Positions 1-64,000 of a stretch of 64,000 bases of DNA are shown here, in pieces. Position 1 is the stretch's first letter. Every line of letters starts with the position of its first letter. The notes under the pieces are model-generated. The model worked only from the letters and a program-made list of their open reading frames with translations, searched no databases and was not told where the DNA came from. The stretch spans positions 2,604,001 to 2,668,000 of the forward strand of contig NZ_CP073105.1 of the NCBI RefSeq assembly GCF_018138085.1, written 5' to 3'. The position numbers and the translations under genes were made by a program. Source of the DNA: Stutzerimonas stutzeri (lineage in GTDB: Bacteria > Pseudomonadota > Gammaproteobacteria > Pseudomonadales > Pseudomonadaceae).

Positions 1-942
1 GTCGTCGCGCTCGAAGAAATCAGCCGCGGCTCGGCCTCGGTGGGGCTGTCCTACGGCGCGCATTCGAACCTGTGCGTCAATCAGATAAACCGCAACGGCA
101 CGCCGGAGCAGAAGGCGAAATACCTGCCCATGCTGGTCTCCGGTGAACACGTCGGCGCGCTGGCCATGAGCGAGCCCAATGCTGGCTCCGACGTCGTGTC
201 GATGAAGCTGCGCGCCGACCGCAAGGGCGATCGCTTCGTGCTCAACGGCAGCAAGACCTGGATCACCAACGGCCCGGACGCCAATACCTACGTGATCTAC
301 GCCAAGACCGACCTGGACAAGGGCGCCCATGGCATCACCGCCTTCATCGTCGAGCGCGATTGGAAGGGTTTCAGCCGTGGCAACAAGTTCGACAAGCTCG
401 GCATGCGCGGCTCCAACACCTGCGAGCTGTTCTTCGACGACGTCGAGGTACCAGAAGAGAACGTACTGGGCGTCGAGAACGGCGGCGTCAAGGTGCTGAT
501 GAGCGGGCTGGACTACGAACGCGTGGTGCTCGCTGGCGGCCCGGTCGGGATCATGCAGGCCTGCCTGGACGTGGTGGTGCCCTACATCCACGACCGCAAG
601 CAGTTCGGCCAGAGCATCGGCGAGTTCCAGTTCATTCAGGGCAAGGTCGCCGACATGTACACCCAGCTCAACGCCAGCCGCGCCTATCTGTATACGGTCG
701 CCCAGGCCTGCGACCGCGCCGAAACCACCCGCAAGGATGCCGCTGGCGTAATCCTCTACACCGCCGAAGCGGCAACACAGATGGCGCTGCAGGCGATCCA
801 GATTCTCGGTGGCAACGGCTACATCAACGAATTCCCCACCGGCCGGCTGCTGCGCGACGCCAAGCTCTACGAGATTGGCGCCGGGACCAGCGAGATCCGC
901 CGGATGCTGATCGGGCGTGAGTTGTTCAACGAAACGAAATAA
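1..942 (+). CDS. liuA: Isovaleryl-CoA dehydrogenase, 5' truncated by the window edge
   Basis: Flavoprotein of leucine/isovalerate catabolism that oxidises isovaleryl-CoA to 3-methylcrotonyl-CoA and passes electrons to ETF. The frame is open from base 1, so the N-terminal part lies outside the window; 313 codons remain. Visible acyl-CoA dehydrogenase features are [23 protein letters not shown], the segment [19 protein letters not shown], whose Glu sits where isovaleryl-CoA dehydrogenases carry their catalytic base, and the C-terminal [19 protein letters not shown] / [12 protein letters not shown] motifs. It is followed by liuB, C, D and E on the same strand in the order of the P. aeruginosa liu operon, which supports the specific assignment over a generic acyl-CoA dehydrogenase. 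The promoter is outside the window. Confidence 0.95.
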
Positions 943-993
943 AAGCGGCTGCAGGCTGCAAGCTCCAGGCAACCGGCCTGCAGCCTGTGGCTT
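943..993. repeat. Intergenic hairpin between liuA and liuB
   Basis: The arms GCTGCAGGC and GCCTGCAGC, flanked by AAGC and GCTT, can form a hairpin right after the liuA stop. No T-run follows, so it looks more like an mRNA-processing or stability element than a terminator. Another half-copy (GAAGCCTGTAGCC) follows at once. Confidence 0.6.
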
Positions 994-1021
994 GAAGCCT
1001 GTAGCCCGAACGGAGTTCGTC

Positions 1022-2629
1022 ATGGCCATCCTGAACACCCAAATCAACACCCGCTCGCCCGAATTCGCCGCTAACCGCGACGCGATGTTCGGGCAGGTGG
1101 AAACTCTTCGCGCGCTGCTCGCCAAGGTCAGCGAAGGCGGCGGCGAGAAAGCCCAGCAGCGCCATGTGTCGCGCGGCAAATTGCTGGTGCGTGATCGCAT
1201 CGACGCCCTGCTCGACCCGGGCTCGGCATTTCTCGAAGTCGCGCCTCTGGCCGCCTACGAGGTGTACGGCGAGGACGTCGCCGCCGCCGGCGTGGTTGCA
1301 GGCATCGGCCGGGTCGAAGGCGTCGAATGCATGATCATCGCCAACGACGCCACCGTGAAAGGCGGCAGTTACTACCCGCTCACCGTGAAAAAACACCTGC
1401 GCGCCCAGGCCATCGCTCAGCAGAACCGGCTGCCGTGCATCTACCTGGTCGACTCAGGCGGCGCCAACCTGCCGCGCCAGGACGAAGTCTTTCCGGACCG
1501 CGAACACTTCGGCCGCATCTTCTTCAACCAGGCCAACATGAGCGCCATGGGGATCGCGCAGATCGCAGTGGTCATGGGCTCGTGCACCGCCGGCGGCGCC
1601 TACGTACCGGCGATGGCGGACGAGACCATCATGGTGCGCAATCAGGCGACCATCTTTCTGGCCGGCCCGCCGCTGGTAAAGGCGGCCACTGGCGAAGTGG
1701 TCACCGCCGAGGACCTGGGCGGTGCCGACGTGCACTGCAAGATTTCCGGGGTTGCCGACCACTACGCCGAAAGCGACGAACATGCGCTGGCCATCGCCCG
1801 TCGCTGCGTCGCCAACCTGAACTGGCAGAAGCTCGGCCATCTGCAGGCCCGGGAACCCCGCGCACCGCTGTACCCGCCCGAGGAGCTGTACGGGGTGATT
1901 CCCGCCCAGGCCAAGCAGCCCTACGACGTGCGCGAAGTCATCGCACGCCTGGTGGACGGCAGCGAATTCGACGAATTCAAGGCCCTGTTCGGTACCACGC
2001 TGGTCTGCGGCTTCGCCCATCTGCACGGCTATCCGATCGCCATCCTGGCGAATAACGGCATCCTCTTCGCCGAAGCCGCGCAAAAAGGCGCGCACTTCAT
2101 CGAACTGGCCTGCCAGCGCGGAATCCCGCTGCTGTTTCTGCAGAACATCACCGGCTTCATGGTCGGGCAGAAATACGAGACCGGGGGCATCGCCAAACAC
2201 GGCGCCAAGCTGGTCACCGCGGTGGCCTGCGCCCAGGTACCGAAATTCACCGTGGTCATTGGCGGCAGCTTCGGCGCCGGCAACTACGGCATGTGCGGTC
2301 GCGCCTATGATCCGCGCTTCCTGTGGATGTGGCCCAACGCGCGCATCGGCGTGATGGGCGGCGAGCAGGCGGCCGGCGTACTGGTGCAGGTCAAACGTGA
2401 ACAGGCCGAGCGCAGCGGCCAGCAGTTTTCCGATCAAGACGAGCAGCAGCTCAAGCAGCCGATCCTCGAGCAGTACGAGCGCCAGGGGCATCCCTACTAT
2501 TCCAGTGCACGGCTGTGGGATGACGGTGTGATTGATCCGGCGCAGACGCGCGATGTGCTGGGCCTGGCACTCTCGGCGAGTCTCAACGCACCGATCGAAC
2601 CGACCCGCTTTGGTGTATTCCGGATGTAA
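1022..2629 (+). CDS. liuB: Methylcrotonyl-CoA carboxylase, carboxyltransferase (beta) subunit
   Basis: Non-biotinylated subunit of 3-methylcrotonyl-CoA carboxylase; it moves carboxyl from biotin on the alpha subunit (liuD) to 3-methylcrotonyl-CoA, giving 3-methylglutaconyl-CoA. It has 535 residues, the normal size. The crotonase-like carboxyltransferase fold shows in [16 protein letters not shown] and [14 protein letters not shown] in the N-terminal half, and in [32 protein letters not shown] and [15 protein letters not shown] in the C-terminal half. The frame is open further upstream, but the ATG at 1022 gives the conserved N-terminus [12 protein letters not shown] and lies beyond the hairpin of the liuA-liuB spacer. 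The subunit partner is three genes on in the same operon. Confidence 0.96.
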
Positions 2630-2648
2630 GGGAAAAACCGATAACCGC

Positions 2649-2691
2649 GCTAGAGGCTGGAGGCTGGACGTCCTGCCTCCAGCTTCTAGCC
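2649..2691. repeat. Intergenic hairpin between liuB and liuC
   Basis: An imperfect inverted repeat: GCTAGAGGCTGGAGGC pairs with GCCTCCAGCTTCTAGC around a short loop. It has no U-tract. It is a second, unrelated hairpin in a liu operon spacer and probably an RNA stability or processing element. Confidence 0.6.
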
Positions 2692-2725
2692 AAGGGCCGA
2701 AGGCCTTCGTCTGCAGGAACCATTT

Positions 2726-3529
2726 ATGAGCTCGTCGACCTTTAACACCATCGAACTCGAATATGCCGAGAAAGGCTTCGCCACGCTCTGGCTCAATCGC
2801 CCGGAGAAGAACAACGCTTTCAATGCCGAGATGATTCGCGAGCTGGTGCTGGCTATCGACCAGGTGCAGGCCAACAAGAATTTGCGCTTCTTGCTGCTGC
2901 GCGGCCGCGGCAAGCACTTCTGTGCCGGCGCTGACCTGGCCTGGATGCAGCAATCGGCGCAGCTGGATTTCAACGCCAACCTTAATGACGCCCGTGAGCT
3001 GGCCGAACTCATGTACAGCCTCTACCACCTCAAACTGCCGACGCTGGCCGTGGTGCAAGGCGCGGCGTTCGGTGGCGCGGTCGGGCTGGTCGCCTGTTGT
3101 GACATGGCTATTGGCGCGCACGACGCGGTGTTCTCGCTCTCCGAGGTGCGCATCGGCCTGGCGCCGGCCGTGATCAGTCCATTCGTCGTCAAGGCCATGG
3201 GTGAGCGCGCCGCGCGGCGCTACGCCATGACCGGCGAACGCTTCAGCGGCGAACGCGCCCGCGAACTGGGCCTGCTCTCGGAAACCTATGCCGCCGCCGA
3301 ACTGGACGACGCCCTGCACGGCTGGCTCGATAACCTGATGCTCAACAGCCCGCAGGCCATGCGTGCCAGCAAGGATCTGCTGCGCGAAGCCAGCAGCGCA
3401 TCGGTCAGCCCCGCGTTGCGTCGCTATACGGAAAATGCGATCGCCCGCATCCGTGTCAGCCCGGAAGGCCAGGAGGGGCTCAACGCCTTTCTGGAGAAGC
3501 GCAAGCCGCGCTGGTTGGGAGAGGTTTGA
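2726..3529 (+). CDS. liuC: Methylglutaconyl-CoA hydratase (enoyl-CoA hydratase family)
   Basis: Crotonase-family enzyme hydrating 3-methylglutaconyl-CoA to HMG-CoA in leucine breakdown. It has 267 residues. Family features are LNRPEKNNAFNAEMI, the oxyanion-hole segment HFCAGADLAWMQQSA and the second oxyanion segment QGAAFGGAVGLVACCDMAI, followed by SEVRIGLAPAVISPF. The substrate is assigned from its position between the two carboxylase subunit genes. The last codons overlap the start of an open, repeat-filled spacer frame (TGATG at 3527-3531), and the liuC 3' end is echoed about 390 bp downstream. Confidence 0.93.
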   Translation: MSSSTFNTIELEYAEKGFATLWLNRPEKNNAFNAEMIRELVLAIDQVQANKNLRFLLLRGRGKHFCAGADLAWMQQSAQLDFNANLNDARELAELMYSLYHLKLPTLAVVQGAAFGGAVGLVACCDMAIGAHDAVFSLSEVRIGLAPAVISPFVVKAMGERAARRYAMTGERFSGERARELGLLSETYAAAELDDALHGWLDNLMLNSPQAMRASKDLLREASSASVSPALRRYTENAIARIRVSPEGQEGLNAFLEKRKPRWLGEV

Positions 3530-4245
3530 TGCTCCGGGTTGTCTGGGATTCCGCCCCCTCACCCCAGCCCTCTCCCCAGGGGGGCGAGGGGGTTGGGTCG
3601 TGCGGCGCGATGGCGGCTCGTCGCAATGCTCGCGCGCTGCCGATACAGCGGACGAGCCGTGGTGCGCATCGCTTGGCTGAAGCCCTTTCGAATAAAACAC
3701 AAGCTGGCGTAGTCGGACGCTTGACCACCGAACTGGCCTGGAACACTGCCCCCTCACCCCAGCCCTCTCCCCAGAGGGGCGAGGGGGTTGGGTCGTGCAC
3801 CGCCTGGGTCGCGACGCCGGTCCGCGGCGACGCTGGTGTTACGTCAATTCACCGGAGAAGCCATCGGGTGCGTCTTTCGGCTGAAGTTTTTTCTGGAAGA
3901 GCGCAGTCCCGGGCGGTTGGGAGAGGCTCGATGCTCCGAGTCGCCTGGAACACCGCCCCCTCACCCCAGCCCTCTCCCCATAGGGGCGAGGGGGTTGAGT
4001 CGTGCGGAATTTGGAGCGCGATGCCGGCCCGCGGCGACGCTGGTGCTACGCCACCAGCTCGGAAAAGTCATCGCGCCTACCGCAGCGATGGCAACGATGC
4101 TCGTTCTGCCACATCAACCAGGCGAGCGACCGGCTACCAAACCACACCATTTCTTCGCCTCACTCCGTCATCCCCTCGCCCCTCCGGGGAGAGGGTTAGG
4201 GTGAGGGGAAACGACCTCCAGACCGCGCAGGAGCCACAGCAATGA
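3529..4245 (+). repeat. Repeat-filled liuC-liuD spacer: five hairpin copies in imperfect tandem units
   Basis: Core hairpins (CCCTC-N-CCCC arm against GGGG-N-GAGGG) occur at about 3554-3600, 3749-3796 and 3955-4002 in one orientation and at 4168-4208 and 4395-4438 in the other. The first three sit in units of roughly 200 bp. The block near 3905-4030 also repeats the liuC 3' end plus spacer (GGTTGGGAGAGG then ATGCTCCG). The whole stretch is open on the + strand, touching liuC at TGATG and the liuD remnant at ATGA. The translation is only low-complexity PSPQPSPxxGEGV repeats, so I treat it as repeat DNA and not a gene. A shorter insertion-free spacer would be usual here. Confidence 0.8.
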
Positions 4246-4344
4246 TTACGCATCTCCTGGTCGCCAACCGCGGCGAGACCGCCTGCCGCGTGATGCGCAC
4301 CGCCAAGGCCGCGGGCCTGACCACCGTTACGGTATTTCACCTGG
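4118..4344 (+). repeat. First copy of a 227-bp tandem duplication of the liuD leader and 5' coding end
   Basis: This block and the one starting at 4345 are head-to-tail copies with an offset of 227 bp. Each contains the segment GCTACCAAACCACACC, one hairpin repeat, the AGGAGCCACA ribosome-binding region, an ATG and about 31 liuD codons. Homology fades near 4335. The copies have diverged at several synonymous and a few non-synonymous positions, so the event is not very recent. Confidence 0.88.
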
Positions 4345-4472
4345 CCAGGCGCGCAGCCCGCTACCAAACCACACCATTTCTTCGCCTCACACCGTCATCC
4401 CCTCGCCCCTCCGGGGAGAGGGTTAGGGTGAGGGGAAACGACCTCAAGGCCACGCAGGAGCCACAACAATGA
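4242..4472 (+). pseudogene. Truncated duplicate of the liuD start (76 codons), ATGA-coupled to liuD
   Basis: The first 31 codons closely match liuD (MITHLLVANRGETACRVMRT against MITTLLVANRGEIACRVMRT in the intact gene). It then runs out of frame through the copied leader, because 227 is not a multiple of three. The frame ends at TGA 4470-4472, overlapping the ATG of intact liuD at 4469. It keeps the upstream GGAGCCACA sequence, so ribosomes may start here, make a useless 76-residue peptide and terminate exactly on the liuD start. No biotin carboxylase activity is possible. It could act as a translational-coupling leader; that is inference. Confidence 0.8.
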
Positions 4473-6388
4473 TCACTACCCTCCTGGTCGCCAACCGCGG
4501 TGAGATTGCTTGCCGCGTGATGCGTACCGCCAAGGCCATGGGCCTGACCACCGTTGCCGTGCACAGCGCGATCGACCGTGACGCCCGCCACGCCCGCGAG
4601 GCCGATATTCGTATCGACCTCGGCGGCGCCAAGCCGGCCGAGAGCTATCTGCGGATCGACAAGCTGATCGCTGCCGCCAGGGCCAGCGGCGCCCAGGCGA
4701 TCCACCCGGGCTATGGCTTCCTTTCCGAGAACGCCGACTTCGCCCGTGCCATCGAGGATGCCGGCCTGATCTTCCTCGGCCCGCCCGCCTCGGCCATCGA
4801 CGCCATGGGCAGTAAATCCGCCGCCAAGGCGCTGATGGAAAAAGCCGGCGTGCCGCTGGTGCCCGGTTACCACGGCGAAGCGCAGGACGTGGAGACCTTC
4901 CGCGTCGCTGCCGAGAAGATCGGCTACCCGGTCCTTCTCAAAGCCACCGCCGGTGGTGGCGGCAAGGGCATGAAGGTGGTCGAGCGCGAAGCAGACCTCG
5001 CCGAGGCGCTGCAATCGGCCCAGCGCGAGGCGCAGTCGTCGTTCGGTGACTCGCGCATGCTTGTCGAAAAATACGTGCTCAAACCACGCCACGTGGAGAT
5101 CCAGGTGTTTGCCGATCAGCACGGCAACTGCCTGTACCTCAATGAACGAGACTGCTCGATTCAGCGCCGGCATCAGAAGGTCGTCGAGGAAGCGCCGGCG
5201 CCGGGACTCCCCCCCGAGCTGCGACGCGCCATGGGCGAGGCGGCGGTGAAGGCGGCGCAAGCCATCGGCTACGTCGGCGCCGGCACGGTCGAGTTCCTGC
5301 TCGACGCGCGCGGCGAATTCTTCTTCATGGAGATGAATACCCGTCTGCAGGTCGAGCACCCGGTGACCGAGGCCATTACCGGCCTGGACCTGGTCGCCTG
5401 GCAGATCCGCGTCGCCCGGGGCGAGCCGCTGCCGATCACTCAAGAGCAGGTGCCGCTCATTGGTCATGCCATCGAAGTGCGGCTGTATGCCGAGGACCCG
5501 GACAACGACTTTCTCCCGGCTACCGGGACGTTGGACCTGTACCGCAAATCCACCGCTGGCCCCGGCCGTCGCGTCGACAGTGGCGTCGCCGAAGGCGACA
5601 CGGTGTCCCCCTTCTACGACCCGATGCTCGGCAAGCTGATCGCCTGGGGCGAGAACCGCGAGGAAGCGCGCCTGCGTCTGCTGGCGATGCTGGAGGAAAC
5701 CTGCGTCGGCGGCGTGCGCACCAACCTGGCGTTTCTGCGCCGCGTCATCGGCCATCCCGCCTTCGCCGCGGCCGAGCTGGACACCGGGTTCATTCCCCGT
5801 CACGAAGCCGAACTGATGCGTACACCCGGCGAGCTGGGCGATGCGTTCTGGCAACTGGCGGGCGAGCTTTACGCACAAACCGAACCCGCCAGGGTCCGCA
5901 ATGACGACGCCCATTCGCCCTGGGCACGGCGCGACGGCTTGCGTTTCGGCATGCCGGCGCGGACCGGCGTACATCTGCAATGCAACGGGGAAAACCGGCT
6001 GGTGCGCATCGATGCGGCCAGCGCAACCCAGCCTGCCACCACGGGTCAGGCGATGCGTCGGCCAAAGGCGATTCGCAAGGGCGAGACCCTTTACCTTGAA
6101 TGGAACGGAGAATTGCAGGCGGTGACGGCCCTCGACCCCATCGCTGAAGTCGAAGCCAGCCACCAGCACCACGGCGGGCTGACCGCCCCAATGAACGGCA
6201 GCATCGTGCGGGTACTGGTCGAGCCCGGGCAAAGCGTCGAAGCCGGTGCCACACTGGTTGTGCTCGAGGCCATGAAAATGGAACACAGCATCCGCGCGCA
6301 ACAGGCCGGCGTGGTCAAAGGCCTGTTCTGCGCCGAAGGCGAGATGGTCAACGAAGGCACGGTGCTGCTGGAGATGGAAGAGGCTTGA
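4469..6388 (+). CDS. liuD: Methylcrotonyl-CoA carboxylase, biotin-containing (alpha) subunit
   Basis: ATP-dependent biotin carboxylase plus biotin carrier subunit of methylcrotonyl-CoA carboxylase; works with LiuB. It has 639 residues. The order is an N-terminal biotin carboxylase domain (LLVANRGEIACRVMRTAKAM at the start, HPGYGFLSENADFA), an ATP-grasp core with the glycine-rich loop KATAGGGGKGMKVV and the motif EMNTRLQVEHPVTE near residues 290-305, a linker domain, and a C-terminal biotinyl domain with EAMKMEH, where Lys603 is the biotin attachment site. The start is the second of two near-identical ATG contexts created by the upstream tandem duplication; only this one continues in frame. 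Confidence 0.96.
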   Translation: MITTLLVANRGEIACRVMRTAKAMGLTTVAVHSAIDRDARHAREADIRIDLGGAKPAESYLRIDKLIAAARASGAQAIHPGYGFLSENADFARAIEDAGLIFLGPPASAIDAMGSKSAAKALMEKAGVPLVPGYHGEAQDVETFRVAAEKIGYPVLLKATAGGGGKGMKVVEREADLAEALQSAQREAQSSFGDSRMLVEKYVLKPRHVEIQVFADQHGNCLYLNERDCSIQRRHQKVVEEAPAPGLPPELRRAMGEAAVKAAQAIGYVGAGTVEFLLDARGEFFFMEMNTRLQVEHPVTEAITGLDLVAWQIRVARGEPLPITQEQVPLIGHAIEVRLYAEDPDNDFLPATGTLDLYRKSTAGPGRRVDSGVAEGDTVSPFYDPMLGKLIAWGENREEARLRLLAMLEETCVGGVRTNLAFLRRVIGHPAFAAAELDTGFIPRHEAELMRTPGELGDAFWQLAGELYAQTEPARVRNDDAHSPWARRDGLRFGMPARTGVHLQCNGENRLVRIDAASATQPATTGQAMRRPKAIRKGETLYLEWNGELQAVTALDPIAEVEASHQHHGGLTAPMNGSIVRVLVEPGQSVEAGATLVVLEAMKMEHSIRAQQAGVVKGLFCAEGEMVNEGTVLLEMEEA

Positions 6389-6536
6389 CGATGGCCAGGG
6401 TCGGACAGGGTTCGCCGTTTTCCACCCTGCGCACGAACGCAAACGCCGCAGGCTTTTCCACCGCAGCCGATGCGGCCTCGGATGACACAACGAAACCGGT
6501 GAGCCCGCACAATCGCACTCACCTCCTGGAGGACAT

Positions 6537-7436
6537 ATGAGCCTGCCCAAACAGGTCCGTCTGGTCGAAGTCGGACCGCGCGACGGCCTGCAGAACGAGA
6601 AGCAGCCGATCAGCGTGGCGGATAAAGTGCGCCTGGTCGATGACCTTACCGCGGCCGGACTTCGCTACATCGAAGTCGGCAGCTTCGTCTCACCCAAGTG
6701 GGTGCCGCAGATGGCAGGGTCGGCCGAGGTGTTCGCGCAGATCCGGCAGAAGCCGGGCGTGACCTACGCGGCGCTGACGCCGAATCTCAAGGGCCTTGAA
6801 GCGGCCATCGAAGCCGGCGTCAGCGAGGTCGCGGTGTTCGGTGCCGCCTCCGAAGCCTTCTCGCAGAAGAACATCAACTGCTCCATCGAGGAGAGCCTGG
6901 CACGCTTCGCGCCGCTGATGGCGGCCGCGCGCGAGCATGGCATCCAGGTGCGCGGCTATGTGTCCTGCGTGCTGGGCTGCCCGTACGAAGGGGAAATCGA
7001 CCCGAAGCGCGTCGCCCATGTCGCCCGCGAGCTGTTCGCCATGGGCTGCTACGAGGTCTCCCTGGGCGACACCATCGGCACCGGGACGCCGGGCAAGACC
7101 CGCCAGCTGATCGAAGCGGTCAGCCGCGAGGTGCCGCGCGACAAGCTGGCCGGGCATTTTCACGACACCTATGGCCAGGCGCTGGCGAACATCTACGCAA
7201 GCCTGCAGGAAGGCCTTTGCACCTTCGACAGTTCGGTGGCCGGGCTCGGTGGTTGCCCCTACGCCAAGGGTGCCAGCGGCAACGTCGCCAGTGAAGACGT
7301 GCTCTATATGCTGAACGGCCTGGGTATCGATACCGGCGTTGACCTCGATGGGCTGATCGCCGCCGGGCAACGCATCAGTGATGTGCTCGGTCGGCCCAAC
7401 GGGTCTCGCGTCGCCCGGGCTCGCAGTGGCAGCTGA
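6537..7436 (+). CDS. liuE: Hydroxymethylglutaryl-CoA lyase
   Basis: Cleaves HMG-CoA to acetoacetate and acetyl-CoA, the last step of the liu pathway. It has 299 residues with a TIM-barrel HMGL-like fold: the N-terminal [12 protein letters not shown] motif, [17 protein letters not shown] with metal-binding histidines, and the family signature [19 protein letters not shown] containing catalytic Cys240. A strong ribosome-binding sequence (CTGGAGGACAT) precedes the ATG. The 148-bp spacer from liuD shows no gene. The acetoacetate made here is the expected substrate of the CoA-transferase encoded just downstream. Confidence 0.96.
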
Positions 7437-7448
7437 CGCCGTATTTCG

Positions 7449-7530
7449 GTGGGAGGCGCGCCCTCGCGGCGATGCGGATCGCAGGTCCGCCTGCTGAAGA
7501 AAAGCTTCGGCGCGAGGTCGGGCCTCCCAC
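7449..7530. repeat. REP-type inverted pair (REPIN-like) after liuE
   Basis: GTGGGAGGCGCGCCCTCGCG on the left and CGCGAGGTCGGGCCTCCCAC on the right form a large imperfect inverted repeat about 82 bp long. It separates the liu genes from the CoA-transferase pair and lacks a T-run. Such pairs are common between pseudomonad genes and may limit 3'-end decay. Confidence 0.75.
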
Positions 7531-7584
7531 AAAAGTGGCACCTGTGACATTCGGCGCCAGGTCAGAACAACAAGAGAGGTCTAT

Positions 7585-8280
7585 ATGAACAAGATCTATC
7601 CCAACGCCAAGCAGGCGCTCGACGGCCTGGTCGAGAACGGCATGACCCTCGCCGTCGGCGGCTTCGGCCTGTGCGGCATTCCCGAGGCACTGATCGAGGC
7701 GCTGCGCGACACCGGCAGGAAGAACCTCACGGTCATCAGCAACAACGCCGGCGTGGACGGCTTCGGGCTCGGCCTGCTGCTCGAGTCGCGCCAGGTGCGC
7801 AAGATGATCTCGTCCTACGTAGGCGAGAACAAGGAGTTCGAGCGCCAGTACCTGGCGGGCGAGCTGGAACTCGAATTCACACCCCAAGGCACCCTGGCCG
7901 AGAAGCTGCGCGCCGGCGGCTCCGGCATTCCTGCGTTCTTCACCCGCACCGGCTACGGCACCTTGATCGCCGAGGGCAAGGAAACCCGTCAGTTCAACGG
8001 CGAGTGGTACGTGATGGAAGAGTCACTGACCGCCGACATCGCGCTGGTCAAGGCATACAAAGCCGACAAGGCGGGCAATCTGGTGTTCAACAAGACCGCG
8101 CGCAACTTCAACCCACTGGCCGCCATGGCCGGCAAGGTCTGCGTGGTGGAGGTCGATCATCTGGTGGAAACCGGCGAACTGGACCCCGACCAGATCCACC
8201 TCCCGGGGATCTACGTGCAGCGCATCATCCACAACCCGAACGCCGAGAAGCGCATCGAAAAACGTACGGTGAGGAGCTGA
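7585..8280 (+). CDS. 3-oxoacid CoA-transferase, subunit A
   Basis: Alpha-type subunit of a family I CoA-transferase, probably activating acetoacetate with CoA from succinyl-CoA or another acyl-CoA. It has 231 residues. Conserved features are [55 protein letters not shown] and the closing [11 protein letters not shown]. The start has a good ribosome-binding site (AAGAGAGG). Subunit B begins 2 bp after the stop. Lying directly after HMG-CoA lyase it fits an acetoacetate-using role. It is a clear paralogue of the pair at 47597-48982, so exact substrate assignment between the two is uncertain. Confidence 0.92.
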
Positions 8281-8282
8281 TC

Positions 8283-8909
8283 ATGGCCTGGACACGTGAA
8301 CAGATGGCGCAGCGCGCCGCGCAAGAGTTGCAGGACGGTTTCTACGTCAATCTCGGTATCGGGCTGCCGACCCTAGTCGCCAACTACATTCCCGAAGGCA
8401 TGGACGTCTGGCTGCAGAGCGAGAACGGCCTGCTCGGTATCGGCCCCTTCCCCACCGAGGACGAGGTCGACCCGGACCTGATCAACGCCGGCAAGCAGAC
8501 CGTCACCGCCCTGCCCGGCAGCGCCTTCTTCGACAACGCCATGAGCTTCGGCATGATCCGCGGCGGCCATATCAACCTGGCGATTCTCGGCGCCATGCAG
8601 GTGTCCGAGAAAGGCGACCTGGCGAACTGGATGATCCCCGGCAAGATGGTCAAGGGCATGGGCGGCGCGATGGATCTGGTGGCGGGCGTCAAGCGCGTCG
8701 TGGTGCTGATGGAGCATACCGCCAAGGGTGCGCACAAGATCATCAGGCAGTGTGATCTTCCGCTGACCGGCGTCGGTGTGGTGGACCGCATCATCACCGA
8801 CCTCGGCGTGCTGGATGTCACCGAGCAGGGGCTGAAACTGGTCGAGCTGGCTGATGGCGTAAGCTTCGAGCAGATCCAGGAAGCGACTGGCTGCACGATT
8901 CGACGCTGA
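8283..8909 (+). CDS. 3-oxoacid CoA-transferase, subunit B
   Basis: Beta-type subunit carrying the catalytic glutamate that forms the glutamyl-CoA thioester. It has 208 residues. The start ATG follows subunit A by 2 bp, which indicates translational coupling. The active-site motif [12 protein letters not shown] places the catalytic Glu at residue 47; [17 protein letters not shown] and [20 protein letters not shown] are further family segments. It acts as an A2B2-type complex with the preceding product in the cytoplasm. Confidence 0.93.
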
Positions 8910-9047
8910 AGCACGACGCTGGCCAGAAGCCACTGGGCATCGGGCCAGCGCAGCGTGTAGCCTTGGACCGAAGCAACATCGCAGCAGTGGCGAAACGCGC
9001 CCGGCTCGTCGCGAGCCGCGGGTGGACAGGCAAGACTGGATATTTTC

Positions 9048-9443
9048 ATGGCAAAGCAGACTTACAGCATTTCCGATTTGGCCAACGAGCTCGACATCAC
9101 CACCCGAGCGATCCGCTTCTATGAAGAGCAAGGCATGCTCTCGCCGACCCGGCGCGGCCAGGAGCGTATCTACAGCCCCAAGGATCGCGTTGCGCTAAAG
9201 CTGATCCTGCGCGGCAAGCGCATCGGCTTTTCCCTCGCCGAGTGCAAAACGCTGATCGAACTCTATGACCCCAAGGCCGGCAACCAGAAGCAGCTGAACA
9301 TCATGCTCGGCATGATCGCCGAGCGTCGTCAGCAGCTCGAACAGCAACTGCTCGACATCCAGCAGATGCAGTTGGAGCTGGACACCGCCGAGGAACGCTG
9401 CCTGACCGCGCTGAAAGCGACCGTGGACAAGGCGGCCAGCTGA
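9048..9443 (+). CDS. liuR: MerR-family regulator of the leucine/isovalerate genes
   Basis: DNA-binding regulator of 131 residues with an N-terminal MerR winged HTH (YSISDLANELDITTRAIRFYEEQGML, residues about 5-30), the MerR wing segment ERIYSPKDRVALKLILRGKR, and a C-terminal coiled coil (MIAERRQQLEQQLLDIQQMQ). No metal-binding cysteine cluster is seen, which fits the LiuR branch and not CueR/ZntR types. In P. aeruginosa liuR is the first gene of the cluster; here it is the last on the same strand. I saw no convincing palindromic operator in the 138 bp before it. Whether another liuR copy lies upstream of liuA cannot be seen. Confidence 0.85.
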   Translation: MAKQTYSISDLANELDITTRAIRFYEEQGMLSPTRRGQERIYSPKDRVALKLILRGKRIGFSLAECKTLIELYDPKAGNQKQLNIMLGMIAERRQQLEQQLLDIQQMQLELDTAEERCLTALKATVDKAAS

Positions 9444-9489
9444 AGCCCCGAGCGGCAGCGGCGCAATCCGTCTGCTTTCCGCGGATCGT

Positions 9490-9530
9490 AAACGCTGGTG
9501 GGCTGAAGCGGCACGCCGCCCGGCCCACAC
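9490..9530. repeat. Copy of the dispersed GGTGGGCTGAAGC repeat in the liuR 3' spacer
   Basis: The 271-bp gap between liuR and the convergent M42 peptidase contains GTGGGCTGAAGCGGCACGCC followed by GCCCGGCCCAC, which can fold back on itself. Related copies are clustered at 39785-39935. I see no gene and no clear terminator in the rest of the gap. Confidence 0.5.
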
Positions 9531-9714
9531 AACGAGACGTTTCGGCAGCGCGCACGCGGGACGATCCAGGCCCCAACGGATGTTGGCTGCAAGCACCTTC
9601 CGTAGGGCAGGCGTAGCCCACTGCCGGGCCTCTACCAATCCACACAGTCACTGAAGCGAAACGCCGCGTCCCATTCGCTCGCCATGCAGCGGCTAACGAT
9701 GCCGGTGCTTTCCG

Positions 9715-10788
9715 TCAGGGCGCACCGATATCCAGCAGGTAGGCCACCAGCGTACGCGTACAGGCCTGCATTGCATCCCGGGTGATCAGCTCGTAGCCAT
9801 GGGTGTTTTCGGTCGGCATCGCCAGGCATCCGGCACGCGGCGATGCCCCGGAGCCGAGCACTGCGCTTGCATCGGAGGCGAATCCAGGCATGAGCGCGGG
9901 TTGCGGTGTATAGCCACAGCGAATGGCAGCCGCCAGCAAATCGTCCGAAATCGCCTTGGTGTACAACCCTTTCTCGTCGCCGGTGAGGATGATCGGATCG
10001 GCGCACAGCCGAGTCCCGTACTCCTCGGCGATGGGCCCCACTTCCAACGCGATGCAAACGTCACCCGGCAGGGTTCTCGCCGCGTACTGGGCGCCCGAGT
10101 TGGTCTCTTCCTCATTGGTGGTCAGGACGATATACACATCCTGCTTGAGATCGCTTTTGCGCTGAGCGAGCTGTTCGGCCGCGCGCAATGCAGCGACTAC
10201 CGGCGCACGGTCGTCGAGAAAATGCGCAGCGATGGCATCGTTCACCCGAAACGGCCGTCGCCAGTGCTGGCTCAGCACCACACGCGAGCCGGGCCGAACG
10301 CCCATCTCGACCAGCTCAGCCTGGGTGCGACGGGTAATCACATGGACATCGGCCCACTGCACGTTGCCACCGAGAATATGCGCCGACTGGGGCGATTCCG
10401 AGGTGCCGTGCATCGTGCCGAACGACAAAACGCCGGGCAGTACATCCGTCTCGCCCATCACATCGACCGGGCACATGCCGAAGTTGACCGGGAATGCCCC
10501 ACCCAACGCGACCACATGCAGGCGGCCGTCCTCAGCGATGCGCTTCACGACCATGGCGATCTCGTCCTGATGCGCCATGACACGAATGGCACGCGACTGG
10601 GCGGTTTCGCGTGACACGCCGGCAGCCCGGATCACCCCCACCAGATTGTCAGCAGCATCCATCCATACCTCATCGCAGCTCGCTTCGAGCTCGCGGCGAC
10701 ACACCGCCCGCACCTCTTCCTCCTGACCGCCTGGCCCACGGGCCAGCAATAGAGATTCGAGCAACGCAAAGTCCGCCTCGATCGACAT
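9715..10788 (-). CDS. M42-family metallopeptidase / aminopeptidase-like protein
   Basis: 357-residue protein of the M42 (glutamyl aminopeptidase / TET peptidase-like) family; these are cytoplasmic di-metal aminopeptidases trimming short peptides. Supporting motifs are VMAHQDEIAMVV (first metal-binding His/Asp), FLDDRAPVVAAL (bridging Asp), TTNEEETNSGAQYAA (catalytic/base Glu pair) and a late His in NTHGYELI. The start at 10788 is preceded by AGGAGG; an earlier in-frame start adds 15 unlikely residues. It is divergent from the TRAP operon, sharing the 404-bp region that holds the operon's sigma-54 signals. Its substrate, and any link to the transporter, are unknown. Confidence 0.85.
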   Translation of the reverse strand: MSIEADFALLESLLLARGPGGQEEEVRAVCRRELEASCDEVWMDAADNLVGVIRAAGVSRETAQSRAIRVMAHQDEIAMVVKRIAEDGRLHVVALGGAFPVNFGMCPVDVMGETDVLPGVLSFGTMHGTSESPQSAHILGGNVQWADVHVITRRTQAELVEMGVRPGSRVVLSQHWRRPFRVNDAIAAHFLDDRAPVVAALRAAEQLAQRKSDLKQDVYIVLTTNEEETNSGAQYAARTLPGDVCIALEVGPIAEEYGTRLCADPIILTGDEKGLYTKAISDDLLAAAIRCGYTPQPALMPGFASDASAVLGSGASPRAGCLAMPTENTHGYELITRDAMQACTRTLVAYLLDIGAP

Positions 10789-10924
10789 GCATCCTCCTAT
10801 TCGGATTGGTATCCCCAGTTCTGACCGCAGCATGAACGGAGCGTGCCACCACCGGCGAAACCACTAAGCAGAGGTGCTCTGGAAAACGATGCCCAGGCTT
10901 CGCCCCGCGACGAAGCTGCCCGTA

Positions 10925-11003
10925 TGTCTGGAAATAAGGACACATTTCCATATTTCTGGACGATCACAACCTCGCTCCCTTCATATGTCCATTTTTCTGG
11001 ATA
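10925..11003. promoter_or_regulatory. Three activator boxes (TGTCC-N8-GGACA type) upstream of the TRAP operon
   Basis: Three 18-bp imperfect dyads: TGTCTGGAAATAAGGACA (10925-10942), TTTCCATATTTCTGGACG (10945-10962) and TGTCCATTTTTCTGGATA (10986-11003). They match TGTCC-N8-GGACA at 9, 8 and 9 of 10 arm positions and lie about 98, 140 and 160 bp before the predicted start of transcription, the normal range for sigma-54 activator sites. The same dyad occurs before bdhA, the exported esterase and the porin. Confidence 0.75.
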
Positions 11004-11066
11004 ACCGATCACCTTTCTGCGGCCAAAAAGCCTCTAGAACGGGGCATACAGCAGCTTCACGAACCC

Positions 11067-11082
11067 AGGCACAAAAACTGCT
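11067..11082 (+). promoter_or_regulatory. Sigma-54 (-24/-12) promoter of the TRAP operon
   Basis: AGGCACAAAAACTGCT has GG and GC separated by exactly 10 bp and closely matches TGGCAC-N5-TTGCA. Transcription should begin near 11093, about 100 bp before the dctP-like ATG. The activator boxes lie just upstream. Confidence 0.75.
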
Positions 11083-11192
11083 AGGTAATATCCGCAACGC
11101 GCCAGATCACCGGAACGAGAACGCTGCGGCGGCTCGTTCCGCGTCCCGGCTAGACCGGGCTGCATACCAAAACAACAAAAAAGGAATCTGTA

Positions 11193-12278
11193 ATGTCGAT
11201 CACCAAGAAGCTTTCCCGCCTCGCCTGCGCCATCGGCACCACCGCACTGCTCAGCGCGACACTGGTGAGCGCCAATGCCACCGCCGCCGAAAAGATCCGC
11301 TGGCAGGTTCCGCTGGCCTTCCCGTCGCACCTGATCGGCCTGACCACTCCCATCAAGCATCTGTCCGAATCGCTCAAGGCCATTTCCGGCGGCGACATCC
11401 AGCTGCGCTACTACGAACCCGGTGAGCTGGTGCCGCCGTTCGAAATCATGGATGCGGTCAGCAACGGCAAGTATCCGGCCGGCTACACCTGGATCGGCTA
11501 CGACCAGGGCACCATCCCGGCGTTGCCGCTGTACTCGGGCGCACCCTTCAACATGGAGCCGCCGGCGTACCTCGCCTGGTACTACGAGGGCGACGGCAAG
11601 AAGCTGCTCGAGGAAATCTACGCCGAACGCAACATCCACCCGATGCTGTGCAGCATCATCGGCCCGGAAGGCGCCGGCTGGTTCGCCAAACCGGTCGAGA
11701 AGCTGGAAGACTTCGACGGCCTGCGCATCCGCTTTGCCGGCATTGGCGGCAAGGTGCTGGAAAAGCTCGGCGCTTCGGTCACCATGATTCCGGGCGGCGA
11801 GATCTACCAGGCGCTGGAGCGCAAGACCATCGACGCCACCGAGTTCTCCCAGCCGGCGATCGACAAGATGCTGGGCCTGGACCAGATCATCAAGAACTAC
11901 ATCATGCCGGGCTGGCATCAGACGCTGACCACCTCGCACCTGCTGGTCAACAAGGGCGTCTGGGACAAGCTGGAGCCGCAAAGCCGCGCGCTAATCGAGA
12001 TGGGTTGCGAATCGGCGACGCTCAAAAGCTTCGCCGAAAGCGAGTGGGCGCAGCCGACCGCCTTGCGTGACTACGAGAAGCAGGGCGTGAAGGCGCAGGT
12101 TTTGCCGGAGCCGGTGCTGCGTGAACTGGAGCGCGTGACCAACGAAGTGCTGGACGAAATCGCCGCCAAGGATGAGATGTTCAACCGCGTCCTGACCAGC
12201 CAGCGCGACTTCATGAAGCATCATTCCATCTGGCACAGCAAAGGCTACCTGCCGCGCGATTTCTACAAGTACGACTGA
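11193..12278 (+). CDS. TRAP transporter substrate-binding protein (DctP family)
   Basis: Periplasmic solute-binding protein of a TRAP carboxylate transporter, 361 residues. Residues 1-32 form a Sec signal peptide (KK, hydrophobic TTALLSATLVSA, cleavage after NATAA). The mature protein shows family segments FAGIGGKVLEKLGASVTMIP (including the Arg-containing stretch just before it that binds the carboxylate) and GGEIYQALERKTIDATEFSQ, most like the 2-oxoacid/monocarboxylate (TakP-type) binders. The two membrane subunits follow on the same strand. With bdhA and its shared upstream motif nearby, 3-hydroxybutyrate is a reasonable substrate guess; lactate, pyruvate or another short acid remain possible. 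Confidence 0.9.
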   Translation: MSITKKLSRLACAIGTTALLSATLVSANATAAEKIRWQVPLAFPSHLIGLTTPIKHLSESLKAISGGDIQLRYYEPGELVPPFEIMDAVSNGKYPAGYTWIGYDQGTIPALPLYSGAPFNMEPPAYLAWYYEGDGKKLLEEIYAERNIHPMLCSIIGPEGAGWFAKPVEKLEDFDGLRIRFAGIGGKVLEKLGASVTMIPGGEIYQALERKTIDATEFSQPAIDKMLGLDQIIKNYIMPGWHQTLTTSHLLVNKGVWDKLEPQSRALIEMGCESATLKSFAESEWAQPTALRDYEKQGVKAQVLPEPVLRELERVTNEVLDEIAAKDEMFNRVLTSQRDFMKHHSIWHSKGYLPRDFYKYD

Positions 12279-12458
12279 CCGCAGCGTCAAGCCGGTGCCC
12301 CTGGGCGGGTCTCCCCCAGGTTCGAATGATCGGACAGGATGCGCAGCGGCGGTTTCGCTGCGCTTGCCCGCCCACACGAGCCCGCCCCGCCTTCCGGAGC
12401 ACTGGCCGCCCGATCAGGCCGTGCATGTATTTTCCAATTTCGGATCTCCGAGGTGGCC

Positions 12459-13073
12459 GTGTCCGCTCATCCCGTTTCCCCTAACGAAGCAGTGCCCGCC
12501 GCCCAAGCGGATGCACTGCCGCACAATCGATTGTCCTACTGGCTGGACAAGGCCCTGGTCGCGATCGGCGAAGCCAGCGCCTGGATATGGCTGCTGGTAC
12601 TGGCTGTGGTGTTGACCAACGTGTTCAGCCGCTTCGTGCTGTCGCGCGGCTCCATCGCCCTGGAAGAACTGTCCTGGCACCTGTTCGGCGCCGCCCTGAT
12701 GCTCGCCCTGGCCTACGCGGTAGTGCGCGACGATCACGTACGCGTCGATGTGCTGCGAGAGAAGTTCAGCCTGCGCAGCCAGGCCGTCATCGAGCTCCTG
12801 GCAATCGTCTTCCTGGCCTTGCCAGTGGTGGTGATGATGGTCGATGCGCTGGTGCCCTTCGCCTACCAGGCCTTCATATACGACGAGCGCTCCCAGGCAC
12901 CCAGTGGCCTGCCGCACCGCTTCATCTTCAAGAGTGTGTTGCCGCTCGGCCTGACGCTGTTGGCGCTGGCCCTGCTCTCACGCGCCAGTCGTTGCAGCAC
13001 GCTGTTGTTCAATTTTCCGCGGGTCTTCACGGCCCCGACGCATGACCGCGACCGCGGCCATTCGCAGCCCTGA
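12459..13073 (+). CDS. TRAP transporter small permease (DctQ family)
   Basis: Four-helix membrane subunit of the TRAP transporter, 204 residues from the chosen GTG. Transmembrane stretches include WIWLLVLAVVLTNVFSRFVL, LFGAALMLALAYAVV, AVIELLAIVFLALPVVVMMV and VLPLGLTLLALALL. The conserved EELSWHLFG motif of DctQ proteins is present. The GTG at 12459 (with another in-frame GTG 6 bp earlier) follows a weak GAGG; the frame is open further upstream but that part is not hydrophobic and looks non-coding. It ends 16 bp before the large permease. Confidence 0.85.
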   Translation: MSAHPVSPNEAVPAAQADALPHNRLSYWLDKALVAIGEASAWIWLLVLAVVLTNVFSRFVLSRGSIALEELSWHLFGAALMLALAYAVVRDDHVRVDVLREKFSLRSQAVIELLAIVFLALPVVVMMVDALVPFAYQAFIYDERSQAPSGLPHRFIFKSVLPLGLTLLALALLSRASRCSTLLFNFPRVFTAPTHDRDRGHSQP

Positions 13074-13089
13074 TGGAGTAGCCGTAATC

Positions 13090-14457
13090 ATGGGTCTGGA
13101 ACAAATTCTCGTCATCAGCATGTTCGCCACCTTCATGGGCCTGTTGCTGCTCGGCTTCCCGGTGGCCTGGTCGCTGGCTGGCATCGGACTGCTGTTCGCC
13201 GTGTTCGGCCATGTACTGGTCGAATATTTCGACGCCGATCTCTGGTTCACCTGGGACGGCACCATCGGCGTGCTGGATGCGCGCATCTACGGCATCGTCG
13301 CCAACGAACTGATGGTCGCGCTGCCGCTGTTCATTTTCATGGGCATCATGCTCGACCGCTCCGGCATCGCCGAGCGGCTGATGCACAGCCTGGTGCGGGT
13401 ACTTGGTCCGCTGCGCGGCGGCTACGCAGTGACCGTGGTGCTGGTGGGCATCCTGCTCGCGGCTTCCACCGGCATCGTCGGCGCTTCGGTGGCGCTGCTC
13501 GGCATGCTCTCCATCGGCCCGATGCTGCAAGCCAAGTACAACAAGAGCCTGGCCGTCGGCACTGCCTGTTCGGTCGGCACCCTGGGCATCCTGATTCCGC
13601 CGAGCATCATGCTGGTGTTGATGGCCGACCGCCTGGGTACGTCCGAGGCCTCGGTGGGCAAGCTGTTCATGGGCGCGTTGATCCCCGGCATGTTGCTGGC
13701 ATTGATGTACATCCTCTACATCGTCGTGGTGTCCTGGCTGAAGAAGGACTTCGCCCCCGCGCCGGCCAACCGCTCGAAGCTCGACGGACGTGCGCTGCTC
13801 GATGTGTTCTGGGCCGTGGTGCCGCCCTTCGTACTGATCCTCGCGGTGCTTGGCTCGATCTTCTTCGGCATCGCCACTACTACCGAAGCCTCGGCGGTCG
13901 GCGCCGTTGGCGCGGTGATCATGGCCGCCTGCAGCCGCAAGCTGAACCTCGCGGTTCTCAAGGAAGCGCTGTACCAGACCAGCCGCACCTCGGCGTTTAT
14001 CTTCGGCATCTTCATCGGCGCCACGGTATTCGCCGCCGTGCTGCGCGGCCTGGGTGGTGATGACGTGATCCGTTCGGCGCTGACCGGCCTGCCCTTTGGC
14101 CAGACCGGCGTGCTGCTGACCGTGCTGTTCATTACCTTTCTGCTGGGGTTCTTCCTGGACTGGGTGGAGATCACGCTGATCATCCTGCCGCTGGTCGCGC
14201 CGGTGCTGTTCTCCATGGGCGTCGATCCGCTGTGGTTCGCGATTCTCTTCGCGCTCTGCCTGCAGACCTCCTTCCTGACCCCGCCGGTGGGCTTCGCGCT
14301 GTTCTACATCAAGGGCGTCTGCCCGCCGGAAGTGACCACGCGCGACGTTTACCTGGGCGTGTTGCCCTACATCCTGATTCAACTGCTGGGGCTGGCGCTG
14401 GTGTTCTTCTTCGCGCCGCTGGCGACCTGGCTGCCGAATGAGGTGTATGCCCAGTAA
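13090..14457 (+). CDS. TRAP transporter large permease (DctM family)
   Basis: Ion-coupled channel subunit of the TRAP transporter, 455 residues with about 12 membrane helices. Family features are LLLGFPVAWSLAGIGLLFAV near the N-terminus, ASTGIVGASVALLGMLSIGP, CSVGTLGILIPPSIMLVL and the C-terminal LTPPVGFALFYIKG. The ATG at 13090 has GGAG upstream; an in-frame ATG at 13042 overlaps the dctQ-like gene and would add 16 polar residues, so I prefer 13090. It completes a dctP-Q-M operon driven by the sigma-54 promoter at 11067-11082. Confidence 0.93.
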   Translation: MGLEQILVISMFATFMGLLLLGFPVAWSLAGIGLLFAVFGHVLVEYFDADLWFTWDGTIGVLDARIYGIVANELMVALPLFIFMGIMLDRSGIAERLMHSLVRVLGPLRGGYAVTVVLVGILLAASTGIVGASVALLGMLSIGPMLQAKYNKSLAVGTACSVGTLGILIPPSIMLVLMADRLGTSEASVGKLFMGALIPGMLLALMYILYIVVVSWLKKDFAPAPANRSKLDGRALLDVFWAVVPPFVLILAVLGSIFFGIATTTEASAVGAVGAVIMAACSRKLNLAVLKEALYQTSRTSAFIFGIFIGATVFAAVLRGLGGDDVIRSALTGLPFGQTGVLLTVLFITFLLGFFLDWVEITLIILPLVAPVLFSMGVDPLWFAILFALCLQTSFLTPPVGFALFYIKGVCPPEVTTRDVYLGVLPYILIQLLGLALVFFFAPLATWLPNEVYAQ

Positions 14458-14567
14458 AGGCCAGCTTTACAGGCCTATTTCAGCCTTTGCGCGGCGTACC
14501 GGCTGCCTTGCTCCGAGCAGCCGGCGCCTCCCATAATCTGGCGATCTCAACATGACTGAGCTTTTCC

Positions 14568-16058
<1,491 letters not shown>

Positions 16059-16203
16059 CGCGCCCGCTGCGAAAGGTCTTGTGGCTCGCGCAGCCGGTGG
16101 CAGCGCTCGAGCCTCTCCGTCCGCCTTATCGCTGGCAATTTCAACGCTGCGCCCCGGAGCGAGCCGAAGCGTAACCCCGCTTCGCCCACCCCGCGCTCCG
16201 TCG

Positions 16204-16974
16204 CTACTGCGCCAGCCAGCCGCCGTCGACGTTCCAGGCAACGCCACGGACCTGACGCGCGGCATCGCTGCACAGGAACACCGCCAGTTCGCCCAGCTGT
16301 TCCGGCGTGACGAAATCCAGCGACGGTTGCTTTTCCATCAGCAGTTCACGGGTCGCGCGGATCGGGTCGCCGTGAGTCTGGGCCTTGCTGTCGATCTGCT
16401 GCTGCACCAGCGGCGTCAGCACCCAGCCGGGACAGAGCGCATTGCAGGTCACACCCGTGGTGGCGGTTTCCAGCGCAACGGTCTTGGTCAGGCCCACCAG
16501 GCCATGCTTGGCCGCCACATAGGCGGCTTTCTGCGCCGAGGCCACCAAGCCATGGACCGAGGCGACATTGATGATTCGCCCCCAGTTGCGCTCACGCATC
16601 CCGGGCAGGGCCAGGCGCATGGTGTGGAACGCAGAGGAAAGATTGATCGCGATGATGCTGTCCCAGCGCTCGACCGGAAAGGTCTCGATCGGCGCCACGT
16701 GCTGGATGCCGGCGTTGTTGACCAACACATCGACCGCGCCGAACTCGCGCTCGGTCTGGCCGACCAGATCGGCGATCTGATCCGCATCGGACACGTCTGC
16801 CGGGTGATGCATCACCCGCGTGCCGTGTGCCGAGACGCGCTCGAGCGCGGCGTCCACATCGCCGAATCCATTGAGCATCACATTGGCGCCGGCCTCGGCC
16901 AGCTTGCAGGCGATACCCAGGCCGATGCCACTGGTCGAGCCGGTGATCAATGCGGTCTTGCCTTTGAGAATCAT
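16204..16974 (-). CDS. bdhA: 3-hydroxybutyrate dehydrogenase (short-chain dehydrogenase)
   Basis: NAD-dependent oxidation of (R)-3-hydroxybutyrate to acetoacetate in the cytoplasm. 256 residues, the normal size for BDH1-type bacterial enzymes. The Rossmann nucleotide motif TGSTSGIG is at residues 11-18, NNAG at 86-89, and the catalytic Ser139, Tyr152 and Lys156 lie in INVASVHGLVASAQKAAYVAAK. The C-terminal DGGWLAQ and the lid region ELLMEKQPSLDFVTPEQLGE are typical of 3-hydroxybutyrate dehydrogenases. It converges on the activator gene, and its own upstream region of 681 bp carries a sigma-54 promoter and three dyads. The acetoacetate made would feed the CoA-transferase pairs. Confidence 0.93.
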   Translation of the reverse strand: MILKGKTALITGSTSGIGLGIACKLAEAGANVMLNGFGDVDAALERVSAHGTRVMHHPADVSDADQIADLVGQTEREFGAVDVLVNNAGIQHVAPIETFPVERWDSIIAINLSSAFHTMRLALPGMRERNWGRIINVASVHGLVASAQKAAYVAAKHGLVGLTKTVALETATTGVTCNALCPGWVLTPLVQQQIDSKAQTHGDPIRATRELLMEKQPSLDFVTPEQLGELAVFLCSDAARQVRGVAWNVDGGWLAQ

Positions 16975-17051
16975 GACGGGCTCCGATGGCTACGAAGGGC
17001 TACCAGGCCAGCGCTACGAACGGTGCCGGGTTGACCATCAGCATAGCGGCT

Positions 17052-17067
17052 CGCAGGACCGGTGCCG
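17052..17067 (-). promoter_or_regulatory. Sigma-54 (-24/-12) promoter of bdhA
   Basis: On the minus strand CGGCACCGGTCCTGCG has GG-N10-GC spacing and a near-consensus GGCAC -24 element; the -12 element (CTGCG) is weaker. The predicted start lies near 17041, leaving a leader of roughly 67 bases before the bdhA ATG. Confidence 0.6.
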
Positions 17068-17289
17068 CGCGGAGCCGCGGCCGGGCTCGACGACGCGAGT
17101 ATTGGCGTCACGCCATTGGAAGGTGAGTCATTCATGGATATTCCTTATTGTTCTGATCGCGGCACGCACCGCTAGCCCGCTTCGATCCGCGACGGCCAGC
17201 AAGCGAGACACTGACAAGCACAGCGAAAGCCGTGCCAGACTGGATCGGGCATTGGTAAATACGCTCTCGCCTGCACAGGGCGCGCCCCG

Positions 17290-17405
17290 TGTCGCTGCCA
17301 GGACAGCATTGGCCAGAGCAATACGCTCTTCGCCATGTCCGCACCTCTGGACATGCTCACCACGCGACACACCTTCACGAACAGCCATGTCCTGCGTGCT
17401 GGACA
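17290..17405. promoter_or_regulatory. Three TGTCC/GGACA dyads upstream of bdhA
   Basis: TGTCCGCACCTCTGGACA (17336-17353) and TGTCCTGCGTGCTGGACA (17388-17405) match TGTCC-N8-GGACA perfectly, with centres 52 bp apart. A 16-bp variant with a spacer two bases shorter, TGTCGCTGCCAGGACA, is at 17290-17305. They lie about 255-355 bp before the predicted bdhA start of transcription, far but workable for a looping sigma-54 activator. Apart from these sites and the promoter I see no gene in the 681 bp between bdhA and the KGG-protein gene. Confidence 0.75.
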
Positions 17406-17655
17406 GCGCTGTGCCCCCCTCGGCTTCGGCGACGGGCATCCAAGTATGTTGGGCCAGGGCTTTTTCGTTATCGGCGCCACGGTTAGCGCCGTCCGGTTAG
17501 TTGTCGGATCTGAACTACCGCTCATCGTCGATCGATAAGTGGCTAGAACTCTGATGGGCTCTTATTTTCTGAGTAATTAGGCGACGGGCAATGCAGCGGA
17601 TCGCATTATTTGTCGTCTCGTTAATATCGACTTTCAAGACAGAAGGAGTATCTCC

Positions 17656-18000
17656 ATGGCTGACAAGAAAGAAGGCATGAGCGTTAACGAAGCGGGACGC
17701 AAAGGTGGTGAAGCAACCTCTGCAACGCATGACAAAGAGTTCTACCAAGAGATCGGCAGTAAAGGTGGACAGAACAGTGGCGGCAACTTTGCCAACGACC
17801 CGGAACGCGCTTCCGAGGCCGGTCGCAAAGGCGGCCAAAATAGCGGCGGCAACTTCGCCAATGACCGCGAACGCGCTTCCGAAGCCGGCCAAAAAGGCGG
17901 CCAGAGCAGCGGCGGCAACTTCGCCAACGACCGAGAAAAAGCGTCTGAAGCCGGCCGTAAAGGCGGTGAGCACAGCCACGGCGGTGGCCGTAACAGCTGA
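17656..18000 (+). CDS. KGG-repeat general stress protein
   Basis: Small, very hydrophilic, glycine-rich protein of 114 residues built from four KGG-motif units (stress_3/KGG family, like YciG and conidiation protein 10). The motif appears as AGRKGGEA, GSKGGQNSGGNFAND, AGRKGGQNSGGNFAND and AGQKGGQSSGGNFAND, ending AGRKGGEHSHGGG. The middle units are nearly identical at the DNA level, with a period of about 60 bp. Such proteins accumulate in stationary phase or osmotic stress; the exact role is unknown. A strong ribosome-binding site (AGAAGGAG) precedes it, and a terminator at 18022-18052 follows. Confidence 0.88.
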   Translation: MADKKEGMSVNEAGRKGGEATSATHDKEFYQEIGSKGGQNSGGNFANDPERASEAGRKGGQNSGGNFANDRERASEAGQKGGQSSGGNFANDREKASEAGRKGGEHSHGGGRNS

Positions 18001-18021
18001 TCGAGTCTGGTGCAGCAACCA

Positions 18022-18052
18022 GGGCGAAGGCTGAGCTTTCGCCCTCTCTTTT
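18022..18052 (+). terminator. Rho-independent terminator after the KGG gene
   Basis: Stem GGGCGAA / TTCGCCC with a short loop, followed by TCTCTTTT. It lies between the KGG gene and the DUF2795 gene, so the second gene probably depends on partial readthrough or its own promoter. Confidence 0.7.
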
Positions 18053-18065
18053 AGAGGAGGCTCCT

Positions 18066-18275
18066 ATGACACGAGGTGTTGGCGGTGAGTCATCCGCAAA
18101 CGTCACGACGTTTCTCAAAGGGATCGACTATCCCGCGCGGAAAGAGCAACTGGTCAAGCACGCACAGCAAAATGGCGCCGAATCGTCGGTAATCGATGTG
18201 CTGCAAAAAATGACGGATCAGGAATACGACAACATGGCCGATGTTATGAAAGGTTATGGCGAAACACGAAACTAG
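18066..18275 (+). CDS. DUF2795 family small protein
   Basis: 69-residue protein with the DUF2795 pattern: VTTFLKGIDYPARKEQLVKH, AQQNGAESSVIDVLQKM, then a YDNMADVMKG tail. The function is unknown; family members are often near stress genes. An excellent ribosome-binding site (AGAGGAGG) overlaps the end of the preceding terminator. No signal peptide or membrane segment. Confidence 0.85.
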   Translation: MTRGVGGESSANVTTFLKGIDYPARKEQLVKHAQQNGAESSVIDVLQKMTDQEYDNMADVMKGYGETRN

Positions 18276-18336
18276 CCGATTGTGAAGACGCTTCGTTAAA
18301 TGAAAGCGAGCATGAGTTAATTAGTGTTCGTTTATA

Positions 18337-18370
18337 AATGCCAAGCCGGAATAACCAGCTTGGCATTTTA
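18337..18370 (+). terminator. Rho-independent terminator after the DUF2795 gene
   Basis: Perfect 10-bp stem AATGCCAAGC / GCTTGGCATT around an 11-base loop, followed by TTTA. It closes the stress-gene pair. A second perfect hairpin (CACGGGTTAC / GTAACCCGTG, 18421-18448) lies between it and the convergent pgm gene. Confidence 0.75.
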
Positions 18371-18420
18371 TCTTTGGCGACTGCTTTAAACGTCCAGCGA
18401 CCGGTTTTAATCACCACTTA

Positions 18421-18448
18421 CACGGGTTACGCATCTATGTAACCCGTG
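18421..18448. repeat. 10-bp perfect inverted repeat downstream of pgm
   Basis: CACGGGTTAC and GTAACCCGTG around an 8-base loop. There is no T-run on either side. It may be the 3'-end structure of the pgm mRNA or a protein site. Confidence 0.45.
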
Positions 18449-18504
18449 CGATCAAGAGCGGGCGCCCTTCGCGGTTCGCCCTTGCGCGGCGAACCATGTC
18501 GGTA

Positions 18505-20169
18505 CTAGCCGGCGAGTACAGCATCGACCAGCGCTTTGGCCTCGTCCTGAATACGCTGGAGGTGCGCCTCGCCTTCGAAGCTCTCGGCGTAAATCTTGTA
18601 GACATCCTCGGTACCGGACGGCCGCGCGGCGAACCAGCCGTTGTCGGTGACCACCTTGAGCCCGCCGATGGCGGCGCCGTTGCCCGGAGCCTCGGTGAGG
18701 ATCTGAGTGATCCGCTGGCCGGCCAGTTCGCCTGCGGTGACCTGCGAGGCCGAAAGCTTGCCCAGCTTGGCCTTCTGCTCCCGGTTGGCCGGCGCGTCGA
18801 TGCGCTGATACACCGGAGCGCCGAAGCGGTCGGTCAGCGCCTGATAGCGCTCGCCCGGGTCCTTGCCGGTCACCGCGGTGATCTCAGCGGCGAGCAGGCC
18901 GAGGATCAGGCCATCCTTGTCGGTGGACCAGGCGTCGCCCTGCTTGCGCAGGAAAGACGCGCCCGCGGATTCCTCACCGCCAAAGCCCAGGCTGCCGTCC
19001 ATCAGGCCGTCGACGAACCACTTGAAGCCCACCGGCACCTCCACCACCTTGCGATCGATGCCCTTGGCGACGCGGTCGATCATCGACGAGGACACCAACG
19101 TCTTGCCGATGCCCGCCGTGGCGCTCCACTCAGGGCGATGGGTGAACAGGTATTCGATGGCGACGGCCAGGTAATGATTGGGGTTCAGCAGCCCCACCGA
19201 ACGCGCGACGATGCCGTGCCGGTCATGGTCGGTGTCGCAGGCAAAGGAGACGTCGAAGCGGTCCTTGTTTTCGATCAGGCCGGCCATGGCATGGGGAGAG
19301 CTGCAATCCATGCGAATCTTGCCATCCCAGTCCAGGCGCATGAAGCGGAACGTCGGGTCGACGCGGGTGGAGAGGACTTCCAGCGGCAGACGATAGCGCT
19401 CAGCGATACGCGTCCAGTAGTGCACGCCAGCGCCGCCCAGTGGATCGACGCCGAACTTCAGCCCGCTGTTGCGGATCGCTTCCAGATCGATCACCTGCTC
19501 CAGGCCGCCCACGTAGCTTTCGATGAAATCGAAGCGCTGCGTCGTCGGTGCTTTGAGCGCCTGCGCGTAATCCACCCGTTGCACGCCGATCAGCCCGGCA
19601 ATTAACAGCGCGTTGGCGCGATCCTGGATCCACTTGGTCACACCGGTATCGGCCGGGCCGCCATTGGTGGGGTTGTATTTAAAGCCGCCGTCGGCGGGCG
19701 GGTTGTGCGACGGGGTGATGACGATGCCGTCAGCCAGGCCGCTGCTGCGACCGGCGTTGTACTCGAGGATGGCATTGGAGATGGCCGGCGTCGGCGTGTA
19801 GCCGGGCTCGCCATTGGTTTCGCTGCAGCCGGCGTCGATGCGTGTCTCGACGCCGTTGGCCGCCAGTACCTCCAGGGCGGAAACGAACGCCGGTTCGGAT
19901 AACGCATGGGTGTCCATGCCAACGAAGATCGGACCGTCGATGCTCTGCTCGCGGCGGTAGTCGCAGATCGCCTGCGTGGTCGCCAGGATATGCCACTCGT
20001 TGAAGCTGTTTTTCAGCGACGAGCCGCGGTGGCCGGAAGTGCCGAACGCCACTTGCTGCGCCGGATCGGATGGATCGGGGCGTTCGCTGTAATAGCGCGA
20101 GATCAACCGCGGAATGTTGGTCAGGGTGTGTTCGTCCGGAAGGCGTCCTGCATGGGAATCGAGACTCAT
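18505..20169 (-). CDS. pgm: Phosphoglucomutase (alpha-D-glucose phosphate-specific)
   Basis: Interconverts glucose 1-phosphate and glucose 6-phosphate for glycogen/trehalose and surface polysaccharide precursors. It has 554 residues from the ATG at 20169, which has AAAGGA upstream; an upstream in-frame start adds 19 residues without homology. Motifs are [11 protein letters not shown] near residue 41, the phosphoserine loop [15 protein letters not shown] with Ser154 as the phosphate carrier, the metal loop CDTDHDRHG, the sugar-binding [13 protein letters not shown] and the C-terminal phosphate-binding [14 protein letters not shown]. It is a single gene converging on the stress pair. Confidence 0.95.
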
Positions 20170-20578
20170 CTGTCGTTCCTTTAAAGGTGAAAACGTGGGT
20201 TCTGGCTTAACCGTGGTCGCAGGCAAACGCCGAAGCGGTCGGTCGGCGCCGCGCGTCTAGGCGCTAAGACCACCCATCCTTGGGCTTTGGTTCCCGTGCA
20301 AGGCGAATATCGGGGCACAGCGGCGGCGCATCATAGATGCCGCGCCCCAGCCCAGCAAAGCGTCAGGTTGACTCGCGCTTCGAGCAGCTCTGCTGCATCG
20401 CGCCGACCACAGGCGTACCGCCGCGGCCGCCCGATTGGCACAGCGTGCACCGACCCGCTTTTTCGCGAGAGGCGCGACCCGCGGCGAAAGCGGGCTTGCG
20501 GTCGGCTCGAAAGCAACAGCTCCGCCCCGAGAGCGGGCTTATACAAAAAGCGCAACCCGAGTGGCGCCAGCTGCGGTT
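20170..20578. other. 409-bp gap upstream of pgm
   Basis: It holds the pgm leader and presumably its promoter, but I see no convincing gene, repeat or operator. Open frames on both strands are low-complexity and arginine-rich and look like chance frames in GC-rich DNA. Confidence 0.5.
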
Positions 20579-21364
20579 TCAGCGATGCACAGCCTGAAGG
20601 AAGGTGGCAACAACGTCGATAACGGCATCGGGCTGCTCGCGATGCGGGAGATGGCGGCAGCCGTCGAACAGCACCATCTGCGCGCTGCCTGCGCTAAGTT
20701 CGACGATACGCTGCGGGTGCGCGGCGGTGCCGTACTCGTCTTCCCGACCGTGGATGGCCAGCAGCGGGCATTGGATGAGCGGCGCGCTGTCGGCCAGCGT
20801 CCAATGCGCATGGGCGTCGGACAGCCAGGTGTCGACCCAGGCCGCGAGCACCCACTCGGCCTTGTCGCCATGGTACGGACGCAACCTGTCCATCTGCCCC
20901 GGTTCGGCGAACAGCGCCCGGGCTTCGCGAATGCCCTGCAGCGTGCGGTCTTCGACGAAAGCCATGGCCGACTCGGTGACCAATGCCCGACAACGACCCG
21001 GGTAATGCGCCGCCACGCTGGCAGCCATGGCCCCGCCCACGCTGTGGCCGAAGACGATGAAGTCTTCGACGCCCAGGCCCCGGCACACCAGCGGGAAGTA
21101 TCTTGCGGCTTCATCGCCGATGAACCGCGTCGACCAACCTCCCGGATGCACCGCAGAACGGCCGAAGCCCAGCCGGTCATACGCGATGACGTCGCGCCGG
21201 GTGGCAGCCGCGAGCCGCTCGGGGAAGTCGCGCCACAATTCGACGCAGCCGAGCGAGTCATGCAACAGGATGATGGGGACCTGCTCCGCGTTCGCCCGCC
21301 AGCGACGCGTGAATACCTCACCGTATTCGGTGGCCAGATAGCGATCTTCGGTTTCGATGTTCAC
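20579..21364 (-). CDS. Alpha/beta hydrolase
   Basis: 261-residue cytoplasmic alpha/beta-fold hydrolase of unknown substrate. Oxyanion region LLHDSLGCVELWRDFPERLA, nucleophile elbow FGHSVGGAM, acid-containing segment AIHGREDEYGTA and a late His in CRHLPHREQPD make up a complete catalytic triad. I chose the GTG at 21364, which has AAGGA about 8 bases upstream; the frame extends further upstream but with no homology. It lies about 120 bp downstream of the AMP-dependent ligase on the same strand and may be co-transcribed with it, for example as a thioesterase-like partner. Confidence 0.8.
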   Translation of the reverse strand: MNIETEDRYLATEYGEVFTRRWRANAEQVPIILLHDSLGCVELWRDFPERLAAATRRDVIAYDRLGFGRSAVHPGGWSTRFIGDEAARYFPLVCRGLGVEDFIVFGHSVGGAMAASVAAHYPGRCRALVTESAMAFVEDRTLQGIREARALFAEPGQMDRLRPYHGDKAEWVLAAWVDTWLSDAHAHWTLADSAPLIQCPLLAIHGREDEYGTAAHPQRIVELSAGSAQMVLFDGCRHLPHREQPDAVIDVVATFLQAVHR

Positions 21365-21485
21365 CGGTTGATTCCTTGCTCGGACGCCTGTTGCCAGTCG
21401 TCCCGATGCCTGCGTCGACGCGTGATGCACGGGAGTGCGGTGCTCAGGGTCCGACTGCCTGAGTCTGCGCGACCCGAGTCCGATA

Positions 21486-23114
21486 TCAGCCGGGCACCGC
21501 CGTTGGCTGGGCGGTCTTTTCCCGGTCGCGCAGCAGGAAGCGCTGGATCTTGCCGCTCGGGGTCTTGGGCAGCTCCGTGACGAATTCGATCTCGCGGGGA
21601 TAGGCATGCGCCGACAGTCGTTGGCGAACGTGCTGCTGCAACTGCTCGGCCAGCGCCGCGTTAGCAGGGTGACTGGCATGCAGCACCACGAACGCCTTCA
21701 CCAGCTCGGTGCGCTCCGGGTCCGGTTTGCCGATCACCGCCGCCTCGATCACCGCGGGATGCTCGACCAAGGCACTCTCGACGTCGAAAGGGCCGACACG
21801 GTAGCCGGAGGTGGTTATCACGTCGTCGGCGCGGCCGACGAAGCTGATGCTGCCATCGGGATTCAACTCAACGGTATCGCCGCTGAGGTAGTAGTCACCC
21901 ACGAACGCCTTGGCTTTCGCGCCTACATAGCCGGCGAACCAGAGCAGCGGCGAGCGCTTGCGATCCAGCGCCAGCATGCCGGGCGTGCCGGGCTCCAACT
22001 CCCGCTGCTGCTCGTCCAGCACCACGACCCGGTGCCCTGGCATGGCATAGCCGGCAGTGCCGATATTCACCGCATGGCTCAGGGCGTGGTGATTGCACAG
22101 CACCATCCCCAGCTCGGTCTGGCCATAGTGATCATGGATGGTGCAGCCAAGGCCGCTCCTGAACCAGCGAATCACTTCCGGCGTGAGAGGCTCACCGGCG
22201 CTGCTGACGGCACGCAACTGCCCCTTGAGCTTGCCTTCTACCTCGGCTCGGGCGGCAAGCAGCATGCGGAATGCGGTCGGCGAGCCGGCCATATTGTTGA
22301 TGCCGTATTCGCTTATCACGCGACAGGTGCTTTCGACCGTGAAGCCGCCTTCGTAGAATAACGTACTGTGGCCCATCGCCAGCGGCCCGGTGACGGCGTA
22401 GTACAAGCCATACGCCCAGCCCGGGTCGGCGATGTTCCAGAACTGATCCTCCGGCCGCAGATCGACCGCATCGCGCATATACATGACGAAGGCAACGATG
22501 GCCTTGAGCGGTACGTGCAACTGCTTTGCAGGGCCGGTGGTGCCGGAGGTGAACATGGCCAGGAAAGGCGCCTCGCCATCGAGCAGAACCGGCTCGAAAT
22601 CGGCGGACTGACGATTGAGCTGGGTCCAGAAGTCATCCGTTCCAGCGCCCACGACGAGCCGTCGCGGCGCCGCCTCGATGGCGTCCAGCTTGCTGTCGTT
22701 CGCCTCGTCCGTCACGACCATCTTCGCGCCGGACTCCTTGATCCGGTGCTCGACTGCTTTCGGGCCGAATGCAGTGAACAGCGGCTGGTAGATCGCGCCA
22801 AGGCGCCAGGTGCCCAGGATGGTGATGAGCAACTCAGGTGTGCGCGGCAGCAGTCCGGCGACGGTATCGCCCGGTTTGATGCCATAGCTGTCGAGAAGAT
22901 TGGCAAAGCGCGCGGCAGCGGCCTTGAGCTGTGCAAAGGTCCAGTCGGCCCGCTGCCCGTCGCGACCTTCCCAGCGGAGCGCGACCTTATCCGAGGCGGC
23001 ATGCCGGTCGCAGCACTCGACGCAGGCATTCATCGCCGACAAGTCGCCCGAAAGAATGGCCGACACCGTCTGGTCGTAGTCGAACTCGCTGGCCGCAGTG
23101 ACGTAATCGCGCAT
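21486..23114 (-). CDS. AMP-dependent acyl-CoA synthetase/ligase
   Basis: 542-residue member of the acyl-adenylate-forming family, closest in appearance to acetyl-/medium-chain acyl-CoA synthetases. The AMP/phosphate loop is FTSGTTGPAKQLHVP, with further motifs HDHYGQTELGM, YYLSGDTVELNPDG and GRADDVITTSGYRVGPFDVE; the C-terminal TPSGKIQRFLLRD contains the adenylation lysine. No membrane segments. Start ATG with GGAG upstream. The natural acid is not determinable from the sequence. A RidA-family gene lies upstream on the same strand. Confidence 0.88.
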   Translation of the reverse strand: MRDYVTAASEFDYDQTVSAILSGDLSAMNACVECCDRHAASDKVALRWEGRDGQRADWTFAQLKAAAARFANLLDSYGIKPGDTVAGLLPRTPELLITILGTWRLGAIYQPLFTAFGPKAVEHRIKESGAKMVVTDEANDSKLDAIEAAPRRLVVGAGTDDFWTQLNRQSADFEPVLLDGEAPFLAMFTSGTTGPAKQLHVPLKAIVAFVMYMRDAVDLRPEDQFWNIADPGWAYGLYYAVTGPLAMGHSTLFYEGGFTVESTCRVISEYGINNMAGSPTAFRMLLAARAEVEGKLKGQLRAVSSAGEPLTPEVIRWFRSGLGCTIHDHYGQTELGMVLCNHHALSHAVNIGTAGYAMPGHRVVVLDEQQRELEPGTPGMLALDRKRSPLLWFAGYVGAKAKAFVGDYYLSGDTVELNPDGSISFVGRADDVITTSGYRVGPFDVESALVEHPAVIEAAVIGKPDPERTELVKAFVVLHASHPANAALAEQLQQHVRQRLSAHAYPREIEFVTELPKTPSGKIQRFLLRDREKTAQPTAVPG

Positions 23115-23347
23115 GGCTGGCTCCTGGATTTATTGTTATGAGGTGCCCCGATAGTGGCGTCGCGTGTCATCGGCAACAATGGCAAAAGCCATCAAGCTGG
23201 CTGAATGTTTTGGACAACCGGGCGAGCGTGACGGGCGCCAGCGCCGGGCCATATCAGGGCCCGGGCAGCGCCGCCACCAGCCGACGGCCTCGCGCCTTGC
23301 TGCAAGGCGTCCGTGTCGGCAGCGCCTGCAGACGGCGCGAGATGGGT

Positions 23348-23752
23348 TCAGACCTCGGCCTTCTCCGGCAGCTTCGCGATCACCTTGATCTCGAACTGGA
23401 AGCCATACAGCCAGGTGACACCGACGGCGGTCAGCGTCGGGTGCGGTGCCTGCCCCCAGTACTCGGGGACGACCTTCCAGACGGTTTCGAACGTCGCCTG
23501 CGCATCGACCATGAAGATGCTGACATCCAGCACGTCATCGAAGGTGCAGTCAGCCGCCCGCAAGATGGCGTTCAGGTTGTCGAACGCGCGTCGCACCTGA
23601 GCTTCGAGATCGGGCTCAGGCGAACCATCCTCGCGGCTGCCGACCTGCCCCGAAACGAACAGAAGGCCGTTGGAACGGATCGCCGGCGAATAGCGATTGC
23701 GCTCGTAGAGCGCCTGGCGGCCAGCTGGAAAAACAACGTCGCGTGGGGTCAT
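23348..23752 (-). CDS. RidA/YjgF/Rid family protein
   Basis: 134-residue protein of the RidA family; true RidA enzymes hydrolyse reactive enamine/imine intermediates. Family features are YSPAIRSNGLLFVSGQVGS near the N-terminus, the central QVRRAFDNLNAILRAADCTFDDVLDVSIFM and the end VEIKVIAKLP-like segment FEIKVIAKLPEKAEV. The Arg that binds carboxylate in archetypal RidA (usually in R-V/C-Q/E-V/I-A at the end) is not evident, so it may be a Rid4-7 type with a different role. Ribosome site AGGAG. Divergent from the LysR gene at 23896. Confidence 0.85.
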   Translation of the reverse strand: MTPRDVVFPAGRQALYERNRYSPAIRSNGLLFVSGQVGSREDGSPEPDLEAQVRRAFDNLNAILRAADCTFDDVLDVSIFMVDAQATFETVWKVVPEYWGQAPHPTLTAVGVTWLYGFQFEIKVIAKLPEKAEV

Positions 23753-23895
23753 TGGATAGCTCCTCTGCTACAGGTCGTCGCCGACCGGTGATTGATGATG
23801 AGCCCAATCTAGGTGCGCGGGCCTTGGCGATAAACTGGCGCTTCTACCCATCACTGTTTGTAAAATCCAAACAATCTTTGGGAGAGAGAGCAGAG

Positions 23896-24822
23896 ATGGA
23901 TCGTTTCGATGCGATGAGGGCGTTCGCCCGGGTGGTCGAGACCGGCAGCTTCACCAAGGCAGCCGAGACGTTGCATATGAGCAAGACCACGGTGACGCAA
24001 CTGGTGCAGCAACTCGAGGCCCGGTTGCGCGTCAGGTTGCTCAATCGCACCACGCGCAAGGTCAAGGTCACGGCCGACGGCACCGCTTACTACGAACGCG
24101 TGCTACGCCTGCTGGCCGATCTGGATGATGCCGAGACCAGCCTGTCCAGCGCGGCGGCATCGCCCAGGGGCCGGCTGCGAGTGGATGTGCCCAGCCCGCT
24201 TGCGCGGCTCATTCTGGTGCCAGCGCTGCCGGAGTTCCATGCGCGTTATCCGGACATCCAGCTGGACATGGGCGTGAGCGATCGCACGGTCGACCTGATC
24301 GGCGAAAACGTGGATTGTGTCGTACGCGGTGGCGAACTCACCGACCTATCGCTGATGGCCCGGCATGTCGGCGACTTGCGGCTCGGCGTCTACGCCGCGC
24401 CGAGCTACCTGGAACGTGCTGGCACCCCTGCCCACCCACGTGACCTGCAGGACACGCATCACCGCATCGTCGGCTTTCTGTGGGAACGTACCGGCAAGAC
24501 CGTTCCCTATGCCATGCATCGCGAAGACGAGACCCTCAAGGTGATGGGTCGCTACATCCTGTCGGTAGACGACGGCAACGCCTATCTCGCCGCGGGGCTG
24601 GCCGGAATGGGCATCCTCTGGCTGCCTGACTACATGGCCAAGGGGCCCCAGGAGCGCGGAGAGCTGCGCCCATTGTTCGAAGACTGGCAACTCGATCCGA
24701 TGCCGATGTATATCGCGTTTCCTCCAAACCGGCATGTCAGCGCCAAGCTGCGTGTGTTCATCGACTGGATCGCAGAACTGATGGCGCAGCATGCACCCAT
24801 GGCACAGCGACGCCGCGCCTAG
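23896..24822 (+). CDS. LysR-family transcriptional regulator
   Basis: 308 residues with an N-terminal winged HTH (MDRFDAMRAFARVVETGSFT, then AAETLHMSKTTVTQLVQQLE) and a periplasmic-binding-like effector domain. It has the look of the large PA0477/DmlR-type subgroup. It is divergent from the RidA-like gene, with a 143-bp shared intergenic region, and is the most likely regulator of that gene. The effector is unknown. The start with GAGAGAG upstream is preferred over further upstream open frame. Confidence 0.9.
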   Translation: MDRFDAMRAFARVVETGSFTKAAETLHMSKTTVTQLVQQLEARLRVRLLNRTTRKVKVTADGTAYYERVLRLLADLDDAETSLSSAAASPRGRLRVDVPSPLARLILVPALPEFHARYPDIQLDMGVSDRTVDLIGENVDCVVRGGELTDLSLMARHVGDLRLGVYAAPSYLERAGTPAHPRDLQDTHHRIVGFLWERTGKTVPYAMHREDETLKVMGRYILSVDDGNAYLAAGLAGMGILWLPDYMAKGPQERGELRPLFEDWQLDPMPMYIAFPPNRHVSAKLRVFIDWIAELMAQHAPMAQRRRA

Positions 24823-24874
24823 CTTGTCCAGGCGGTTCCAGGGCTGCCTGGCGCCAGGGCAAAAAACGCCAACG

Positions 24875-25474
24875 TCACGGCAGCAGCGAGGCCACGGCAG
24901 ACAGCAACAGCAGCGCCGCCAGGCTCCGATTGAAAATCACCCGGCGTGCTCTGGGTGCCAGGAATGCCGCCGCACCTCGCCCGAGCAAAGCCCATGCCGC
25001 CAGGCACGGCAGGGAAATGCAAAAGAACACCAGCGATAGTTGCACTACGTCATGCCAGCGCTCGGCGCCGGGACGGGCGAACACGCTGATCACCGCAACG
25101 GCCATCATCCAGGCCTTGGGATTGATCAGCTGCAAGCCTGCCGAAGCCAGAAAGCCGAGGCGTGGCCCGATCGGTTGGTCCTGCCGGTGCTCGAGTTCAG
25201 GCGTCGAATAGATCTGCCAGGCCAGGTAACTCAGCCACAGGATGCCGCCTCCTTTCATCAGCGTCTGTAGCAGGCTGTGCGTGGCCATGGCATCGCCTAC
25301 GCCGAGCCCTACCGTCAGCACCATCAGGGCGGCACCGGCACAGCCGCCGAGCACGATCGGCAAGGCGCCGAGCAGCCCGAAGCGCACGCTGTGGCTGAGT
25401 ACCAGCACGTTGGTCGGCCCCGGCGTGATGGACGCCACGAAGGCGAACAGGGCAAAGGGCAACAGCTCGATCAT
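24875..25474 (-). CDS. LysE/RhtB-family amino-acid exporter
   Basis: 199-residue inner-membrane exporter with about six helices. The N-terminal signature is FALFAFVASITPGPTNVLVL (GPTN motif), followed by ALPIVLGGCAGAALMVL and LQLINPKAWMMAVAVISVFA. The ATG at 25474 has GGAGG 8 bases upstream; a GTG 9 bp earlier overlaps that site and is unlikely. The AraC regulator upstream on the same strand is a common neighbour of such exporters and could control it. Confidence 0.88.
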   Translation of the reverse strand: MIELLPFALFAFVASITPGPTNVLVLSHSVRFGLLGALPIVLGGCAGAALMVLTVGLGVGDAMATHSLLQTLMKGGGILWLSYLAWQIYSTPELEHRQDQPIGPRLGFLASAGLQLINPKAWMMAVAVISVFARPGAERWHDVVQLSLVFFCISLPCLAAWALLGRGAAAFLAPRARRVIFNRSLAALLLLSAVASLLP

Positions 25475-25577
25475 GTCAGGCACCTCCCTGCGGCTGAAGG
25501 GCGCAACGGTGCATCGGAATATGGATCATGGCTCAGGCTCCCGAATCGCTTGAGGAGCCAGTTTGAGGACCGCCCGG

Positions 25578-26423
25578 TCAGGCGTCTGGAAGATTCGAGC
25601 AGCGCGTGCGGTAGTGGGCCGGCGTTAGTCCGTAGGCACGCCGAAACCAGCGGCCGAGGTGGCTTTGGTCGGCAAAGCCAAGTATCGAGGCGACTTCGGC
25701 GGGCGCTTGCCCCCGGGCCAGCAGATAGCGCGCCTTGGCCAGGCGCAGTTGGATGAGGTAGGCATGTGGCGCGAGACCGAACGCCGCCTTGAACGCCCGC
25801 GACAAGCGAAAGCGACTGACGCCAGATAGCGCGGCAAGCTCGTCCAGCCCGAGGTCCTGATCGAAGTGCGCGTGCAGGTAGTCGCGCGCGCGGATGGCCA
25901 CGCGTGGCAGGCGTGGATCGTCGTGCCGTTCCTGCCGCCAGCGTAGATGGCCGCTGAGGTTAAGCAGCAGCGTATCCAGCGCGGTCTCGCGCACGATGCG
26001 CAGGTCGCGCTGTTCCAGGGCCTGGAAGGCGCCGGCGACAGCGGCCAGCAACTGCGGGCGCTGCGTAAGCGTGGTGGCGAATCCGGGCTCACCGCGGACC
26101 AGAGGCGTGTCGTCCAACGTGCGCAGCTCCCGCTCGAACCAGGTGGGCTCCAGATACAGCATCGAATAGGTGAACCCGCCTTGGGCTGGCGCGTCACCGT
26201 CGTGGATTTCGCCGGGCTCGAGCAGGAATACCCGCCCCGGCGTGCTCTGGTGCAGCACACCCCGGCAGTTGAACTGCTGGACACCCTGCTCGGTGAAGCC
26301 GATCAGGTAGCTGTCATGCCAGTGTGGATCGTACGCATGACCCTCGAAGTGCGCGCGAATGGTCTCGATGCCGGTATCGGCATCCTGGCGAAGGGAAATC
26401 CAGCTGCGATCATCGGTGTGCAT
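25578..26423 (-). CDS. AraC-family transcriptional regulator with cupin sensor domain
   Basis: 281 residues. The N-terminal cupin-like AraC-binding domain is seen in HFEGHAYDPHWHDSYLIGF, PGRVFLLEPGEIHDGD; two C-terminal HTH motifs occupy about residues 180-275 (LGLDELAALSGVSRFRLSRA and PAEVASILGFADQSHLGRWF). It lies 21 bp after a LysR gene and about 100 bp before the LysE exporter, all on the minus strand. Regulation of the exporter is likely by analogy with other AraC-LysE pairs. Confidence 0.9.
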   Translation of the reverse strand: MHTDDRSWISLRQDADTGIETIRAHFEGHAYDPHWHDSYLIGFTEQGVQQFNCRGVLHQSTPGRVFLLEPGEIHDGDAPAQGGFTYSMLYLEPTWFERELRTLDDTPLVRGEPGFATTLTQRPQLLAAVAGAFQALEQRDLRIVRETALDTLLLNLSGHLRWRQERHDDPRLPRVAIRARDYLHAHFDQDLGLDELAALSGVSRFRLSRAFKAAFGLAPHAYLIQLRLAKARYLLARGQAPAEVASILGFADQSHLGRWFRRAYGLTPAHYRTRCSNLPDA

Positions 26424-26444
26424 CGAATGCTCGGGCGTGACGTA

Positions 26445-27389
26445 TCAAGGTGCTAATGGTGAGCCTAGAACGGCTCCCTGCCCGATGTCTGGAACATTCG
26501 TGCAGGCGTCGGCCTGCTGTTGCTCGCACAACTCGGTTCTCAGGCACCGTCGGAACACCTGATGCAGCGGTAGTTGCTGCGCACTGTGCCGGCTGACGAG
26601 CATCAGCTCGCGGTGAAAGGTCGCCTCGCCGAGCGACAGCACGCGTACCGTCGGCTCGCGCTCCAGCCACAGCCCGGCACGGGGTACCAGCGCCACGCCG
26701 AGGCCGCTCTCGACCATTTTGACGATGGCATCGAGCTCGTCGAGCTCCAGCCCCGGACGCGTCTCCAAACGGTGCTTGCGCAGGAAATGGCTGACCTGCC
26801 TGCCACCGAACGAGCCGCGGTCGTAACGCACCAGAGGGTGTTCGGCGAGCAACTGGAACGGGTCGTCGCCTTCGACATCGAGGGGCGTGATCAGCACAAA
26901 AGGCTCCAGCCGGACCCGCTCGGCGTGCAGCTCCTTGGGCAGCGCGAAGGGTGGGCGAATCATCACCGCGAGATCGATATCGCCGGCATCAACCTGGGAC
27001 AGCAGGTTCAACGAAACGCCGGGCACCAGCTTGGGTGCGACGCCCGGCGCCTCATGGCGCAACCGCAACAGCACTGGCGGTAGCAGCCCGGTTTGTACGG
27101 TGGCGATGGCACCAATGCGCAGTTCGCCGCTGAATTCCGATAGCGACTCTGGCTGTCCCATCAGTGCGAAGGTCTCGAGGATCTGCTCGGCGAGCGGCAC
27201 GGCACGTATGCCCGCGGCATTGAGATGGGCCGAGCGCCCTGTCCGATCGAACAGGCGCAGGCCCAGCGCTTCCTCCAGGTTCCTGACCTGGGCGCTCACC
27301 GCCGACTGCGTCAGTCCGATCTGGTTACCCGCCCCCGCGAAGCTGCCGCAGCGGGCAATGGCCAGAAAGGTTTTGATCTCTCGAATCAT
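26445..27389 (-). CDS. LysR-family transcriptional regulator
   Basis: 314 residues; HTH in residues 1-60 (REIKTFLAIARCGSFAGAGN, IGLTQSAVSAQVRNLEEALG) followed by the type 2 periplasmic-binding effector domain. It is divergent from the VOC-family gene at 27507 (117 bp apart) and reads towards the AraC-LysE genes. Target and effector are unknown. Confidence 0.9.
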   Translation of the reverse strand: MIREIKTFLAIARCGSFAGAGNQIGLTQSAVSAQVRNLEEALGLRLFDRTGRSAHLNAAGIRAVPLAEQILETFALMGQPESLSEFSGELRIGAIATVQTGLLPPVLLRLRHEAPGVAPKLVPGVSLNLLSQVDAGDIDLAVMIRPPFALPKELHAERVRLEPFVLITPLDVEGDDPFQLLAEHPLVRYDRGSFGGRQVSHFLRKHRLETRPGLELDELDAIVKMVESGLGVALVPRAGLWLEREPTVRVLSLGEATFHRELMLVSRHSAQQLPLHQVFRRCLRTELCEQQQADACTNVPDIGQGAVLGSPLAP

Positions 27390-27506
27390 GGGTAGCGCTC
27401 GTCTGATCGATTTTTTTGAGGCTCGAAACGAAACATATCCGGTGTCGTCCGGTGCGACAACTCGTCCAGAATGGCTGGCTCTGTTCCACTAAAAGAAGGA
27501 AGCCCG

Positions 27507-27932
27507 ATGAGTCTCTCCCCTTTCCACCTTGCGATTCCCGTTTACGACTTGCCTGCCGCCCGCCATTTCTATGGCGAGGTATTCGGTCTCGCCGAAGGGC
27601 GCTCATCCGAGCATTGGGTCGATTTCGACTTCTACGGTCACCAACTGGTCATTCATGAGCACCCCAAGACGCCGTCGCAAGCGGCCGCGCACACCAATGC
27701 GGTGGATGGCCACGACGTTCCGGTCCCCCACTTCGGTATCATCCTGAGCTGGCCGGAATGGGAAGCCTTGGCCGAGCGCCTGCGTTCACTTGGCACGCAG
27801 TTCGTCATCGAACCGTACGTGCGTTTCAAGGGCCAGGTCGGCGAGCAGGCCACCATGTTCCTCTTCGATCCCTGCGGTAATGCGCTTGAGTTCAAGGCAT
27901 TCAAGGACATGGGCCAGCTGTTCGCCAAATGA
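27507..27932 (+). CDS. VOC (glyoxalase/bleomycin-resistance/dioxygenase) family protein
   Basis: 141-residue protein with two beta-alpha-beta-beta-beta modules. Metal-ligand candidates are His in [20 protein letters not shown], His in [11 protein letters not shown] and Glu in [12 protein letters not shown], giving a plausible 2-His/1-Glu site. The reaction is not predictable. Ribosome site AAGGAAG. About 100 bp before an EamA transporter on the same strand, and divergent from a LysR regulator. Confidence 0.87.
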
Positions 27933-28028
27933 CCACGGAGGTTACCGCGACGATCCTCCGACCGGCACGGCGACGCCGATCCATGGGCGATCGCCAGCCG
28001 GTGTCGGCCCCTTGAGCGAGACGATCTG

Positions 28029-28943
28029 ATGGATTCCCGTAAACCCCTGGACGGGATGGCCGTCGGCCTGATGCTGATGCTCTGCCTGATCTGGAGCTTG
28101 CAGCAGATCGTCTTGAAAGCGACCGCCACGGATTGCTCGCCCGTGCTGCAGATCGCCCTGCGCTCCGGTATTGCCGCACTGCTCGTCGCGATCCTGATGC
28201 TCTGGCGTCACGAGCGGCTCACCGTGGCGCACGGCATGTGGAAGCTGGGATGCCTGGCCGGCCTCTGTTTTGCGCTGGAGTTCCTGCTGGTGGGCGAAGC
28301 GGTACGGCACACCTCGGCCGGACATGTCGTGGTGTTCGTCTACACCGCGCCGGTGTTCGCCGCGCTCGGGCTGCACTGGAAGTTGCCGAACGAGCGCCTG
28401 GCCCCGCTGCAGTGGATTGGCATAGGCCTGGCGTTTGCTGGCATCGCGGTGGCCTTTCTGCGCGGCGCCGATACCGAAGCCGGGCTATCCGGCGTGCTAT
28501 GGGGCGATTTCCTCGCCCTGCTTGCCGGCGCGGCGTGGGGCGCGACCACAGTACTGATCCGCGCCACGCGGTTGTCCGCCCTGCCCGCCACCCAGACGCT
28601 GCTGTATCAGCTGATGATGGGGTTCGTCTTGCTGCTGCCGATCGCCCTGCTGATAGGCCACACCACCTTCAATCCGACCCCGCTGGTCTGGCTGAGCCTG
28701 GGCTTCCAGTCGCTGGTCGTCTCGTTCGCCAGCTTCCTGCTCTGGTTCGCCCTGCTGCGTCGTTACCTCGCCTCGCGCCTGGGTGTGCTGTCGTTTCTCA
28801 CGCCATTGTTCGCCGTCGCGCTCGGGGCCTGGCTGTTGGCCGAGCCCGTGGAACCGGGCTTTATCGCCGGCGCCATCCTGGCACTGAGCGGCATCGTGCT
28901 GGTCAGTGGCTACGGCTGGCTTGCATCGATCATGCGGCGCTAG
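28029..28943 (+). CDS. EamA/DMT-family transporter
   Basis: 304-residue inner-membrane protein with about ten helices made of two EamA repeats (first about residues 10-140, second about 155-295). Typical segments are MLMLCLIWSLQQIVLKATAT, GHVVVFVYTAPVFAALGLHW and FLTPLFAVALGAWLLAEPVE. Substrate unknown; family members export amino acids and other metabolites. Probably co-transcribed with the VOC gene. Confidence 0.9.
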   Translation: MDSRKPLDGMAVGLMLMLCLIWSLQQIVLKATATDCSPVLQIALRSGIAALLVAILMLWRHERLTVAHGMWKLGCLAGLCFALEFLLVGEAVRHTSAGHVVVFVYTAPVFAALGLHWKLPNERLAPLQWIGIGLAFAGIAVAFLRGADTEAGLSGVLWGDFLALLAGAAWGATTVLIRATRLSALPATQTLLYQLMMGFVLLLPIALLIGHTTFNPTPLVWLSLGFQSLVVSFASFLLWFALLRRYLASRLGVLSFLTPLFAVALGAWLLAEPVEPGFIAGAILALSGIVLVSGYGWLASIMRR

Positions 28944-29052
28944 CCGCAGATCACATGCTCGGTGCACGCACATTGCCCACCGCCGCCGCTGGCAAGCCGC
29001 ACGCTTGTCGGCGTGCTGGGATAGGCGGCACATGGACGTTACCGGTCGTATA

Positions 29053-29877
29053 TCACGCCGTCAGCGCAGCCTGCCATTCGCGGGGGCTGGCCCCGGTCTT
29101 GCGACGGAAGGCACGGGCCAGCGCCGACGGACTCTCGTAGCCGACCTCATCGGCGATTAGCGCAATCGGTCGGCCTTCACGCAAGCGCTTCTGCGCCAGA
29201 CTGATCCGCCAGCTGGTGAGGTAATCGGCGGGAGTCTGCCCCACCACCGCCCGGAAGCTGGCGGCAAAGCTGGCCCGTGACATGTTCGACTCGGCCGCCA
29301 GCTCGGCCACCGACCAGGCGCGCTCGGGTTCGGCATGCATCAGGGTAATCGCTCGCGCCAGGCGCAGATCCGCCAACCCGGCCATCATGCCCGAGCTCAT
29401 CGTCTGGCTGGCCATCAGGTGGCGCAGCATCTGCACCATCAGCAACTCGAACAGACGGCCCATGACCGCTTCGCGGCCACAGTAGCTGGCGACCGCCTCA
29501 TCGAAGAGCCAAGTCAGCGCCCCATCGAGGATCGGGGCTTCGGCGACTGGCAGCAACAGCACATCCGGTAACGCTGCGGCCAACGGATTGTTGGTGCCAC
29601 CGTCGAAACGCAAGGTTGCGCAGACCAGCCGCGCGCCTTCCGCTTCATCGGCAAGCATCCGGTGACGATATGGTCGCGGAAACACCATCACCGTCGGTTC
29701 GGTCAGCCGAACCTCGCTGTTGTCCTCCAGCCGCAAGGTCATGCTGCCCTGACGCAATACGTGGATGTAGCCCACCTGGTCGGCGGTCTCGAACGCCGCG
29801 ACGCCGCAAAGCGCCCCGCTGTGATACAGGCCCGCATGCATGCCGAAGTGACACAGCAGGCTGGATAGACGATCCAT
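29053..29877 (-). CDS. AraC-family transcriptional regulator (Cupin_6 type)
   Basis: 274 residues: N-terminal cupin sensor (GYIHVLRQGSMTLRLEDNSE, VMVFPRPYRHRML) and C-terminal double HTH (WSVAELAAESNMSRASFAAS, PIALIADEVGYESPSALARA). Divergent from the exported alpha/beta hydrolase at 30069 with a 191-bp shared region, so control of that gene is likely. Effector unknown. Confidence 0.9.
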   Translation of the reverse strand: MDRLSSLLCHFGMHAGLYHSGALCGVAAFETADQVGYIHVLRQGSMTLRLEDNSEVRLTEPTVMVFPRPYRHRMLADEAEGARLVCATLRFDGGTNNPLAAALPDVLLLPVAEAPILDGALTWLFDEAVASYCGREAVMGRLFELLMVQMLRHLMASQTMSSGMMAGLADLRLARAITLMHAEPERAWSVAELAAESNMSRASFAASFRAVVGQTPADYLTSWRISLAQKRLREGRPIALIADEVGYESPSALARAFRRKTGASPREWQAALTA

Positions 29878-30068
29878 GGTTACGCCTCGTTTAGACGATC
29901 GGTTGCATATTCTCGACTATTTGGATCCTTAACGATACGTCGACTGCGCATTATGTCCCTGCACCTGATGCACAGCGCTACGAAGCCTGAGCCGATCAGA
30001 GAGGTGCCCGGTTCGCCGGTAGCGCCAGCGTCCCCTAATCCGAGCCAACTCACGAAAGGTACAACGTC

Positions 30069-30863
30069 ATGACCACCACCAAAACCCGCAACACTATCGC
30101 CGCCACCCTCCTCGCTGTTTCCACACTGGGCAGCGCGACGAGCTTCGCAGCCGAGAAACCGACGGTCATCCTGGTCCACGGCGCCTTTGCCGAATCGGCG
30201 AGCTGGAACGGCGTAGCCTCACGGCTGATCGACCAGGGCTACCCGGTGGTCGCCGCCGCAAACCCGCTGCGCGGGGTGGCCAACGATGCCGGATATGTCT
30301 CCGACATCATCGAGCACACCGCCGGTCCCATCGTGCTGGTCGGCCACTCCTACGGTGGCAGCGTCATCACCAACGCGGTCAAGGGCAGCAGCAAGGTCAA
30401 GGCGCTGGTCTATGTGGCCGCCTTCGCACCCGCGATTGGCGAGAGCGCCGCGGCACTGGCCGGCCAGTTTCCCGGCAGTACGCTCGGCCCGACCCTGGCT
30501 GAACCGGTGCAGCTCGGCGACGGCAACCAGGACCTGTATATCCAGCAGGACAAGTTCGCCGAGCAGTTCGCGGCCGATGTCGCGCCGGCCGAAGCGGCGC
30601 TCATGGCTGCGACCCAGCGCCCGGTCACGGCGGCCGCGCTGAACGAAGGCAGCCAGCAGAGCGCCTGGGATTATGTGCCTTCCTGGTTCGTCTACGGCAC
30701 CGCGGACAAGAACATCCCGGAAGCTGCGCTGAAGTTCATGGCCGAGCGCGCGGGTTCGCGCAAGACGCTGACCATCCCCGGCGCTTCCCACGTGGTGATG
30801 ACCTCGCACCCCGACGAAGTCGCCGCACTGATCGGCGAAGCTGCCGAAGCCACCAATCAATAA
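30069..30863 (+). CDS. Exported alpha/beta hydrolase
   Basis: 264 residues. Residues 1-28 are a Sec-type signal peptide (TKTR, then AATLLAVSTLGSATSFA). The mature part is a compact alpha/beta hydrolase of the ester-salicylate/hydroxynitrile-lyase-like branch: VILVHGAFAESASWNGVASR, nucleophile elbow GHSYGGS with Ser94, acid region YGTADKNIP and a C-terminal His in GASHVVMTSHPDE. It should act in the periplasm on a small ester or amide; substrate unknown. Likely controlled by the divergent AraC regulator. Confidence 0.87.
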   Translation: MTTTKTRNTIAATLLAVSTLGSATSFAAEKPTVILVHGAFAESASWNGVASRLIDQGYPVVAAANPLRGVANDAGYVSDIIEHTAGPIVLVGHSYGGSVITNAVKGSSKVKALVYVAAFAPAIGESAAALAGQFPGSTLGPTLAEPVQLGDGNQDLYIQQDKFAEQFAADVAPAEAALMAATQRPVTAAALNEGSQQSAWDYVPSWFVYGTADKNIPEAALKFMAERAGSRKTLTIPGASHVVMTSHPDEVAALIGEAAEATNQ

Positions 30864-30968
30864 CCCGCAGGCATCCCGCGCCGGTCGACGAGCTCACCTC
30901 GCCGGCCGGCGTTGCCGTGTTACCGGCAAATGAGCCTGCATGGGCGCCTTCACCAAGACCGACCGAAC

Positions 30969-31862
30969 TCACAACGAGCCCGCGATGTGCTCCCTCAGCC
31001 ATCGATGCGCCGGGTCGCGATGACAGCGTTCATGCCACAGCATTGCCATTTCGTAGCCCGGCACCTCGACCGGCGGCTCGACCATCCGAAGCGCGGCATT
31101 GCCCCGTACCAGGCGCCACGGCAACATCGCGACCAGATCAGTGCTTGCCAGAGCAGCCATCACGAACAGGAAATGCGGCACCGACAGCGCCACCCGACGC
31201 GACAGCCCGGCGGCCCGCAGCACGCCGTCGGTCACGCCGCTGAAACCACCGCCATCCGGCGACACCACGACATGCGCAAGCTCGCAAAAGCGTGCGATCG
31301 ACGGCGCCGTTTTCAAGTCCGGATGCCCCGCTCGTCCGGCCAGTACGTAGCGTTCGGCGAACAGCACGCGGCGATGCAATCCCAGTGGTGCGTCATCGCT
31401 GGTATGGAAGGCCAAGTCGATGTCGCCCTGCTCCGCCTGCTTGGCAATGCGGGTCGGTGCCATCTCGACGACCGCCAATCGCGCGCCGGGCGCCTGGAGA
31501 CGAAGGTCCGCCAGTGCCGGCAGCACGATGGTCGACTCGGCGTAATCGGTCGCGGCGACACGCCAGGTATGGGTAGCGTCAGCGGGATCGAAGGCTGCCG
31601 AAGGCGACACCACCTGGCGCAGCGCCTCGAGCACCTGACGTAGCGGTTCGCGCAATTCCTGCGCTTTCGCCGTTGGCCGCATGCCGCGCGGACCGGGGAG
31701 CAGCAGCGGATCCGCGAAGAAGTCGCGCAGCTTGGCCAGCTGCACGCTTACCGATGGCTGAGCCAGATTCAGGCGCTGCGCGGCACGCGTCACGTTCTGC
31801 TCGTCCAGTAGCACATCGAGCGTCAGCAAAAGATTGAGGTCGAGTTTGCGGAGATTGCTCAT
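30969..31862 (-). CDS. LysR-family transcriptional regulator
   Basis: 297 residues from the ATG giving MSNLRKLDLNLLLTLDVLLD, the usual N-terminus of this LysR subgroup; an ATG 15 bp upstream is possible too. HTH segment EQNVTRAAQRLNLAQPSVSV; the rest is a periplasmic-binding-like effector domain. It is divergent from the quinone reductase-like gene at 31949, about 90 bp away, and probably regulates it. Confidence 0.9.
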   Translation of the reverse strand: MSNLRKLDLNLLLTLDVLLDEQNVTRAAQRLNLAQPSVSVQLAKLRDFFADPLLLPGPRGMRPTAKAQELREPLRQVLEALRQVVSPSAAFDPADATHTWRVAATDYAESTIVLPALADLRLQAPGARLAVVEMAPTRIAKQAEQGDIDLAFHTSDDAPLGLHRRVLFAERYVLAGRAGHPDLKTAPSIARFCELAHVVVSPDGGGFSGVTDGVLRAAGLSRRVALSVPHFLFVMAALASTDLVAMLPWRLVRGNAALRMVEPPVEVPGYEMAMLWHERCHRDPAHRWLREHIAGSL

Positions 31863-31948
31863 GACAATACCAGGCATTTCGAGTATTCATTTTTAACATA
31901 GCTGAGCAGGTTTCATCCTCTTCCCTCCAACCCAAGGGAGCTCAGCTC

Positions 31949-32731
31949 ATGAACATTCTTATCGTCTATGCCCATCCGGAACCCCGCTCGTTGAACGGCT
32001 CGCTGAAGGATTTCTCGGTCCAGCGACTCGAAGCGGCGGGCCATCAGGTTCGGGTATCGGATCTGTACGCAATGCAATGGAAGGCCTCGGTCGATGCCGA
32101 GGACGACCTCGACCACCCACCAGGCGCACGCTTCGAACCGTCGCTCAGCTCCAGGCAGGCATTCGAACGCGGCAGGCAGCGAGCGGACATCGCCGACGAG
32201 CAGGAGAAATTGCGCTGGGCCGACGCCGTGATTCTGCAATTCCCGCTGTGGTGGTTCTCGATGCCCGCCATTCTTAAAGGCTGGATCGATCGGGTGTACG
32301 CGTATGGCTTCGCCTATGGCGTCGGCGAACATTCCGATACGCACTGGGGCGACCGTTACGGTGAAGGCATGCTCGCCGGGAAACGCGCCATGCTGGTCGT
32401 AACCACGGGTGGCTGGGACTCGCACTACAGCCCTCGCGGCGTCAACGGACCGATCGAGGACCTGCTGTTCCCGATACAGCACGGCATCCTCTATTACCCG
32501 GGCTTCGATGTCCTGCCGCCGTTCGTCATCTATCGAACCAGCCGGATGGACGAGGACCGCTACGCAACCGTCTGCCACCACCTCGGTGAGCGTCTCGATA
32601 CGCTGTTCAGCACGGCCCCGATCGCCTTCCGCCCGCAGAACGCCGGTGCCTATGCCATTCCTGCGCTCACCCTGCGCGATGAGTTCGCGCCCGGCGAAGC
32701 GGGTTTCCAGATACATGTCGCCCGGGAATAG
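31949..32731 (+). CDS. NAD(P)H-dependent oxidoreductase, flavodoxin-like fold
   Basis: 260-residue enzyme of the NAD(P)H dehydrogenase (quinone)/MdaB/KefF-like family. It starts with the FMN/FAD-binding MNILIVYAHPEPRSLNGSL, followed by VSDLYAMQWKASVDAEDD, ADAVILQFPLWWFSMPAILK and GWIDRVYAYGFAYG, the classic order of this fold. Probably a two-electron reducer of quinones or similar electrophiles in the cytoplasm. The divergent LysR is the likely regulator. Start with GGGAGC upstream. Confidence 0.9.
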   Translation: MNILIVYAHPEPRSLNGSLKDFSVQRLEAAGHQVRVSDLYAMQWKASVDAEDDLDHPPGARFEPSLSSRQAFERGRQRADIADEQEKLRWADAVILQFPLWWFSMPAILKGWIDRVYAYGFAYGVGEHSDTHWGDRYGEGMLAGKRAMLVVTTGGWDSHYSPRGVNGPIEDLLFPIQHGILYYPGFDVLPPFVIYRTSRMDEDRYATVCHHLGERLDTLFSTAPIAFRPQNAGAYAIPALTLRDEFAPGEAGFQIHVARE

Positions 32732-33001
32732 CAGGTCTGGCCGCGCTCCGTCAGGCGACCGCCGGTGCTCATCGACGGCTCGGTCGCCGCATCGCCAAGG
32801 GCGCATCGGTCTCAGCGCGTAACGCTGGAACCGTCTCGGACGGGCTAAACAAAAGCGATGCCCTACCGATAACCCGGTATGCCAGGCGAGACTCACGTTG
32901 CGGTGCGTCGCGCGGGTATCTGTCAACCGGCTCCCACACCGCCTCGTTCAACGCGGCGGGTGCTGAGGTCGGTATCGCCCACCCGTAAACGGAGCTGCAC
33001 C

Positions 33002-33418
33002 GTGCAACTGATCGATAACCGAGCGCTGATCAACGATGCCCTGCGCCAATCTGCCGAGCTAACCGGCGGGCGTTTCGATCATCGCTATTGGTTGAGCAAG
33101 GTGACGGACGTGAAGCTGCTGATCATCTCCAAGCCGGAGGTGCTGTTCGACCTGTCGGTCAAGGTCTACATCCCGTTGCCGGCTGGGCAGAAAGCGCCGC
33201 TCACCTACGGCGACGGCTGGTTCAACTGGCACTTCCTGGGCAGCAAGAGCGCCGTGGTCACCATCGCCCGGGAAATCCTCACCATCGCCCTGCGCAACCG
33301 CAAGGCCAACTCGGCGGTGCTGCAGGCCTGGCTCACGGAGCTGGTGTCGTTCAAGCACAGCGAACACACCATCGCCGTGCTCGAGCCTGAGCCGCAGCAG
33401 GACCTGGCCGGCCGCTAG
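33002..33418 (+). CDS. Hypothetical protein, 138 residues
   Basis: I do not recognise the family. From the GTG at 33002 (GGAG seven bases upstream) the product is soluble, without signal peptide, membrane helix or cysteine cluster, with predicted beta strands (DVKLLIISKPEVLFDLSVKV, GWFNWHFLGSKSAVVTIARE). The reading frame is open farther upstream but with unlikely composition. Its stop codon overlaps that of the convergent antiporter gene in the shared CTAG at 33415-33418. The codon use matches the surroundings. The 270 bp before it contain no other gene that I can see. Confidence 0.65.
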   Translation: MQLIDNRALINDALRQSAELTGGRFDHRYWLSKVTDVKLLIISKPEVLFDLSVKVYIPLPAGQKAPLTYGDGWFNWHFLGSKSAVVTIAREILTIALRNRKANSAVLQAWLTELVSFKHSEHTIAVLEPEPQQDLAGR

Positions 33419-35055
33419 GCCGGCTCGCCCGAACCGAGGGCCGCCTCCTCGTAATCCAGCTCCTGCAGCAGCGTTTGCAACATCTGCTCGTCGATCACGT
33501 AGCGTTTGCGCATGCGGTATAGCTCCTTGCGCTGCACCGCGATGGCCTGCATACGAATATCGCGTTCCAGCGCCATCGTTTGACGCGCCTGGTTGGTGCG
33601 TTCGTGGTGGTCCATCAACGCCTCGATGTCCTTGCGGTAGGACTCGGTGACCCGCGCGGTCACCTCGCTGCGCAGCAGCATCTGGTCGGGATCTTCGACC
33701 GGGTTGGCCTGTTTCCAGTTTTCCAGCCAGCTGACGGCAGCCTGCGCCGCAGTTCGGCGAGCTTTCTTCAGTTCCTCGCGGTGCTGTTCCACGTCGTTGT
33801 TGGGCAGCTTCTTGAGGAAATAGGGAATGCCCAGGGCACCGACCAGCAGCGACAGGATGATCACCGCGGCGGCAAGAAAGATCATCAGGTCGCGGCCCGG
33901 GAAGGGGGTATCGCCGATCATCAGCGGAATCGACAACACGCCAGCCAGGGTGATGGCCCCACGCACGCCGGCCACCGCGCTCAACGCCGAGAACAGTGGA
34001 AGCGGCTTGGGCTGCACCGTCTTGCCGAGCAGACGGAGTACCCGCGCCTCGCTCCAGTGATAAGCGAAGACGAACAGGAAGCGAATCACCAGCAGCAGCG
34101 CCATGATGGCCAGCGCACTGAACACCAGCATCGGCATGCTGTAGGTTTCGTGGCCTGCCGCCGCCCAGACGCGCTCGACGATGCGCGGGAACTGCAGCCC
34201 GAGCAGCAGGAACACCAGGCCATTGAAGCTGAAATCGAGCATCTCCCAGATGCTGCGATTGAGGATGCGTGTGCTGGTCTTGACCGGCAACATGTCGATC
34301 CGGCTCTGGATCATGCCCGCGGCCACCGCCGACAGGATGCCGGACATCCCGGCATGCTCGGCCAGAAAAAACGCCGCGAAAGGCAGCAGCAGAATCATCA
34401 CGACGTAGGTCGACGGATCGAACAGGTTGCGCGCCGTCATCCATTGCTTGGCCTTGCCGACCGCCCAGCTCAGGCCAGCGCCGATGGCCAGCCCGCCGAG
34501 GGCGATGACGAAGAATTCGCCGGTCACGCTGGCCATCGAGAAAGAGCCGGTGATCGCTGCCGCCAATGCGAACTTGAAGGACACCAGGCCAGTGGCGTCA
34601 TTCATCATCGCCTCGCCTTCCAGCTGATGCGCCATGTGCCGCGGCAACCGGCCCTGGGCGATGGCGATCACCGCCAGGGCGTCAGTGGGCGACAGGATCG
34701 CCGCCAGCGCGAAACTCGCCCCGAGCGGAATGGCGGGCAACAGCCAGTGGATGAAGTAACCAACCACCACGAGGATGACCAGCACCAGCAGCAGCGACAT
34801 CGCGCTCATCTCGGCGCCGTGCTCGGTGAATTCGCGCTTGGGGATTTTCCAGCCGTCGTAGAACAGCAACGGCGGAATGAACAGCAGCATGAAGATTTCA
34901 GGTCGCAGCTCGACCCCCATGCCGAACGGCGGAAGCGCCAGCACACTGCCCATGATGATCTGCAAAATGGGTAACGGGAGAGGTACGACGTTGGCCAGAA
35001 CACGGCTTGCTCCCACTGCGAGTAACAGCAGGAAGATCAGGTAAAGCGTTTCCAT
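33415..35055 (-). CDS. Na+/H+ antiporter, CPA1 family
   Basis: 546 residues: about 12 membrane helices in the first 400 residues and a charged cytoplasmic tail of about 150. Characteristic segments are LPTDALAVI-like SPTDALAVIAIAQGRLP, the ion-site motif MMNDATGLVSFKFALAAAI and AGVRGAITLAGVLSIPL. Exchanges Na+ (or K+) for H+ across the inner membrane. The ATG at 35055 begins the first hydrophobic helix (METLYLIFLLLLAVGAS); 46 more upstream codons are hydrophilic and rejected. Confidence 0.92.
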   Translation of the reverse strand: METLYLIFLLLLAVGASRVLANVVPLPLPILQIIMGSVLALPPFGMGVELRPEIFMLLFIPPLLFYDGWKIPKREFTEHGAEMSAMSLLLVLVILVVVGYFIHWLLPAIPLGASFALAAILSPTDALAVIAIAQGRLPRHMAHQLEGEAMMNDATGLVSFKFALAAAITGSFSMASVTGEFFVIALGGLAIGAGLSWAVGKAKQWMTARNLFDPSTYVVMILLLPFAAFFLAEHAGMSGILSAVAAGMIQSRIDMLPVKTSTRILNRSIWEMLDFSFNGLVFLLLGLQFPRIVERVWAAAGHETYSMPMLVFSALAIMALLLVIRFLFVFAYHWSEARVLRLLGKTVQPKPLPLFSALSAVAGVRGAITLAGVLSIPLMIGDTPFPGRDLMIFLAAAVIILSLLVGALGIPYFLKKLPNNDVEQHREELKKARRTAAQAAVSWLENWKQANPVEDPDQMLLRSEVTARVTESYRKDIEALMDHHERTNQARQTMALERDIRMQAIAVQRKELYRMRKRYVIDEQMLQTLLQELDYEEAALGSGEPA

Positions 35056-35278
35056 GAGGCGGAGGGCTCTTGCTAGATGTGAAGACGGCGCATAGGACCG
35101 GAACGCGTGTGACAAAAGTATAGTCAGGCGTTTGGGTATAGCCGGCTCGTTCGTCAGATCCGTTGGAACTAACGCCACGAGGCCGGTTGTCACTGCATGT
35201 AGCGTCAGACGTAGCGCGTCCAGCCACCGTCACGCGCTGGCGCTGGTTTTCTGTCGCTTATCGCCGCCGTTTATCGGA

Positions 35279-35348
35279 TGTCCACCCGTGCGGACAATCT
35301 GTCCAGTCAGGCAGGCATTTCGGCAGTTCCTGTCAAGTTGCCAGGACA
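35279..35348. promoter_or_regulatory. Two TGTCC/GGACA dyads upstream of the exported esterase
   Basis: TGTCCACCCGTGCGGACA (35279-35296) is a perfect TGTCC-N8-GGACA, and TGTCAAGTTGCCAGGACA (35331-35348) matches 9 of 10 arm bases; centres are 52 bp apart, as in the bdhA pair. Another half-site TGTCC begins at 35300. The remainder of the 521-bp gap between the antiporter and esterase genes contains the promoter below and no gene that I can see. Confidence 0.65.
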
Positions 35349-35457
35349 TCGTTCTGCCCAGTCAGTTTGCACCGGCACACGGCTCGGAGCGGCTGCCATG
35401 CGGTATCGCCGGGGTAGCGCGACCGTTCATCCGGCGTTCGGCTGCCGCCGGGGTGGC

Positions 35458-35473
35458 TGGCATGGGTTTGGCT
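35458..35473 (+). promoter_or_regulatory. Possible sigma-54 promoter of the esterase gene
   Basis: TGGCATGGGTTTGGCT keeps GG-N10-GC spacing; one mismatch in the -24 element and one in the -12 element. It would start transcription near 35484, about 93 bp before the ATG. Weaker than the TRAP and porin promoters. Confidence 0.45.
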
Positions 35474-35576
35474 GTGGGCCTTCTGGCATCAAGCCCGGCG
35501 CTGGGGTTCCCTGCCCGGGTGCGCTCGCCTCGCGGTGTTGGCCGCAGGCAGAACAACAACAAGAAGGAAGCCCTCC

Positions 35577-37295
35577 ATGAATGCACCTCGCATTGCCCGC
35601 GCCAAAGGCTCACGGCTGCTGCTGGCCGCCCCGGTCCTGCTTACGGCTGGCCTGGCCGAACCCATTTTCGCCGCCGGTTGCAACGAACTGTCCAGCATCC
35701 AAGTGCCAGCGTCCGCTATCGCCTTGCCGAGTACCGGCGCGCGCGTGACCTCGGCCACGCCGGTGCCGGCCGGAGGCACTCCACCGCAGGCCTTCGGCCC
35801 CTATTGCGACGTGACCGCAGAGATTACCCCGGTCGATCCGAGCGCGCCGACGATCAGGATGCGCCTTGTATTGCCCGAACGCTGGAACAGCAAAGCGATG
35901 ATGTACGGCGGCGGTGGCTACAACGGCACCGTGCCCAATGTGGCCGGTAACGTTCCGGCAGGCCCGGTCGACCAGCCCACGCCACTGGGCCGCGGCTACG
36001 CGGTATTCGCCAGCGACTCGGGCCATGTCGCCAATCCGCTCAGCCCCGGTGATTTTGCCTGGAACGAGGAGGCGCTCACCAACTACGCGCACGATGCGCT
36101 GAAGAAAACCCGTGATACGGCGATCTACCTGATCCAACAGCGCTACGGCCAAGCGCCGTCGCGCAGCTACTTTGCCGGCGGCTCGACCGGCGGACGCGAA
36201 GCCCTCGCGGTGGTGCAACAGTGGCCGACGGATTTTCAGGGTGCGATCGCCCTCTATCCTGCCTGGAACGCGGCAGCCCTGGACCTGCAGTTCGGCCGCA
36301 TCACCCGCGCGCTGGCCGCACCCGGCGCCTTCCCCAGCCTTGAAAAACGCGCGGCATTGTTGGAAGCCGCGATGCAGGCCTGTGACGGGCTCGATGGGGT
36401 CCGCGATCGGGTGATCAGCAACCAGGCAGCCTGCAATGCGTGGTTCGATCCAGCGAAAGCCAAGCTCAATGGCCGTCCGCTGCGCTGCCCGGCAGGTGCC
36501 GATACCGGCGATTCCTGCCTGTCGGACGCACAGATCCACGCCTTGAAGGTGTTCGATACGCCGATCCGGTTCAGCCAGCCGCTGGCCAGTGGAGAACGCG
36601 GTTATCCGGGCTTCAACACCTGGGGCACCGATCTGGGCCGACCCGGCGAGGGGTTGCAACTGATCGTCAACCGGCTGGGCCTCAACACCTTGCAGCCCGA
36701 CTATCCGATGCCCGTACACGGCACCGGTTTCGCCGAGGGTGCCCCCTACCACTCAGGCTTCTGGGATGAGTGGGTGCGTCACTTCGTGACGCGCAACCTG
36801 GCGTTCAACTCACTGACGCTGGGCCCGACCAACCTGGGCCCGTGGCAGGCGCGGGTCGATGCGCTGTCGCTGCGCCAGGACGTCAATCAGACGGATCTTT
36901 CGTCATTCGTGGCCAACGGCGGCAAATTGCTGGTCGCCCACGGCACCTCGGATCAGCTGGTGAGTACCCGTGCCAGTGCCGATTACTATCGGCGAGTGCA
37001 GCACGACATGGGCAAAGGGCAGACTCGCCAGTTCATGCGCTACTACGAGATTCCCGGCTACGCACATGCCGCCAGTACCGTCTTCAATGCCGCCTGGGAT
37101 TCGTTGACCGCCCTGGAGAACTGGGTCGAGCGCGGCATTGCGCCCAAGCGGCAAACGGTTACCGACGCCGTCGCGGTACCCGGCCGTACCCGGCCGCTCT
37201 GCGAGTACCCGGCCTGGCCGAAATACAAGGGCCACGGCGATGTGAACGCGGCGGCCAGCTTCGTCTGCGTGAAGAGCCAGAAAGGCCGGCACTAG
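35577..37295 (+). CDS. Exported tannase/feruloyl esterase-family hydrolase
   Basis: 572-residue alpha/beta hydrolase of the tannase family (feruloyl esterases, tannases, MHETase relatives). An N-terminal signal peptide (hydrophobic LLLAAPVLLTAGLAEPIF) ends at FAAGC; Cys35 makes a lipoprotein conceivable, though the lipobox is poor. The nucleophile elbow is GGSTGG (Ser203), with Asp459 in HGTSDQLVS and His497 in PGYAHAAS. The two cysteines that normally flank the catalytic Ser and His (CS-D-HC motif) are both replaced (Gly, Ala), so the usual disulfide is absent. Upstream dyads and a sigma-54-like promoter link it to the TRAP/bdhA group; the substrate may be an aliphatic hydroxyacid ester or oligomer and not a phenolic ester. 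That is inference. Confidence 0.85.
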   Translation: MNAPRIARAKGSRLLLAAPVLLTAGLAEPIFAAGCNELSSIQVPASAIALPSTGARVTSATPVPAGGTPPQAFGPYCDVTAEITPVDPSAPTIRMRLVLPERWNSKAMMYGGGGYNGTVPNVAGNVPAGPVDQPTPLGRGYAVFASDSGHVANPLSPGDFAWNEEALTNYAHDALKKTRDTAIYLIQQRYGQAPSRSYFAGGSTGGREALAVVQQWPTDFQGAIALYPAWNAAALDLQFGRITRALAAPGAFPSLEKRAALLEAAMQACDGLDGVRDRVISNQAACNAWFDPAKAKLNGRPLRCPAGADTGDSCLSDAQIHALKVFDTPIRFSQPLASGERGYPGFNTWGTDLGRPGEGLQLIVNRLGLNTLQPDYPMPVHGTGFAEGAPYHSGFWDEWVRHFVTRNLAFNSLTLGPTNLGPWQARVDALSLRQDVNQTDLSSFVANGGKLLVAHGTSDQLVSTRASADYYRRVQHDMGKGQTRQFMRYYEIPGYAHAASTVFNAAWDSLTALENWVERGIAPKRQTVTDAVAVPGRTRPLCEYPAWPKYKGHGDVNAAASFVCVKSQKGRH

Positions 37296-37358
37296 CACCG
37301 CCTCGTCGCCGCGTCACGGCCAGCATCAGATGGCGCGGCGGCGGAAGCGGCAACCAAG

Positions 37359-37418
37359 GGTCCAGCAGGCTGGACAGTCTCCAGCCTGCCTGACCGAGCA
37401 TGTCCGGCCAGGCAGACA
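37359..37418. promoter_or_regulatory. Two TGTCC/GGACA-type dyads upstream of the porin gene
   Basis: GGTCCAGCAGGCTGGACA (37359-37376) and TGTCCGGCCAGGCAGACA (37401-37418) each match TGTCC-N8-GGACA at 9 of 10 arm positions. Their centres are 42 bp apart and lie about 140-185 bp before the predicted start site, the same arrangement as upstream of the TRAP operon. Confidence 0.65.
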
Positions 37419-37524
37419 ACCCTCCCCTCCACATACGCCGTAAGCGTCCTGCGCTCGCTGCGGCGCAAGCTCTAGCTTGCGGTCTCCCACCCAACGCCAG
37501 CCAAAGACGATGCACCGTCCAGCC

Positions 37525-37540
37525 TGGCACGGCATTCGCT
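37525..37540 (+). promoter_or_regulatory. Sigma-54 (-24/-12) promoter of the porin gene
   Basis: TGGCACGGCATTCGCT has a perfect TGGCAC -24 element, 10-bp GG-GC spacing and TCGCT at -12. It is the best sigma-54 match found here. Transcription would begin near 37551, 44 bp before the ATG. Confidence 0.78.
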
Positions 37541-37594
37541 AAATGCTGTTGGGAACCTGGCAACCCCCCTCCAATAACAACAAAAGGAAGCACC

Positions 37595-38854
37595 ATGAAA
37601 GACCACCGCAACTTCGTCCGCAGCCTGCTCGGCATCAGTATCGCGTTGAGCATCGCCGGTCCGGCCAGCGCCGCGTTCCTCGACGACAGCAAGGCCAGCG
37701 TCGAGCTACGCAACTTCTATATGAACCGTGACTTCCGCGAGAGCGGTGCGAGCCAGTCCAAGGCCGATGAATGGGCCCAGGGCTTCATCATGAAGATCGA
37801 GTCGGGCTACACCGACGGCCCGGTCGGTTTCGGCCTCGATGCGGTCGGCCTGTTGGGCGTCAAGCTCGACTCCAGCCCGGACCGTTCCGGCACCGGCATC
37901 CTGCAGCGCGACCTGGAAACCAAGCGGGCCCAGGACGACTATGGCTCGGCCGGCCTGACAGCCAAGGCCAAGGTATCCAACACCACGCTGCATATCGGCA
38001 CGCTGCAACCGATCCTGCCGGTGGTGATGCGCAACGACAGCCGCCTGCTGCCGAACACCTACCGGGGTGCCTGGTTGCAAAGCAAGGAGATTGAAGGGCT
38101 AACGCTCGATGCCGGTAAGCTCACCGACATCAGCTACCGGGACTCCTCGGACAGCGAGGAGATGACCGTCTTCACTGGCGGTGCGCGCAACATCGTGCTT
38201 GGCAGCACCAAGACCAGCGATGAATTCCTGTTCGCCGGCGGCAAATACCAGTTCAGCCCCGAGCTGACCGCCAGCTACTACTACGGTGGCCTGGACGGCA
38301 TCTACAAGCAGCACAACACGCAACTGGTGCACGTGCTGCCGCTGGGTGACAACCAGAGCTTCAAGACCGACCTGCGCTATGTGCGCTCCACCGACGATGG
38401 CGGCAGCAACGTCGACAACAACGCCTTCGGCGCGCTGTTCACCTACAAGATCGGTGGCCACGGCTTCACCGGCGGCTACCAGAAGATGAGCGGCGACACC
38501 GGCTTCGCGTATGTCAGCGGTGGCGACAACATGCTGATCAACCTTTTGCAGATCAATGACTTCGGTAACGAAGATGAGAAGTCATGGCAGGTTCGCTACG
38601 ACTATGATTTCGCAGCGGTAGGCATTCCCGGGCTGACCCTGATGACCCGCTACGTGTCCGGTGACAACGTCAACCTGGCCGCCGGTGGTGAAGGTGAGGA
38701 GTGGGAGCGCGACACCGACATCGCCTATGTCGTGCAGAACGGTCCGCTGAAGAACTTCGGCATGAAGGTGCGCAACGCCACGGTGCGCAGCAACTTCGGC
38801 AGCGACCTCAACGAAACCCGCCTGATCCTCAGCTACACCCTGGCGCTCTGGTAA
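37595..38854 (+). CDS. OprD-family outer-membrane porin
   Basis: 419-residue porin for small carboxylates or similar nutrients. Signal peptide residues 1-26 (FVRSLLGISIALSIAGPASA), then the OprD N-terminus FLDDSKASVELRNFYMNRDF and a long run of amphipathic beta strands ending in ...LILSYTLALW with a C-terminal aromatic residue, as needed for outer-membrane insertion. ATG with AAGGAAG upstream. OprD-family channels are usually specific for one class of organic acid. The upstream sigma-54 promoter and dyads suggest it is the outer-membrane entry route for the substrate of the TRAP system, though aromatic acids are a fair alternative given the esterase and pca neighbours. Confidence 0.92.
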   Translation: MKDHRNFVRSLLGISIALSIAGPASAAFLDDSKASVELRNFYMNRDFRESGASQSKADEWAQGFIMKIESGYTDGPVGFGLDAVGLLGVKLDSSPDRSGTGILQRDLETKRAQDDYGSAGLTAKAKVSNTTLHIGTLQPILPVVMRNDSRLLPNTYRGAWLQSKEIEGLTLDAGKLTDISYRDSSDSEEMTVFTGGARNIVLGSTKTSDEFLFAGGKYQFSPELTASYYYGGLDGIYKQHNTQLVHVLPLGDNQSFKTDLRYVRSTDDGGSNVDNNAFGALFTYKIGGHGFTGGYQKMSGDTGFAYVSGGDNMLINLLQINDFGNEDEKSWQVRYDYDFAAVGIPGLTLMTRYVSGDNVNLAAGGEGEEWERDTDIAYVVQNGPLKNFGMKVRNATVRSNFGSDLNETRLILSYTLALW

Positions 38855-38898
38855 ACCCAGGCGCCTGTTTACCGCAACACCTCCTCGTTGATCCTTTT

Positions 38899-38922
38899 AC
38901 CGGGCCTGTGGCCCGGTTCTTT
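38899..38922 (+). terminator. Rho-independent terminator after the porin gene
   Basis: Perfect 8-bp stem ACCGGGCC / GGCCCGGT with a TGT loop and trailing TCTTT. It ends 1 base into the convergent pcaD 3' region. Confidence 0.85.
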
Positions 38923-39733
38923 ATTGGATCGGCGCAGCAGCCGCATCTGCACAGAGAAAATCCAGCACCGGTCGGGTGAAGGCCTCACCCGCCTCGACAT
39001 TCGACAGATGAGCGGTTTCAAGCTCGATCAGCTGTGCCTCGGTGACCCGCGCCTCGATGAAGCGCCCATGTTCGACCGTCGTGACCGGGTCCCTGCTGCC
39101 ACAGACGATCAGCGTCGGTACCTTGATCGCCCCCAGCTGATCACGGTAGTCGGCGTCGCGCACGGCCGCGCAGTTGGCGGCGTATCCGGCGGGCGACGTA
39201 CTGGCGATCATCTGGGTGATGCGATCGACCTCCACCGGATGCTGTCCTGCGAAGCCGGGCGTGAACCAGCGTGCAACAGAGCCGTCACGCATGTCGCGCA
39301 TGGCCTGTTCACCGCCGCGCAGCACTCCATCGATACGCTCGTTCCAGACATCGTCGGTGCCGATCTTCGCGCCGGTGTTGCAGATCACCAGCCGCGTCAG
39401 CCGCTCGCCAGCATTGATGCCCAGCCACTGGCCGACCAAACCGCCCATGGACAGGCCACAGAAGGCGAAACGATCGATCGTCAAGGCATCGACCAGATCG
39501 AGCACGTCCCGCCCGAGCTGCTCGATGCTGTACGGGCCGGGCGTGACGGACGAACCGCCGTGCCCGCGGGTGTCATAGCGCAGGACGCGGAAATGCTCGC
39601 TGAAGGCCGGCACCTGCGCGTCCCACATATCGAGCGTGGTGCCCAGCGAGTTGGACAGCACCAGAACCGGCGCATCGACCGCGCCATCGAGACGGTAATG
39701 CAGTTCGCCATCGGCGAGTGTGACGCTGGGCAT
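38921..39733 (-). CDS. pcaD: 3-oxoadipate enol-lactonase
   Basis: Hydrolyses 3-oxoadipate enol-lactone to 3-oxoadipate in the beta-ketoadipate pathway. 270 residues, alpha/beta hydrolase: SNSLGTTLDMWDAQVPAFSE, RYDTRGHGGSSVTPGPYSIE, nucleophile elbow FCGLSMGGLVGQWLG, acid region CGSRDPVTTVEHG and final His in AHLSNVEAGEAF. The ATG at 39733 has AGGAGG five bases upstream. It lies downstream of pcaF on the same strand, separated by a repeat-rich 389-bp gap, so it may have its own promoter. Confidence 0.93.
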   Translation of the reverse strand: MPSVTLADGELHYRLDGAVDAPVLVLSNSLGTTLDMWDAQVPAFSEHFRVLRYDTRGHGGSSVTPGPYSIEQLGRDVLDLVDALTIDRFAFCGLSMGGLVGQWLGINAGERLTRLVICNTGAKIGTDDVWNERIDGVLRGGEQAMRDMRDGSVARWFTPGFAGQHPVEVDRITQMIASTSPAGYAANCAAVRDADYRDQLGAIKVPTLIVCGSRDPVTTVEHGRFIEARVTEAQLIELETAHLSNVEAGEAFTRPVLDFLCADAAAAPIQ

Positions 39734-39775
39734 TGGAACCTCCTGAATAAAATCGAATGACAGATGCAGATGAGC

Positions 39776-40054
39776 TGACCAGCTGGTGGGCTGAAGTTCA
39801 TCCTGCAACGCTGACTGGTCGGTGGGCTGAAGCCCGCCCTTCAGGGCTGGTCGATAAGGGTGGGCTTGAGCCCACCAATGGCGAGCGTTCTCCCCGTTAT
39901 GCTGGGCTGAAGCGGAGCGCAGCCCGGCCCAATCCTACTGAGTGGCCTGACCCGGCTTCTCTGAAAAGATCGCAGTCAAGACCGCTCCCACACACGAGCG
40001 CGCATAGCCTTAAGCGCAGTCACCAACCCCGTGGGAGCGGTCCTGACCGCGAAT
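39776..40054. repeat. Repeat cluster between pcaD and pcaF
   Basis: Two repeat types fill this gap. GGTGGGCTGAAGC-type elements lie at about 39785-39935 (for example GGTGGGCTGAAGCCCGCCC and GGGCTGAAGCGGAGCGCAGC), related to the copy near 9490. A REP pair follows at 39969-40054: GTCAAGACCGCTCCCAC and, inverted, GTGGGAGCGGTCCTGACCGC. No gene is visible here. Confidence 0.7.
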
Positions 40055-40122
40055 GGCAGCGGATGGGCTTTTAGCCCACCAGCCCCTGGCGGCGTTCTGC
40101 CTCAGCCCACCAAGGCTAGACG

Positions 40123-41324
<1,202 letters not shown>

Positions 41325-41328
<4 letters not shown>

Positions 41329-42119
41329 TCGTCACCTCCAGATTGTCCGTGGGCGGCGGCGGTGCGGGCCTCGAGGGCGCGCAGAGCCTCCAGTTCGGTC
41401 TCGGTGGGCGGTGAGGTTTCGCCGACGTTGTCAGCAAAGCGGATCGCCCAGCCCGTGTTCTCGCTCACTTGCTCGCGGGTCACGCCCGGGTGCAGCGACG
41501 TCACCACGAATTCATTGGACCCGGCTTCCGGCTCCATGATGCACAGGTCGGTGATGATGCCCACCGGCCCCTGCCCCGGCAGCCCGAGCTGCTTGCGGTG
41601 GTCACCGCCCTTGCCATGGCCGACCGAGGTGATGAACGCCAGCTTGTCGACGAAGGTGCGGTGCGACTGCTTGAGAATGATCAGCACCTCTTTCGCCGAC
41701 CCGGCAATTTCCGGCGCGCCGCCCGCCCCTGGCAAGCGGACTTTCGGTTGGTGATAGTCGCCGATCACCGTGGTGTTGATGTTGCCGTATTTGTCGACCT
41801 GCGCCGCACCGAGAAAGCCGACGTCTATGCGCCCGCCCTGCAACCAGTAGCGGAAGATCTCGGCGGTGGGCACCACGGTGTCGGCAGTTTCGGCCAGCTC
41901 GCCATCGCCGATGGACAGCGGCAGTACCGAGGGCTTGGCACCGATGGGGCCGGACTCGTAAATCAGCACCACTTCCGGTGCATGGGTCAGGCGTGCCAGG
42001 TTTGCGGCCTTGGACGGCAGGCCGATGCCGACGAAGCAGACGCTGCCATCGCCCAGGCGGCGAGAGGCGGCGACGGTCATCATTTCGCTGGTGCTGTAGT
42101 TATTGGCGTGAACACTCAT
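41325..42119 (-). CDS. pcaJ: 3-oxoadipate CoA-transferase, subunit B
   Basis: Catalytic subunit of succinyl-CoA:3-oxoadipate CoA-transferase. 264 residues. [20 protein letters not shown] is followed by the active-site [11 protein letters not shown] (Glu55). The ATG at 42119 overlaps the pcaI stop (TGATG), the sign of coupled translation of the two subunits; a GTG one codon earlier is also in frame. Paired with pcaI, and distinct in sequence from the two acetoacetate-type transferases in the window. Confidence 0.94.
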
Positions 42120-42976
42120 CACTTGGCCTCCTGCTGCGCGGCCAGCTTGGCCTGGAACGCGGAAAAGTCTTCGGTGCCGCGGATGAATTCATCGACCCAT
42201 GCGTTGAAGGCGTCGCGATCCCGGGCAATCGGATCCCAGCGCTGATAGAAGCGGTTGTCACGCTCGTAATAGCCATGGGCGTAGGATGGATGGGCGCCGC
42301 CCGGCACCAGGCAAATCGCGCTCAGCGCCCAGGTCGGCAGCACACAGGCGTTCATCGGTGCCTGCAGGTCATCGACGATCTCTTCGACGGTGACGATGCA
42401 GCGCTTGGCGGCCAGTGCGGCCTCCTTCTGCACACCGAGAATCCCGGCGATCAGCACGTTGCCCTTGCGGTCGGCCTTCTGCGCGTGGATCACCGTCACA
42501 TCGGGGCGCACGCTGGGCACGGCGGCCAACTGCTCACCGTTGAAGGGGCATTCGATGAACTTGATCATCGGGTTGACTTTCGGCAGGTCAGAGCCGAGGT
42601 AAGCCCGCAACACGGCGAACGGCAGGCCGGAGGCACCGGCAACGTAGGCGTTGGCCAGGTCGGCGTGGCTGTGTTCCTGGACTTCGAGTGGGTGCGGCCA
42701 CTGCTTCTCCACCGCGTCGCGCAGACGATGCAGCGAGCCAACGCCCGGATTTCCGCCCCAGGAAAACACCAGCTTCTTCGCGCAACCGGCGCCGATCAGC
42801 AAGTCATAGACCAGGTCGGGCGTCATGCGCACCAGGGTCAGGTCCTTCTTGTTCTGACGGATGAGTTCGTGAGCGGCAGCGGTGGGAATCAGGTGGGTAA
42901 AGCCTTCAAGGGCGACGGTATCCCCGTCGCTGACGAAGCGATCGATTGCTTCGTTCAGGGGTAGCAGCTGGGCCAT
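42119..42976 (-). CDS. pcaI: 3-oxoadipate CoA-transferase, subunit A
   Basis: Alpha subunit of succinyl-CoA:3-oxoadipate CoA-transferase. 285 residues with the PcaI-type segments VALEGFTHLIPTAAAHELIR, VFSWGGNPGVGSLHRLRDAV, EEHSHADLANAYVAGASGLP and VQKEAALAAKRCIVTVEEIV. First gene of the pcaIJF operon; the 169-bp promoter region holds two PcaR-like boxes at 43059-43092. Confidence 0.95.
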   Translation of the reverse strand: MAQLLPLNEAIDRFVSDGDTVALEGFTHLIPTAAAHELIRQNKKDLTLVRMTPDLVYDLLIGAGCAKKLVFSWGGNPGVGSLHRLRDAVEKQWPHPLEVQEHSHADLANAYVAGASGLPFAVLRAYLGSDLPKVNPMIKFIECPFNGEQLAAVPSVRPDVTVIHAQKADRKGNVLIAGILGVQKEAALAAKRCIVTVEEIVDDLQAPMNACVLPTWALSAICLVPGGAHPSYAHGYYERDNRFYQRWDPIARDRDAFNAWVDEFIRGTEDFSAFQAKLAAQQEAK

Positions 42977-43058
42977 GGGTCATGTCTCGTATTGATGTCC
43001 TAATCACGAACGAATCCGCGTCTGGGACGAACACTAAACATCGAGTCCGCATGGAACA

Positions 43059-43092
43059 ATCCGATAATCGCATCATCGTGCGGTTATCGAAC
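43059..43092. promoter_or_regulatory. PcaR-type operator upstream of pcaI
   Basis: Two facing 15-bp boxes: ATCCGATAATCGCAT on the plus strand (43059-43073) and GTTCGATAACCGCAC on the minus strand (43078-43092). The second differs from the P. putida PcaR box (GTTCGATAATCGCAC, recalled from the literature) at one base. They lie about 85-115 bp before the pcaI ATG, where PcaR activates with 3-oxoadipate. Confidence 0.75.
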
Positions 43093-43145
43093 AACATCTT
43101 ATGCTCAGGGGCTTCATCGCTGCCGCAGACTTCGCCAGGGGTCGA

Positions 43146-43988
43146 TCAATGGAACAAGCGCGTGCTCAGTTCCTTGCTCGCTTCCAGCAAAACCGGGAGG
43201 AAGCGCGTCTCCAGCTCCTGCTTGGACACCCGGCTCGCGTGGGTGCCAACATTGAGTGCCGCGAGCACCTGGCCGGCAGAGTCCTTCAGCGGCACGGCCA
43301 GCGAACGCAGGCCGACTTCCAGTTCCTGATCGATGATCACCCAGCCCTGCTGCCGAATGTCCTCGATGGATGCTCGTATGGCCTCCGGCGTGTGCAGCGT
43401 GCGGCTGGTCTTGATTTGCAGATTGGCGTGTTCCAGATAGTCCGCCAGCGCCGCATCGTCCAGCGCAGCCAGCAGAATCCGCCCCATGGACGTGCAATAG
43501 GCCGGCAGCCGGCTGCCCACGCTGAGATCGACGGAAATCAAGCGCTGCGGCGTGGCCGAACGTGCCACGTAAAGCACTTCGTCGCCCTCCAGGGTCGCCA
43601 TGGAGCATGCTTCGTGGAGTTGGTCGCTGAGGCGGTCGAGAATCGGCTGTGCAGTGACCGCCAGTGGCGTCGAGGAGAGGTAGGCGTGGCCGAGCGTGAG
43701 CACCTTGGGCAGCAGCGAATAGGTGCGGCCGTCGGTGGTGGCGTAGCCGAGTTTGATCAGCGTGTGCAGACAACGGCGCACCGCCGCGCGGGGGATTTCC
43801 GTGCGATGGCTGATCTGCGCGATGGTCAGGTGGCGCTTGCGCTCCTGGAACGCATGAATCACCGCCAAGCCTCTCGCCAACGAGGTCATGAAGTTCGGGT
43901 CACCGGTCAGCGCTTCGATTCGCTTGGCCGGCGACGCAATGATGGCCGGCGCCATCGGGACACTACGAGAGCGAGATTCGTCGTTCAT
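43146..43988 (-). CDS. pcaR: IclR-family regulator of beta-ketoadipate genes
   Basis: 280 residues: N-terminal winged HTH (LTIAQISHRTEIPRAAVRRC, about residues 50-80) and a C-terminal IclR effector domain (GSRLPAYCTSMGRILLAALD, GLRSLAVPLKDSAGQVLAAL). PcaR responds to 3-oxoadipate and activates pca genes. The sequence, the pcaIJF neighbours and the matching operators support the name. Gene order pcaR > pcaI, all on the minus strand. A box-like site upstream at 44016-44030 suggests autoregulation. Confidence 0.93.
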   Translation of the reverse strand: MNDESRSRSVPMAPAIIASPAKRIEALTGDPNFMTSLARGLAVIHAFQERKRHLTIAQISHRTEIPRAAVRRCLHTLIKLGYATTDGRTYSLLPKVLTLGHAYLSSTPLAVTAQPILDRLSDQLHEACSMATLEGDEVLYVARSATPQRLISVDLSVGSRLPAYCTSMGRILLAALDDAALADYLEHANLQIKTSRTLHTPEAIRASIEDIRQQGWVIIDQELEVGLRSLAVPLKDSAGQVLAALNVGTHASRVSKQELETRFLPVLLEASKELSTRLFH

Positions 43989-44015
43989 GGGCGGACTGCC
44001 TGGTCGGTAAACGGT

Positions 44016-44030
44016 GTTCGATTATCGTCC
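44016..44030. promoter_or_regulatory. PcaR-like box upstream of pcaR
   Basis: GTTCGATTATCGTCC differs from GTTCGATAATCGCAC at three positions and lies 28 bp before the pcaR start codon. Probably an autoregulatory site. The rest of the 294-bp gap to 44282 shows nothing that I can name. Confidence 0.55.
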
Positions 44031-44282
44031 AGCTGACCGGTAATCGCAAAAAGGCGCCTAAGCCGGCCCGTCTGCGCATAAACAGCCGAGTTACAGCAAT
44101 TGCGGCTGAACAAAGCTGTGCCGATCCGTTTGTTGCAGCACAGCGACACGGCGGCCCGGTGAGTACCGAGCGCCACGACAACCCGCAGGGAGAGGCGGAA
44201 TCAGCGCACCTGTAGCACTCGCCTTGCACGGGCATGCGGAGCAACCGAGCCGGGCTGATCGGCGCCGGTCGCGAGCTGACGC

Positions 44283-46214
44283 TCAGGGGTGGTTCACCAC
44301 GCTGGTGATGCGCTGGGCCAGGGTAGCCTGATCGAACGGCTTGCCGAGCCGGGGAAGCCGTCCGGCCGCGCCGCTCAGCTTGTCGGCGTAGCCGGTGGCC
44401 AGGATTACCGGTAACGCCGGATAGCGATGCCGGATGACCTCTGCCAGCTGAGAACCGGTCATATGGGGCATGGCCTGATCGGTCAGCACCAGCTGGACCT
44501 TCTGCTGCGCCAGCACGTCCAGCGCCTGCTCCGCCGAGCTGGCCTCGACCACATCGCAGCCGAGGTCCTCGAGCATCGCGGCGATCGTCATCAGCACCAG
44601 CGGGTCGTCATCGACCGCCAGCACCTTGAGTGCGACCGGCGCCTGCGGCTCGGGCGCGGGCAGCGGTACAGGTTCGACGGGCTCTGCGGCTTGCGCCGCG
44701 ATCGGTAGCCATAGCTCGGCGGTCGTCCCCTGCCCCTTCGCGCTCTTGAGCACCAGCCGGCCACCCGACTGCGCGGCGAGGCCATGGATCATCGAGAGCC
44801 CCAATCCGGTGCCCTTGCCAACACCCTTGGTGGTGAAGAATGGCTCCATCGCCTGCTCGAGCGTCGCCTCGTCCATGCCTTGGCCATCATCCGTCAGGGC
44901 CAGGCGAAGGTAGTCGCCGGGTTCCAAGGGGCCTTCCCTCGACTCGAGCCGGTGTTCACGTGCGGAGATGATGACGCTACCACCGTCCGGCATGGCGTCC
45001 CTGGCATTCACCGCCAGATTGAGCAGCGCCATCTCGACCTGGTTGACGTCTGCCAGCACGGGTCTGAGCGACAGCGGGAAGTGGGTCTCGATCTGAATAT
45101 GGGGCCCGAGCGACTGACGCAGCAAGTCGGCCATCCCGCGCACCAAGGCGGGCACGTCGACCAGTTCGAGATGGAGCTGCTGGCGCCGCGCAAACGCCAG
45201 CATGCGCTGGGACAGGGAGATACCGCGTTGCGCGCCGCGGATGGCGTTGTCCAGCAACGGGACGACGGTCGGATCATCCGCAACCCGTCGGCGTACGATC
45301 TCCAGCGCACCCAGAACCGCCATGAGCAGGTTGTTGTAATCGTGGGCGATACCGCCGGTAAGCCGGCCGAGGGATTCCATCTTCTGCGATTGGAACAGCG
45401 CCTCTCGCGCCTTTTCCAAGGCGCGCTGTGCCTCGACGCTCTCGGTGATATCGCGGGTAACCTTGGCGAAGCCGATCAGCGTGCCCGTATCGCTGCGGAT
45501 AGGGTCCACCACCACGCTCGCCCAGAAGCGCGAACCGTCCTTGCGCACCCGCCAGCCCTGGCTCTCGAACCGCCCTTCGCGCAGTGCCGTGTCGAGCCCG
45601 CGCTGGGGCGCGCCGTCTCGCCGGTCCTCGTCAGTGAAGAAAACCGAATAGTGACGGCCGATGATTTCGTCCGGTAGATAGCCCTTGATGCGCTGCGCGC
45701 CCATGTTCCAGTTGGTCACCAAGCCGGTCGGGTCGAGCATGTAGATCGCATAATCGGTGACGCCCTGCACCAGCAAACGAAACTGCTGCTCGCTCTGCTT
45801 CAGCGACTCCTCCGCCAGCTTGCGCTCGGTCAGGTCGCGGGTAATCTTGGCGAAGCCGAGCAAGCTGCCATCCGGCGTCCAGATCGGGTCGACCACCACG
45901 TGGCACCAGAACCGCGTGCCGTCGTTGCGTACACGCCAGCCCTCCCCCTCGAAGCGCCCTTCGGTGATCGCCGTATCCAGGGTCTTCTGCGGCATCCCTG
46001 CAGCACGGTCTTCGTCGGTATAAAAGCGGGAGAAGTGCTGACCCAGGATGTCGGCTTCGGCGTATCCCTTGAAGCGTTTGGCACCGGCATTCCAGCTAGC
46101 GACGCGGCCGTCGGCATCAAGCATGTAGATTGCGTAATCGGTGATTGCATCGATCAGCAGGCGATATCGATCTTGCTCGCGCATCGGTGCATCCATAGAC
46201 GCGGCCTGTTGCAT
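44283..46214 (-). CDS. PAS-PAS hybrid sensor histidine kinase
   Basis: 643 residues, no membrane helix, so a cytoplasmic sensor. Two tandem PAS/PAC units (about residues 14-130 and 140-255) are so alike (YAIYMLDADGRVASWNAGAK and YAIYMLDPTGLVTNWNMGAQ) that one was probably copied from the other. A HisKA region with His291 (GIAHDYNNLL) follows, then an HATPase domain (MALLNLAVNARDAMPDGG, GKGTGLGLSMIHGLAAQSGG) and a C-terminal receiver with Asp579 (VLTDQAMP) and the FDQATL end. No partner regulator is adjacent. Output unknown. Confidence 0.93.
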   Translation of the reverse strand: MQQAASMDAPMREQDRYRLLIDAITDYAIYMLDADGRVASWNAGAKRFKGYAEADILGQHFSRFYTDEDRAAGMPQKTLDTAITEGRFEGEGWRVRNDGTRFWCHVVVDPIWTPDGSLLGFAKITRDLTERKLAEESLKQSEQQFRLLVQGVTDYAIYMLDPTGLVTNWNMGAQRIKGYLPDEIIGRHYSVFFTDEDRRDGAPQRGLDTALREGRFESQGWRVRKDGSRFWASVVVDPIRSDTGTLIGFAKVTRDITESVEAQRALEKAREALFQSQKMESLGRLTGGIAHDYNNLLMAVLGALEIVRRRVADDPTVVPLLDNAIRGAQRGISLSQRMLAFARRQQLHLELVDVPALVRGMADLLRQSLGPHIQIETHFPLSLRPVLADVNQVEMALLNLAVNARDAMPDGGSVIISAREHRLESREGPLEPGDYLRLALTDDGQGMDEATLEQAMEPFFTTKGVGKGTGLGLSMIHGLAAQSGGRLVLKSAKGQGTTAELWLPIAAQAAEPVEPVPLPAPEPQAPVALKVLAVDDDPLVLMTIAAMLEDLGCDVVEASSAEQALDVLAQQKVQLVLTDQAMPHMTGSQLAEVIRHRYPALPVILATGYADKLSGAAGRLPRLGKPFDQATLAQRITSVVNHP

Positions 46215-46547
46215 GAATATATCCAGCCGAGTGATTTAGTCGGGATTATGACCAGCAAGGCGCAGAAAAGAAAATCACCGCAGCGCCGTATGTCACAGAC
46301 CGTTCGATCAATCGGAACGTGCCCTACGAGTTGGCACAAGCCGTCTAGCCCTGTGGCCCGAGAAACCCCAGCAGGGGCTGATTCCGCCGTTGGGGATCGA
46401 TGAGGAACCCGCTCGGTGTCGGTCGCCGGAGAGCGCCACACGAAGTCCATCATGGCCTTGATCCAAGGCACATATCGGCGACGAGCGGTTGCGACGCGTT
46501 GGATCGCGCCCGTGCAAATCGATGACTGAACGAGATCGGTCCGGTCG
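46215..46547. other. 333-bp gap without a visible gene
   Basis: It lies between the start of the hybrid kinase gene and the 3' end of the LysR gene, so it should carry the kinase promoter. I see no convincing coding frame, repeat or operator. Confidence 0.5.
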
Positions 46548-47447
46548 CTATGTAGCCCTAACCGGATAGCCCGTGGACGCACGCAACGTGTCAGCGATGG
46601 CCTGCGCGGCCACCGAAAGTTCGTGTCCGGGTTTGGTAAGAATGCCTACCGGTTTCTCGATCACCGGATCGCCAAGCGCGACACAGCTGGCGCCGAGCTC
46701 GAGCATCTGCTCGCGGCACAGCGCCGGCACGGCGCTGACACCCAGGCCGCTGGCGACCATCCGCCCTACCGTCGCCAGCTGATGGCTCTCGAACTGAACC
46801 GGCAGTTGGCGGCCGCGCGGTCGCAAGTGGTCCTCGAGCATGACGCGCACGGTCGAGGGGCGCTGGAGGGTGATGAAGGGATGCTCGAGCAAGGCGCTCC
46901 AGCTGACCTCAGCCTGGCTCGCCAGGGCCGAACCGGCTGGCACCACCGCGACGAACCGATCGATGTACAGCGGCGTGAAGCTCAGCGGCATGCTGGGTTC
47001 GGGCTCGAAGGCGATGCCGATTTCCACCTGCCGGTCACGAACCATTTCCATCACCTGCTCGTTGATCACGTCGTGCACGGTGACGCTGATCGAGGGGTAG
47101 CGGTCGCGAAACGTGCGCAGCACGGCCGGCAGCAGGTTACCGGCGAAGGATGGCATCGAGGCCAACGCCACCCGGCCCTGGCGCAAGGTGAAGCGCTGGC
47201 GCAGCTCGTCCTCGGCGTTATCCCAATCGGCCAGCAGCCGGCGCGCCAGCGGCAACAGCGCCTCGCCTTCGGGCGTCAGGCTGACGGCCCGCGTTGTGCG
47301 GCTGAACAGGCGACCACCCAGCCCGTCCTCCAACGCCTTGATGGTAAGGCTCAGCGCCGATTGGGAGAGGTGCAGCCGTTCGCACGCCTGGGCGAAGCTC
47401 AGCGTCTGCGACACTGCGAGAAAGGCGCGAAGTTGTTTGACGGTCAT
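46548..47447 (-). CDS. LysR-family regulator, DhcR-like by position
   Basis: 299 residues from the ATG at 47447 (GGAG upstream); HTH MTVKQLRAFLAVSQTLSFAQ, ACERLHLSQSALSLTIKALE, then an effector domain with TVKQLR-type CbbR/CysB-like features. It is divergent from the dhcA gene, exactly as PA1998 (dhcR) is from dhcA in P. aeruginosa, where it activates carnitine-derived dehydrocarnitine use. An AT-rich stretch at about 47505-47550 between the two genes is the probable binding and promoter region. Confidence 0.85.
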   Translation of the reverse strand: MTVKQLRAFLAVSQTLSFAQACERLHLSQSALSLTIKALEDGLGGRLFSRTTRAVSLTPEGEALLPLARRLLADWDNAEDELRQRFTLRQGRVALASMPSFAGNLLPAVLRTFRDRYPSISVTVHDVINEQVMEMVRDRQVEIGIAFEPEPSMPLSFTPLYIDRFVAVVPAGSALASQAEVSWSALLEHPFITLQRPSTVRVMLEDHLRPRGRQLPVQFESHQLATVGRMVASGLGVSAVPALCREQMLELGASCVALGDPVIEKPVGILTKPGHELSVAAQAIADTLRASTGYPVRAT

Positions 47448-47596
47448 CGGATCGGCTCCGCAAGGGATCGGCGAGGCGCTGCGGCGCTCTTTGTTTCGAT
47501 TTATCAATCAATATCGCTTAAAAATCAACTTAACAAATCCACGCCACAGAGGAAGACTCGGAATCACTGGTCTCAAACAACAAGAAGGAAGGCTTT

Positions 47597-48295
47597 ATGG
47601 CTGGTTTCGACAAGCGCGTGAATTCCTACGCCGAGGCGCTCGACGGGCTGGAGAACGGCATGACCGTCCTGGCCGGCGGCTTCGGGCTGTGCGGCATCCC
47701 TGAGAATCTGATCGCCGAGATCAAGCGCAAGGGCACTGGCGATCTCACCGTGGTTTCCAACAACTGCGGCGTCGACGGCTTTGGCCTCGGCGTGCTGCTG
47801 GAGGACCGGCAGATCCGCAAGATGATCGCCTCTTACGTGGGCGAAAACGCGCTGTTCGAAAAGCAGCTGCTAGACGGCGAACTGGAAGTCGAGCTGACGC
47901 CCCAGGGCACGCTGGCCGAGAAGATGCGCGCCGGCGGTGCCGGGATCCCGGCCTTCTATACCGCCACCGGCTACGGCACGCCGATCGCCGAAGGCAAGGA
48001 CGTCCGTGAATTCAACGGCCGGCCGCACATCCTCGAGCACGCCATCACCGGCGACTTCGCCATCGTCAAAGGCTGGAAGGCCGACCGCTACGGCAACGTC
48101 ATCTACCGCCATACCGCGCAGAACTTCAATCCGCTGGCCGCCGCCGCCGCAAAGATCACCGTGGTCGAGGTCGAGGAAATCGTCGAACCCGGCGAGATCG
48201 ACCCCACCCAGATCCACACACCCGGCATCTACGTTGACCGCATCATCTGCGGCACCTTCGAGAAGCGCATCGAGAAGCGCACCGTCCGCGGCTAA
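47597..48295 (+). CDS. dhcA: 3-oxoacid/dehydrocarnitine CoA-transferase, subunit A
   Basis: 232-residue alpha subunit of a family I CoA-transferase. Motifs [60 protein letters not shown], ending [11 protein letters not shown]. The arrangement LysR <> A-B-thiolase-AtoE matches PA1998-PA2002, where DhcAB transfers CoA to dehydrocarnitine. It closely resembles the pair at 7585-8909, so acetoacetate is an alternative substrate. Ribosome site AAGAAGGAAGG. Confidence 0.85.
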
Positions 48296-48322
48296 TCAAA
48301 AAGAATAAGAGAGGAATAGACC

Positions 48323-48982
48323 ATGGCACTTTCTCGCGAACAAATGGCCCAGCGCGTCGCCCGTGAACTGCAGGACGGCTACTACGTGAACCTCGGCATT
48401 GGCATCCCGACCCTGGTCGCCAACTACGTGCCCGAGGGCATGGAAGTGATGCTGCAGTCGGAAAACGGCCTGCTCGGCATGGGCGCCTTCCCCACCGAAG
48501 AAGAACTCGATGCCGACATGATCAATGCCGGCAAGCAGACCGTCACCGCGCGTGTCGGCGCATCCATTTTCAACTCGGCCGAATCCTTCGCCATGATCCG
48601 CGGCGGCCACATCGACCTCACCGTGCTCGGCGCGTTCGAGGTCGACGTACAAGGCAACATCGCCTCCTGGATGATCCCCGGCAAACTGGTCAAAGGCATG
48701 GGCGGCGCGATGGACCTGGTCGCCGGCGCGGAGAACATCATCGTGCTGATGACTCACGCATCGAAGGACGGCGAGTCCAAGTTGCTGTCCAAATGCACGC
48801 TGCCGCTCACCGGCGCGGGCTGCATCAAGCGCGTACTGACCGACCTGGCCTATCTGGAAATCGAGAACGGCGCCTTCGTTCTCAAGGAGCGCGCACCGGG
48901 TGTGAGCGTCGAGGAAATCATCGCCAAGACCGCCGGTGAGCTGGTGGTCCCGGATCACGTACCGGAAATGCAGTTCGCCTAA
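48323..48982 (+). CDS. dhcB: 3-oxoacid/dehydrocarnitine CoA-transferase, subunit B
   Basis: 219-residue beta subunit, 27 bp after dhcA. Catalytic Glu47 in [33 protein letters not shown] and [20 protein letters not shown] are typical. About 10 residues longer at the C-terminus than the paralogue at 8283. Ribosome site AGAGAGGAAT. It forms the active transferase with DhcA. Confidence 0.87.
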
Positions 48983-49059
48983 CCTGCGCTGTTCGACGGC
49001 CTCGTGATGCGCATGGGCGCACGCGAGGCTTTTCCCGTTTCGGATTGGAGAAATTTGTC

Positions 49060-50241
49060 ATGCAAGACGTCGCCATCGTCGCCGCCACTCGCACGGCCAT
49101 CGGTGCCTTTCAGGGCAGCCTGGCCAACATCGCCGCGCCGGATCTGGGCGCCGCCGTCATCAAGCGCCTACTCGAGCAGACGGGACTGAACCCTGCCGAA
49201 GTGGACGAAGTCATCCTTGGCCAGGTGCTGACCGCCGGCTCCGGACAAAACCCCGCGCGTCAGGCCTCGATCAAGGCCGGCCTGCCGCACGCGGTGCCGT
49301 CATTCACGCTGAACAAGGTCTGCGGTTCGGGTCTCAAGGCGCTGCATCTGGCCACCCAGGCGATCCGCTGCGGCGACGCCGAGGTGATCATCGCAGGCGG
49401 CCAGGAGAACATGAGCCTGGCGCCCTACGTCCTACCCAAGGCCCGCACCGGCTTGCGCATGGGCCATGCCGAGTTGATCGACTCGATGATCAGCGATGGT
49501 CTCTGGGACGCTTTCAATGACTTCCACATGGGCATCACCGCCGAGAACCTGGTCGACAAGTACGGGATCAGCCGCGAAGCGCAGGATGCCTTCGCCGCCT
49601 CGTCGCAGCAAAAGGCCGTCGCCGCCATCGAGGCCGGGCGCTTCAAGGACGAGATCACGCCTATCGAGATTCCCCAGCGCAAGGGCGAGCCCCTGCGCTT
49701 CGATACCGATGAGCAGCCACGCGCCGGCACTACCGCCGAGGCCTTGGCGAAGCTCAAGCCGGCTTTCAAGAAGGACGGCTCGGTCACCGCCGGCAACGCC
49801 TCCAGCCTCAACGATGGCGCGGCGGCGGTGCTGCTGATGAGCACCGACAAGGCCAAGGCCCTCGGCTTGCCGGTGCTAGCAACCATCAAGGCCTACGCCA
49901 ATGCTGGCGTCGACCCGGCGATCATGGGTATTGCGCCGGTATCGGCGACCCGTCGCTGCCTGGACAAGGCCGGTTGGTCACTGGATGAGCTGGACCTGAT
50001 CGAAGCCAACGAAGCCTTCGCCGCCCAGGCGTTGTCGGTCGGGCAGGAACTGGGCTGGGATGCAAGCAAGGTCAACGTCAACGGCGGCGCCATCGCATGG
50101 GGTCATCCCATCGGCGCATCCGGCTGCCGCGTGCTGGTCACACTGCTACACGAGATGATCCGCCGCGACGCGAAGAAAGGCCTCGCCACGCTGTGCATCG
50201 GCGGCGGCCAAGGCGTTGCACTGGCCATCGAACGCGCCTGA
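49060..50241 (+). CDS. atoB: Acetyl-CoA C-acetyltransferase (thiolase)
   Basis: 393 residues; splits acetoacetyl-CoA into two acetyl-CoA (or the reverse). Catalytic Cys88 ([11 protein letters not shown]), His349 ([10 protein letters not shown]) and Cys379 (TLCIGGGQG). The ATG at 49060 follows GGAG by 10 bases. Third gene of the dhcA-dhcB-atoB-atoE operon; its preferred substrate is set here by the CoA-transferase products. Confidence 0.93.
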
Positions 50242-50273
50242 CACAGGCTTATTCGTCGGCGCAGCAGTTTTAT

Positions 50274-50441
50274 GTAAGAGCAGGTTCTACCTGCGAAAAG
50301 GGCCGCAGCACCGGCTGACTACGGGCCGCAGGCAGAGCCTGCTCCTACAGCACAACAGCTTTACGTAGGAGCAGGTTCCACCTGCGAAAAGGGCCACGAC
50401 CCCGGCTGGCACCAAGGGTCGCAGGCAGAGCCTGCTCCTAC
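50274..50441. repeat. Two tandem REP-type hairpins between atoB and atoE
   Basis: Two copies (50274-50348 and 50365-50441) of a long hairpin: GTAGGAGCAGGTT-CCACCTGCGAAAAGGG against CGCAGGCAGAGCCTGCTCCTAC. They stand within an operon spacer of 256 bp without a T-run. They may set the relative amounts of thiolase and transporter mRNA. Confidence 0.8.
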
Positions 50442-50497
50442 AGAAGCCTTTAACAGCGACAACCACTACAAGCAGTAATAAAAACAAGGACCAATCC

Positions 50498-51838
50498 ATG
50501 CTCAATGCCATCACTTCAGCGAGTGTGAAGCTCGTACAGCGATACCTGCCCTCACCTTTCGTTTTCGCGATACTGCTCAGCCTTATCGTGCTCGCCGCCA
50601 GCATGTTGGTCACCGGCCAGGGTCTACCGGCCATGGCCAAGCACTGGGGTACGGGTTTCTGGAACCTGTTGACCTTCGCCATGCAGATGGCGCTGATTTT
50701 GGTGACCGGCCACGCCCTGGCCAGCGCACCGGCCATTCACCGTCTGCTCGCCGGCCTGGCACGGACAGCGCGCACGCCAGGCCGTGCGGTAGTGTTCGTC
50801 ACGCTGGTCGCTCTTGCCGGGTCCTGGATCAACTGGGGCTTCGGCCTGGTGATCGGCGCGGTATTCGCCCGCGCCCTGGCCCGTGAGGTCAAGGGTGTCG
50901 ACTATCCACTGCTGGTCGCCGCAGCCTATTCGGGCTTTCTGATATGGCACGGCGGGCTGTCCGGATCGATCCCGTTGTCGTTGGCCACCGGCGGCGCGGA
51001 TCTGGAGCGCATGACCGGCGGTGTGGTCACCGGCGCCATCGGTGTCGGCGACACCCTGTTCACCCCCATGAACCTGACCATCATCGCCCTGCTGGTCATC
51101 GGCCTGCCGATCCTCAACTGGGCGATGCACCCGAAGGATCCCAAGGTCGCCGACCCAACGCTGCTCACCGACCCGGCACATGAGCCGCTGCCTCGCAACA
51201 CGCTGGCCCAGCGGATGGACGACAGCCGTATTCTCAATCTGATCATCGTCGCGCTCGGCGTGGTGTACTTCGGCTATTACTTCTCCGAGAACGGCTTCGC
51301 CCTGACCCTGAACATCGTGATCGGCCTGTTCCTGTTCGTCGGTCTGGCGTTGCACGGCTCGCCCGAACGCTACATGCGCGCGGTGCAGGACGGCATCGGC
51401 GGCATCAGCGGTATCGTCATCCAGTTCCCGTTCTATGCCGGGATCATGGGCATGATGGTCGGGGCCAACGCCGACGGTCTGTCGCTCGGCAAGCAGATCA
51501 CCGACACCTTCATCGCCTGGTCCTCGGCCGATACCTTCCCGGTGCTGGCGTTTCTCAGCGCCGGATTGGTCAACGTCTTCGTGCCGTCCGGCGGCGGTCA
51601 GTGGGCAGTGCAAGGCCCGATCATGCTGCCCGCCGGCCAGGCGCTGGGCGTGGCGCCGGCCGTCACGGCCATGGCCATCGCCTGGGGCGACGCCTGGACC
51701 AACATGATCCAACCATTCTGGGCGCTGCCCATTCTCGGCATCGTCGGCCTCGGTGCGCGCGACATCATGGGCTACTGCCTGCTGATGCTGGTCTATTCAG
51801 GCGTGGTGATTTCCGGCTGCCTGTATTTCTTCGGCTGA
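50498..51838 (+). CDS. atoE: Short-chain fatty-acid transporter (AtoE/TIGR00366 family)
   Basis: 446-residue inner-membrane permease with about 11-12 helices. Family segments are FVFAILLSLIVLAASMLVTG, WINWGFGLVIGAVFARALAR, HGGLSGSIPLSLATGG, FPFYAGIMGMMVGANADGLS and FVPSGGGQWAVQGPIMLPAG. Proposed to import acetoacetate or short fatty acids for the upstream CoA-transferase and thiolase. Equivalent to PA2002 in gene order. Start with AAGGACC upstream. Confidence 0.9.
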   Translation: MLNAITSASVKLVQRYLPSPFVFAILLSLIVLAASMLVTGQGLPAMAKHWGTGFWNLLTFAMQMALILVTGHALASAPAIHRLLAGLARTARTPGRAVVFVTLVALAGSWINWGFGLVIGAVFARALAREVKGVDYPLLVAAAYSGFLIWHGGLSGSIPLSLATGGADLERMTGGVVTGAIGVGDTLFTPMNLTIIALLVIGLPILNWAMHPKDPKVADPTLLTDPAHEPLPRNTLAQRMDDSRILNLIIVALGVVYFGYYFSENGFALTLNIVIGLFLFVGLALHGSPERYMRAVQDGIGGISGIVIQFPFYAGIMGMMVGANADGLSLGKQITDTFIAWSSADTFPVLAFLSAGLVNVFVPSGGGQWAVQGPIMLPAGQALGVAPAVTAMAIAWGDAWTNMIQPFWALPILGIVGLGARDIMGYCLLMLVYSGVVISGCLYFFG

Positions 51839-52299
51839 CCCAAAACGGGCTGGCGCCGCAATGGCCCAGCCCTGGCGCCGCGGTTATCCCCTTCTCCCGG
51901 CTAAACGATCCCGCGCCGGAGGTCCTTTTCGGCGTCGGGTCCGTTGCCGAACATGCGGCAAGCCGTCGCGCTGTCGTTCTGCTGGGTCCTTTCGCCGCTC
52001 TAGCATGGCGTTTCGCTCGATTTACCCCGCCCCCTATCCGTCCGTCCGGGCGTGTCACGGCCAGATGAGCGGTGCAACCTTTCCTTACAAATCTGCGTCA
52101 TAGTTCACAGACAGAGCCAAGCATCCGTGCAGTGAAAAGGAATTAGGTCTGCCGCAGCGCCGCGCAACGCGGGCTGCAATTGGAGTGTTTCAGCGAGCGC
52201 ACCGACAGATCGTCGTCGTCGGGCCGAGTGATTCATCCGTGCAATCGCCGTTCTGTTCCGAAGAGCGGCCGTGGATGTTCAGGGATAAGGGAAAGGACG
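51839..52299. other. 461-bp gap upstream of the MBOAT operon
   Basis: It should hold the promoter of the four-gene surface-modification operon. I see no convincing gene, named operator or strong promoter match in it. Confidence 0.45.
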
Positions 52300-53838
52300 A
52301 TGCTCTTCAATTCCGCGGTGTTCATCGCCGGATTCCTTCCGGTGGTTCTTCTGGGTTTCATTCTTCTTGCAGGTACTGGCAGGCAACGTTACGCAGCCAT
52401 CTGGCTGACCCTGGCGTCGCTGGTGTTCTACGGCTGGTGGAACCCTGCCTACGTACCGCTGCTGGTCGGCAGCATGGTGGTCAACTACCTGATCGGTGGC
52501 TACCTGATGCGACGCCCTTCGCGGGCGGCGCTGGTGCTCGGCGTCGCCGCCAACGTGGCCTTACTCGGCTACTACAAATACACCGGTTTTTTGTTAGGCA
52601 GCCTCGATGCAGCCTTTGGCCTGGGCTGGTCAGTGGGCGAGATCGTCCTGCCGCTGGCGATTTCGTTCTTCACCTTCCAGCAGATCGCCTATCTTGTGGA
52701 TGCCCATGACGGTGAGGTAACCGAGCACGACTTCGTCAACTACTGCCTGTTCATCAGCTTCTTCCCGCAACTGATCGCAGGGCCGATCACCCACCACGGC
52801 GAGATGCTCAAGCAGTTCAATGACTCGAGCACCTTCCGCCCGCGCATCGACAATATCTCGCTGGGGCTCACGGTATTCCTGCTCGGCCTGTTCAAGAAGG
52901 TCATCATCGCCGACCCCTTGGGCGCGAAAACCGCGCCGATCTTCAGCATCGCCAGCGACGGTATCGTTCCGGCGTTCTACGACGCCTGGTTTGGTGCCCT
53001 CACCTATACCTTGCAGATCTACTTCGACTTTTCCGGCTACAGCGACATGGCCATCGGCCTCGGCCTGTTGTTCGGCCTGCGGCTGCCGGTCAACTTCAAC
53101 AGCCCGTTCAAGGCGCACAACCTGATCGACTACTGGTCACGTTGGCACATGACCCTGACGCGCTTTCTCACCGCCTACATCTACAACCCCATCGTCATGC
53201 GCATCACGCGCTCGCGCATGGCCGCCGGCAAACCGCTGCCGCGGCGCGGCAAGATGAGCCTGAGCACCTTCGTCGTGCTGGTCGCCTATCCCACGGTGCT
53301 GACCATGTTCATCTCCGGCGTCTGGCACGGTGCCGGCTGGCAGTTCGTGGTGTTCGGCCTGCTGCATGGCTTCTATCTGGTGGTGGCCCACGGTTTCCGC
53401 GCGTTCAAGGCACGCAAGGGCCTGCCAATGGACAGTGACAAGCCCCTGTATCGCGCCGCCGCCGTCTTGCTGACCTTCCTTTGCGTAGTCGTCGCGATGG
53501 TGTTCTTCCGCGCCGACAGCGTTCCGACCGCCCTGGCGATGCTGGCGGGCATGGCCGGCCTGAGCGAGCTGAGCACTGACTTCGACAAGTCAGACTACGT
53601 CCCGATAGTGCTGCTTATGGCATTCGTCTGGCTGATGCCCAACGTGCAGCAATGGATGGCGCGGTTTCGCACCTCGCTGGATGCCCAACCGCGCGAGCAC
53701 TGGCTGCTGCGTTGGTTCCCGTTCGCGATGTGGGCCCCGGCGCCCGCCGTGGGGCTGGCCATCGGCGTGCTGGGCTTCTTTGCATTGGCCGTGGCGTTTT
53801 CCGTGGCCCCAACCGAGTTCCTCTACTTCCAGTTTTGA
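52300..53838 (+). CDS. MBOAT-family membrane O-acyltransferase (AlgI/DltB-like)
   Basis: 512 residues with about 11-12 membrane helices; polytopic inner-membrane enzyme that moves an acyl group from a cytoplasmic donor to an extracytoplasmic glycan. MBOAT hallmarks are HNLIDYWSRWHMTLTRFLTA, RGKMSLSTFVVLV, and the catalytic-histidine segment GVWHGAGWQFVVFGLLHGFY with His343 and His356. The AGGGAAAGGACG leader precedes the ATG; 40 upstream open codons are polar and rejected. Followed by FkbH-like, ACP and SGNH-like genes, so the donor is probably an ACP-bound acyl and not acetyl-CoA. Confidence 0.9.
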   Translation: MLFNSAVFIAGFLPVVLLGFILLAGTGRQRYAAIWLTLASLVFYGWWNPAYVPLLVGSMVVNYLIGGYLMRRPSRAALVLGVAANVALLGYYKYTGFLLGSLDAAFGLGWSVGEIVLPLAISFFTFQQIAYLVDAHDGEVTEHDFVNYCLFISFFPQLIAGPITHHGEMLKQFNDSSTFRPRIDNISLGLTVFLLGLFKKVIIADPLGAKTAPIFSIASDGIVPAFYDAWFGALTYTLQIYFDFSGYSDMAIGLGLLFGLRLPVNFNSPFKAHNLIDYWSRWHMTLTRFLTAYIYNPIVMRITRSRMAAGKPLPRRGKMSLSTFVVLVAYPTVLTMFISGVWHGAGWQFVVFGLLHGFYLVVAHGFRAFKARKGLPMDSDKPLYRAAAVLLTFLCVVVAMVFFRADSVPTALAMLAGMAGLSELSTDFDKSDYVPIVLLMAFVWLMPNVQQWMARFRTSLDAQPREHWLLRWFPFAMWAPAPAVGLAIGVLGFFALAVAFSVAPTEFLYFQF

Positions 53839-53859
53839 TATTCAAGGAGTGCAAGCCTG

Positions 53860-55779
53860 ATGGATCAGCTTCTCTGGCTACCGCAACACTCGGACCTCAG
53901 TGCCGCCATCGGCGAGGCCAAGCGCGAAACCGACCCGATCGCACGGCTGGCCCAAGCCACACGACTGGCCGGCTACCGTCGCGACTTCACTCAGACCACA
54001 CGCCTGGATCGGCTGGCCAGCGAAGGCTTGCAGGCGCTGACCAAGAGCGAGACGCCGACACCGGGGCTGCGTTCGCTGCGCATCGCACTGCTGGCCTCGC
54101 ACACCGTGGATCACTTGGTGCCGGCCATTCGGGTCGCCGGTTTGCAGCGCCGCCTTGCCATCTCGGTGCATGTTGCGCCGTACGGGATGTATCGTCAGGC
54201 ACTGCTCATGGAAGACGCCGAGCTGACCCGCTTCGCCCCGCAGTTGATCGTGCTGGCGCTCGACGCTCGCGATGCGCCACTACAGCTTCCCCTCGAAGCC
54301 TCGCAGGCGGAGGTCGACGCCGCGGTGACCGGCCGTGTCGACGAGTTACGCCTGCTCTGGCGCCGTGCGCGCGAGCGCTACGCCGCGCAAGTGCTGCAAC
54401 AAACCATAGTGCCGGCCGATCCGCCGCTCTTCGGCTCGTTCGACGCATTGGTACCGGCCTCGCCCTGTGCCGTGATCGAACGCTTGAACGCCGCGATCCG
54501 CACAGCGGCCCGCGAAGACGGCGTACTGCTGATGGATCTGGCGTGGGAGGCGGCACGCGGGAGCTACGGCGATGGTCTCGCCGAACCGGTGCGCTGGCAT
54601 CAGGCCAAGCAACTGGTCAGTCCCAACCTCGCGCCGCTGTATGGCGACCAGCTGGCTCGCATCGCCGCGGCGAGCGTCGGCCTGTCGCGCAAATGCCTGG
54701 TACTGGATCTGGATAACACCCTGTGGGGTGGCGTGATTGGTGACGACGGTGTCGACGGCATTCACCTTGGCCAGGGCTCGCCCAGCGGCGAAGCCTTCCT
54801 GGCCTTCCAACGTTACGCTGCCCTGCTTGCACGGCGCGGCATCATCCTGGCGGTGTGCAGCAAGAACGACCTGAGCGTCGCCGAAGCCGCGTTCAACCAT
54901 CCGGAAATGGCGCTCAAGCGAGGCGACATCGCCGCTTTCGTCGCCAACTGGGCAGACAAGGCCGGAAACCTGCGGCGCATCGCTTCGATGCTGGATATCG
55001 GCCTCGACAGCCTGGTGTTCGTCGACGATAACCCGGCCGAGCGCGACATCGTGCGCCGTGAGCTGCCCGAGGTGGCAGTGCCCGAACTGCCAGACGACGT
55101 TGCCGACTATCCCGCACGGGTGGCTGCGGCCGGCTACTTCGAAGCCATTTCCTTCACCTCGGACGACGCCACCCGCGGGCGCAACTATGCGTTGAATGCC
55201 GAGCGCAAGGCCGCCATGAGCCAGGCGACCGATATGGAAGGCTACCTGCGCGGATTGGAAATGGTGATGACGGCGACCCGGATCGGCGCCGCCGAGCTCA
55301 CCCGCAGCACCCAGCTGATCAACAAGACCAACCAGTTCAACCTCACCACGCGCCGCTACAGCGAGGCGGAAGTGGAACGTATCGCCAACGACCCCGGCGC
55401 GGTGGCGCTGGCCATCCGGCTGGCCGACAAGTTCGGCGACAACGGCTTGATCAGCGTGGTGCTGGCGCGCCCCGACAGCCGTATCGGCGCGGATGAATTG
55501 CTGATCGACAGCTGGCTGATGAGCTGCCGGGTGCTCGGCCGGCAAGTCGAAGACGCCGTGCTCGAGGTGCTTGCCAGCGCCGCAGCCGCAGCCGGTTACC
55601 GCGCGTTGATCGGCGAGTACCGCCCCACTGAGCGCAACGGCATGGTCGCCGAGCACTATCCGCGGCTCGGGTTCGCCCAGCACCCGCCACTGGCCGATGC
55701 GACAAGCGACGCCACCTTCTGGCGCTACGCGCTCGACTGCACCCGCCCCCCCCATCATTTCATCGAGGTATCAGCATGA
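53860..55779 (+). CDS. FkbH-like HAD-IIIC glyceryltransferase/phosphatase with C-terminal GNAT domain
   Basis: 639 residues. An N-terminal domain (about residues 60-270, RIALLASHTVDHLVPAIRVA, RFAPQLIVLALDARDAP) precedes the HAD core: VLDLDNTLWGGVIGDDGVDG with nucleophile Asp283/Asp285, VCSKND with Cys333, and FVDDNPAERDIV. A C-terminal GNAT-like acyltransferase domain covers about residues 480-625 (NKTNQFNLTTRRYSEAEVER, FGDNGLISVVL, NGMVAEHYPRLGF). Known FkbH proteins dephosphorylate 1,3-bisphosphoglycerate and load D-glycerate onto an ACP. Its ACP partner overlaps it by 4 bp (ATGA). The acyl group used here is inferred, not shown. Confidence 0.88.
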   Translation: MDQLLWLPQHSDLSAAIGEAKRETDPIARLAQATRLAGYRRDFTQTTRLDRLASEGLQALTKSETPTPGLRSLRIALLASHTVDHLVPAIRVAGLQRRLAISVHVAPYGMYRQALLMEDAELTRFAPQLIVLALDARDAPLQLPLEASQAEVDAAVTGRVDELRLLWRRARERYAAQVLQQTIVPADPPLFGSFDALVPASPCAVIERLNAAIRTAAREDGVLLMDLAWEAARGSYGDGLAEPVRWHQAKQLVSPNLAPLYGDQLARIAAASVGLSRKCLVLDLDNTLWGGVIGDDGVDGIHLGQGSPSGEAFLAFQRYAALLARRGIILAVCSKNDLSVAEAAFNHPEMALKRGDIAAFVANWADKAGNLRRIASMLDIGLDSLVFVDDNPAERDIVRRELPEVAVPELPDDVADYPARVAAAGYFEAISFTSDDATRGRNYALNAERKAAMSQATDMEGYLRGLEMVMTATRIGAAELTRSTQLINKTNQFNLTTRRYSEAEVERIANDPGAVALAIRLADKFGDNGLISVVLARPDSRIGADELLIDSWLMSCRVLGRQVEDAVLEVLASAAAAAGYRALIGEYRPTERNGMVAEHYPRLGFAQHPPLADATSDATFWRYALDCTRPPHHFIEVSA

Positions 55780-56024
55780 CCGAAGCAGAAGTTCTCAAGA
55801 CCTTGACCCCGGTTTTTCACGACGTGTTCGATGACGACAGCATCGTCCTGTCACCGGAAATGACCGCCAATGACATCGACGGCTGGGACAGCCAGACCCA
55901 CGTGATGCTCACCGTAGCGGCGGAACAGCGCTTCGGCATCAAGTTCCGCACGGCCGAGCTGGAGTCGCTGCGCAACGTCGGTCATTTCGCTCAGGTCATC
56001 AGCGCCAAACTCGAAGGAAAATAG
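55776..56024 (+). CDS. Acyl carrier protein
   Basis: 82-residue acidic carrier protein with the phosphopantetheine site GWDSQTHV (Ser39) in a typical helical bundle (VFDDDSIVLSPEMTANDIDG before it). The ATG overlaps the FkbH stop, indicating coupled translation. Too diverged and in the wrong context for fatty-acid AcpP. It is the likely shuttle between the FkbH-like enzyme and the MBOAT protein, like DltC. Confidence 0.92.
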   Translation: MTEAEVLKTLTPVFHDVFDDDSIVLSPEMTANDIDGWDSQTHVMLTVAAEQRFGIKFRTAELESLRNVGHFAQVISAKLEGK

Positions 56025-56026
56025 CC

Positions 56027-57088
56027 ATGGCCCATACCGCTGACTACCCCAAGGACGGCAGCACCCTCGAAAATGGAAAGGCACGCACGGCCAGCGCGCC
56101 GGGCCAGGTGCGTCCGCGGTATTTGCTGTCATTGTTTTCCGGCCTGTTCGGGGCCCTGGTGGTGTTCTGCCTGACACTCTTGGTGCTGGACCGAACCGGC
56201 AACCTGCCGCCACCAGCGTTCTCGAACATCTCTTGCGCCGACGAGAAGCTCAGCTTCATGCGTGGCAACCCGATCCAATCGCCGAACCTGCTGATAATCG
56301 GTTCGTCCGTCGCCTGGCGCCACGTCGACGGCAATGTACTGATGCAGGCCATGCCCGACGTGCGCCCGATGAACGGCGCGTTCTGCGGCCTTTTCGCCAA
56401 CCAGTCGACCTACGTCGGGCACTGGCTGCTCGATCGCGAGCCCAGCATCCGCAGCGTCGTGATGATTGCCGATCCGCAGGATTTCGCCGGTTGCTGGCGA
56501 GTCCCCACCGCCGTGTTCAACCGTGAGCACGTCGATCCGTACGTTTATGAAAACGCATCGCCCTGGGGTCACTACCTGCGCTATTTCTCGCCGAAGTCCT
56601 TGCTGCGAAACGCGCTAACGATCAAAGCGCAGCGGGCCGGAGAGATCGAATGGGATCCGCTGGTCTTCAACCGGTTCGGCGACGGCCCGCTGGTTACCGC
56701 CAACACCCGCGAACTCCTGTACGGTCGCCCGGAGCCGCTCGATCGCAGCTGCTTCCAGGCGCTGCGGGACATGGGCACACGCCTGCAGAAAGAGGGACGA
56801 CAGCTGATGGTGGTCTCCACCCCACTGCACCCTAAGTGGAAAGAAAAGTACGACCCGGACGGCACCTTCCTGGCTGACTTCGACCAACGCATTCTGGACG
56901 CACTGAGCACCAGCGGCGGCAGCTACTGGAACGCCGACAAGGACTGGAGCACGCCGGAGGCCTCGTTCGTCGACGCGGTTCACATGCGCTGGTCGGCGGC
57001 CCAGGAATTTACTGCCGCGCTCGCCAAGCAGATGAGGAGCGCGGCAACCGGTCCTGCGGAGTCGCTGGAAACCGCTGGGGTACCTTGA
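56027..57088 (+). CDS. Membrane-anchored SGNH-like protein
   Basis: 353 residues, starting 2 bp after the ACP stop. A cytoplasmic N-terminus of about 30 residues and one membrane helix (LLSLFSGLFGALVVFCLTLL) put the rest in the periplasm. The SGNH-type block I is LLIIGSSVAWRHVDG (Ser93/Ser94) and the block V is DAVHMRW (Asp316/His319), so the hydrolase/acyltransferase triad appears intact. It may be the periplasmic partner that hands the acyl group to the glycan, as DltD or AlgX-type proteins do. I do not recognise a more precise family. Confidence 0.8.
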   Translation: MAHTADYPKDGSTLENGKARTASAPGQVRPRYLLSLFSGLFGALVVFCLTLLVLDRTGNLPPPAFSNISCADEKLSFMRGNPIQSPNLLIIGSSVAWRHVDGNVLMQAMPDVRPMNGAFCGLFANQSTYVGHWLLDREPSIRSVVMIADPQDFAGCWRVPTAVFNREHVDPYVYENASPWGHYLRYFSPKSLLRNALTIKAQRAGEIEWDPLVFNRFGDGPLVTANTRELLYGRPEPLDRSCFQALRDMGTRLQKEGRQLMVVSTPLHPKWKEKYDPDGTFLADFDQRILDALSTSGGSYWNADKDWSTPEASFVDAVHMRWSAAQEFTAALAKQMRSAATGPAESLETAGVP

Positions 57089-57135
57089 TCGCGAATGCAA
57101 AAATCGTTTACGGCTCGACTGGAAGGGGCACTTTT

Positions 57136-57157
57136 TCGCGGTCAAGACCGCTCCCAC
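57136..57157. repeat. Single REP-like element after the SGNH-like gene
   Basis: TCGCGGTCAAGACCGCTCCC is the same element as at 39969-40054, with a short hairpin (GCGGTC / GACCGC). It lies between the convergent SGNH-like and fahA genes. Confidence 0.6.
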
Positions 57158-57207
57158 AGACGGTGTGCGGCTGCCACCGCGACAGCCGGGCCGTGTCGTC
57201 GTCAACC

Positions 57208-58515
57208 TCAGCGTGAAGCGGGCAACACCCTGCCGCGACACTCGCCAAAGCCGATCGATGCGTAGCCCTCACGCTGACAGCGCGCCTTGAAGATGATCTC
57301 GTCGCCGTCTTCGAGGAAGGTCCGGGTTTCGCCACTCGCCAGTTCCAGCGCCTGCTTGCCGCCCGCGGTTATCTCCAGCAGGCTGCCGCAGCTATCGGTG
57401 GTCACGCCGGACAGCGTGCCCGAGCCGAACAGGTCGCCCGGTTGCAGACTGCAGCCATTGACGCTGTGGTGAGCGACCATCTGGGCCACGGTCCAATACA
57501 TGTTGCGCGTGCTGCTCAAGGTAATGCGTTGCGCTGGCAACCCCTTGTCGCGCATCGCCTGGGTCTGTAGCAGCACCTCCAGTTCGATATCCAGCGCGCC
57601 CTGCTGCTGATCTCGTTCGTCGAATAGATAAGGCAGCGGTTGCGGGTCGCCTTCGGGACGCGTGGGCTGCGCGCTGCGGAAGGGTTCCAGGGCTTCGGGC
57701 GTCACCACCCAGGGCGAAACGCTGGTGGCGAAACTCTTGGAAAGAAACGGTCCCAACGGCTGATATTCCCAGGCCTGCAGATCGCGCGCAGACCAGTCGT
57801 TGAGCAGACAGAAACCGGCGACGTGCACGCCCGCCTCGCTGATCGGAATGGCCTCGCCACGGGCATTGCCTTCACCGATCCAGATGCCCAGCTCCAGCTC
57901 ATGGTCCAGACGCTTGCTCGGACCGAAGCTCGGCTCGGTGGCACCGGGCGGCAGGGTCTGGCCATTGGGTCGTTTGACCGTCGCGCCGGAGACATCGATC
58001 GTCGATGCGCGACCGTGGTAGCCGATGGGTACGTACTTGTAGTTCGGCAGCAAGGGATTGTCCGGACGGAACAGTTTGCCGACGTTGTTGGCGTGGTGAA
58101 TGCCCACATAGAAATCGGTGTAGTCGCCGACTTTGGCCGGCAGGTGCATCCGGCACTGGCTCATCGGCTGCAACAGGGTCTCGCCCATGCCTTGCAGGCG
58201 CTCGCGCTGCTCGCTGCTCTCGATGAGCAAGCCTTGCAGGGCCTCGCGCAACGCCTTGCGTGCCGATGCGCCCAGCGCAAAGAACGCGTTGAGGCTGCTG
58301 GCACTGGCGGCCTTTGCGGCTTCGGCCGCGCGCCCTTCGAACAGACCGGCCTCGCAGGCCACGCTCAGGTCGAAAATGTAGTCACCGATCGCAACGCCGC
58401 CGCGTGGCTGCTCGCCGTCCCGGCTGAAGACCCCCAGCGGCAGGTTGGCAAGGGAGAAATCCGAATGCCCGTTGGCCGATTCGACCCAGCTGCATGGTTG
58501 TGTCTGTGCGCTCAT
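57208..58515 (-). CDS. fahA: Fumarylacetoacetase
   Basis: Last enzyme of tyrosine/phenylalanine breakdown by way of homogentisate: fumarylacetoacetate to fumarate and acetoacetate. 435 residues. Signature segments are DFYVGIHHANNVGKLFRPDN, YKYVPIGYHGRASTIDVSG, ELELGIWIGEGN, LLNDWSARDLQAWEYQPLGP and NGCSLQPGDLFGSGTLSG. The ATG at 58515 follows the hmgA stop by one base. The maleylacetoacetate isomerase gene (maiA) that usually follows is absent; the next gene is convergent. Confidence 0.96.
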   Translation of the reverse strand: MSAQTQPCSWVESANGHSDFSLANLPLGVFSRDGEQPRGGVAIGDYIFDLSVACEAGLFEGRAAEAAKAASASSLNAFFALGASARKALREALQGLLIESSEQRERLQGMGETLLQPMSQCRMHLPAKVGDYTDFYVGIHHANNVGKLFRPDNPLLPNYKYVPIGYHGRASTIDVSGATVKRPNGQTLPPGATEPSFGPSKRLDHELELGIWIGEGNARGEAIPISEAGVHVAGFCLLNDWSARDLQAWEYQPLGPFLSKSFATSVSPWVVTPEALEPFRSAQPTRPEGDPQPLPYLFDERDQQQGALDIELEVLLQTQAMRDKGLPAQRITLSSTRNMYWTVAQMVAHHSVNGCSLQPGDLFGSGTLSGVTTDSCGSLLEITAGGKQALELASGETRTFLEDGDEIIFKARCQREGYASIGFGECRGRVLPASR

Positions 58516-58516
58516 G

Positions 58517-59821
58517 TCAGTTCCCATTCTTGTCGAAAGTCTTGGTCAGGCCCGCCCAGCAGCTGTCGTAGTCATCCTGCAACAGCGGGCTTTCCAGCGC
58601 CTGACGTGTTGGCCGAAGCACCTGGCCGGTTTCGAACATGAAAGCCATGGTGTTCTCGATCTTGTGCGGTTTGAGTTCGGCATTGATCGCCTGTTCAGTG
58701 GACACGTGATCCGGCCCGTGAGCGCTCATGCAGTTATGCAGCGAGGCGCCACCCGGCGAGAATCCATCGGCCTTGGCGTCGTAGGCGCCGGCGATCAGCC
58801 CCATGAATTCGTTCATCAGGTTGCGATGGAACCACGGCGGCCGGAAGGTGTTTTCCGCCACCATCCAGCGCGGCGGGAAGATGACGAAATCGATGTTGGC
58901 CATCCCGTGGATGGCACTGGGCGAAGTCAGCACCGTGAAGATGGATGGGTCCGGGTGGTCGAAGCTGACCGTGCCGATGGTGTTGAAACGGCGCAGGTCA
59001 TATTTGTAGGGCACGTTGTTGCCATGCCAGGCGACCACGTCCAGCGGCGAGTGATCGAGCTCGGTAGCCCAGAGTTCACCGAGAAATTTCTGTACCAGCT
59101 GCACCGGTTCGTCGCGTTCCTCGAACTGCGCGACGGGCGCGAGGAAATCCCGCGGATTGGCCAGCCCGTTGCTGCCAATCGGCCCCAGATCCGGCAGCCG
59201 CAAGGCGCAACCGTGGTTCTCACAGACGTAGCCACTGGCACTGGCTTCCAGCAGCTCGACGCGGAACTTCATGCCGCGCGGGACTACCGCGATCTCCAGC
59301 GGCGCCACGTCCAGCACGCCCAGTTCGGTGACCAGCCTCAGCGTGCCCTGCTGCGGGACGATCAGCAGCTCGCCATCGGCATTGAAGAACACCCGCTCCA
59401 TCGACTGGTTGGCCGCATAGCGGTAAATGCTCGCGCCCGTCGGCTGGTTCGGTTCGCCGTTTGCGGCGACGCACATAAGGCCGTCGATGAAGTCGGTCGC
59501 GCCATCGGGCAGCGGCGCAGGATTCCAACGCAGGCGGTTAGGCGTGACCGCGCCCAGAGCCGCATTCAGCTGGCGTTCCAGTCGCTGGTATTTACCGTGA
59601 TTGGCCGAAGGACGGATGCGGTACAGCCATGTCCGCCGCGCCTCGCTACGCGGAACGGTAAAAGCGGTACCCGAAAGCAGCTCGGTGTAGAGCCCGTACG
59701 GCACCTTCTGTGGCGAGTTCTGCCCTACCGGCAACGCGCCGGGCAACGCCTCGCTGCTGAACTCGTTACCGAAACCGGACTGGTATCGATGAGCCTGTGG
59801 GTCTTGTTCTTGGATAGGCAT
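58517..59821 (-). CDS. hmgA: Homogentisate 1,2-dioxygenase
   Basis: 434-residue Fe(II) ring-cleavage dioxygenase converting homogentisate to maleylacetoacetate. Typical segments are [20 protein letters not shown] at the N-terminus, the central [20 protein letters not shown] and C-terminal iron-site region [20 protein letters not shown] with [14 protein letters not shown]. First gene of the hmgA-fahA unit, reading away from the IclR gene; a 23-bp palindrome lies 13 bp before its ATG. Confidence 0.97.
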
Positions 59822-59834
59822 GGCGATCTCTCGA

Positions 59835-59857
59835 TTTGCGTAATCGGTTTACGCAAA
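59835..59857. promoter_or_regulatory. Palindromic operator between hmgA and the IclR regulator
   Basis: TTTGCGTAA and TTACGCAAA are perfect 9-bp arms around TCGGT. This placement in the divergent hmgA/IclR region matches the HmgR repressor site known from P. putida in role and palindromic form. Confidence 0.75.
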
Positions 59858-59924
59858 AAGTAATTTGAAGTCCTCCCATCGTCAAGCTATAAACAGCGCC
59901 TTTATCAGGCAGGCAGTCGAGCTC

Positions 59925-60704
59925 ATGGCAGATAGCAACGCGCAACCAGCGCCACGGCGGCAGAAAGTGCAGGCTGCCGAAGTGGGAACGGACATCCTCA
60001 CGGCGTTGGCCGAACTGGCGCCGGCGACTTCGCTGTCGCGTCTGGCCGAGCACGTCGGCATGCCGGCCAGCAAGGTTCATCGGTATCTGCAAGCCTTGAT
60101 GGCGAGCGGTTTTGCCGAACAGGATCCACTGACCAATCATTACGGGCTGGGCCGCGCCGCGTTGTTCGTCGGGCTGGCAGCGCTCGGTCGGCTGGACGTG
60201 GTCAAACTGGCCACCCCTCATCTGGTACAACTGCGCGACGAACTCAACGAGACCTGCTTTCTCGCGGTGTGGGGTAACCGGGGCCCAGCGGTGGTGCATG
60301 TCGAACAAGCGGTGCGCGCGGTCACCCTCATCACCCAGGTGGGCTCGGTGCTGCCATTGCTCGGGTCGTCCACGGGCCTGGTATTCAACGCCTTCATGCC
60401 GAACGCCGAAACCGCCGAGCTGCGCGAAGCGGAAATGAAGCTGCCCTCCGCCCCCTCCTCCGAGGCGCTGCTCGCGACGATGAACGAGCTGCGGCGCACG
60501 CATGTCCAGCACGTGCACGGCCTGCTGATGGCCGGCGTCAACGCGCTGTCCGCGCCGCTGTTCAGCCATGGCCAGCGGCTGGCAGGCGTCATCACCGTCG
60601 TCGGCGCGGAGCCCGGTTTCGTGGTCGAGCCAGGCGGTCGCGAAGCGCAGCGACTGCTGCAGGTCGCCGGGGAAATCAGCGCTCGGATGGGCGCTGATGT
60701 TTAG
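59925..60704 (+). CDS. hmgR: IclR-family regulator of the homogentisate pathway
   Basis: 259 residues: N-terminal HTH (ATSLSRLAEHVGMPASKVHR, residues about 34-53) and the IclR effector domain (RDELNETCFLAVWGNRGPAV, GSSTGLVFNAFMP). In P. putida HmgR represses hmgABC until homogentisate binds. Here it is divergent from hmgA across the palindromic operator. The ATG at 59925 is preferred; an upstream TTG is in frame but would put 20 residues without homology before the domain. Confidence 0.87.
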   Translation: MADSNAQPAPRRQKVQAAEVGTDILTALAELAPATSLSRLAEHVGMPASKVHRYLQALMASGFAEQDPLTNHYGLGRAALFVGLAALGRLDVVKLATPHLVQLRDELNETCFLAVWGNRGPAVVHVEQAVRAVTLITQVGSVLPLLGSSTGLVFNAFMPNAETAELREAEMKLPSAPSSEALLATMNELRRTHVQHVHGLLMAGVNALSAPLFSHGQRLAGVITVVGAEPGFVVEPGGREAQRLLQVAGEISARMGADV

Positions 60705-60967
60705 ACGGATCTGGCACAGCGTGATCAAGCAACAGCGTGACGAGCGCGGCGTGTGGCAAGCCTGATTGCCATGGCTGCGCCCGGAGCTGGCCGCCTGCGC
60801 CTATGGACTCTGTAGCCGCCTTTTTCCGAACGGCCCGTTGGCGGCTATTTCTTCCCTGGCCTTTTCTCAGCGGTCCTTCATTGATCCGTGCAGGTGCGAC
60901 AATCTGACCTGACAGTCACATATCGATTGCGTTGCAAAATTGCGGCTGGAATTTTGGAACCCATCGA

Positions 60968-62233
60968 ATGGCCAAGCGCTCGGTCTCGCCACAACAGCCT
61001 CACCCTATCAATGGCGGGGATCTCAGACCGGGCTCTGTTTCCTATGTTCTGGTCGCCTACAGCGAACCCTGGCGAGCGGACCAGATGGCCCAGCTGATCG
61101 AAAACCTGGCGCCCAGAACCCGGGTCATCCAGGTGCATGACGGCCATTCGGCGCTGACCGCCTGCCGACGGCAAACGCCCGGCCTGTTGATCGCCGACGG
61201 CGAACTGGACGAGCTGGATGGGTTCTCGCTACTGGCCCAACTACGCCAAGCCACCTCTACCCGCCTGCTGCCGTGCATATTGATCAGCCAACGGCTGGAT
61301 GCCCATAGCGTAAGGGCCGCCCGCCCGCTACGGCCCCACGCCTATCTGGGCAAGCCCTGCAACCTCGACGAACTGCAGCGGCGCCTGCTGACACTGTTGC
61401 CGCGAGCGACGCGAGGCCTGCATACACAGGCGGATACACCGGGTCCCGACCTGGACGCGTTCCTCGAGCGCATGCGCAACAACAACCGCGGCGCCCCAAT
61501 GCTCGAAGCGGTCCAGATCGCGATTCAGGAATGCCTGAGTGCCGACGACAGGGATCTGGGCGTTATCGAGGCGCAGCTCTCGAAAGATCAACAGGTCACC
61601 GCGCGGCTGATTCAACTCGCTAACAGCGCCGCGCAGCATCAGGCCAGCATCTGCCAGTCGCTGTCCCAGGCATTGCCGAGGCTCGGCCTCAAGCGTGCAC
61701 TCAATCTGGTCCTGGCCATGGCACTGCAGCACAGCGCCATCCTTGGCGACGAACGTCTGTCGCGCCGGGCCGCCACCATCTGCGCGGAGGCCCAACGCGC
61801 GGCGCAGTTAGCCGAGTGGCTCGCGCGCAAGGCCAGGCTCGACGTCGAGCTCTGCTATACCGCAGGGCTGCTGCACAACATTGGAGAGCTTGCGCTGCTA
61901 CGAACGTTGCAGGATTGGCTCGACAGCGGTGAAGCGCTCGACGAAGAGCGGATCGAGTCGGTGCCCAGCGGGTATGCCGCCGGTTTCGGATCGGCCTTGC
62001 GCTCGCGGTGGGCGCTCCCGCTTCAGTTGCGCCAGGCGACCAGCGCCTTCTACGGGCTAGGCGCCGATGTATTCAGCCGCGAAGCGCTGGTGCTGAACCT
62101 GGCCGGAACCTTGATGCGCCTGCCGCCGGATCGCACCCCGGATAGCCTGCGTGACGAACGTACCGTGAGGCTGCTTCGGCTGGATGCAGCGATCCTCGAC
62201 GAAGTCGCTAACGCGGTGCCAGCGGCAGGTTGA
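60968..62233 (+). CDS. HDOD-domain protein with a degenerate N-terminal receiver domain
   Basis: 421 residues. Residues about 25-150 resemble a response-regulator receiver (YVLVAYSEPWRADQMAQLIE, LIADGELDELDGFSLLAQLR, LGKPCNLDELQRRL): the phosphoacceptor-like Asp and the late Lys are there, but the early acidic pair is replaced by AYSEP. The C-terminal HDOD domain spans about residues 185-400 (LSKDQQVTARLIQLANSA, YTAGLLHNIGELALLRTL). HDOD proteins are regulatory, often linked to c-di-GMP signalling or motility; role here unknown. The diguanylate cyclase gene converges with it. Confidence 0.83.
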   Translation: MAKRSVSPQQPHPINGGDLRPGSVSYVLVAYSEPWRADQMAQLIENLAPRTRVIQVHDGHSALTACRRQTPGLLIADGELDELDGFSLLAQLRQATSTRLLPCILISQRLDAHSVRAARPLRPHAYLGKPCNLDELQRRLLTLLPRATRGLHTQADTPGPDLDAFLERMRNNNRGAPMLEAVQIAIQECLSADDRDLGVIEAQLSKDQQVTARLIQLANSAAQHQASICQSLSQALPRLGLKRALNLVLAMALQHSAILGDERLSRRAATICAEAQRAAQLAEWLARKARLDVELCYTAGLLHNIGELALLRTLQDWLDSGEALDEERIESVPSGYAAGFGSALRSRWALPLQLRQATSAFYGLGADVFSREALVLNLAGTLMRLPPDRTPDSLRDERTVRLLRLDAAILDEVANAVPAAG

Positions 62234-62273
62234 TACCTCGCGCCAGTCGCGTTGCGCCCAATGCCATGCGTGG

Positions 62274-64000
62274 TCAGGTACGCGCCTCGACCTGTCCGGC
62301 CTGGATGTCGCTTGCAGCGACCACACGATTCCTTCCACGCTGCTTGGCTGCGTACAGCGCCTTGTCGGCCTTGTTGTAAAAGGCAGCAAAGTCTTCGCCG
62401 GCTGCAAGCTGCGCGACGCCCAGGCTCGCGGTGATGGTCACCGTGAGCTCTCCCGACGAGACAGCGCCTTGCGCAATGGAATGCCTAAGCCGCTCGGCAA
62501 TCTCCATCGCGTCCGCTTCGGTTGCGCGTGGCATCAATACCGCGAACTCCTCGCCGCCCAGGCGGGCCAACACGTCGCCGGCACGAAGTGCGCGCTGGCA
62601 GGATCGAGCCACCATCCGCAGCGTCTCATCACCCATCGGATGGCCGTAGTGGTCGTTGATGCGCTTGAAGTAATCCAGGTCGATCAGCGCCAGCGACAAC
62701 GGCTGACCATGGCGAGCCAAGTTGCTGATCTCGACACCAACCGCCTCGGTGAAGAATCCCCGGCTTTTGGCGCCAGTGAGGAAATCGGAGGTGGCCAGCC
62801 GCTCGAGCTCGCGTCGCGTCAGGTCTTCGCCGATCATGCTGCCGATCAGCCGTGCCACCAGCCTTATGAGCTCGCCATCCCTGCGGCTCGTGTCGTCCCA
62901 TGCGGGCGTGTTGAAGACGAAGCCAACCGCACCATGGCGCGACCCGCCGATCACCACCGGAACGGCTGAAACGGCATAGTCCGTGTCATGCATGTACAAC
63001 TGCGAAATCGACACGAACGAGCGCAACTCCACGGCGGTCGCATCGTGCTGGGCTTCGTGCAGGGCCGCAGCGAACAGCTCGCTCAGTTGGCTCCGGTCCA
63101 GCCTGGCGCCTGTGGTCGGCGATGCGCTGCAATGGCTCACGCTCCAGCCGTCGGCCTCCAGGCCGGCATACAGCGCATAGTCAGCCGCCAGATACTCCCG
63201 GCTCAAGGTCAAAGCAGCGTCGATTCGCTCGTTGAGCGAAGCCGGTTTCACTGCGATGTCGTTCAGCGTGCGCAGCCCTTGAATAAGCGCCAACAAGCGA
63301 TTGCGGAAATCGAACTGCAAGGAAATCGATCGAGCCAGCAACCCGGCGCCGAGCATGACCAGGAGCGAGATGCCAGCAGACCATCCCTTATACCGCTCCC
63401 AGCGCTGGTGGTGCTCGGCGAAGACATCCTCGACATCGAGGGCGACTACGACTGATTGTGACAGCGCCGCCAGGCGCCGGTAGACGTAGATCTTGGGCCG
63501 GCCGTCTATCGGGCTGAGCGCCTGGAAGCTGCCGTTGGGGCGCGAGCCTGGCTGCACGAACGGCAAGCTGGCCGGAAGGGTGACGCCGATCGCGTCCGAT
63601 TCTGCCACTTGCCCGCTTCCGCGCGCTCTCAGGACGCCATCCGTTCCGACCAGCATGATGGCGCTGTGCTCGCCCAAGTGCACGCCATCGAAAAATCGCG
63701 AAAAATAGGCCGGGGCCAGCGATATGACCAGTACCCCGACCAACGTCTGGCCGTCCCTGATAGGTCGCGTGACCTGAATGGTATGCCGCCCGGATACGCG
63801 ACCGGTCACCGGTTTGCTGATATGCAAGGTGTCCTGTGTCGACGCGCGGTGCACTTTGAAGTGTTCGCGGTCGGACAGATCGATCGCCTCGGTCGTCGGC
63901 CCCAGGCTGGAGTATCGCAACAGGCCGTCCGCGCCGATCACAGCGACCTGCATGAGCAGGTCGTTGTAGAACGCACTCTGCAGCGCTCGTACGCGTTCGT
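62274..64000 (-). CDS. Sensor diguanylate cyclase (dCache-like sensor, GGDEF), 5' end outside the window
   Basis: Membrane sensor that makes cyclic di-GMP. The frame is open to the window end, so the N-terminus, including the first membrane helix, is missing. Visible order: periplasmic Cache-type sensor (MQVAVIGADGLLRYSSLGPT, EHFKVHRAST, HISKPVTGRVSG), a membrane helix (GWSAGISLLVMLGAGLLARS), a GAF-like domain (about 200 residues), and a C-terminal GGDEF domain with the active motif GGEEF (LARLGGEEFAVLMPRA) preceded by DLDYFKRINDHYGHPMGDE. It should be active as a cyclase. It converges on the HDOD gene. Confidence 0.93.
   Translation of the reverse strand, partial: ERVRALQSAFYNDLLMQVAVIGADGLLRYSSLGPTTEAIDLSDREHFKVHRASTQDTLHISKPVTGRVSGRHTIQVTRPIRDGQTLVGVLVISLAPAYFSRFFDGVHLGEHSAIMLVGTDGVLRARGSGQVAESDAIGVTLPASLPFVQPGSRPNGSFQALSPIDGRPKIYVYRRLAALSQSVVVALDVEDVFAEHHQRWERYKGWSAGISLLVMLGAGLLARSISLQFDFRNRLLALIQGLRTLNDIAVKPASLNERIDAALTLSREYLAADYALYAGLEADGWSVSHCSASPTTGARLDRSQLSELFAAALHEAQHDATAVELRSFVSISQLYMHDTDYAVSAVPVVIGGSRHGAVGFVFNTPAWDDTSRRDGELIRLVARLIGSMIGEDLTRRELERLATSDFLTGAKSRGFFTEAVGVEISNLARHGQPLSLALIDLDYFKRINDHYGHPMGDETLRMVARSCQRALRAGDVLARLGGEEFAVLMPRATEADAMEIAERLRHSIAQGAVSSGELTVTITASLGVAQLAAGEDFAAFYNKADKALYAAKQRGRNRVVAASDIQAGQVEART

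Follow-up and report, generated by a model that had tools for sequence, protein, structure and literature searches.

A candidate sigma-54 regulon for harvesting extracellular 3-hydroxybutyrate in Stutzerimonas stutzeri

Results

Gene content and promoters of the locus

The 64-kb stretch of Stutzerimonas stutzeri DNA analysed here (the window) carries genes for a TRAP transporter, a sigma-54 activator, a 3-hydroxybutyrate (3HB) dehydrogenase, an esterase and an outer-membrane porin (Table 1). All three TRAP components, DctP, DctQ and DctM, are present, and the porin scores 511 bits against PF03573 (cut-off 25). With a Sigma54_activat AAA+ domain containing GAFTGA and a Fis-type helix-turn-helix (HTH), the activator has the features of a bacterial enhancer-binding protein. 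Only one GAFTGA-type signature turned up when all six reading frames of the window were searched, and it lies in this gene, in agreement with the preliminary description of its product as the sole sigma-54 activator of the window.

Table 1. Genes, dyads and sigma-54 promoters of the candidate regulon (positions in the window).
Feature	Position	Strand	Basis
TRAP operon dyads	10925-10942 (1 mismatch), 10945-10962 (2 mismatches), 10986-11003 (1 mismatch)	+	arm-base scan
TRAP operon sigma-54 promoter	11067-11082	+	GG-N10-GC class, AGGCACAAAAACTGCT
DctP-family solute-binding protein, TakP-like	11193-12278	+	domain match, homology
DctQ small permease (actual start probably downstream within this frame)	12339-13073	+	domain match
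DctM large permease	13042-14457	+	domain match
Sigma-54 enhancer-binding activator (PAS, AAA+ with GAFTGA, Fis-type HTH)	14568-16058	+	domains
bdhA, 3-hydroxybutyrate dehydrogenase	16204-16974	-	above TIGR01963 cut-off
bdhA sigma-54 promoter	17222-17237	-	GG-N10-GC class, TGGCACGGCTTTCGCT
bdhA dyads (both perfect)	17336-17353, 17388-17405	-	arm-base scan
Esterase dyads	35279-35296 (perfect), 35300-35317 (2 mismatches), 35331-35348 (1 mismatch)	+	arm-base scan
Esterase sigma-54 promoter	35458-35473	+	GG-N10-GC class, TGGCATGGGTTTGGCT
Tannase/MHETase-fold esterase, 572 aa	35577-37295	+	domain match, fold
Porin dyads	37359-37376 (1 mismatch), 37401-37418 (1 mismatch)	+	arm-base scan
Porin sigma-54 promoter	37525-37540	+	GG-N10-GC class, TGGCACGGCATTCGCT
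OprD-family outer-membrane porin	37595-38854	+	PF03573

Sigma-54 promoters are typified by GG and GC elements ten bases apart in a TGGCAY-N-TTGCW-like context, and this arrangement was found in all four promoters. The window was scanned for a composite feature, namely a sigma-54 promoter with at least two TGTCC-N8-GGACA dyads 40-190 bp upstream of it, mismatches being counted over the ten arm bases. The scan returned four matches, exactly the TRAP, bdhA, esterase and porin promoters, and none in 300 shuffled windows or with reversed arms, so that the four upstream regions initially described were recovered alone.

Shuffling (400 windows) gave an expectation of 0.0575 perfect dyads per window, close to the first estimate of about 0.06. 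Three perfect dyads had been noted, and these do stand at promoters (17336, 17388 and 35279), but the window as a whole holds a fourth, at 12532; it was set aside as an operator, lying inside the dctQ reading frame without a composite promoter. Because 51 dyads with up to two mismatches were observed in the window against 27.1 (sd 4.7) expected, loose single dyads carry little weight. The window also contains CoA-transferase and thiolase genes at other positions, which were at first included in the pathway; they showed no such promoter in the composite scan and are therefore not counted as members.

Conservation within Stutzerimonas

The promoters and sites were compared across the Stutzerimonas loci examined, to which all counts in this section refer, a promoter being accepted as sigma-54-like at a score of 5 or more. 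Dyads and promoter lie upstream of the esterase in 39 of 40 genomes and of the porin in 30 of 31. The TRAP operon has a sigma-54-like promoter in 29/29 genomes; 23 of these have one or more dyads, and the other six have none at this threshold. For bdhA, both elements were found in 18 of 22 genomes, and the remaining four have them before a GntP-bdhA operon. The position of the four promoters is conserved, and no reversed-arm dyads occurred at the promoters chosen. Furthermore, the dyads are helically phased, with 97 spacings clustering at 18-22, 31-33, 41-42, 49-53 and 60-61 bp; the periodicity of the 17 distinct spacings was matched by none of 2000 random sets of 17 spacings.

The TRAP, activator, esterase and porin genes are neighbours in 13 congeners. 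Likewise, across 37 Stutzerimonas genomes the activator and esterase occur together in 31, with neither in four, the activator alone in two and the esterase alone in none (Fisher p 2.3e-4, kinship ignored).

Sites before polymer-degrading and ketone-body genes in relatives

Three of 56 Stutzerimonas genomes encode an extracellular polyhydroxybutyrate (PHB) depolymerase over the PF10503 cut-off, with two more below it and none found in the window's genome. Dyads (with 1 and 2 mismatches) and promoter precede the depolymerase in 3/3; since these upstream regions are 96% alike, the three cases amount to roughly one observation. The genus includes an organism already described as degrading PHB, P. 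stutzeri with its PhaZ (PMC7142370). Outside the genus, nine genomes of two families (f20 and f43) combine a related activator with dyads at a TRAP operon that has an acetoacetyl-CoA synthetase, their binding proteins being 50-88% identical. Two of these nine genomes (G055 and G359, both of one family) also have an intact 3HB-oligomer hydrolase next to the activator, preceded by dyads and promoter, and this hydrolase family was found in 0/56 Stutzerimonas. Dyads and promoter also precede GntP-bdhA in relatives and a CoA-transferase in one genome (G020). As a sequence-level result, the dyad sites stand before bdhA and linked ketone-body genes.

A proposed 3-hydroxybutyrate regulon

Because the four genes or operons share one switch, and the same switch stands before genes degrading PHB or its fragments in some relatives, they probably form a single 3HB-harvesting system. 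We are fairly confident that the four promoters make up one sigma-54 regulon, driven by the activator and comprising the esterase, porin, TRAP transporter and bdhA, with which the cell harvests extracellular 3HB. The original proposal of one such regulon tied to the activator for 3HB use, with the esterase and porin as members, is supported by site conservation, gene order, activator-esterase co-occurrence and the dyads that precede genes for a PHB depolymerase, a 3HB-oligomer hydrolase and a CoA-transferase in relatives.

Cytoplasmic 3HB, or a metabolite close to it, is probably the signal sensed by the activator, which would bind the phased dyads and switch on sigma-54 transcription. The exported esterase would release 3HB by hydrolysing its dimers, its oligomers or other esters of it, the porin would let the product in, the TRAP transporter would provide high-affinity 3HB uptake and bdhA would oxidise 3HB to acetoacetate. 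We infer the activator's role as dyad binder, the identity of the inducer and the substrates of the transporter, porin and esterase. If true, the regulon would unite in one coherent, testable gene set the route that 3HB takes from an ester outside the cell into central metabolism.

The esterase

The esterase matched PF07519 at 368 bits (cut-off 29.8), and its N-terminus is signal-peptide-like by eye. Neither PF10605 (3HB-oligomer hydrolase) nor PF10503 matched it at E 0.001, and NF050058 gave 19.3 bits, below the cut-off of 150. A structure model (mean pLDDT 78), which served fold comparison only, matched MHETase of Ideonella sakaiensis over the whole fold (Foldseek E 3.5e-36, TM 0.74), with 26% identity. 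Tannases and feruloyl esterases are marked by a CS-D-HC motif with its disulphide. The window's protein shares the GxSxG, Asp and His of the MHETase/tannase-feruloyl family, but Gly and Ala replace both cysteines of the motif. Across the esterase and 120 listed homologues, Ser, Asp and His are retained in 121/121, and Cys at either motif place is found in none. An esterase search of the class returned the window's genome alone among 369, and Burkholderiales homologues (Aquincola, Variovorax, Cupriavidus and others) in the protein database are about 61-70% identical.

The same kind of promoter precedes the 3HB-oligomer hydrolase (PF10605) and PhaZ in some relatives, whereas the window's enzyme belongs to PF07519; its substrates would be 3HB esters. 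We tentatively suggest, at somewhat below an even chance, that it is the founding member of a branch of the tannase/MHETase fold without the motif cysteines, acting as a secreted or periplasmic hydrolase of 3HB dimers or oligomers. In this role it would occupy the regulatory slot held by PF10605 in some Marinobacter-type genomes, paired with the OprD porin for 3HB or short oligomers. Such a branch would be a candidate for a new subfamily of hydrolases acting on bioplastic fragments, and the many Stutzerimonas that lack a PF10503 depolymerase would then feed on pieces of PHB freed by other microbes.

The regulon could also be real while the esterase serves aromatic or short-chain hydroxy-acid esters, with a product that co-induces the system and is taken in by the porin. 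Its closest relatives in fold and sequence, including the best solved ones, are MHETase and feruloyl esterases, not known 3HB hydrolases, and it occurs in 45 of the 56 Stutzerimonas genomes searched, as against the few with a PF10503 depolymerase. Nevertheless, the esterase promoter carries the sites of bdhA in 39 of the 40 genomes examined, and the oligomer hydrolase, of a family not found in the Stutzerimonas genomes searched, stands at the activator with dyads upstream in the two genomes above; we regard this alternative as unlikely, although it retains real weight.

The TRAP transporter

The binding protein, of family 7, resembles the keto-acid TRAP binding protein TakP (E 1e-54 to a keto-acid binder), whereas its genomic company points to 3HB or acetoacetate. 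Transport of acetoacetate or a 2-oxo acid, not 3HB, would suit its best alignments, which are with keto-acid-binding TakP-type proteins, and also the three f43 genomes, where TRAP accompanies acetoacetyl-CoA synthetase and 3HB dehydrogenase was not found in the stretch examined. However, the gene order in six f20 genomes is TRAP - 3HB dehydrogenase - acetoacetyl-CoA synthetase, and three of the six also have the 3HB-oligomer hydrolase next to these genes, split in one case; we consider a transporter for acetoacetate or a 2-oxo acid in place of 3HB distinctly unlikely. As a 3HB carrier it would be a candidate uptake system beside hbtABC of Ruegeria pomeroyi, described in a 2023 paper (PMC10130141) as the only confirmed bacterial system for 3HB uptake; the two are compared by function.

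The activator and its relation to HbcR

A single-query activator search of the genomes' contigs gave 80 loci, many of them generic sigma-54 activators, of which 23 (L031-L052, L066) were used for neighbourhoods; L053-L056 are distant rows of the tree. In Pseudomonas aeruginosa, HbcR (PA2005) controls 3HB use with RpoN. The window's activator is about 50% identical to a Pseudomonas protein encoded beside GntP-bdhA-AACS, the Pseudomonas proteins being taken as HbcR by synteny only. Stutzerimonas activators form a clade separate from the Pseudomonas clade, and this separation is all that is claimed because the deepest forks of the tree are weakly supported or long-branched. Two Stutzerimonas genomes hold both kinds. 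Moreover, all five Pseudomonas loci carry a GTCTC-N6-GAGAC dyad (at most two mismatches over 12 arm bases), and the recognition helix and site type shift together between Stutzerimonas/Marinobacter-type and Pseudomonas loci. Near nine other relatives the dyads are by eye of varied TGT-rich types (for example TGTTC-, TGTCG- and TGTCT-).

Orthology with HbcR was rejected on the separate clade, the co-existence of both kinds and the different DNA site, and the early reading of the activator as HbcR itself fails on identity, clade and dyad alike. Judged by its sequence, the activator is a separate lineage within the HbcR family. The system resembles the HbcR regulon in its PAS-AAA+-HTH activator and sigma-54 promoter and in its predicted bdhA target and 3HB physiology, but differs in its dyad and in predicted targets that include the TRAP transporter, esterase and porin. 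It may represent an activator family that switched its DNA site and kept its physiology.

The dyads might instead be bound by another regulator, the neighbouring activator being incidental. A genome of this kind certainly encodes further sigma-54 activators, and binding by this one is predicted. Against this, the activator adjoins the dyad promoters in the Stutzerimonas loci examined and dyad-bearing TRAP loci in 9 of 11 examined outside the genus, and its recognition helix co-varies with site type. A check of 56 whole genomes used three patterns (dyad-promoter, paired-dyad and long-spacing) rather than a weight matrix, all stricter than the composite scan of the window. The dyad-promoter pattern had no match in four activator-less congeners (G008, G009, G022 and G031); G009 gave one paired-dyad match, coding by eye, and one long-spacing match. 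Control by another regulator is thus very unlikely.

Genome-wide distribution of the dyads

At up to one mismatch the window's genome contains 222 dyads, against 121 for the reversed pattern. Thirty isolated dyads outside the window, the first by position among the matches listed (7 perfect and 23 with one mismatch, a non-random sample), were inspected: 29 lie within long GC3-rich frames, our meaning of coding here in place of a gene call, and none of the 30 has a partner dyad or promoter. Single-dyad counts were accordingly rejected as evidence, the sampled ones being background. The window's own four perfect dyads are absent among the genome-wide matches listed.

A genome scan whose matches were confined to the four genes and few others had been named as support for the regulon. 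In the window's own genome the dyad-promoter and paired-dyad patterns each matched one place, bdhA in both cases, and the long-spacing pattern none; over the 56 genomes, 29 of 30 paired-dyad places lie at regulon genes by coordinates, with none in the control. Chance or GC-driven dyads without any regulon, for which the excess of single dyads might speak, are a practically negligible explanation given the isolated coding background, the four composites against none in shuffles, the genus-wide conservation and this paired-dyad result.

Dyads and sigma-54 promoters in the window

The TGTCC-N8-GGACA dyads lay where the preliminary description had placed them, with eight copies at 0–1 mismatch spread over the four upstream regions, plus a weaker copy at 10945 and another at 35300. 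In a composite scan, both strands of the entire window were searched for a sigma-54-like promoter (our own consensus score; threshold 5.25) with at least two dyads 40–190 bp upstream. The four composites returned precede dctP, bdhA, the esterase and the porin, which are the four that had been proposed as one regulon. No composites were obtained in 300 dinucleotide shuffles of the window or in the window with the dyad arms reversed. The four-promoter regulon is very probably real. A perfect dyad at 12532–12549, within the dctQ frame, is probably a coding coincidence.

Beyond the bdhA dyads, a frame at 17656–18000 encodes a small repetitive KGG-motif protein, stress-protein-like by eye. At 46548–51838, a LysR-like regulator precedes genes for a pair of CoA-transferase subunits, a thiolase and an AtoE-like transporter (regulator and transporter assigned by eye); the composite scan found no dyad promoter in this cluster. 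In some congeners an AtoE gene directly precedes a dyad-controlled GntP-bdhA operon.

Positions of features in the window and in fetched loci
Feature	Sequence	Position	Strand	Remark
bdhA sigma-54 promoter	window	17222–17237	minus	composite scan; range in the preliminary description begins at 17052
CoA-transferase (FadX-like)	L195 (G020)	4912–6477		between esterase and porin; own perfect dyad and sigma-54 promoter
3HB-oligomer hydrolase (3HBOH) gene, split in two	L278 (G223)	5640–7039		beside an otherwise intact-looking activator-TRAP locus
Second HbcR-type activator	L190 (G025)	7888–9246		groups with Pseudomonas
Second HbcR-type activator	L191 (G029)	7821–9224		groups with Pseudomonas

Genome-wide and genus-wide searches

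A spread of the dyad through the genome away from promoters had been named as an argument against the regulon; single copies are indeed spread, and paired dyads, by a strict pair pattern in 56 Stutzerimonas genomes, are not. At up to one mismatch, the window's genome held 222 single dyads, against 121 for the reversed pattern. Among the first 30 loci in the list of single copies, 29 dyads fell in long reading frames rich in GC3, and all 30 lacked both a second dyad within 120 bp and a promoter-like site at the appropriate distance.

The strict pair pattern matched 30 places in 29 genomes (reversed control, 0), 29 of which lie, by coordinates, before the porin, bdhA, the esterase, TRAP or the CoA-transferase of G020; the place in G064 was confirmed before dctP, and the odd one, in G009, looks by eye like the coding sequence of a response regulator. 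With a dyad-plus-promoter pattern, 65 places were matched in 41 of the 56 genomes (control, 6), with one, at bdhA, in the window's genome. Matched string and coordinates assigned 59 of the 65 to regulon genes, and tblastn on the 30 obtained as loci placed GntP, bdhA, the esterase or the porin beside the site in 27 and none of these in three (G059, G065 and G001, where the contig ends at the site and the matched string is of GntP type). A third pattern, with longer spacing, had matches in 38 of the 56 genomes (control, 3) and nowhere in the window's genome; several matches resemble repeated coding matches.

Conservation, spacing and gene order

Conservation was counted per gene in the upstream regions of fetched congeneric loci rather than all 56 genomes. 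At least one dyad was present in 23/29 regions for TRAP, 18/22 for bdhA, 39/40 for the esterase and 30/31 for the porin, and at least two in 18/29, 14/22, 34/40 and 21/31, respectively; because of kinship among the genomes these are not independent events. All four GntP loci, chosen because the pattern matched them, had dyads, at least two in each. Reversed-arm dyads at the chosen promoter numbered zero in every gene set. TRAP lacked a dyad in G003, G006, G007, G019, G027 and G028, the pair pattern locating a pair further upstream in G006. The bdhA genes without dyads (G014, G020, G036, G061) belong to genomes with GntP-bdhA loci, in which the dyads precede GntP. The sole porin miss was G020, with a CoA-transferase inserted after the esterase, and the sole esterase miss G025.

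The 211 sites comprised 155 distinct sequences, with informative arms and a nearly uninformative mid-spacer. The 97 start-to-start spacings fell only at 18–22, 31–33, 41–42, 49–53 and 60–61 bp, with a best period of 10.05–10.15 bp; none of 2000 random spacing sets equalled the periodicity of the 17 distinct values.

Gene order was compared in 17 congeners chosen for having esterase and activator close together. The order TRAP-activator-esterase-porin was found in 13 (G020 with an inserted gene); the contig ended before the porin in one (G021), and TRAP was absent from the fetched stretch in three (G005, G025, G029). Between activator and esterase, G020 also has a frame for a small membrane protein, by eye resembling DoxX (L195, 8915–9358). 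In G002, bdhA and the porin are divergent with dyads between them. The esterase lies about 20 kb away in the window's genome, and the common sites were therefore noticed before the congener neighbourhood was known. A search of 36 congeners recovered the activator in 32, and a search of 56 genomes, the window's own included, recovered the esterase in 45; 37 genomes searched for both had both (31), neither (4) or the activator alone (2).

Depolymerases and loci outside the genus

An extracellular PHB depolymerase scored above the PF10503 cut-off in three congeners and below it in two more; the one of the three that was profile-scanned also exceeded the cut-offs for TIGR01840 and NF050058. All three carry upstream TGTCCAGCGTAGCGGACG, then TGTCTGGAAATCCGGACG about 20 bp on, and TGGCACAACATGCGCA, in regions that are 96% alike and thus amount to about one observation.

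A TRAP search of 341 genomes of the order gave 17 matches outside Stutzerimonas, of which 11 loci were fetched. Nine (G055, G134, G175, G223, G236, G284, G304, G359, G389) had an activator (49–52% identity), acetoacetyl-CoA synthetase (AACS), at least two dyads between activator and TRAP, and a promoter scoring at least 5.25; activator, AACS and dyads were all absent from the G119 and G390 loci. TRAP binding protein identity was 82–88% in seven of the nine and 50–51% in G223 and G359; six of the loci also showed a gene of 3HB-dehydrogenase type. A 3HB role for the regulon is well supported.

In G055 and G359 an intact 3HBOH gene, with dyads and promoter upstream, adjoins the activator. A search for the 3HBOH family gave nothing in 56 Stutzerimonas genomes or in 14 control genomes; the same tool recovered it in G055, G359 and G223. 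Mainly because of this exchange of 3HBOH and esterase in one slot, we infer that the window's esterase is a 3HB-ester hydrolase.

Esterase and porin

The esterase matches Pfam Tannase (368 bits), and its best solved relative, by sequence and by fold, is MHETase. MHETase has Cys beside the catalytic Ser and His, whereas the window's esterase has Gly and Ala there. Across the esterase and 120 listed of 3257 homologues, Cys occurred at either position in 0/121, and Ser, Asp and His were kept in 121/121. The esterase (35577–37295) and these 120 homologues form a Tannase-family branch without the two Cys. By eye, the N-terminus of the window's esterase resembles a signal peptide. The presence of a porin in the regulon is compatible with uptake of small esters or free 3HB alike; the substrates of both proteins in the 3HB scheme are putative.

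The activator and HbcR

According to PMC10482368, (R)-3HB activates P. fluorescens HbcR; in PMC8694187, the predicted ligand of the P. aeruginosa HbcR PAS domain is of autoinducer type, and PMC13390443 cites a 2015 paper on PA2005. Among the papers listed in searches of open-access literature, which mostly leaves subscription papers outside and whose silence is weak evidence, none described the TGTCC-N8-GGACA dyad, a 3HB TRAP system under sigma-54 control or the window's esterase.

All five Pseudomonas loci with an activator beside GntP-bdhA-AACS had GTCTC-N6-GAGAC dyads before the promoter, counted at up to two mismatches in 12 arm bases. The recognition helix reads GLGRSTLYKKM in the Pseudomonas activators and GISRASLYSKL in the window's activator, and the tree separates the two types into clades with full support on each. 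These differences in dyad, helix and tree argue against reading the window's activator as HbcR itself; it is, as judged from sequence, a separate lineage within the HbcR family. The regulon is a variation on HbcR-type systems and not a type of its own. Second activators of two Stutzerimonas genomes fall in the Pseudomonas clade; an AtoE-like transporter adjoins one of them.

Downstream of other family activators, different TGT-starting dyads stand, by eye, in the same place (loci L031, L033, L036, L037, L040, L046 and L051), as if the DNA site of the family drifts and its position stays.
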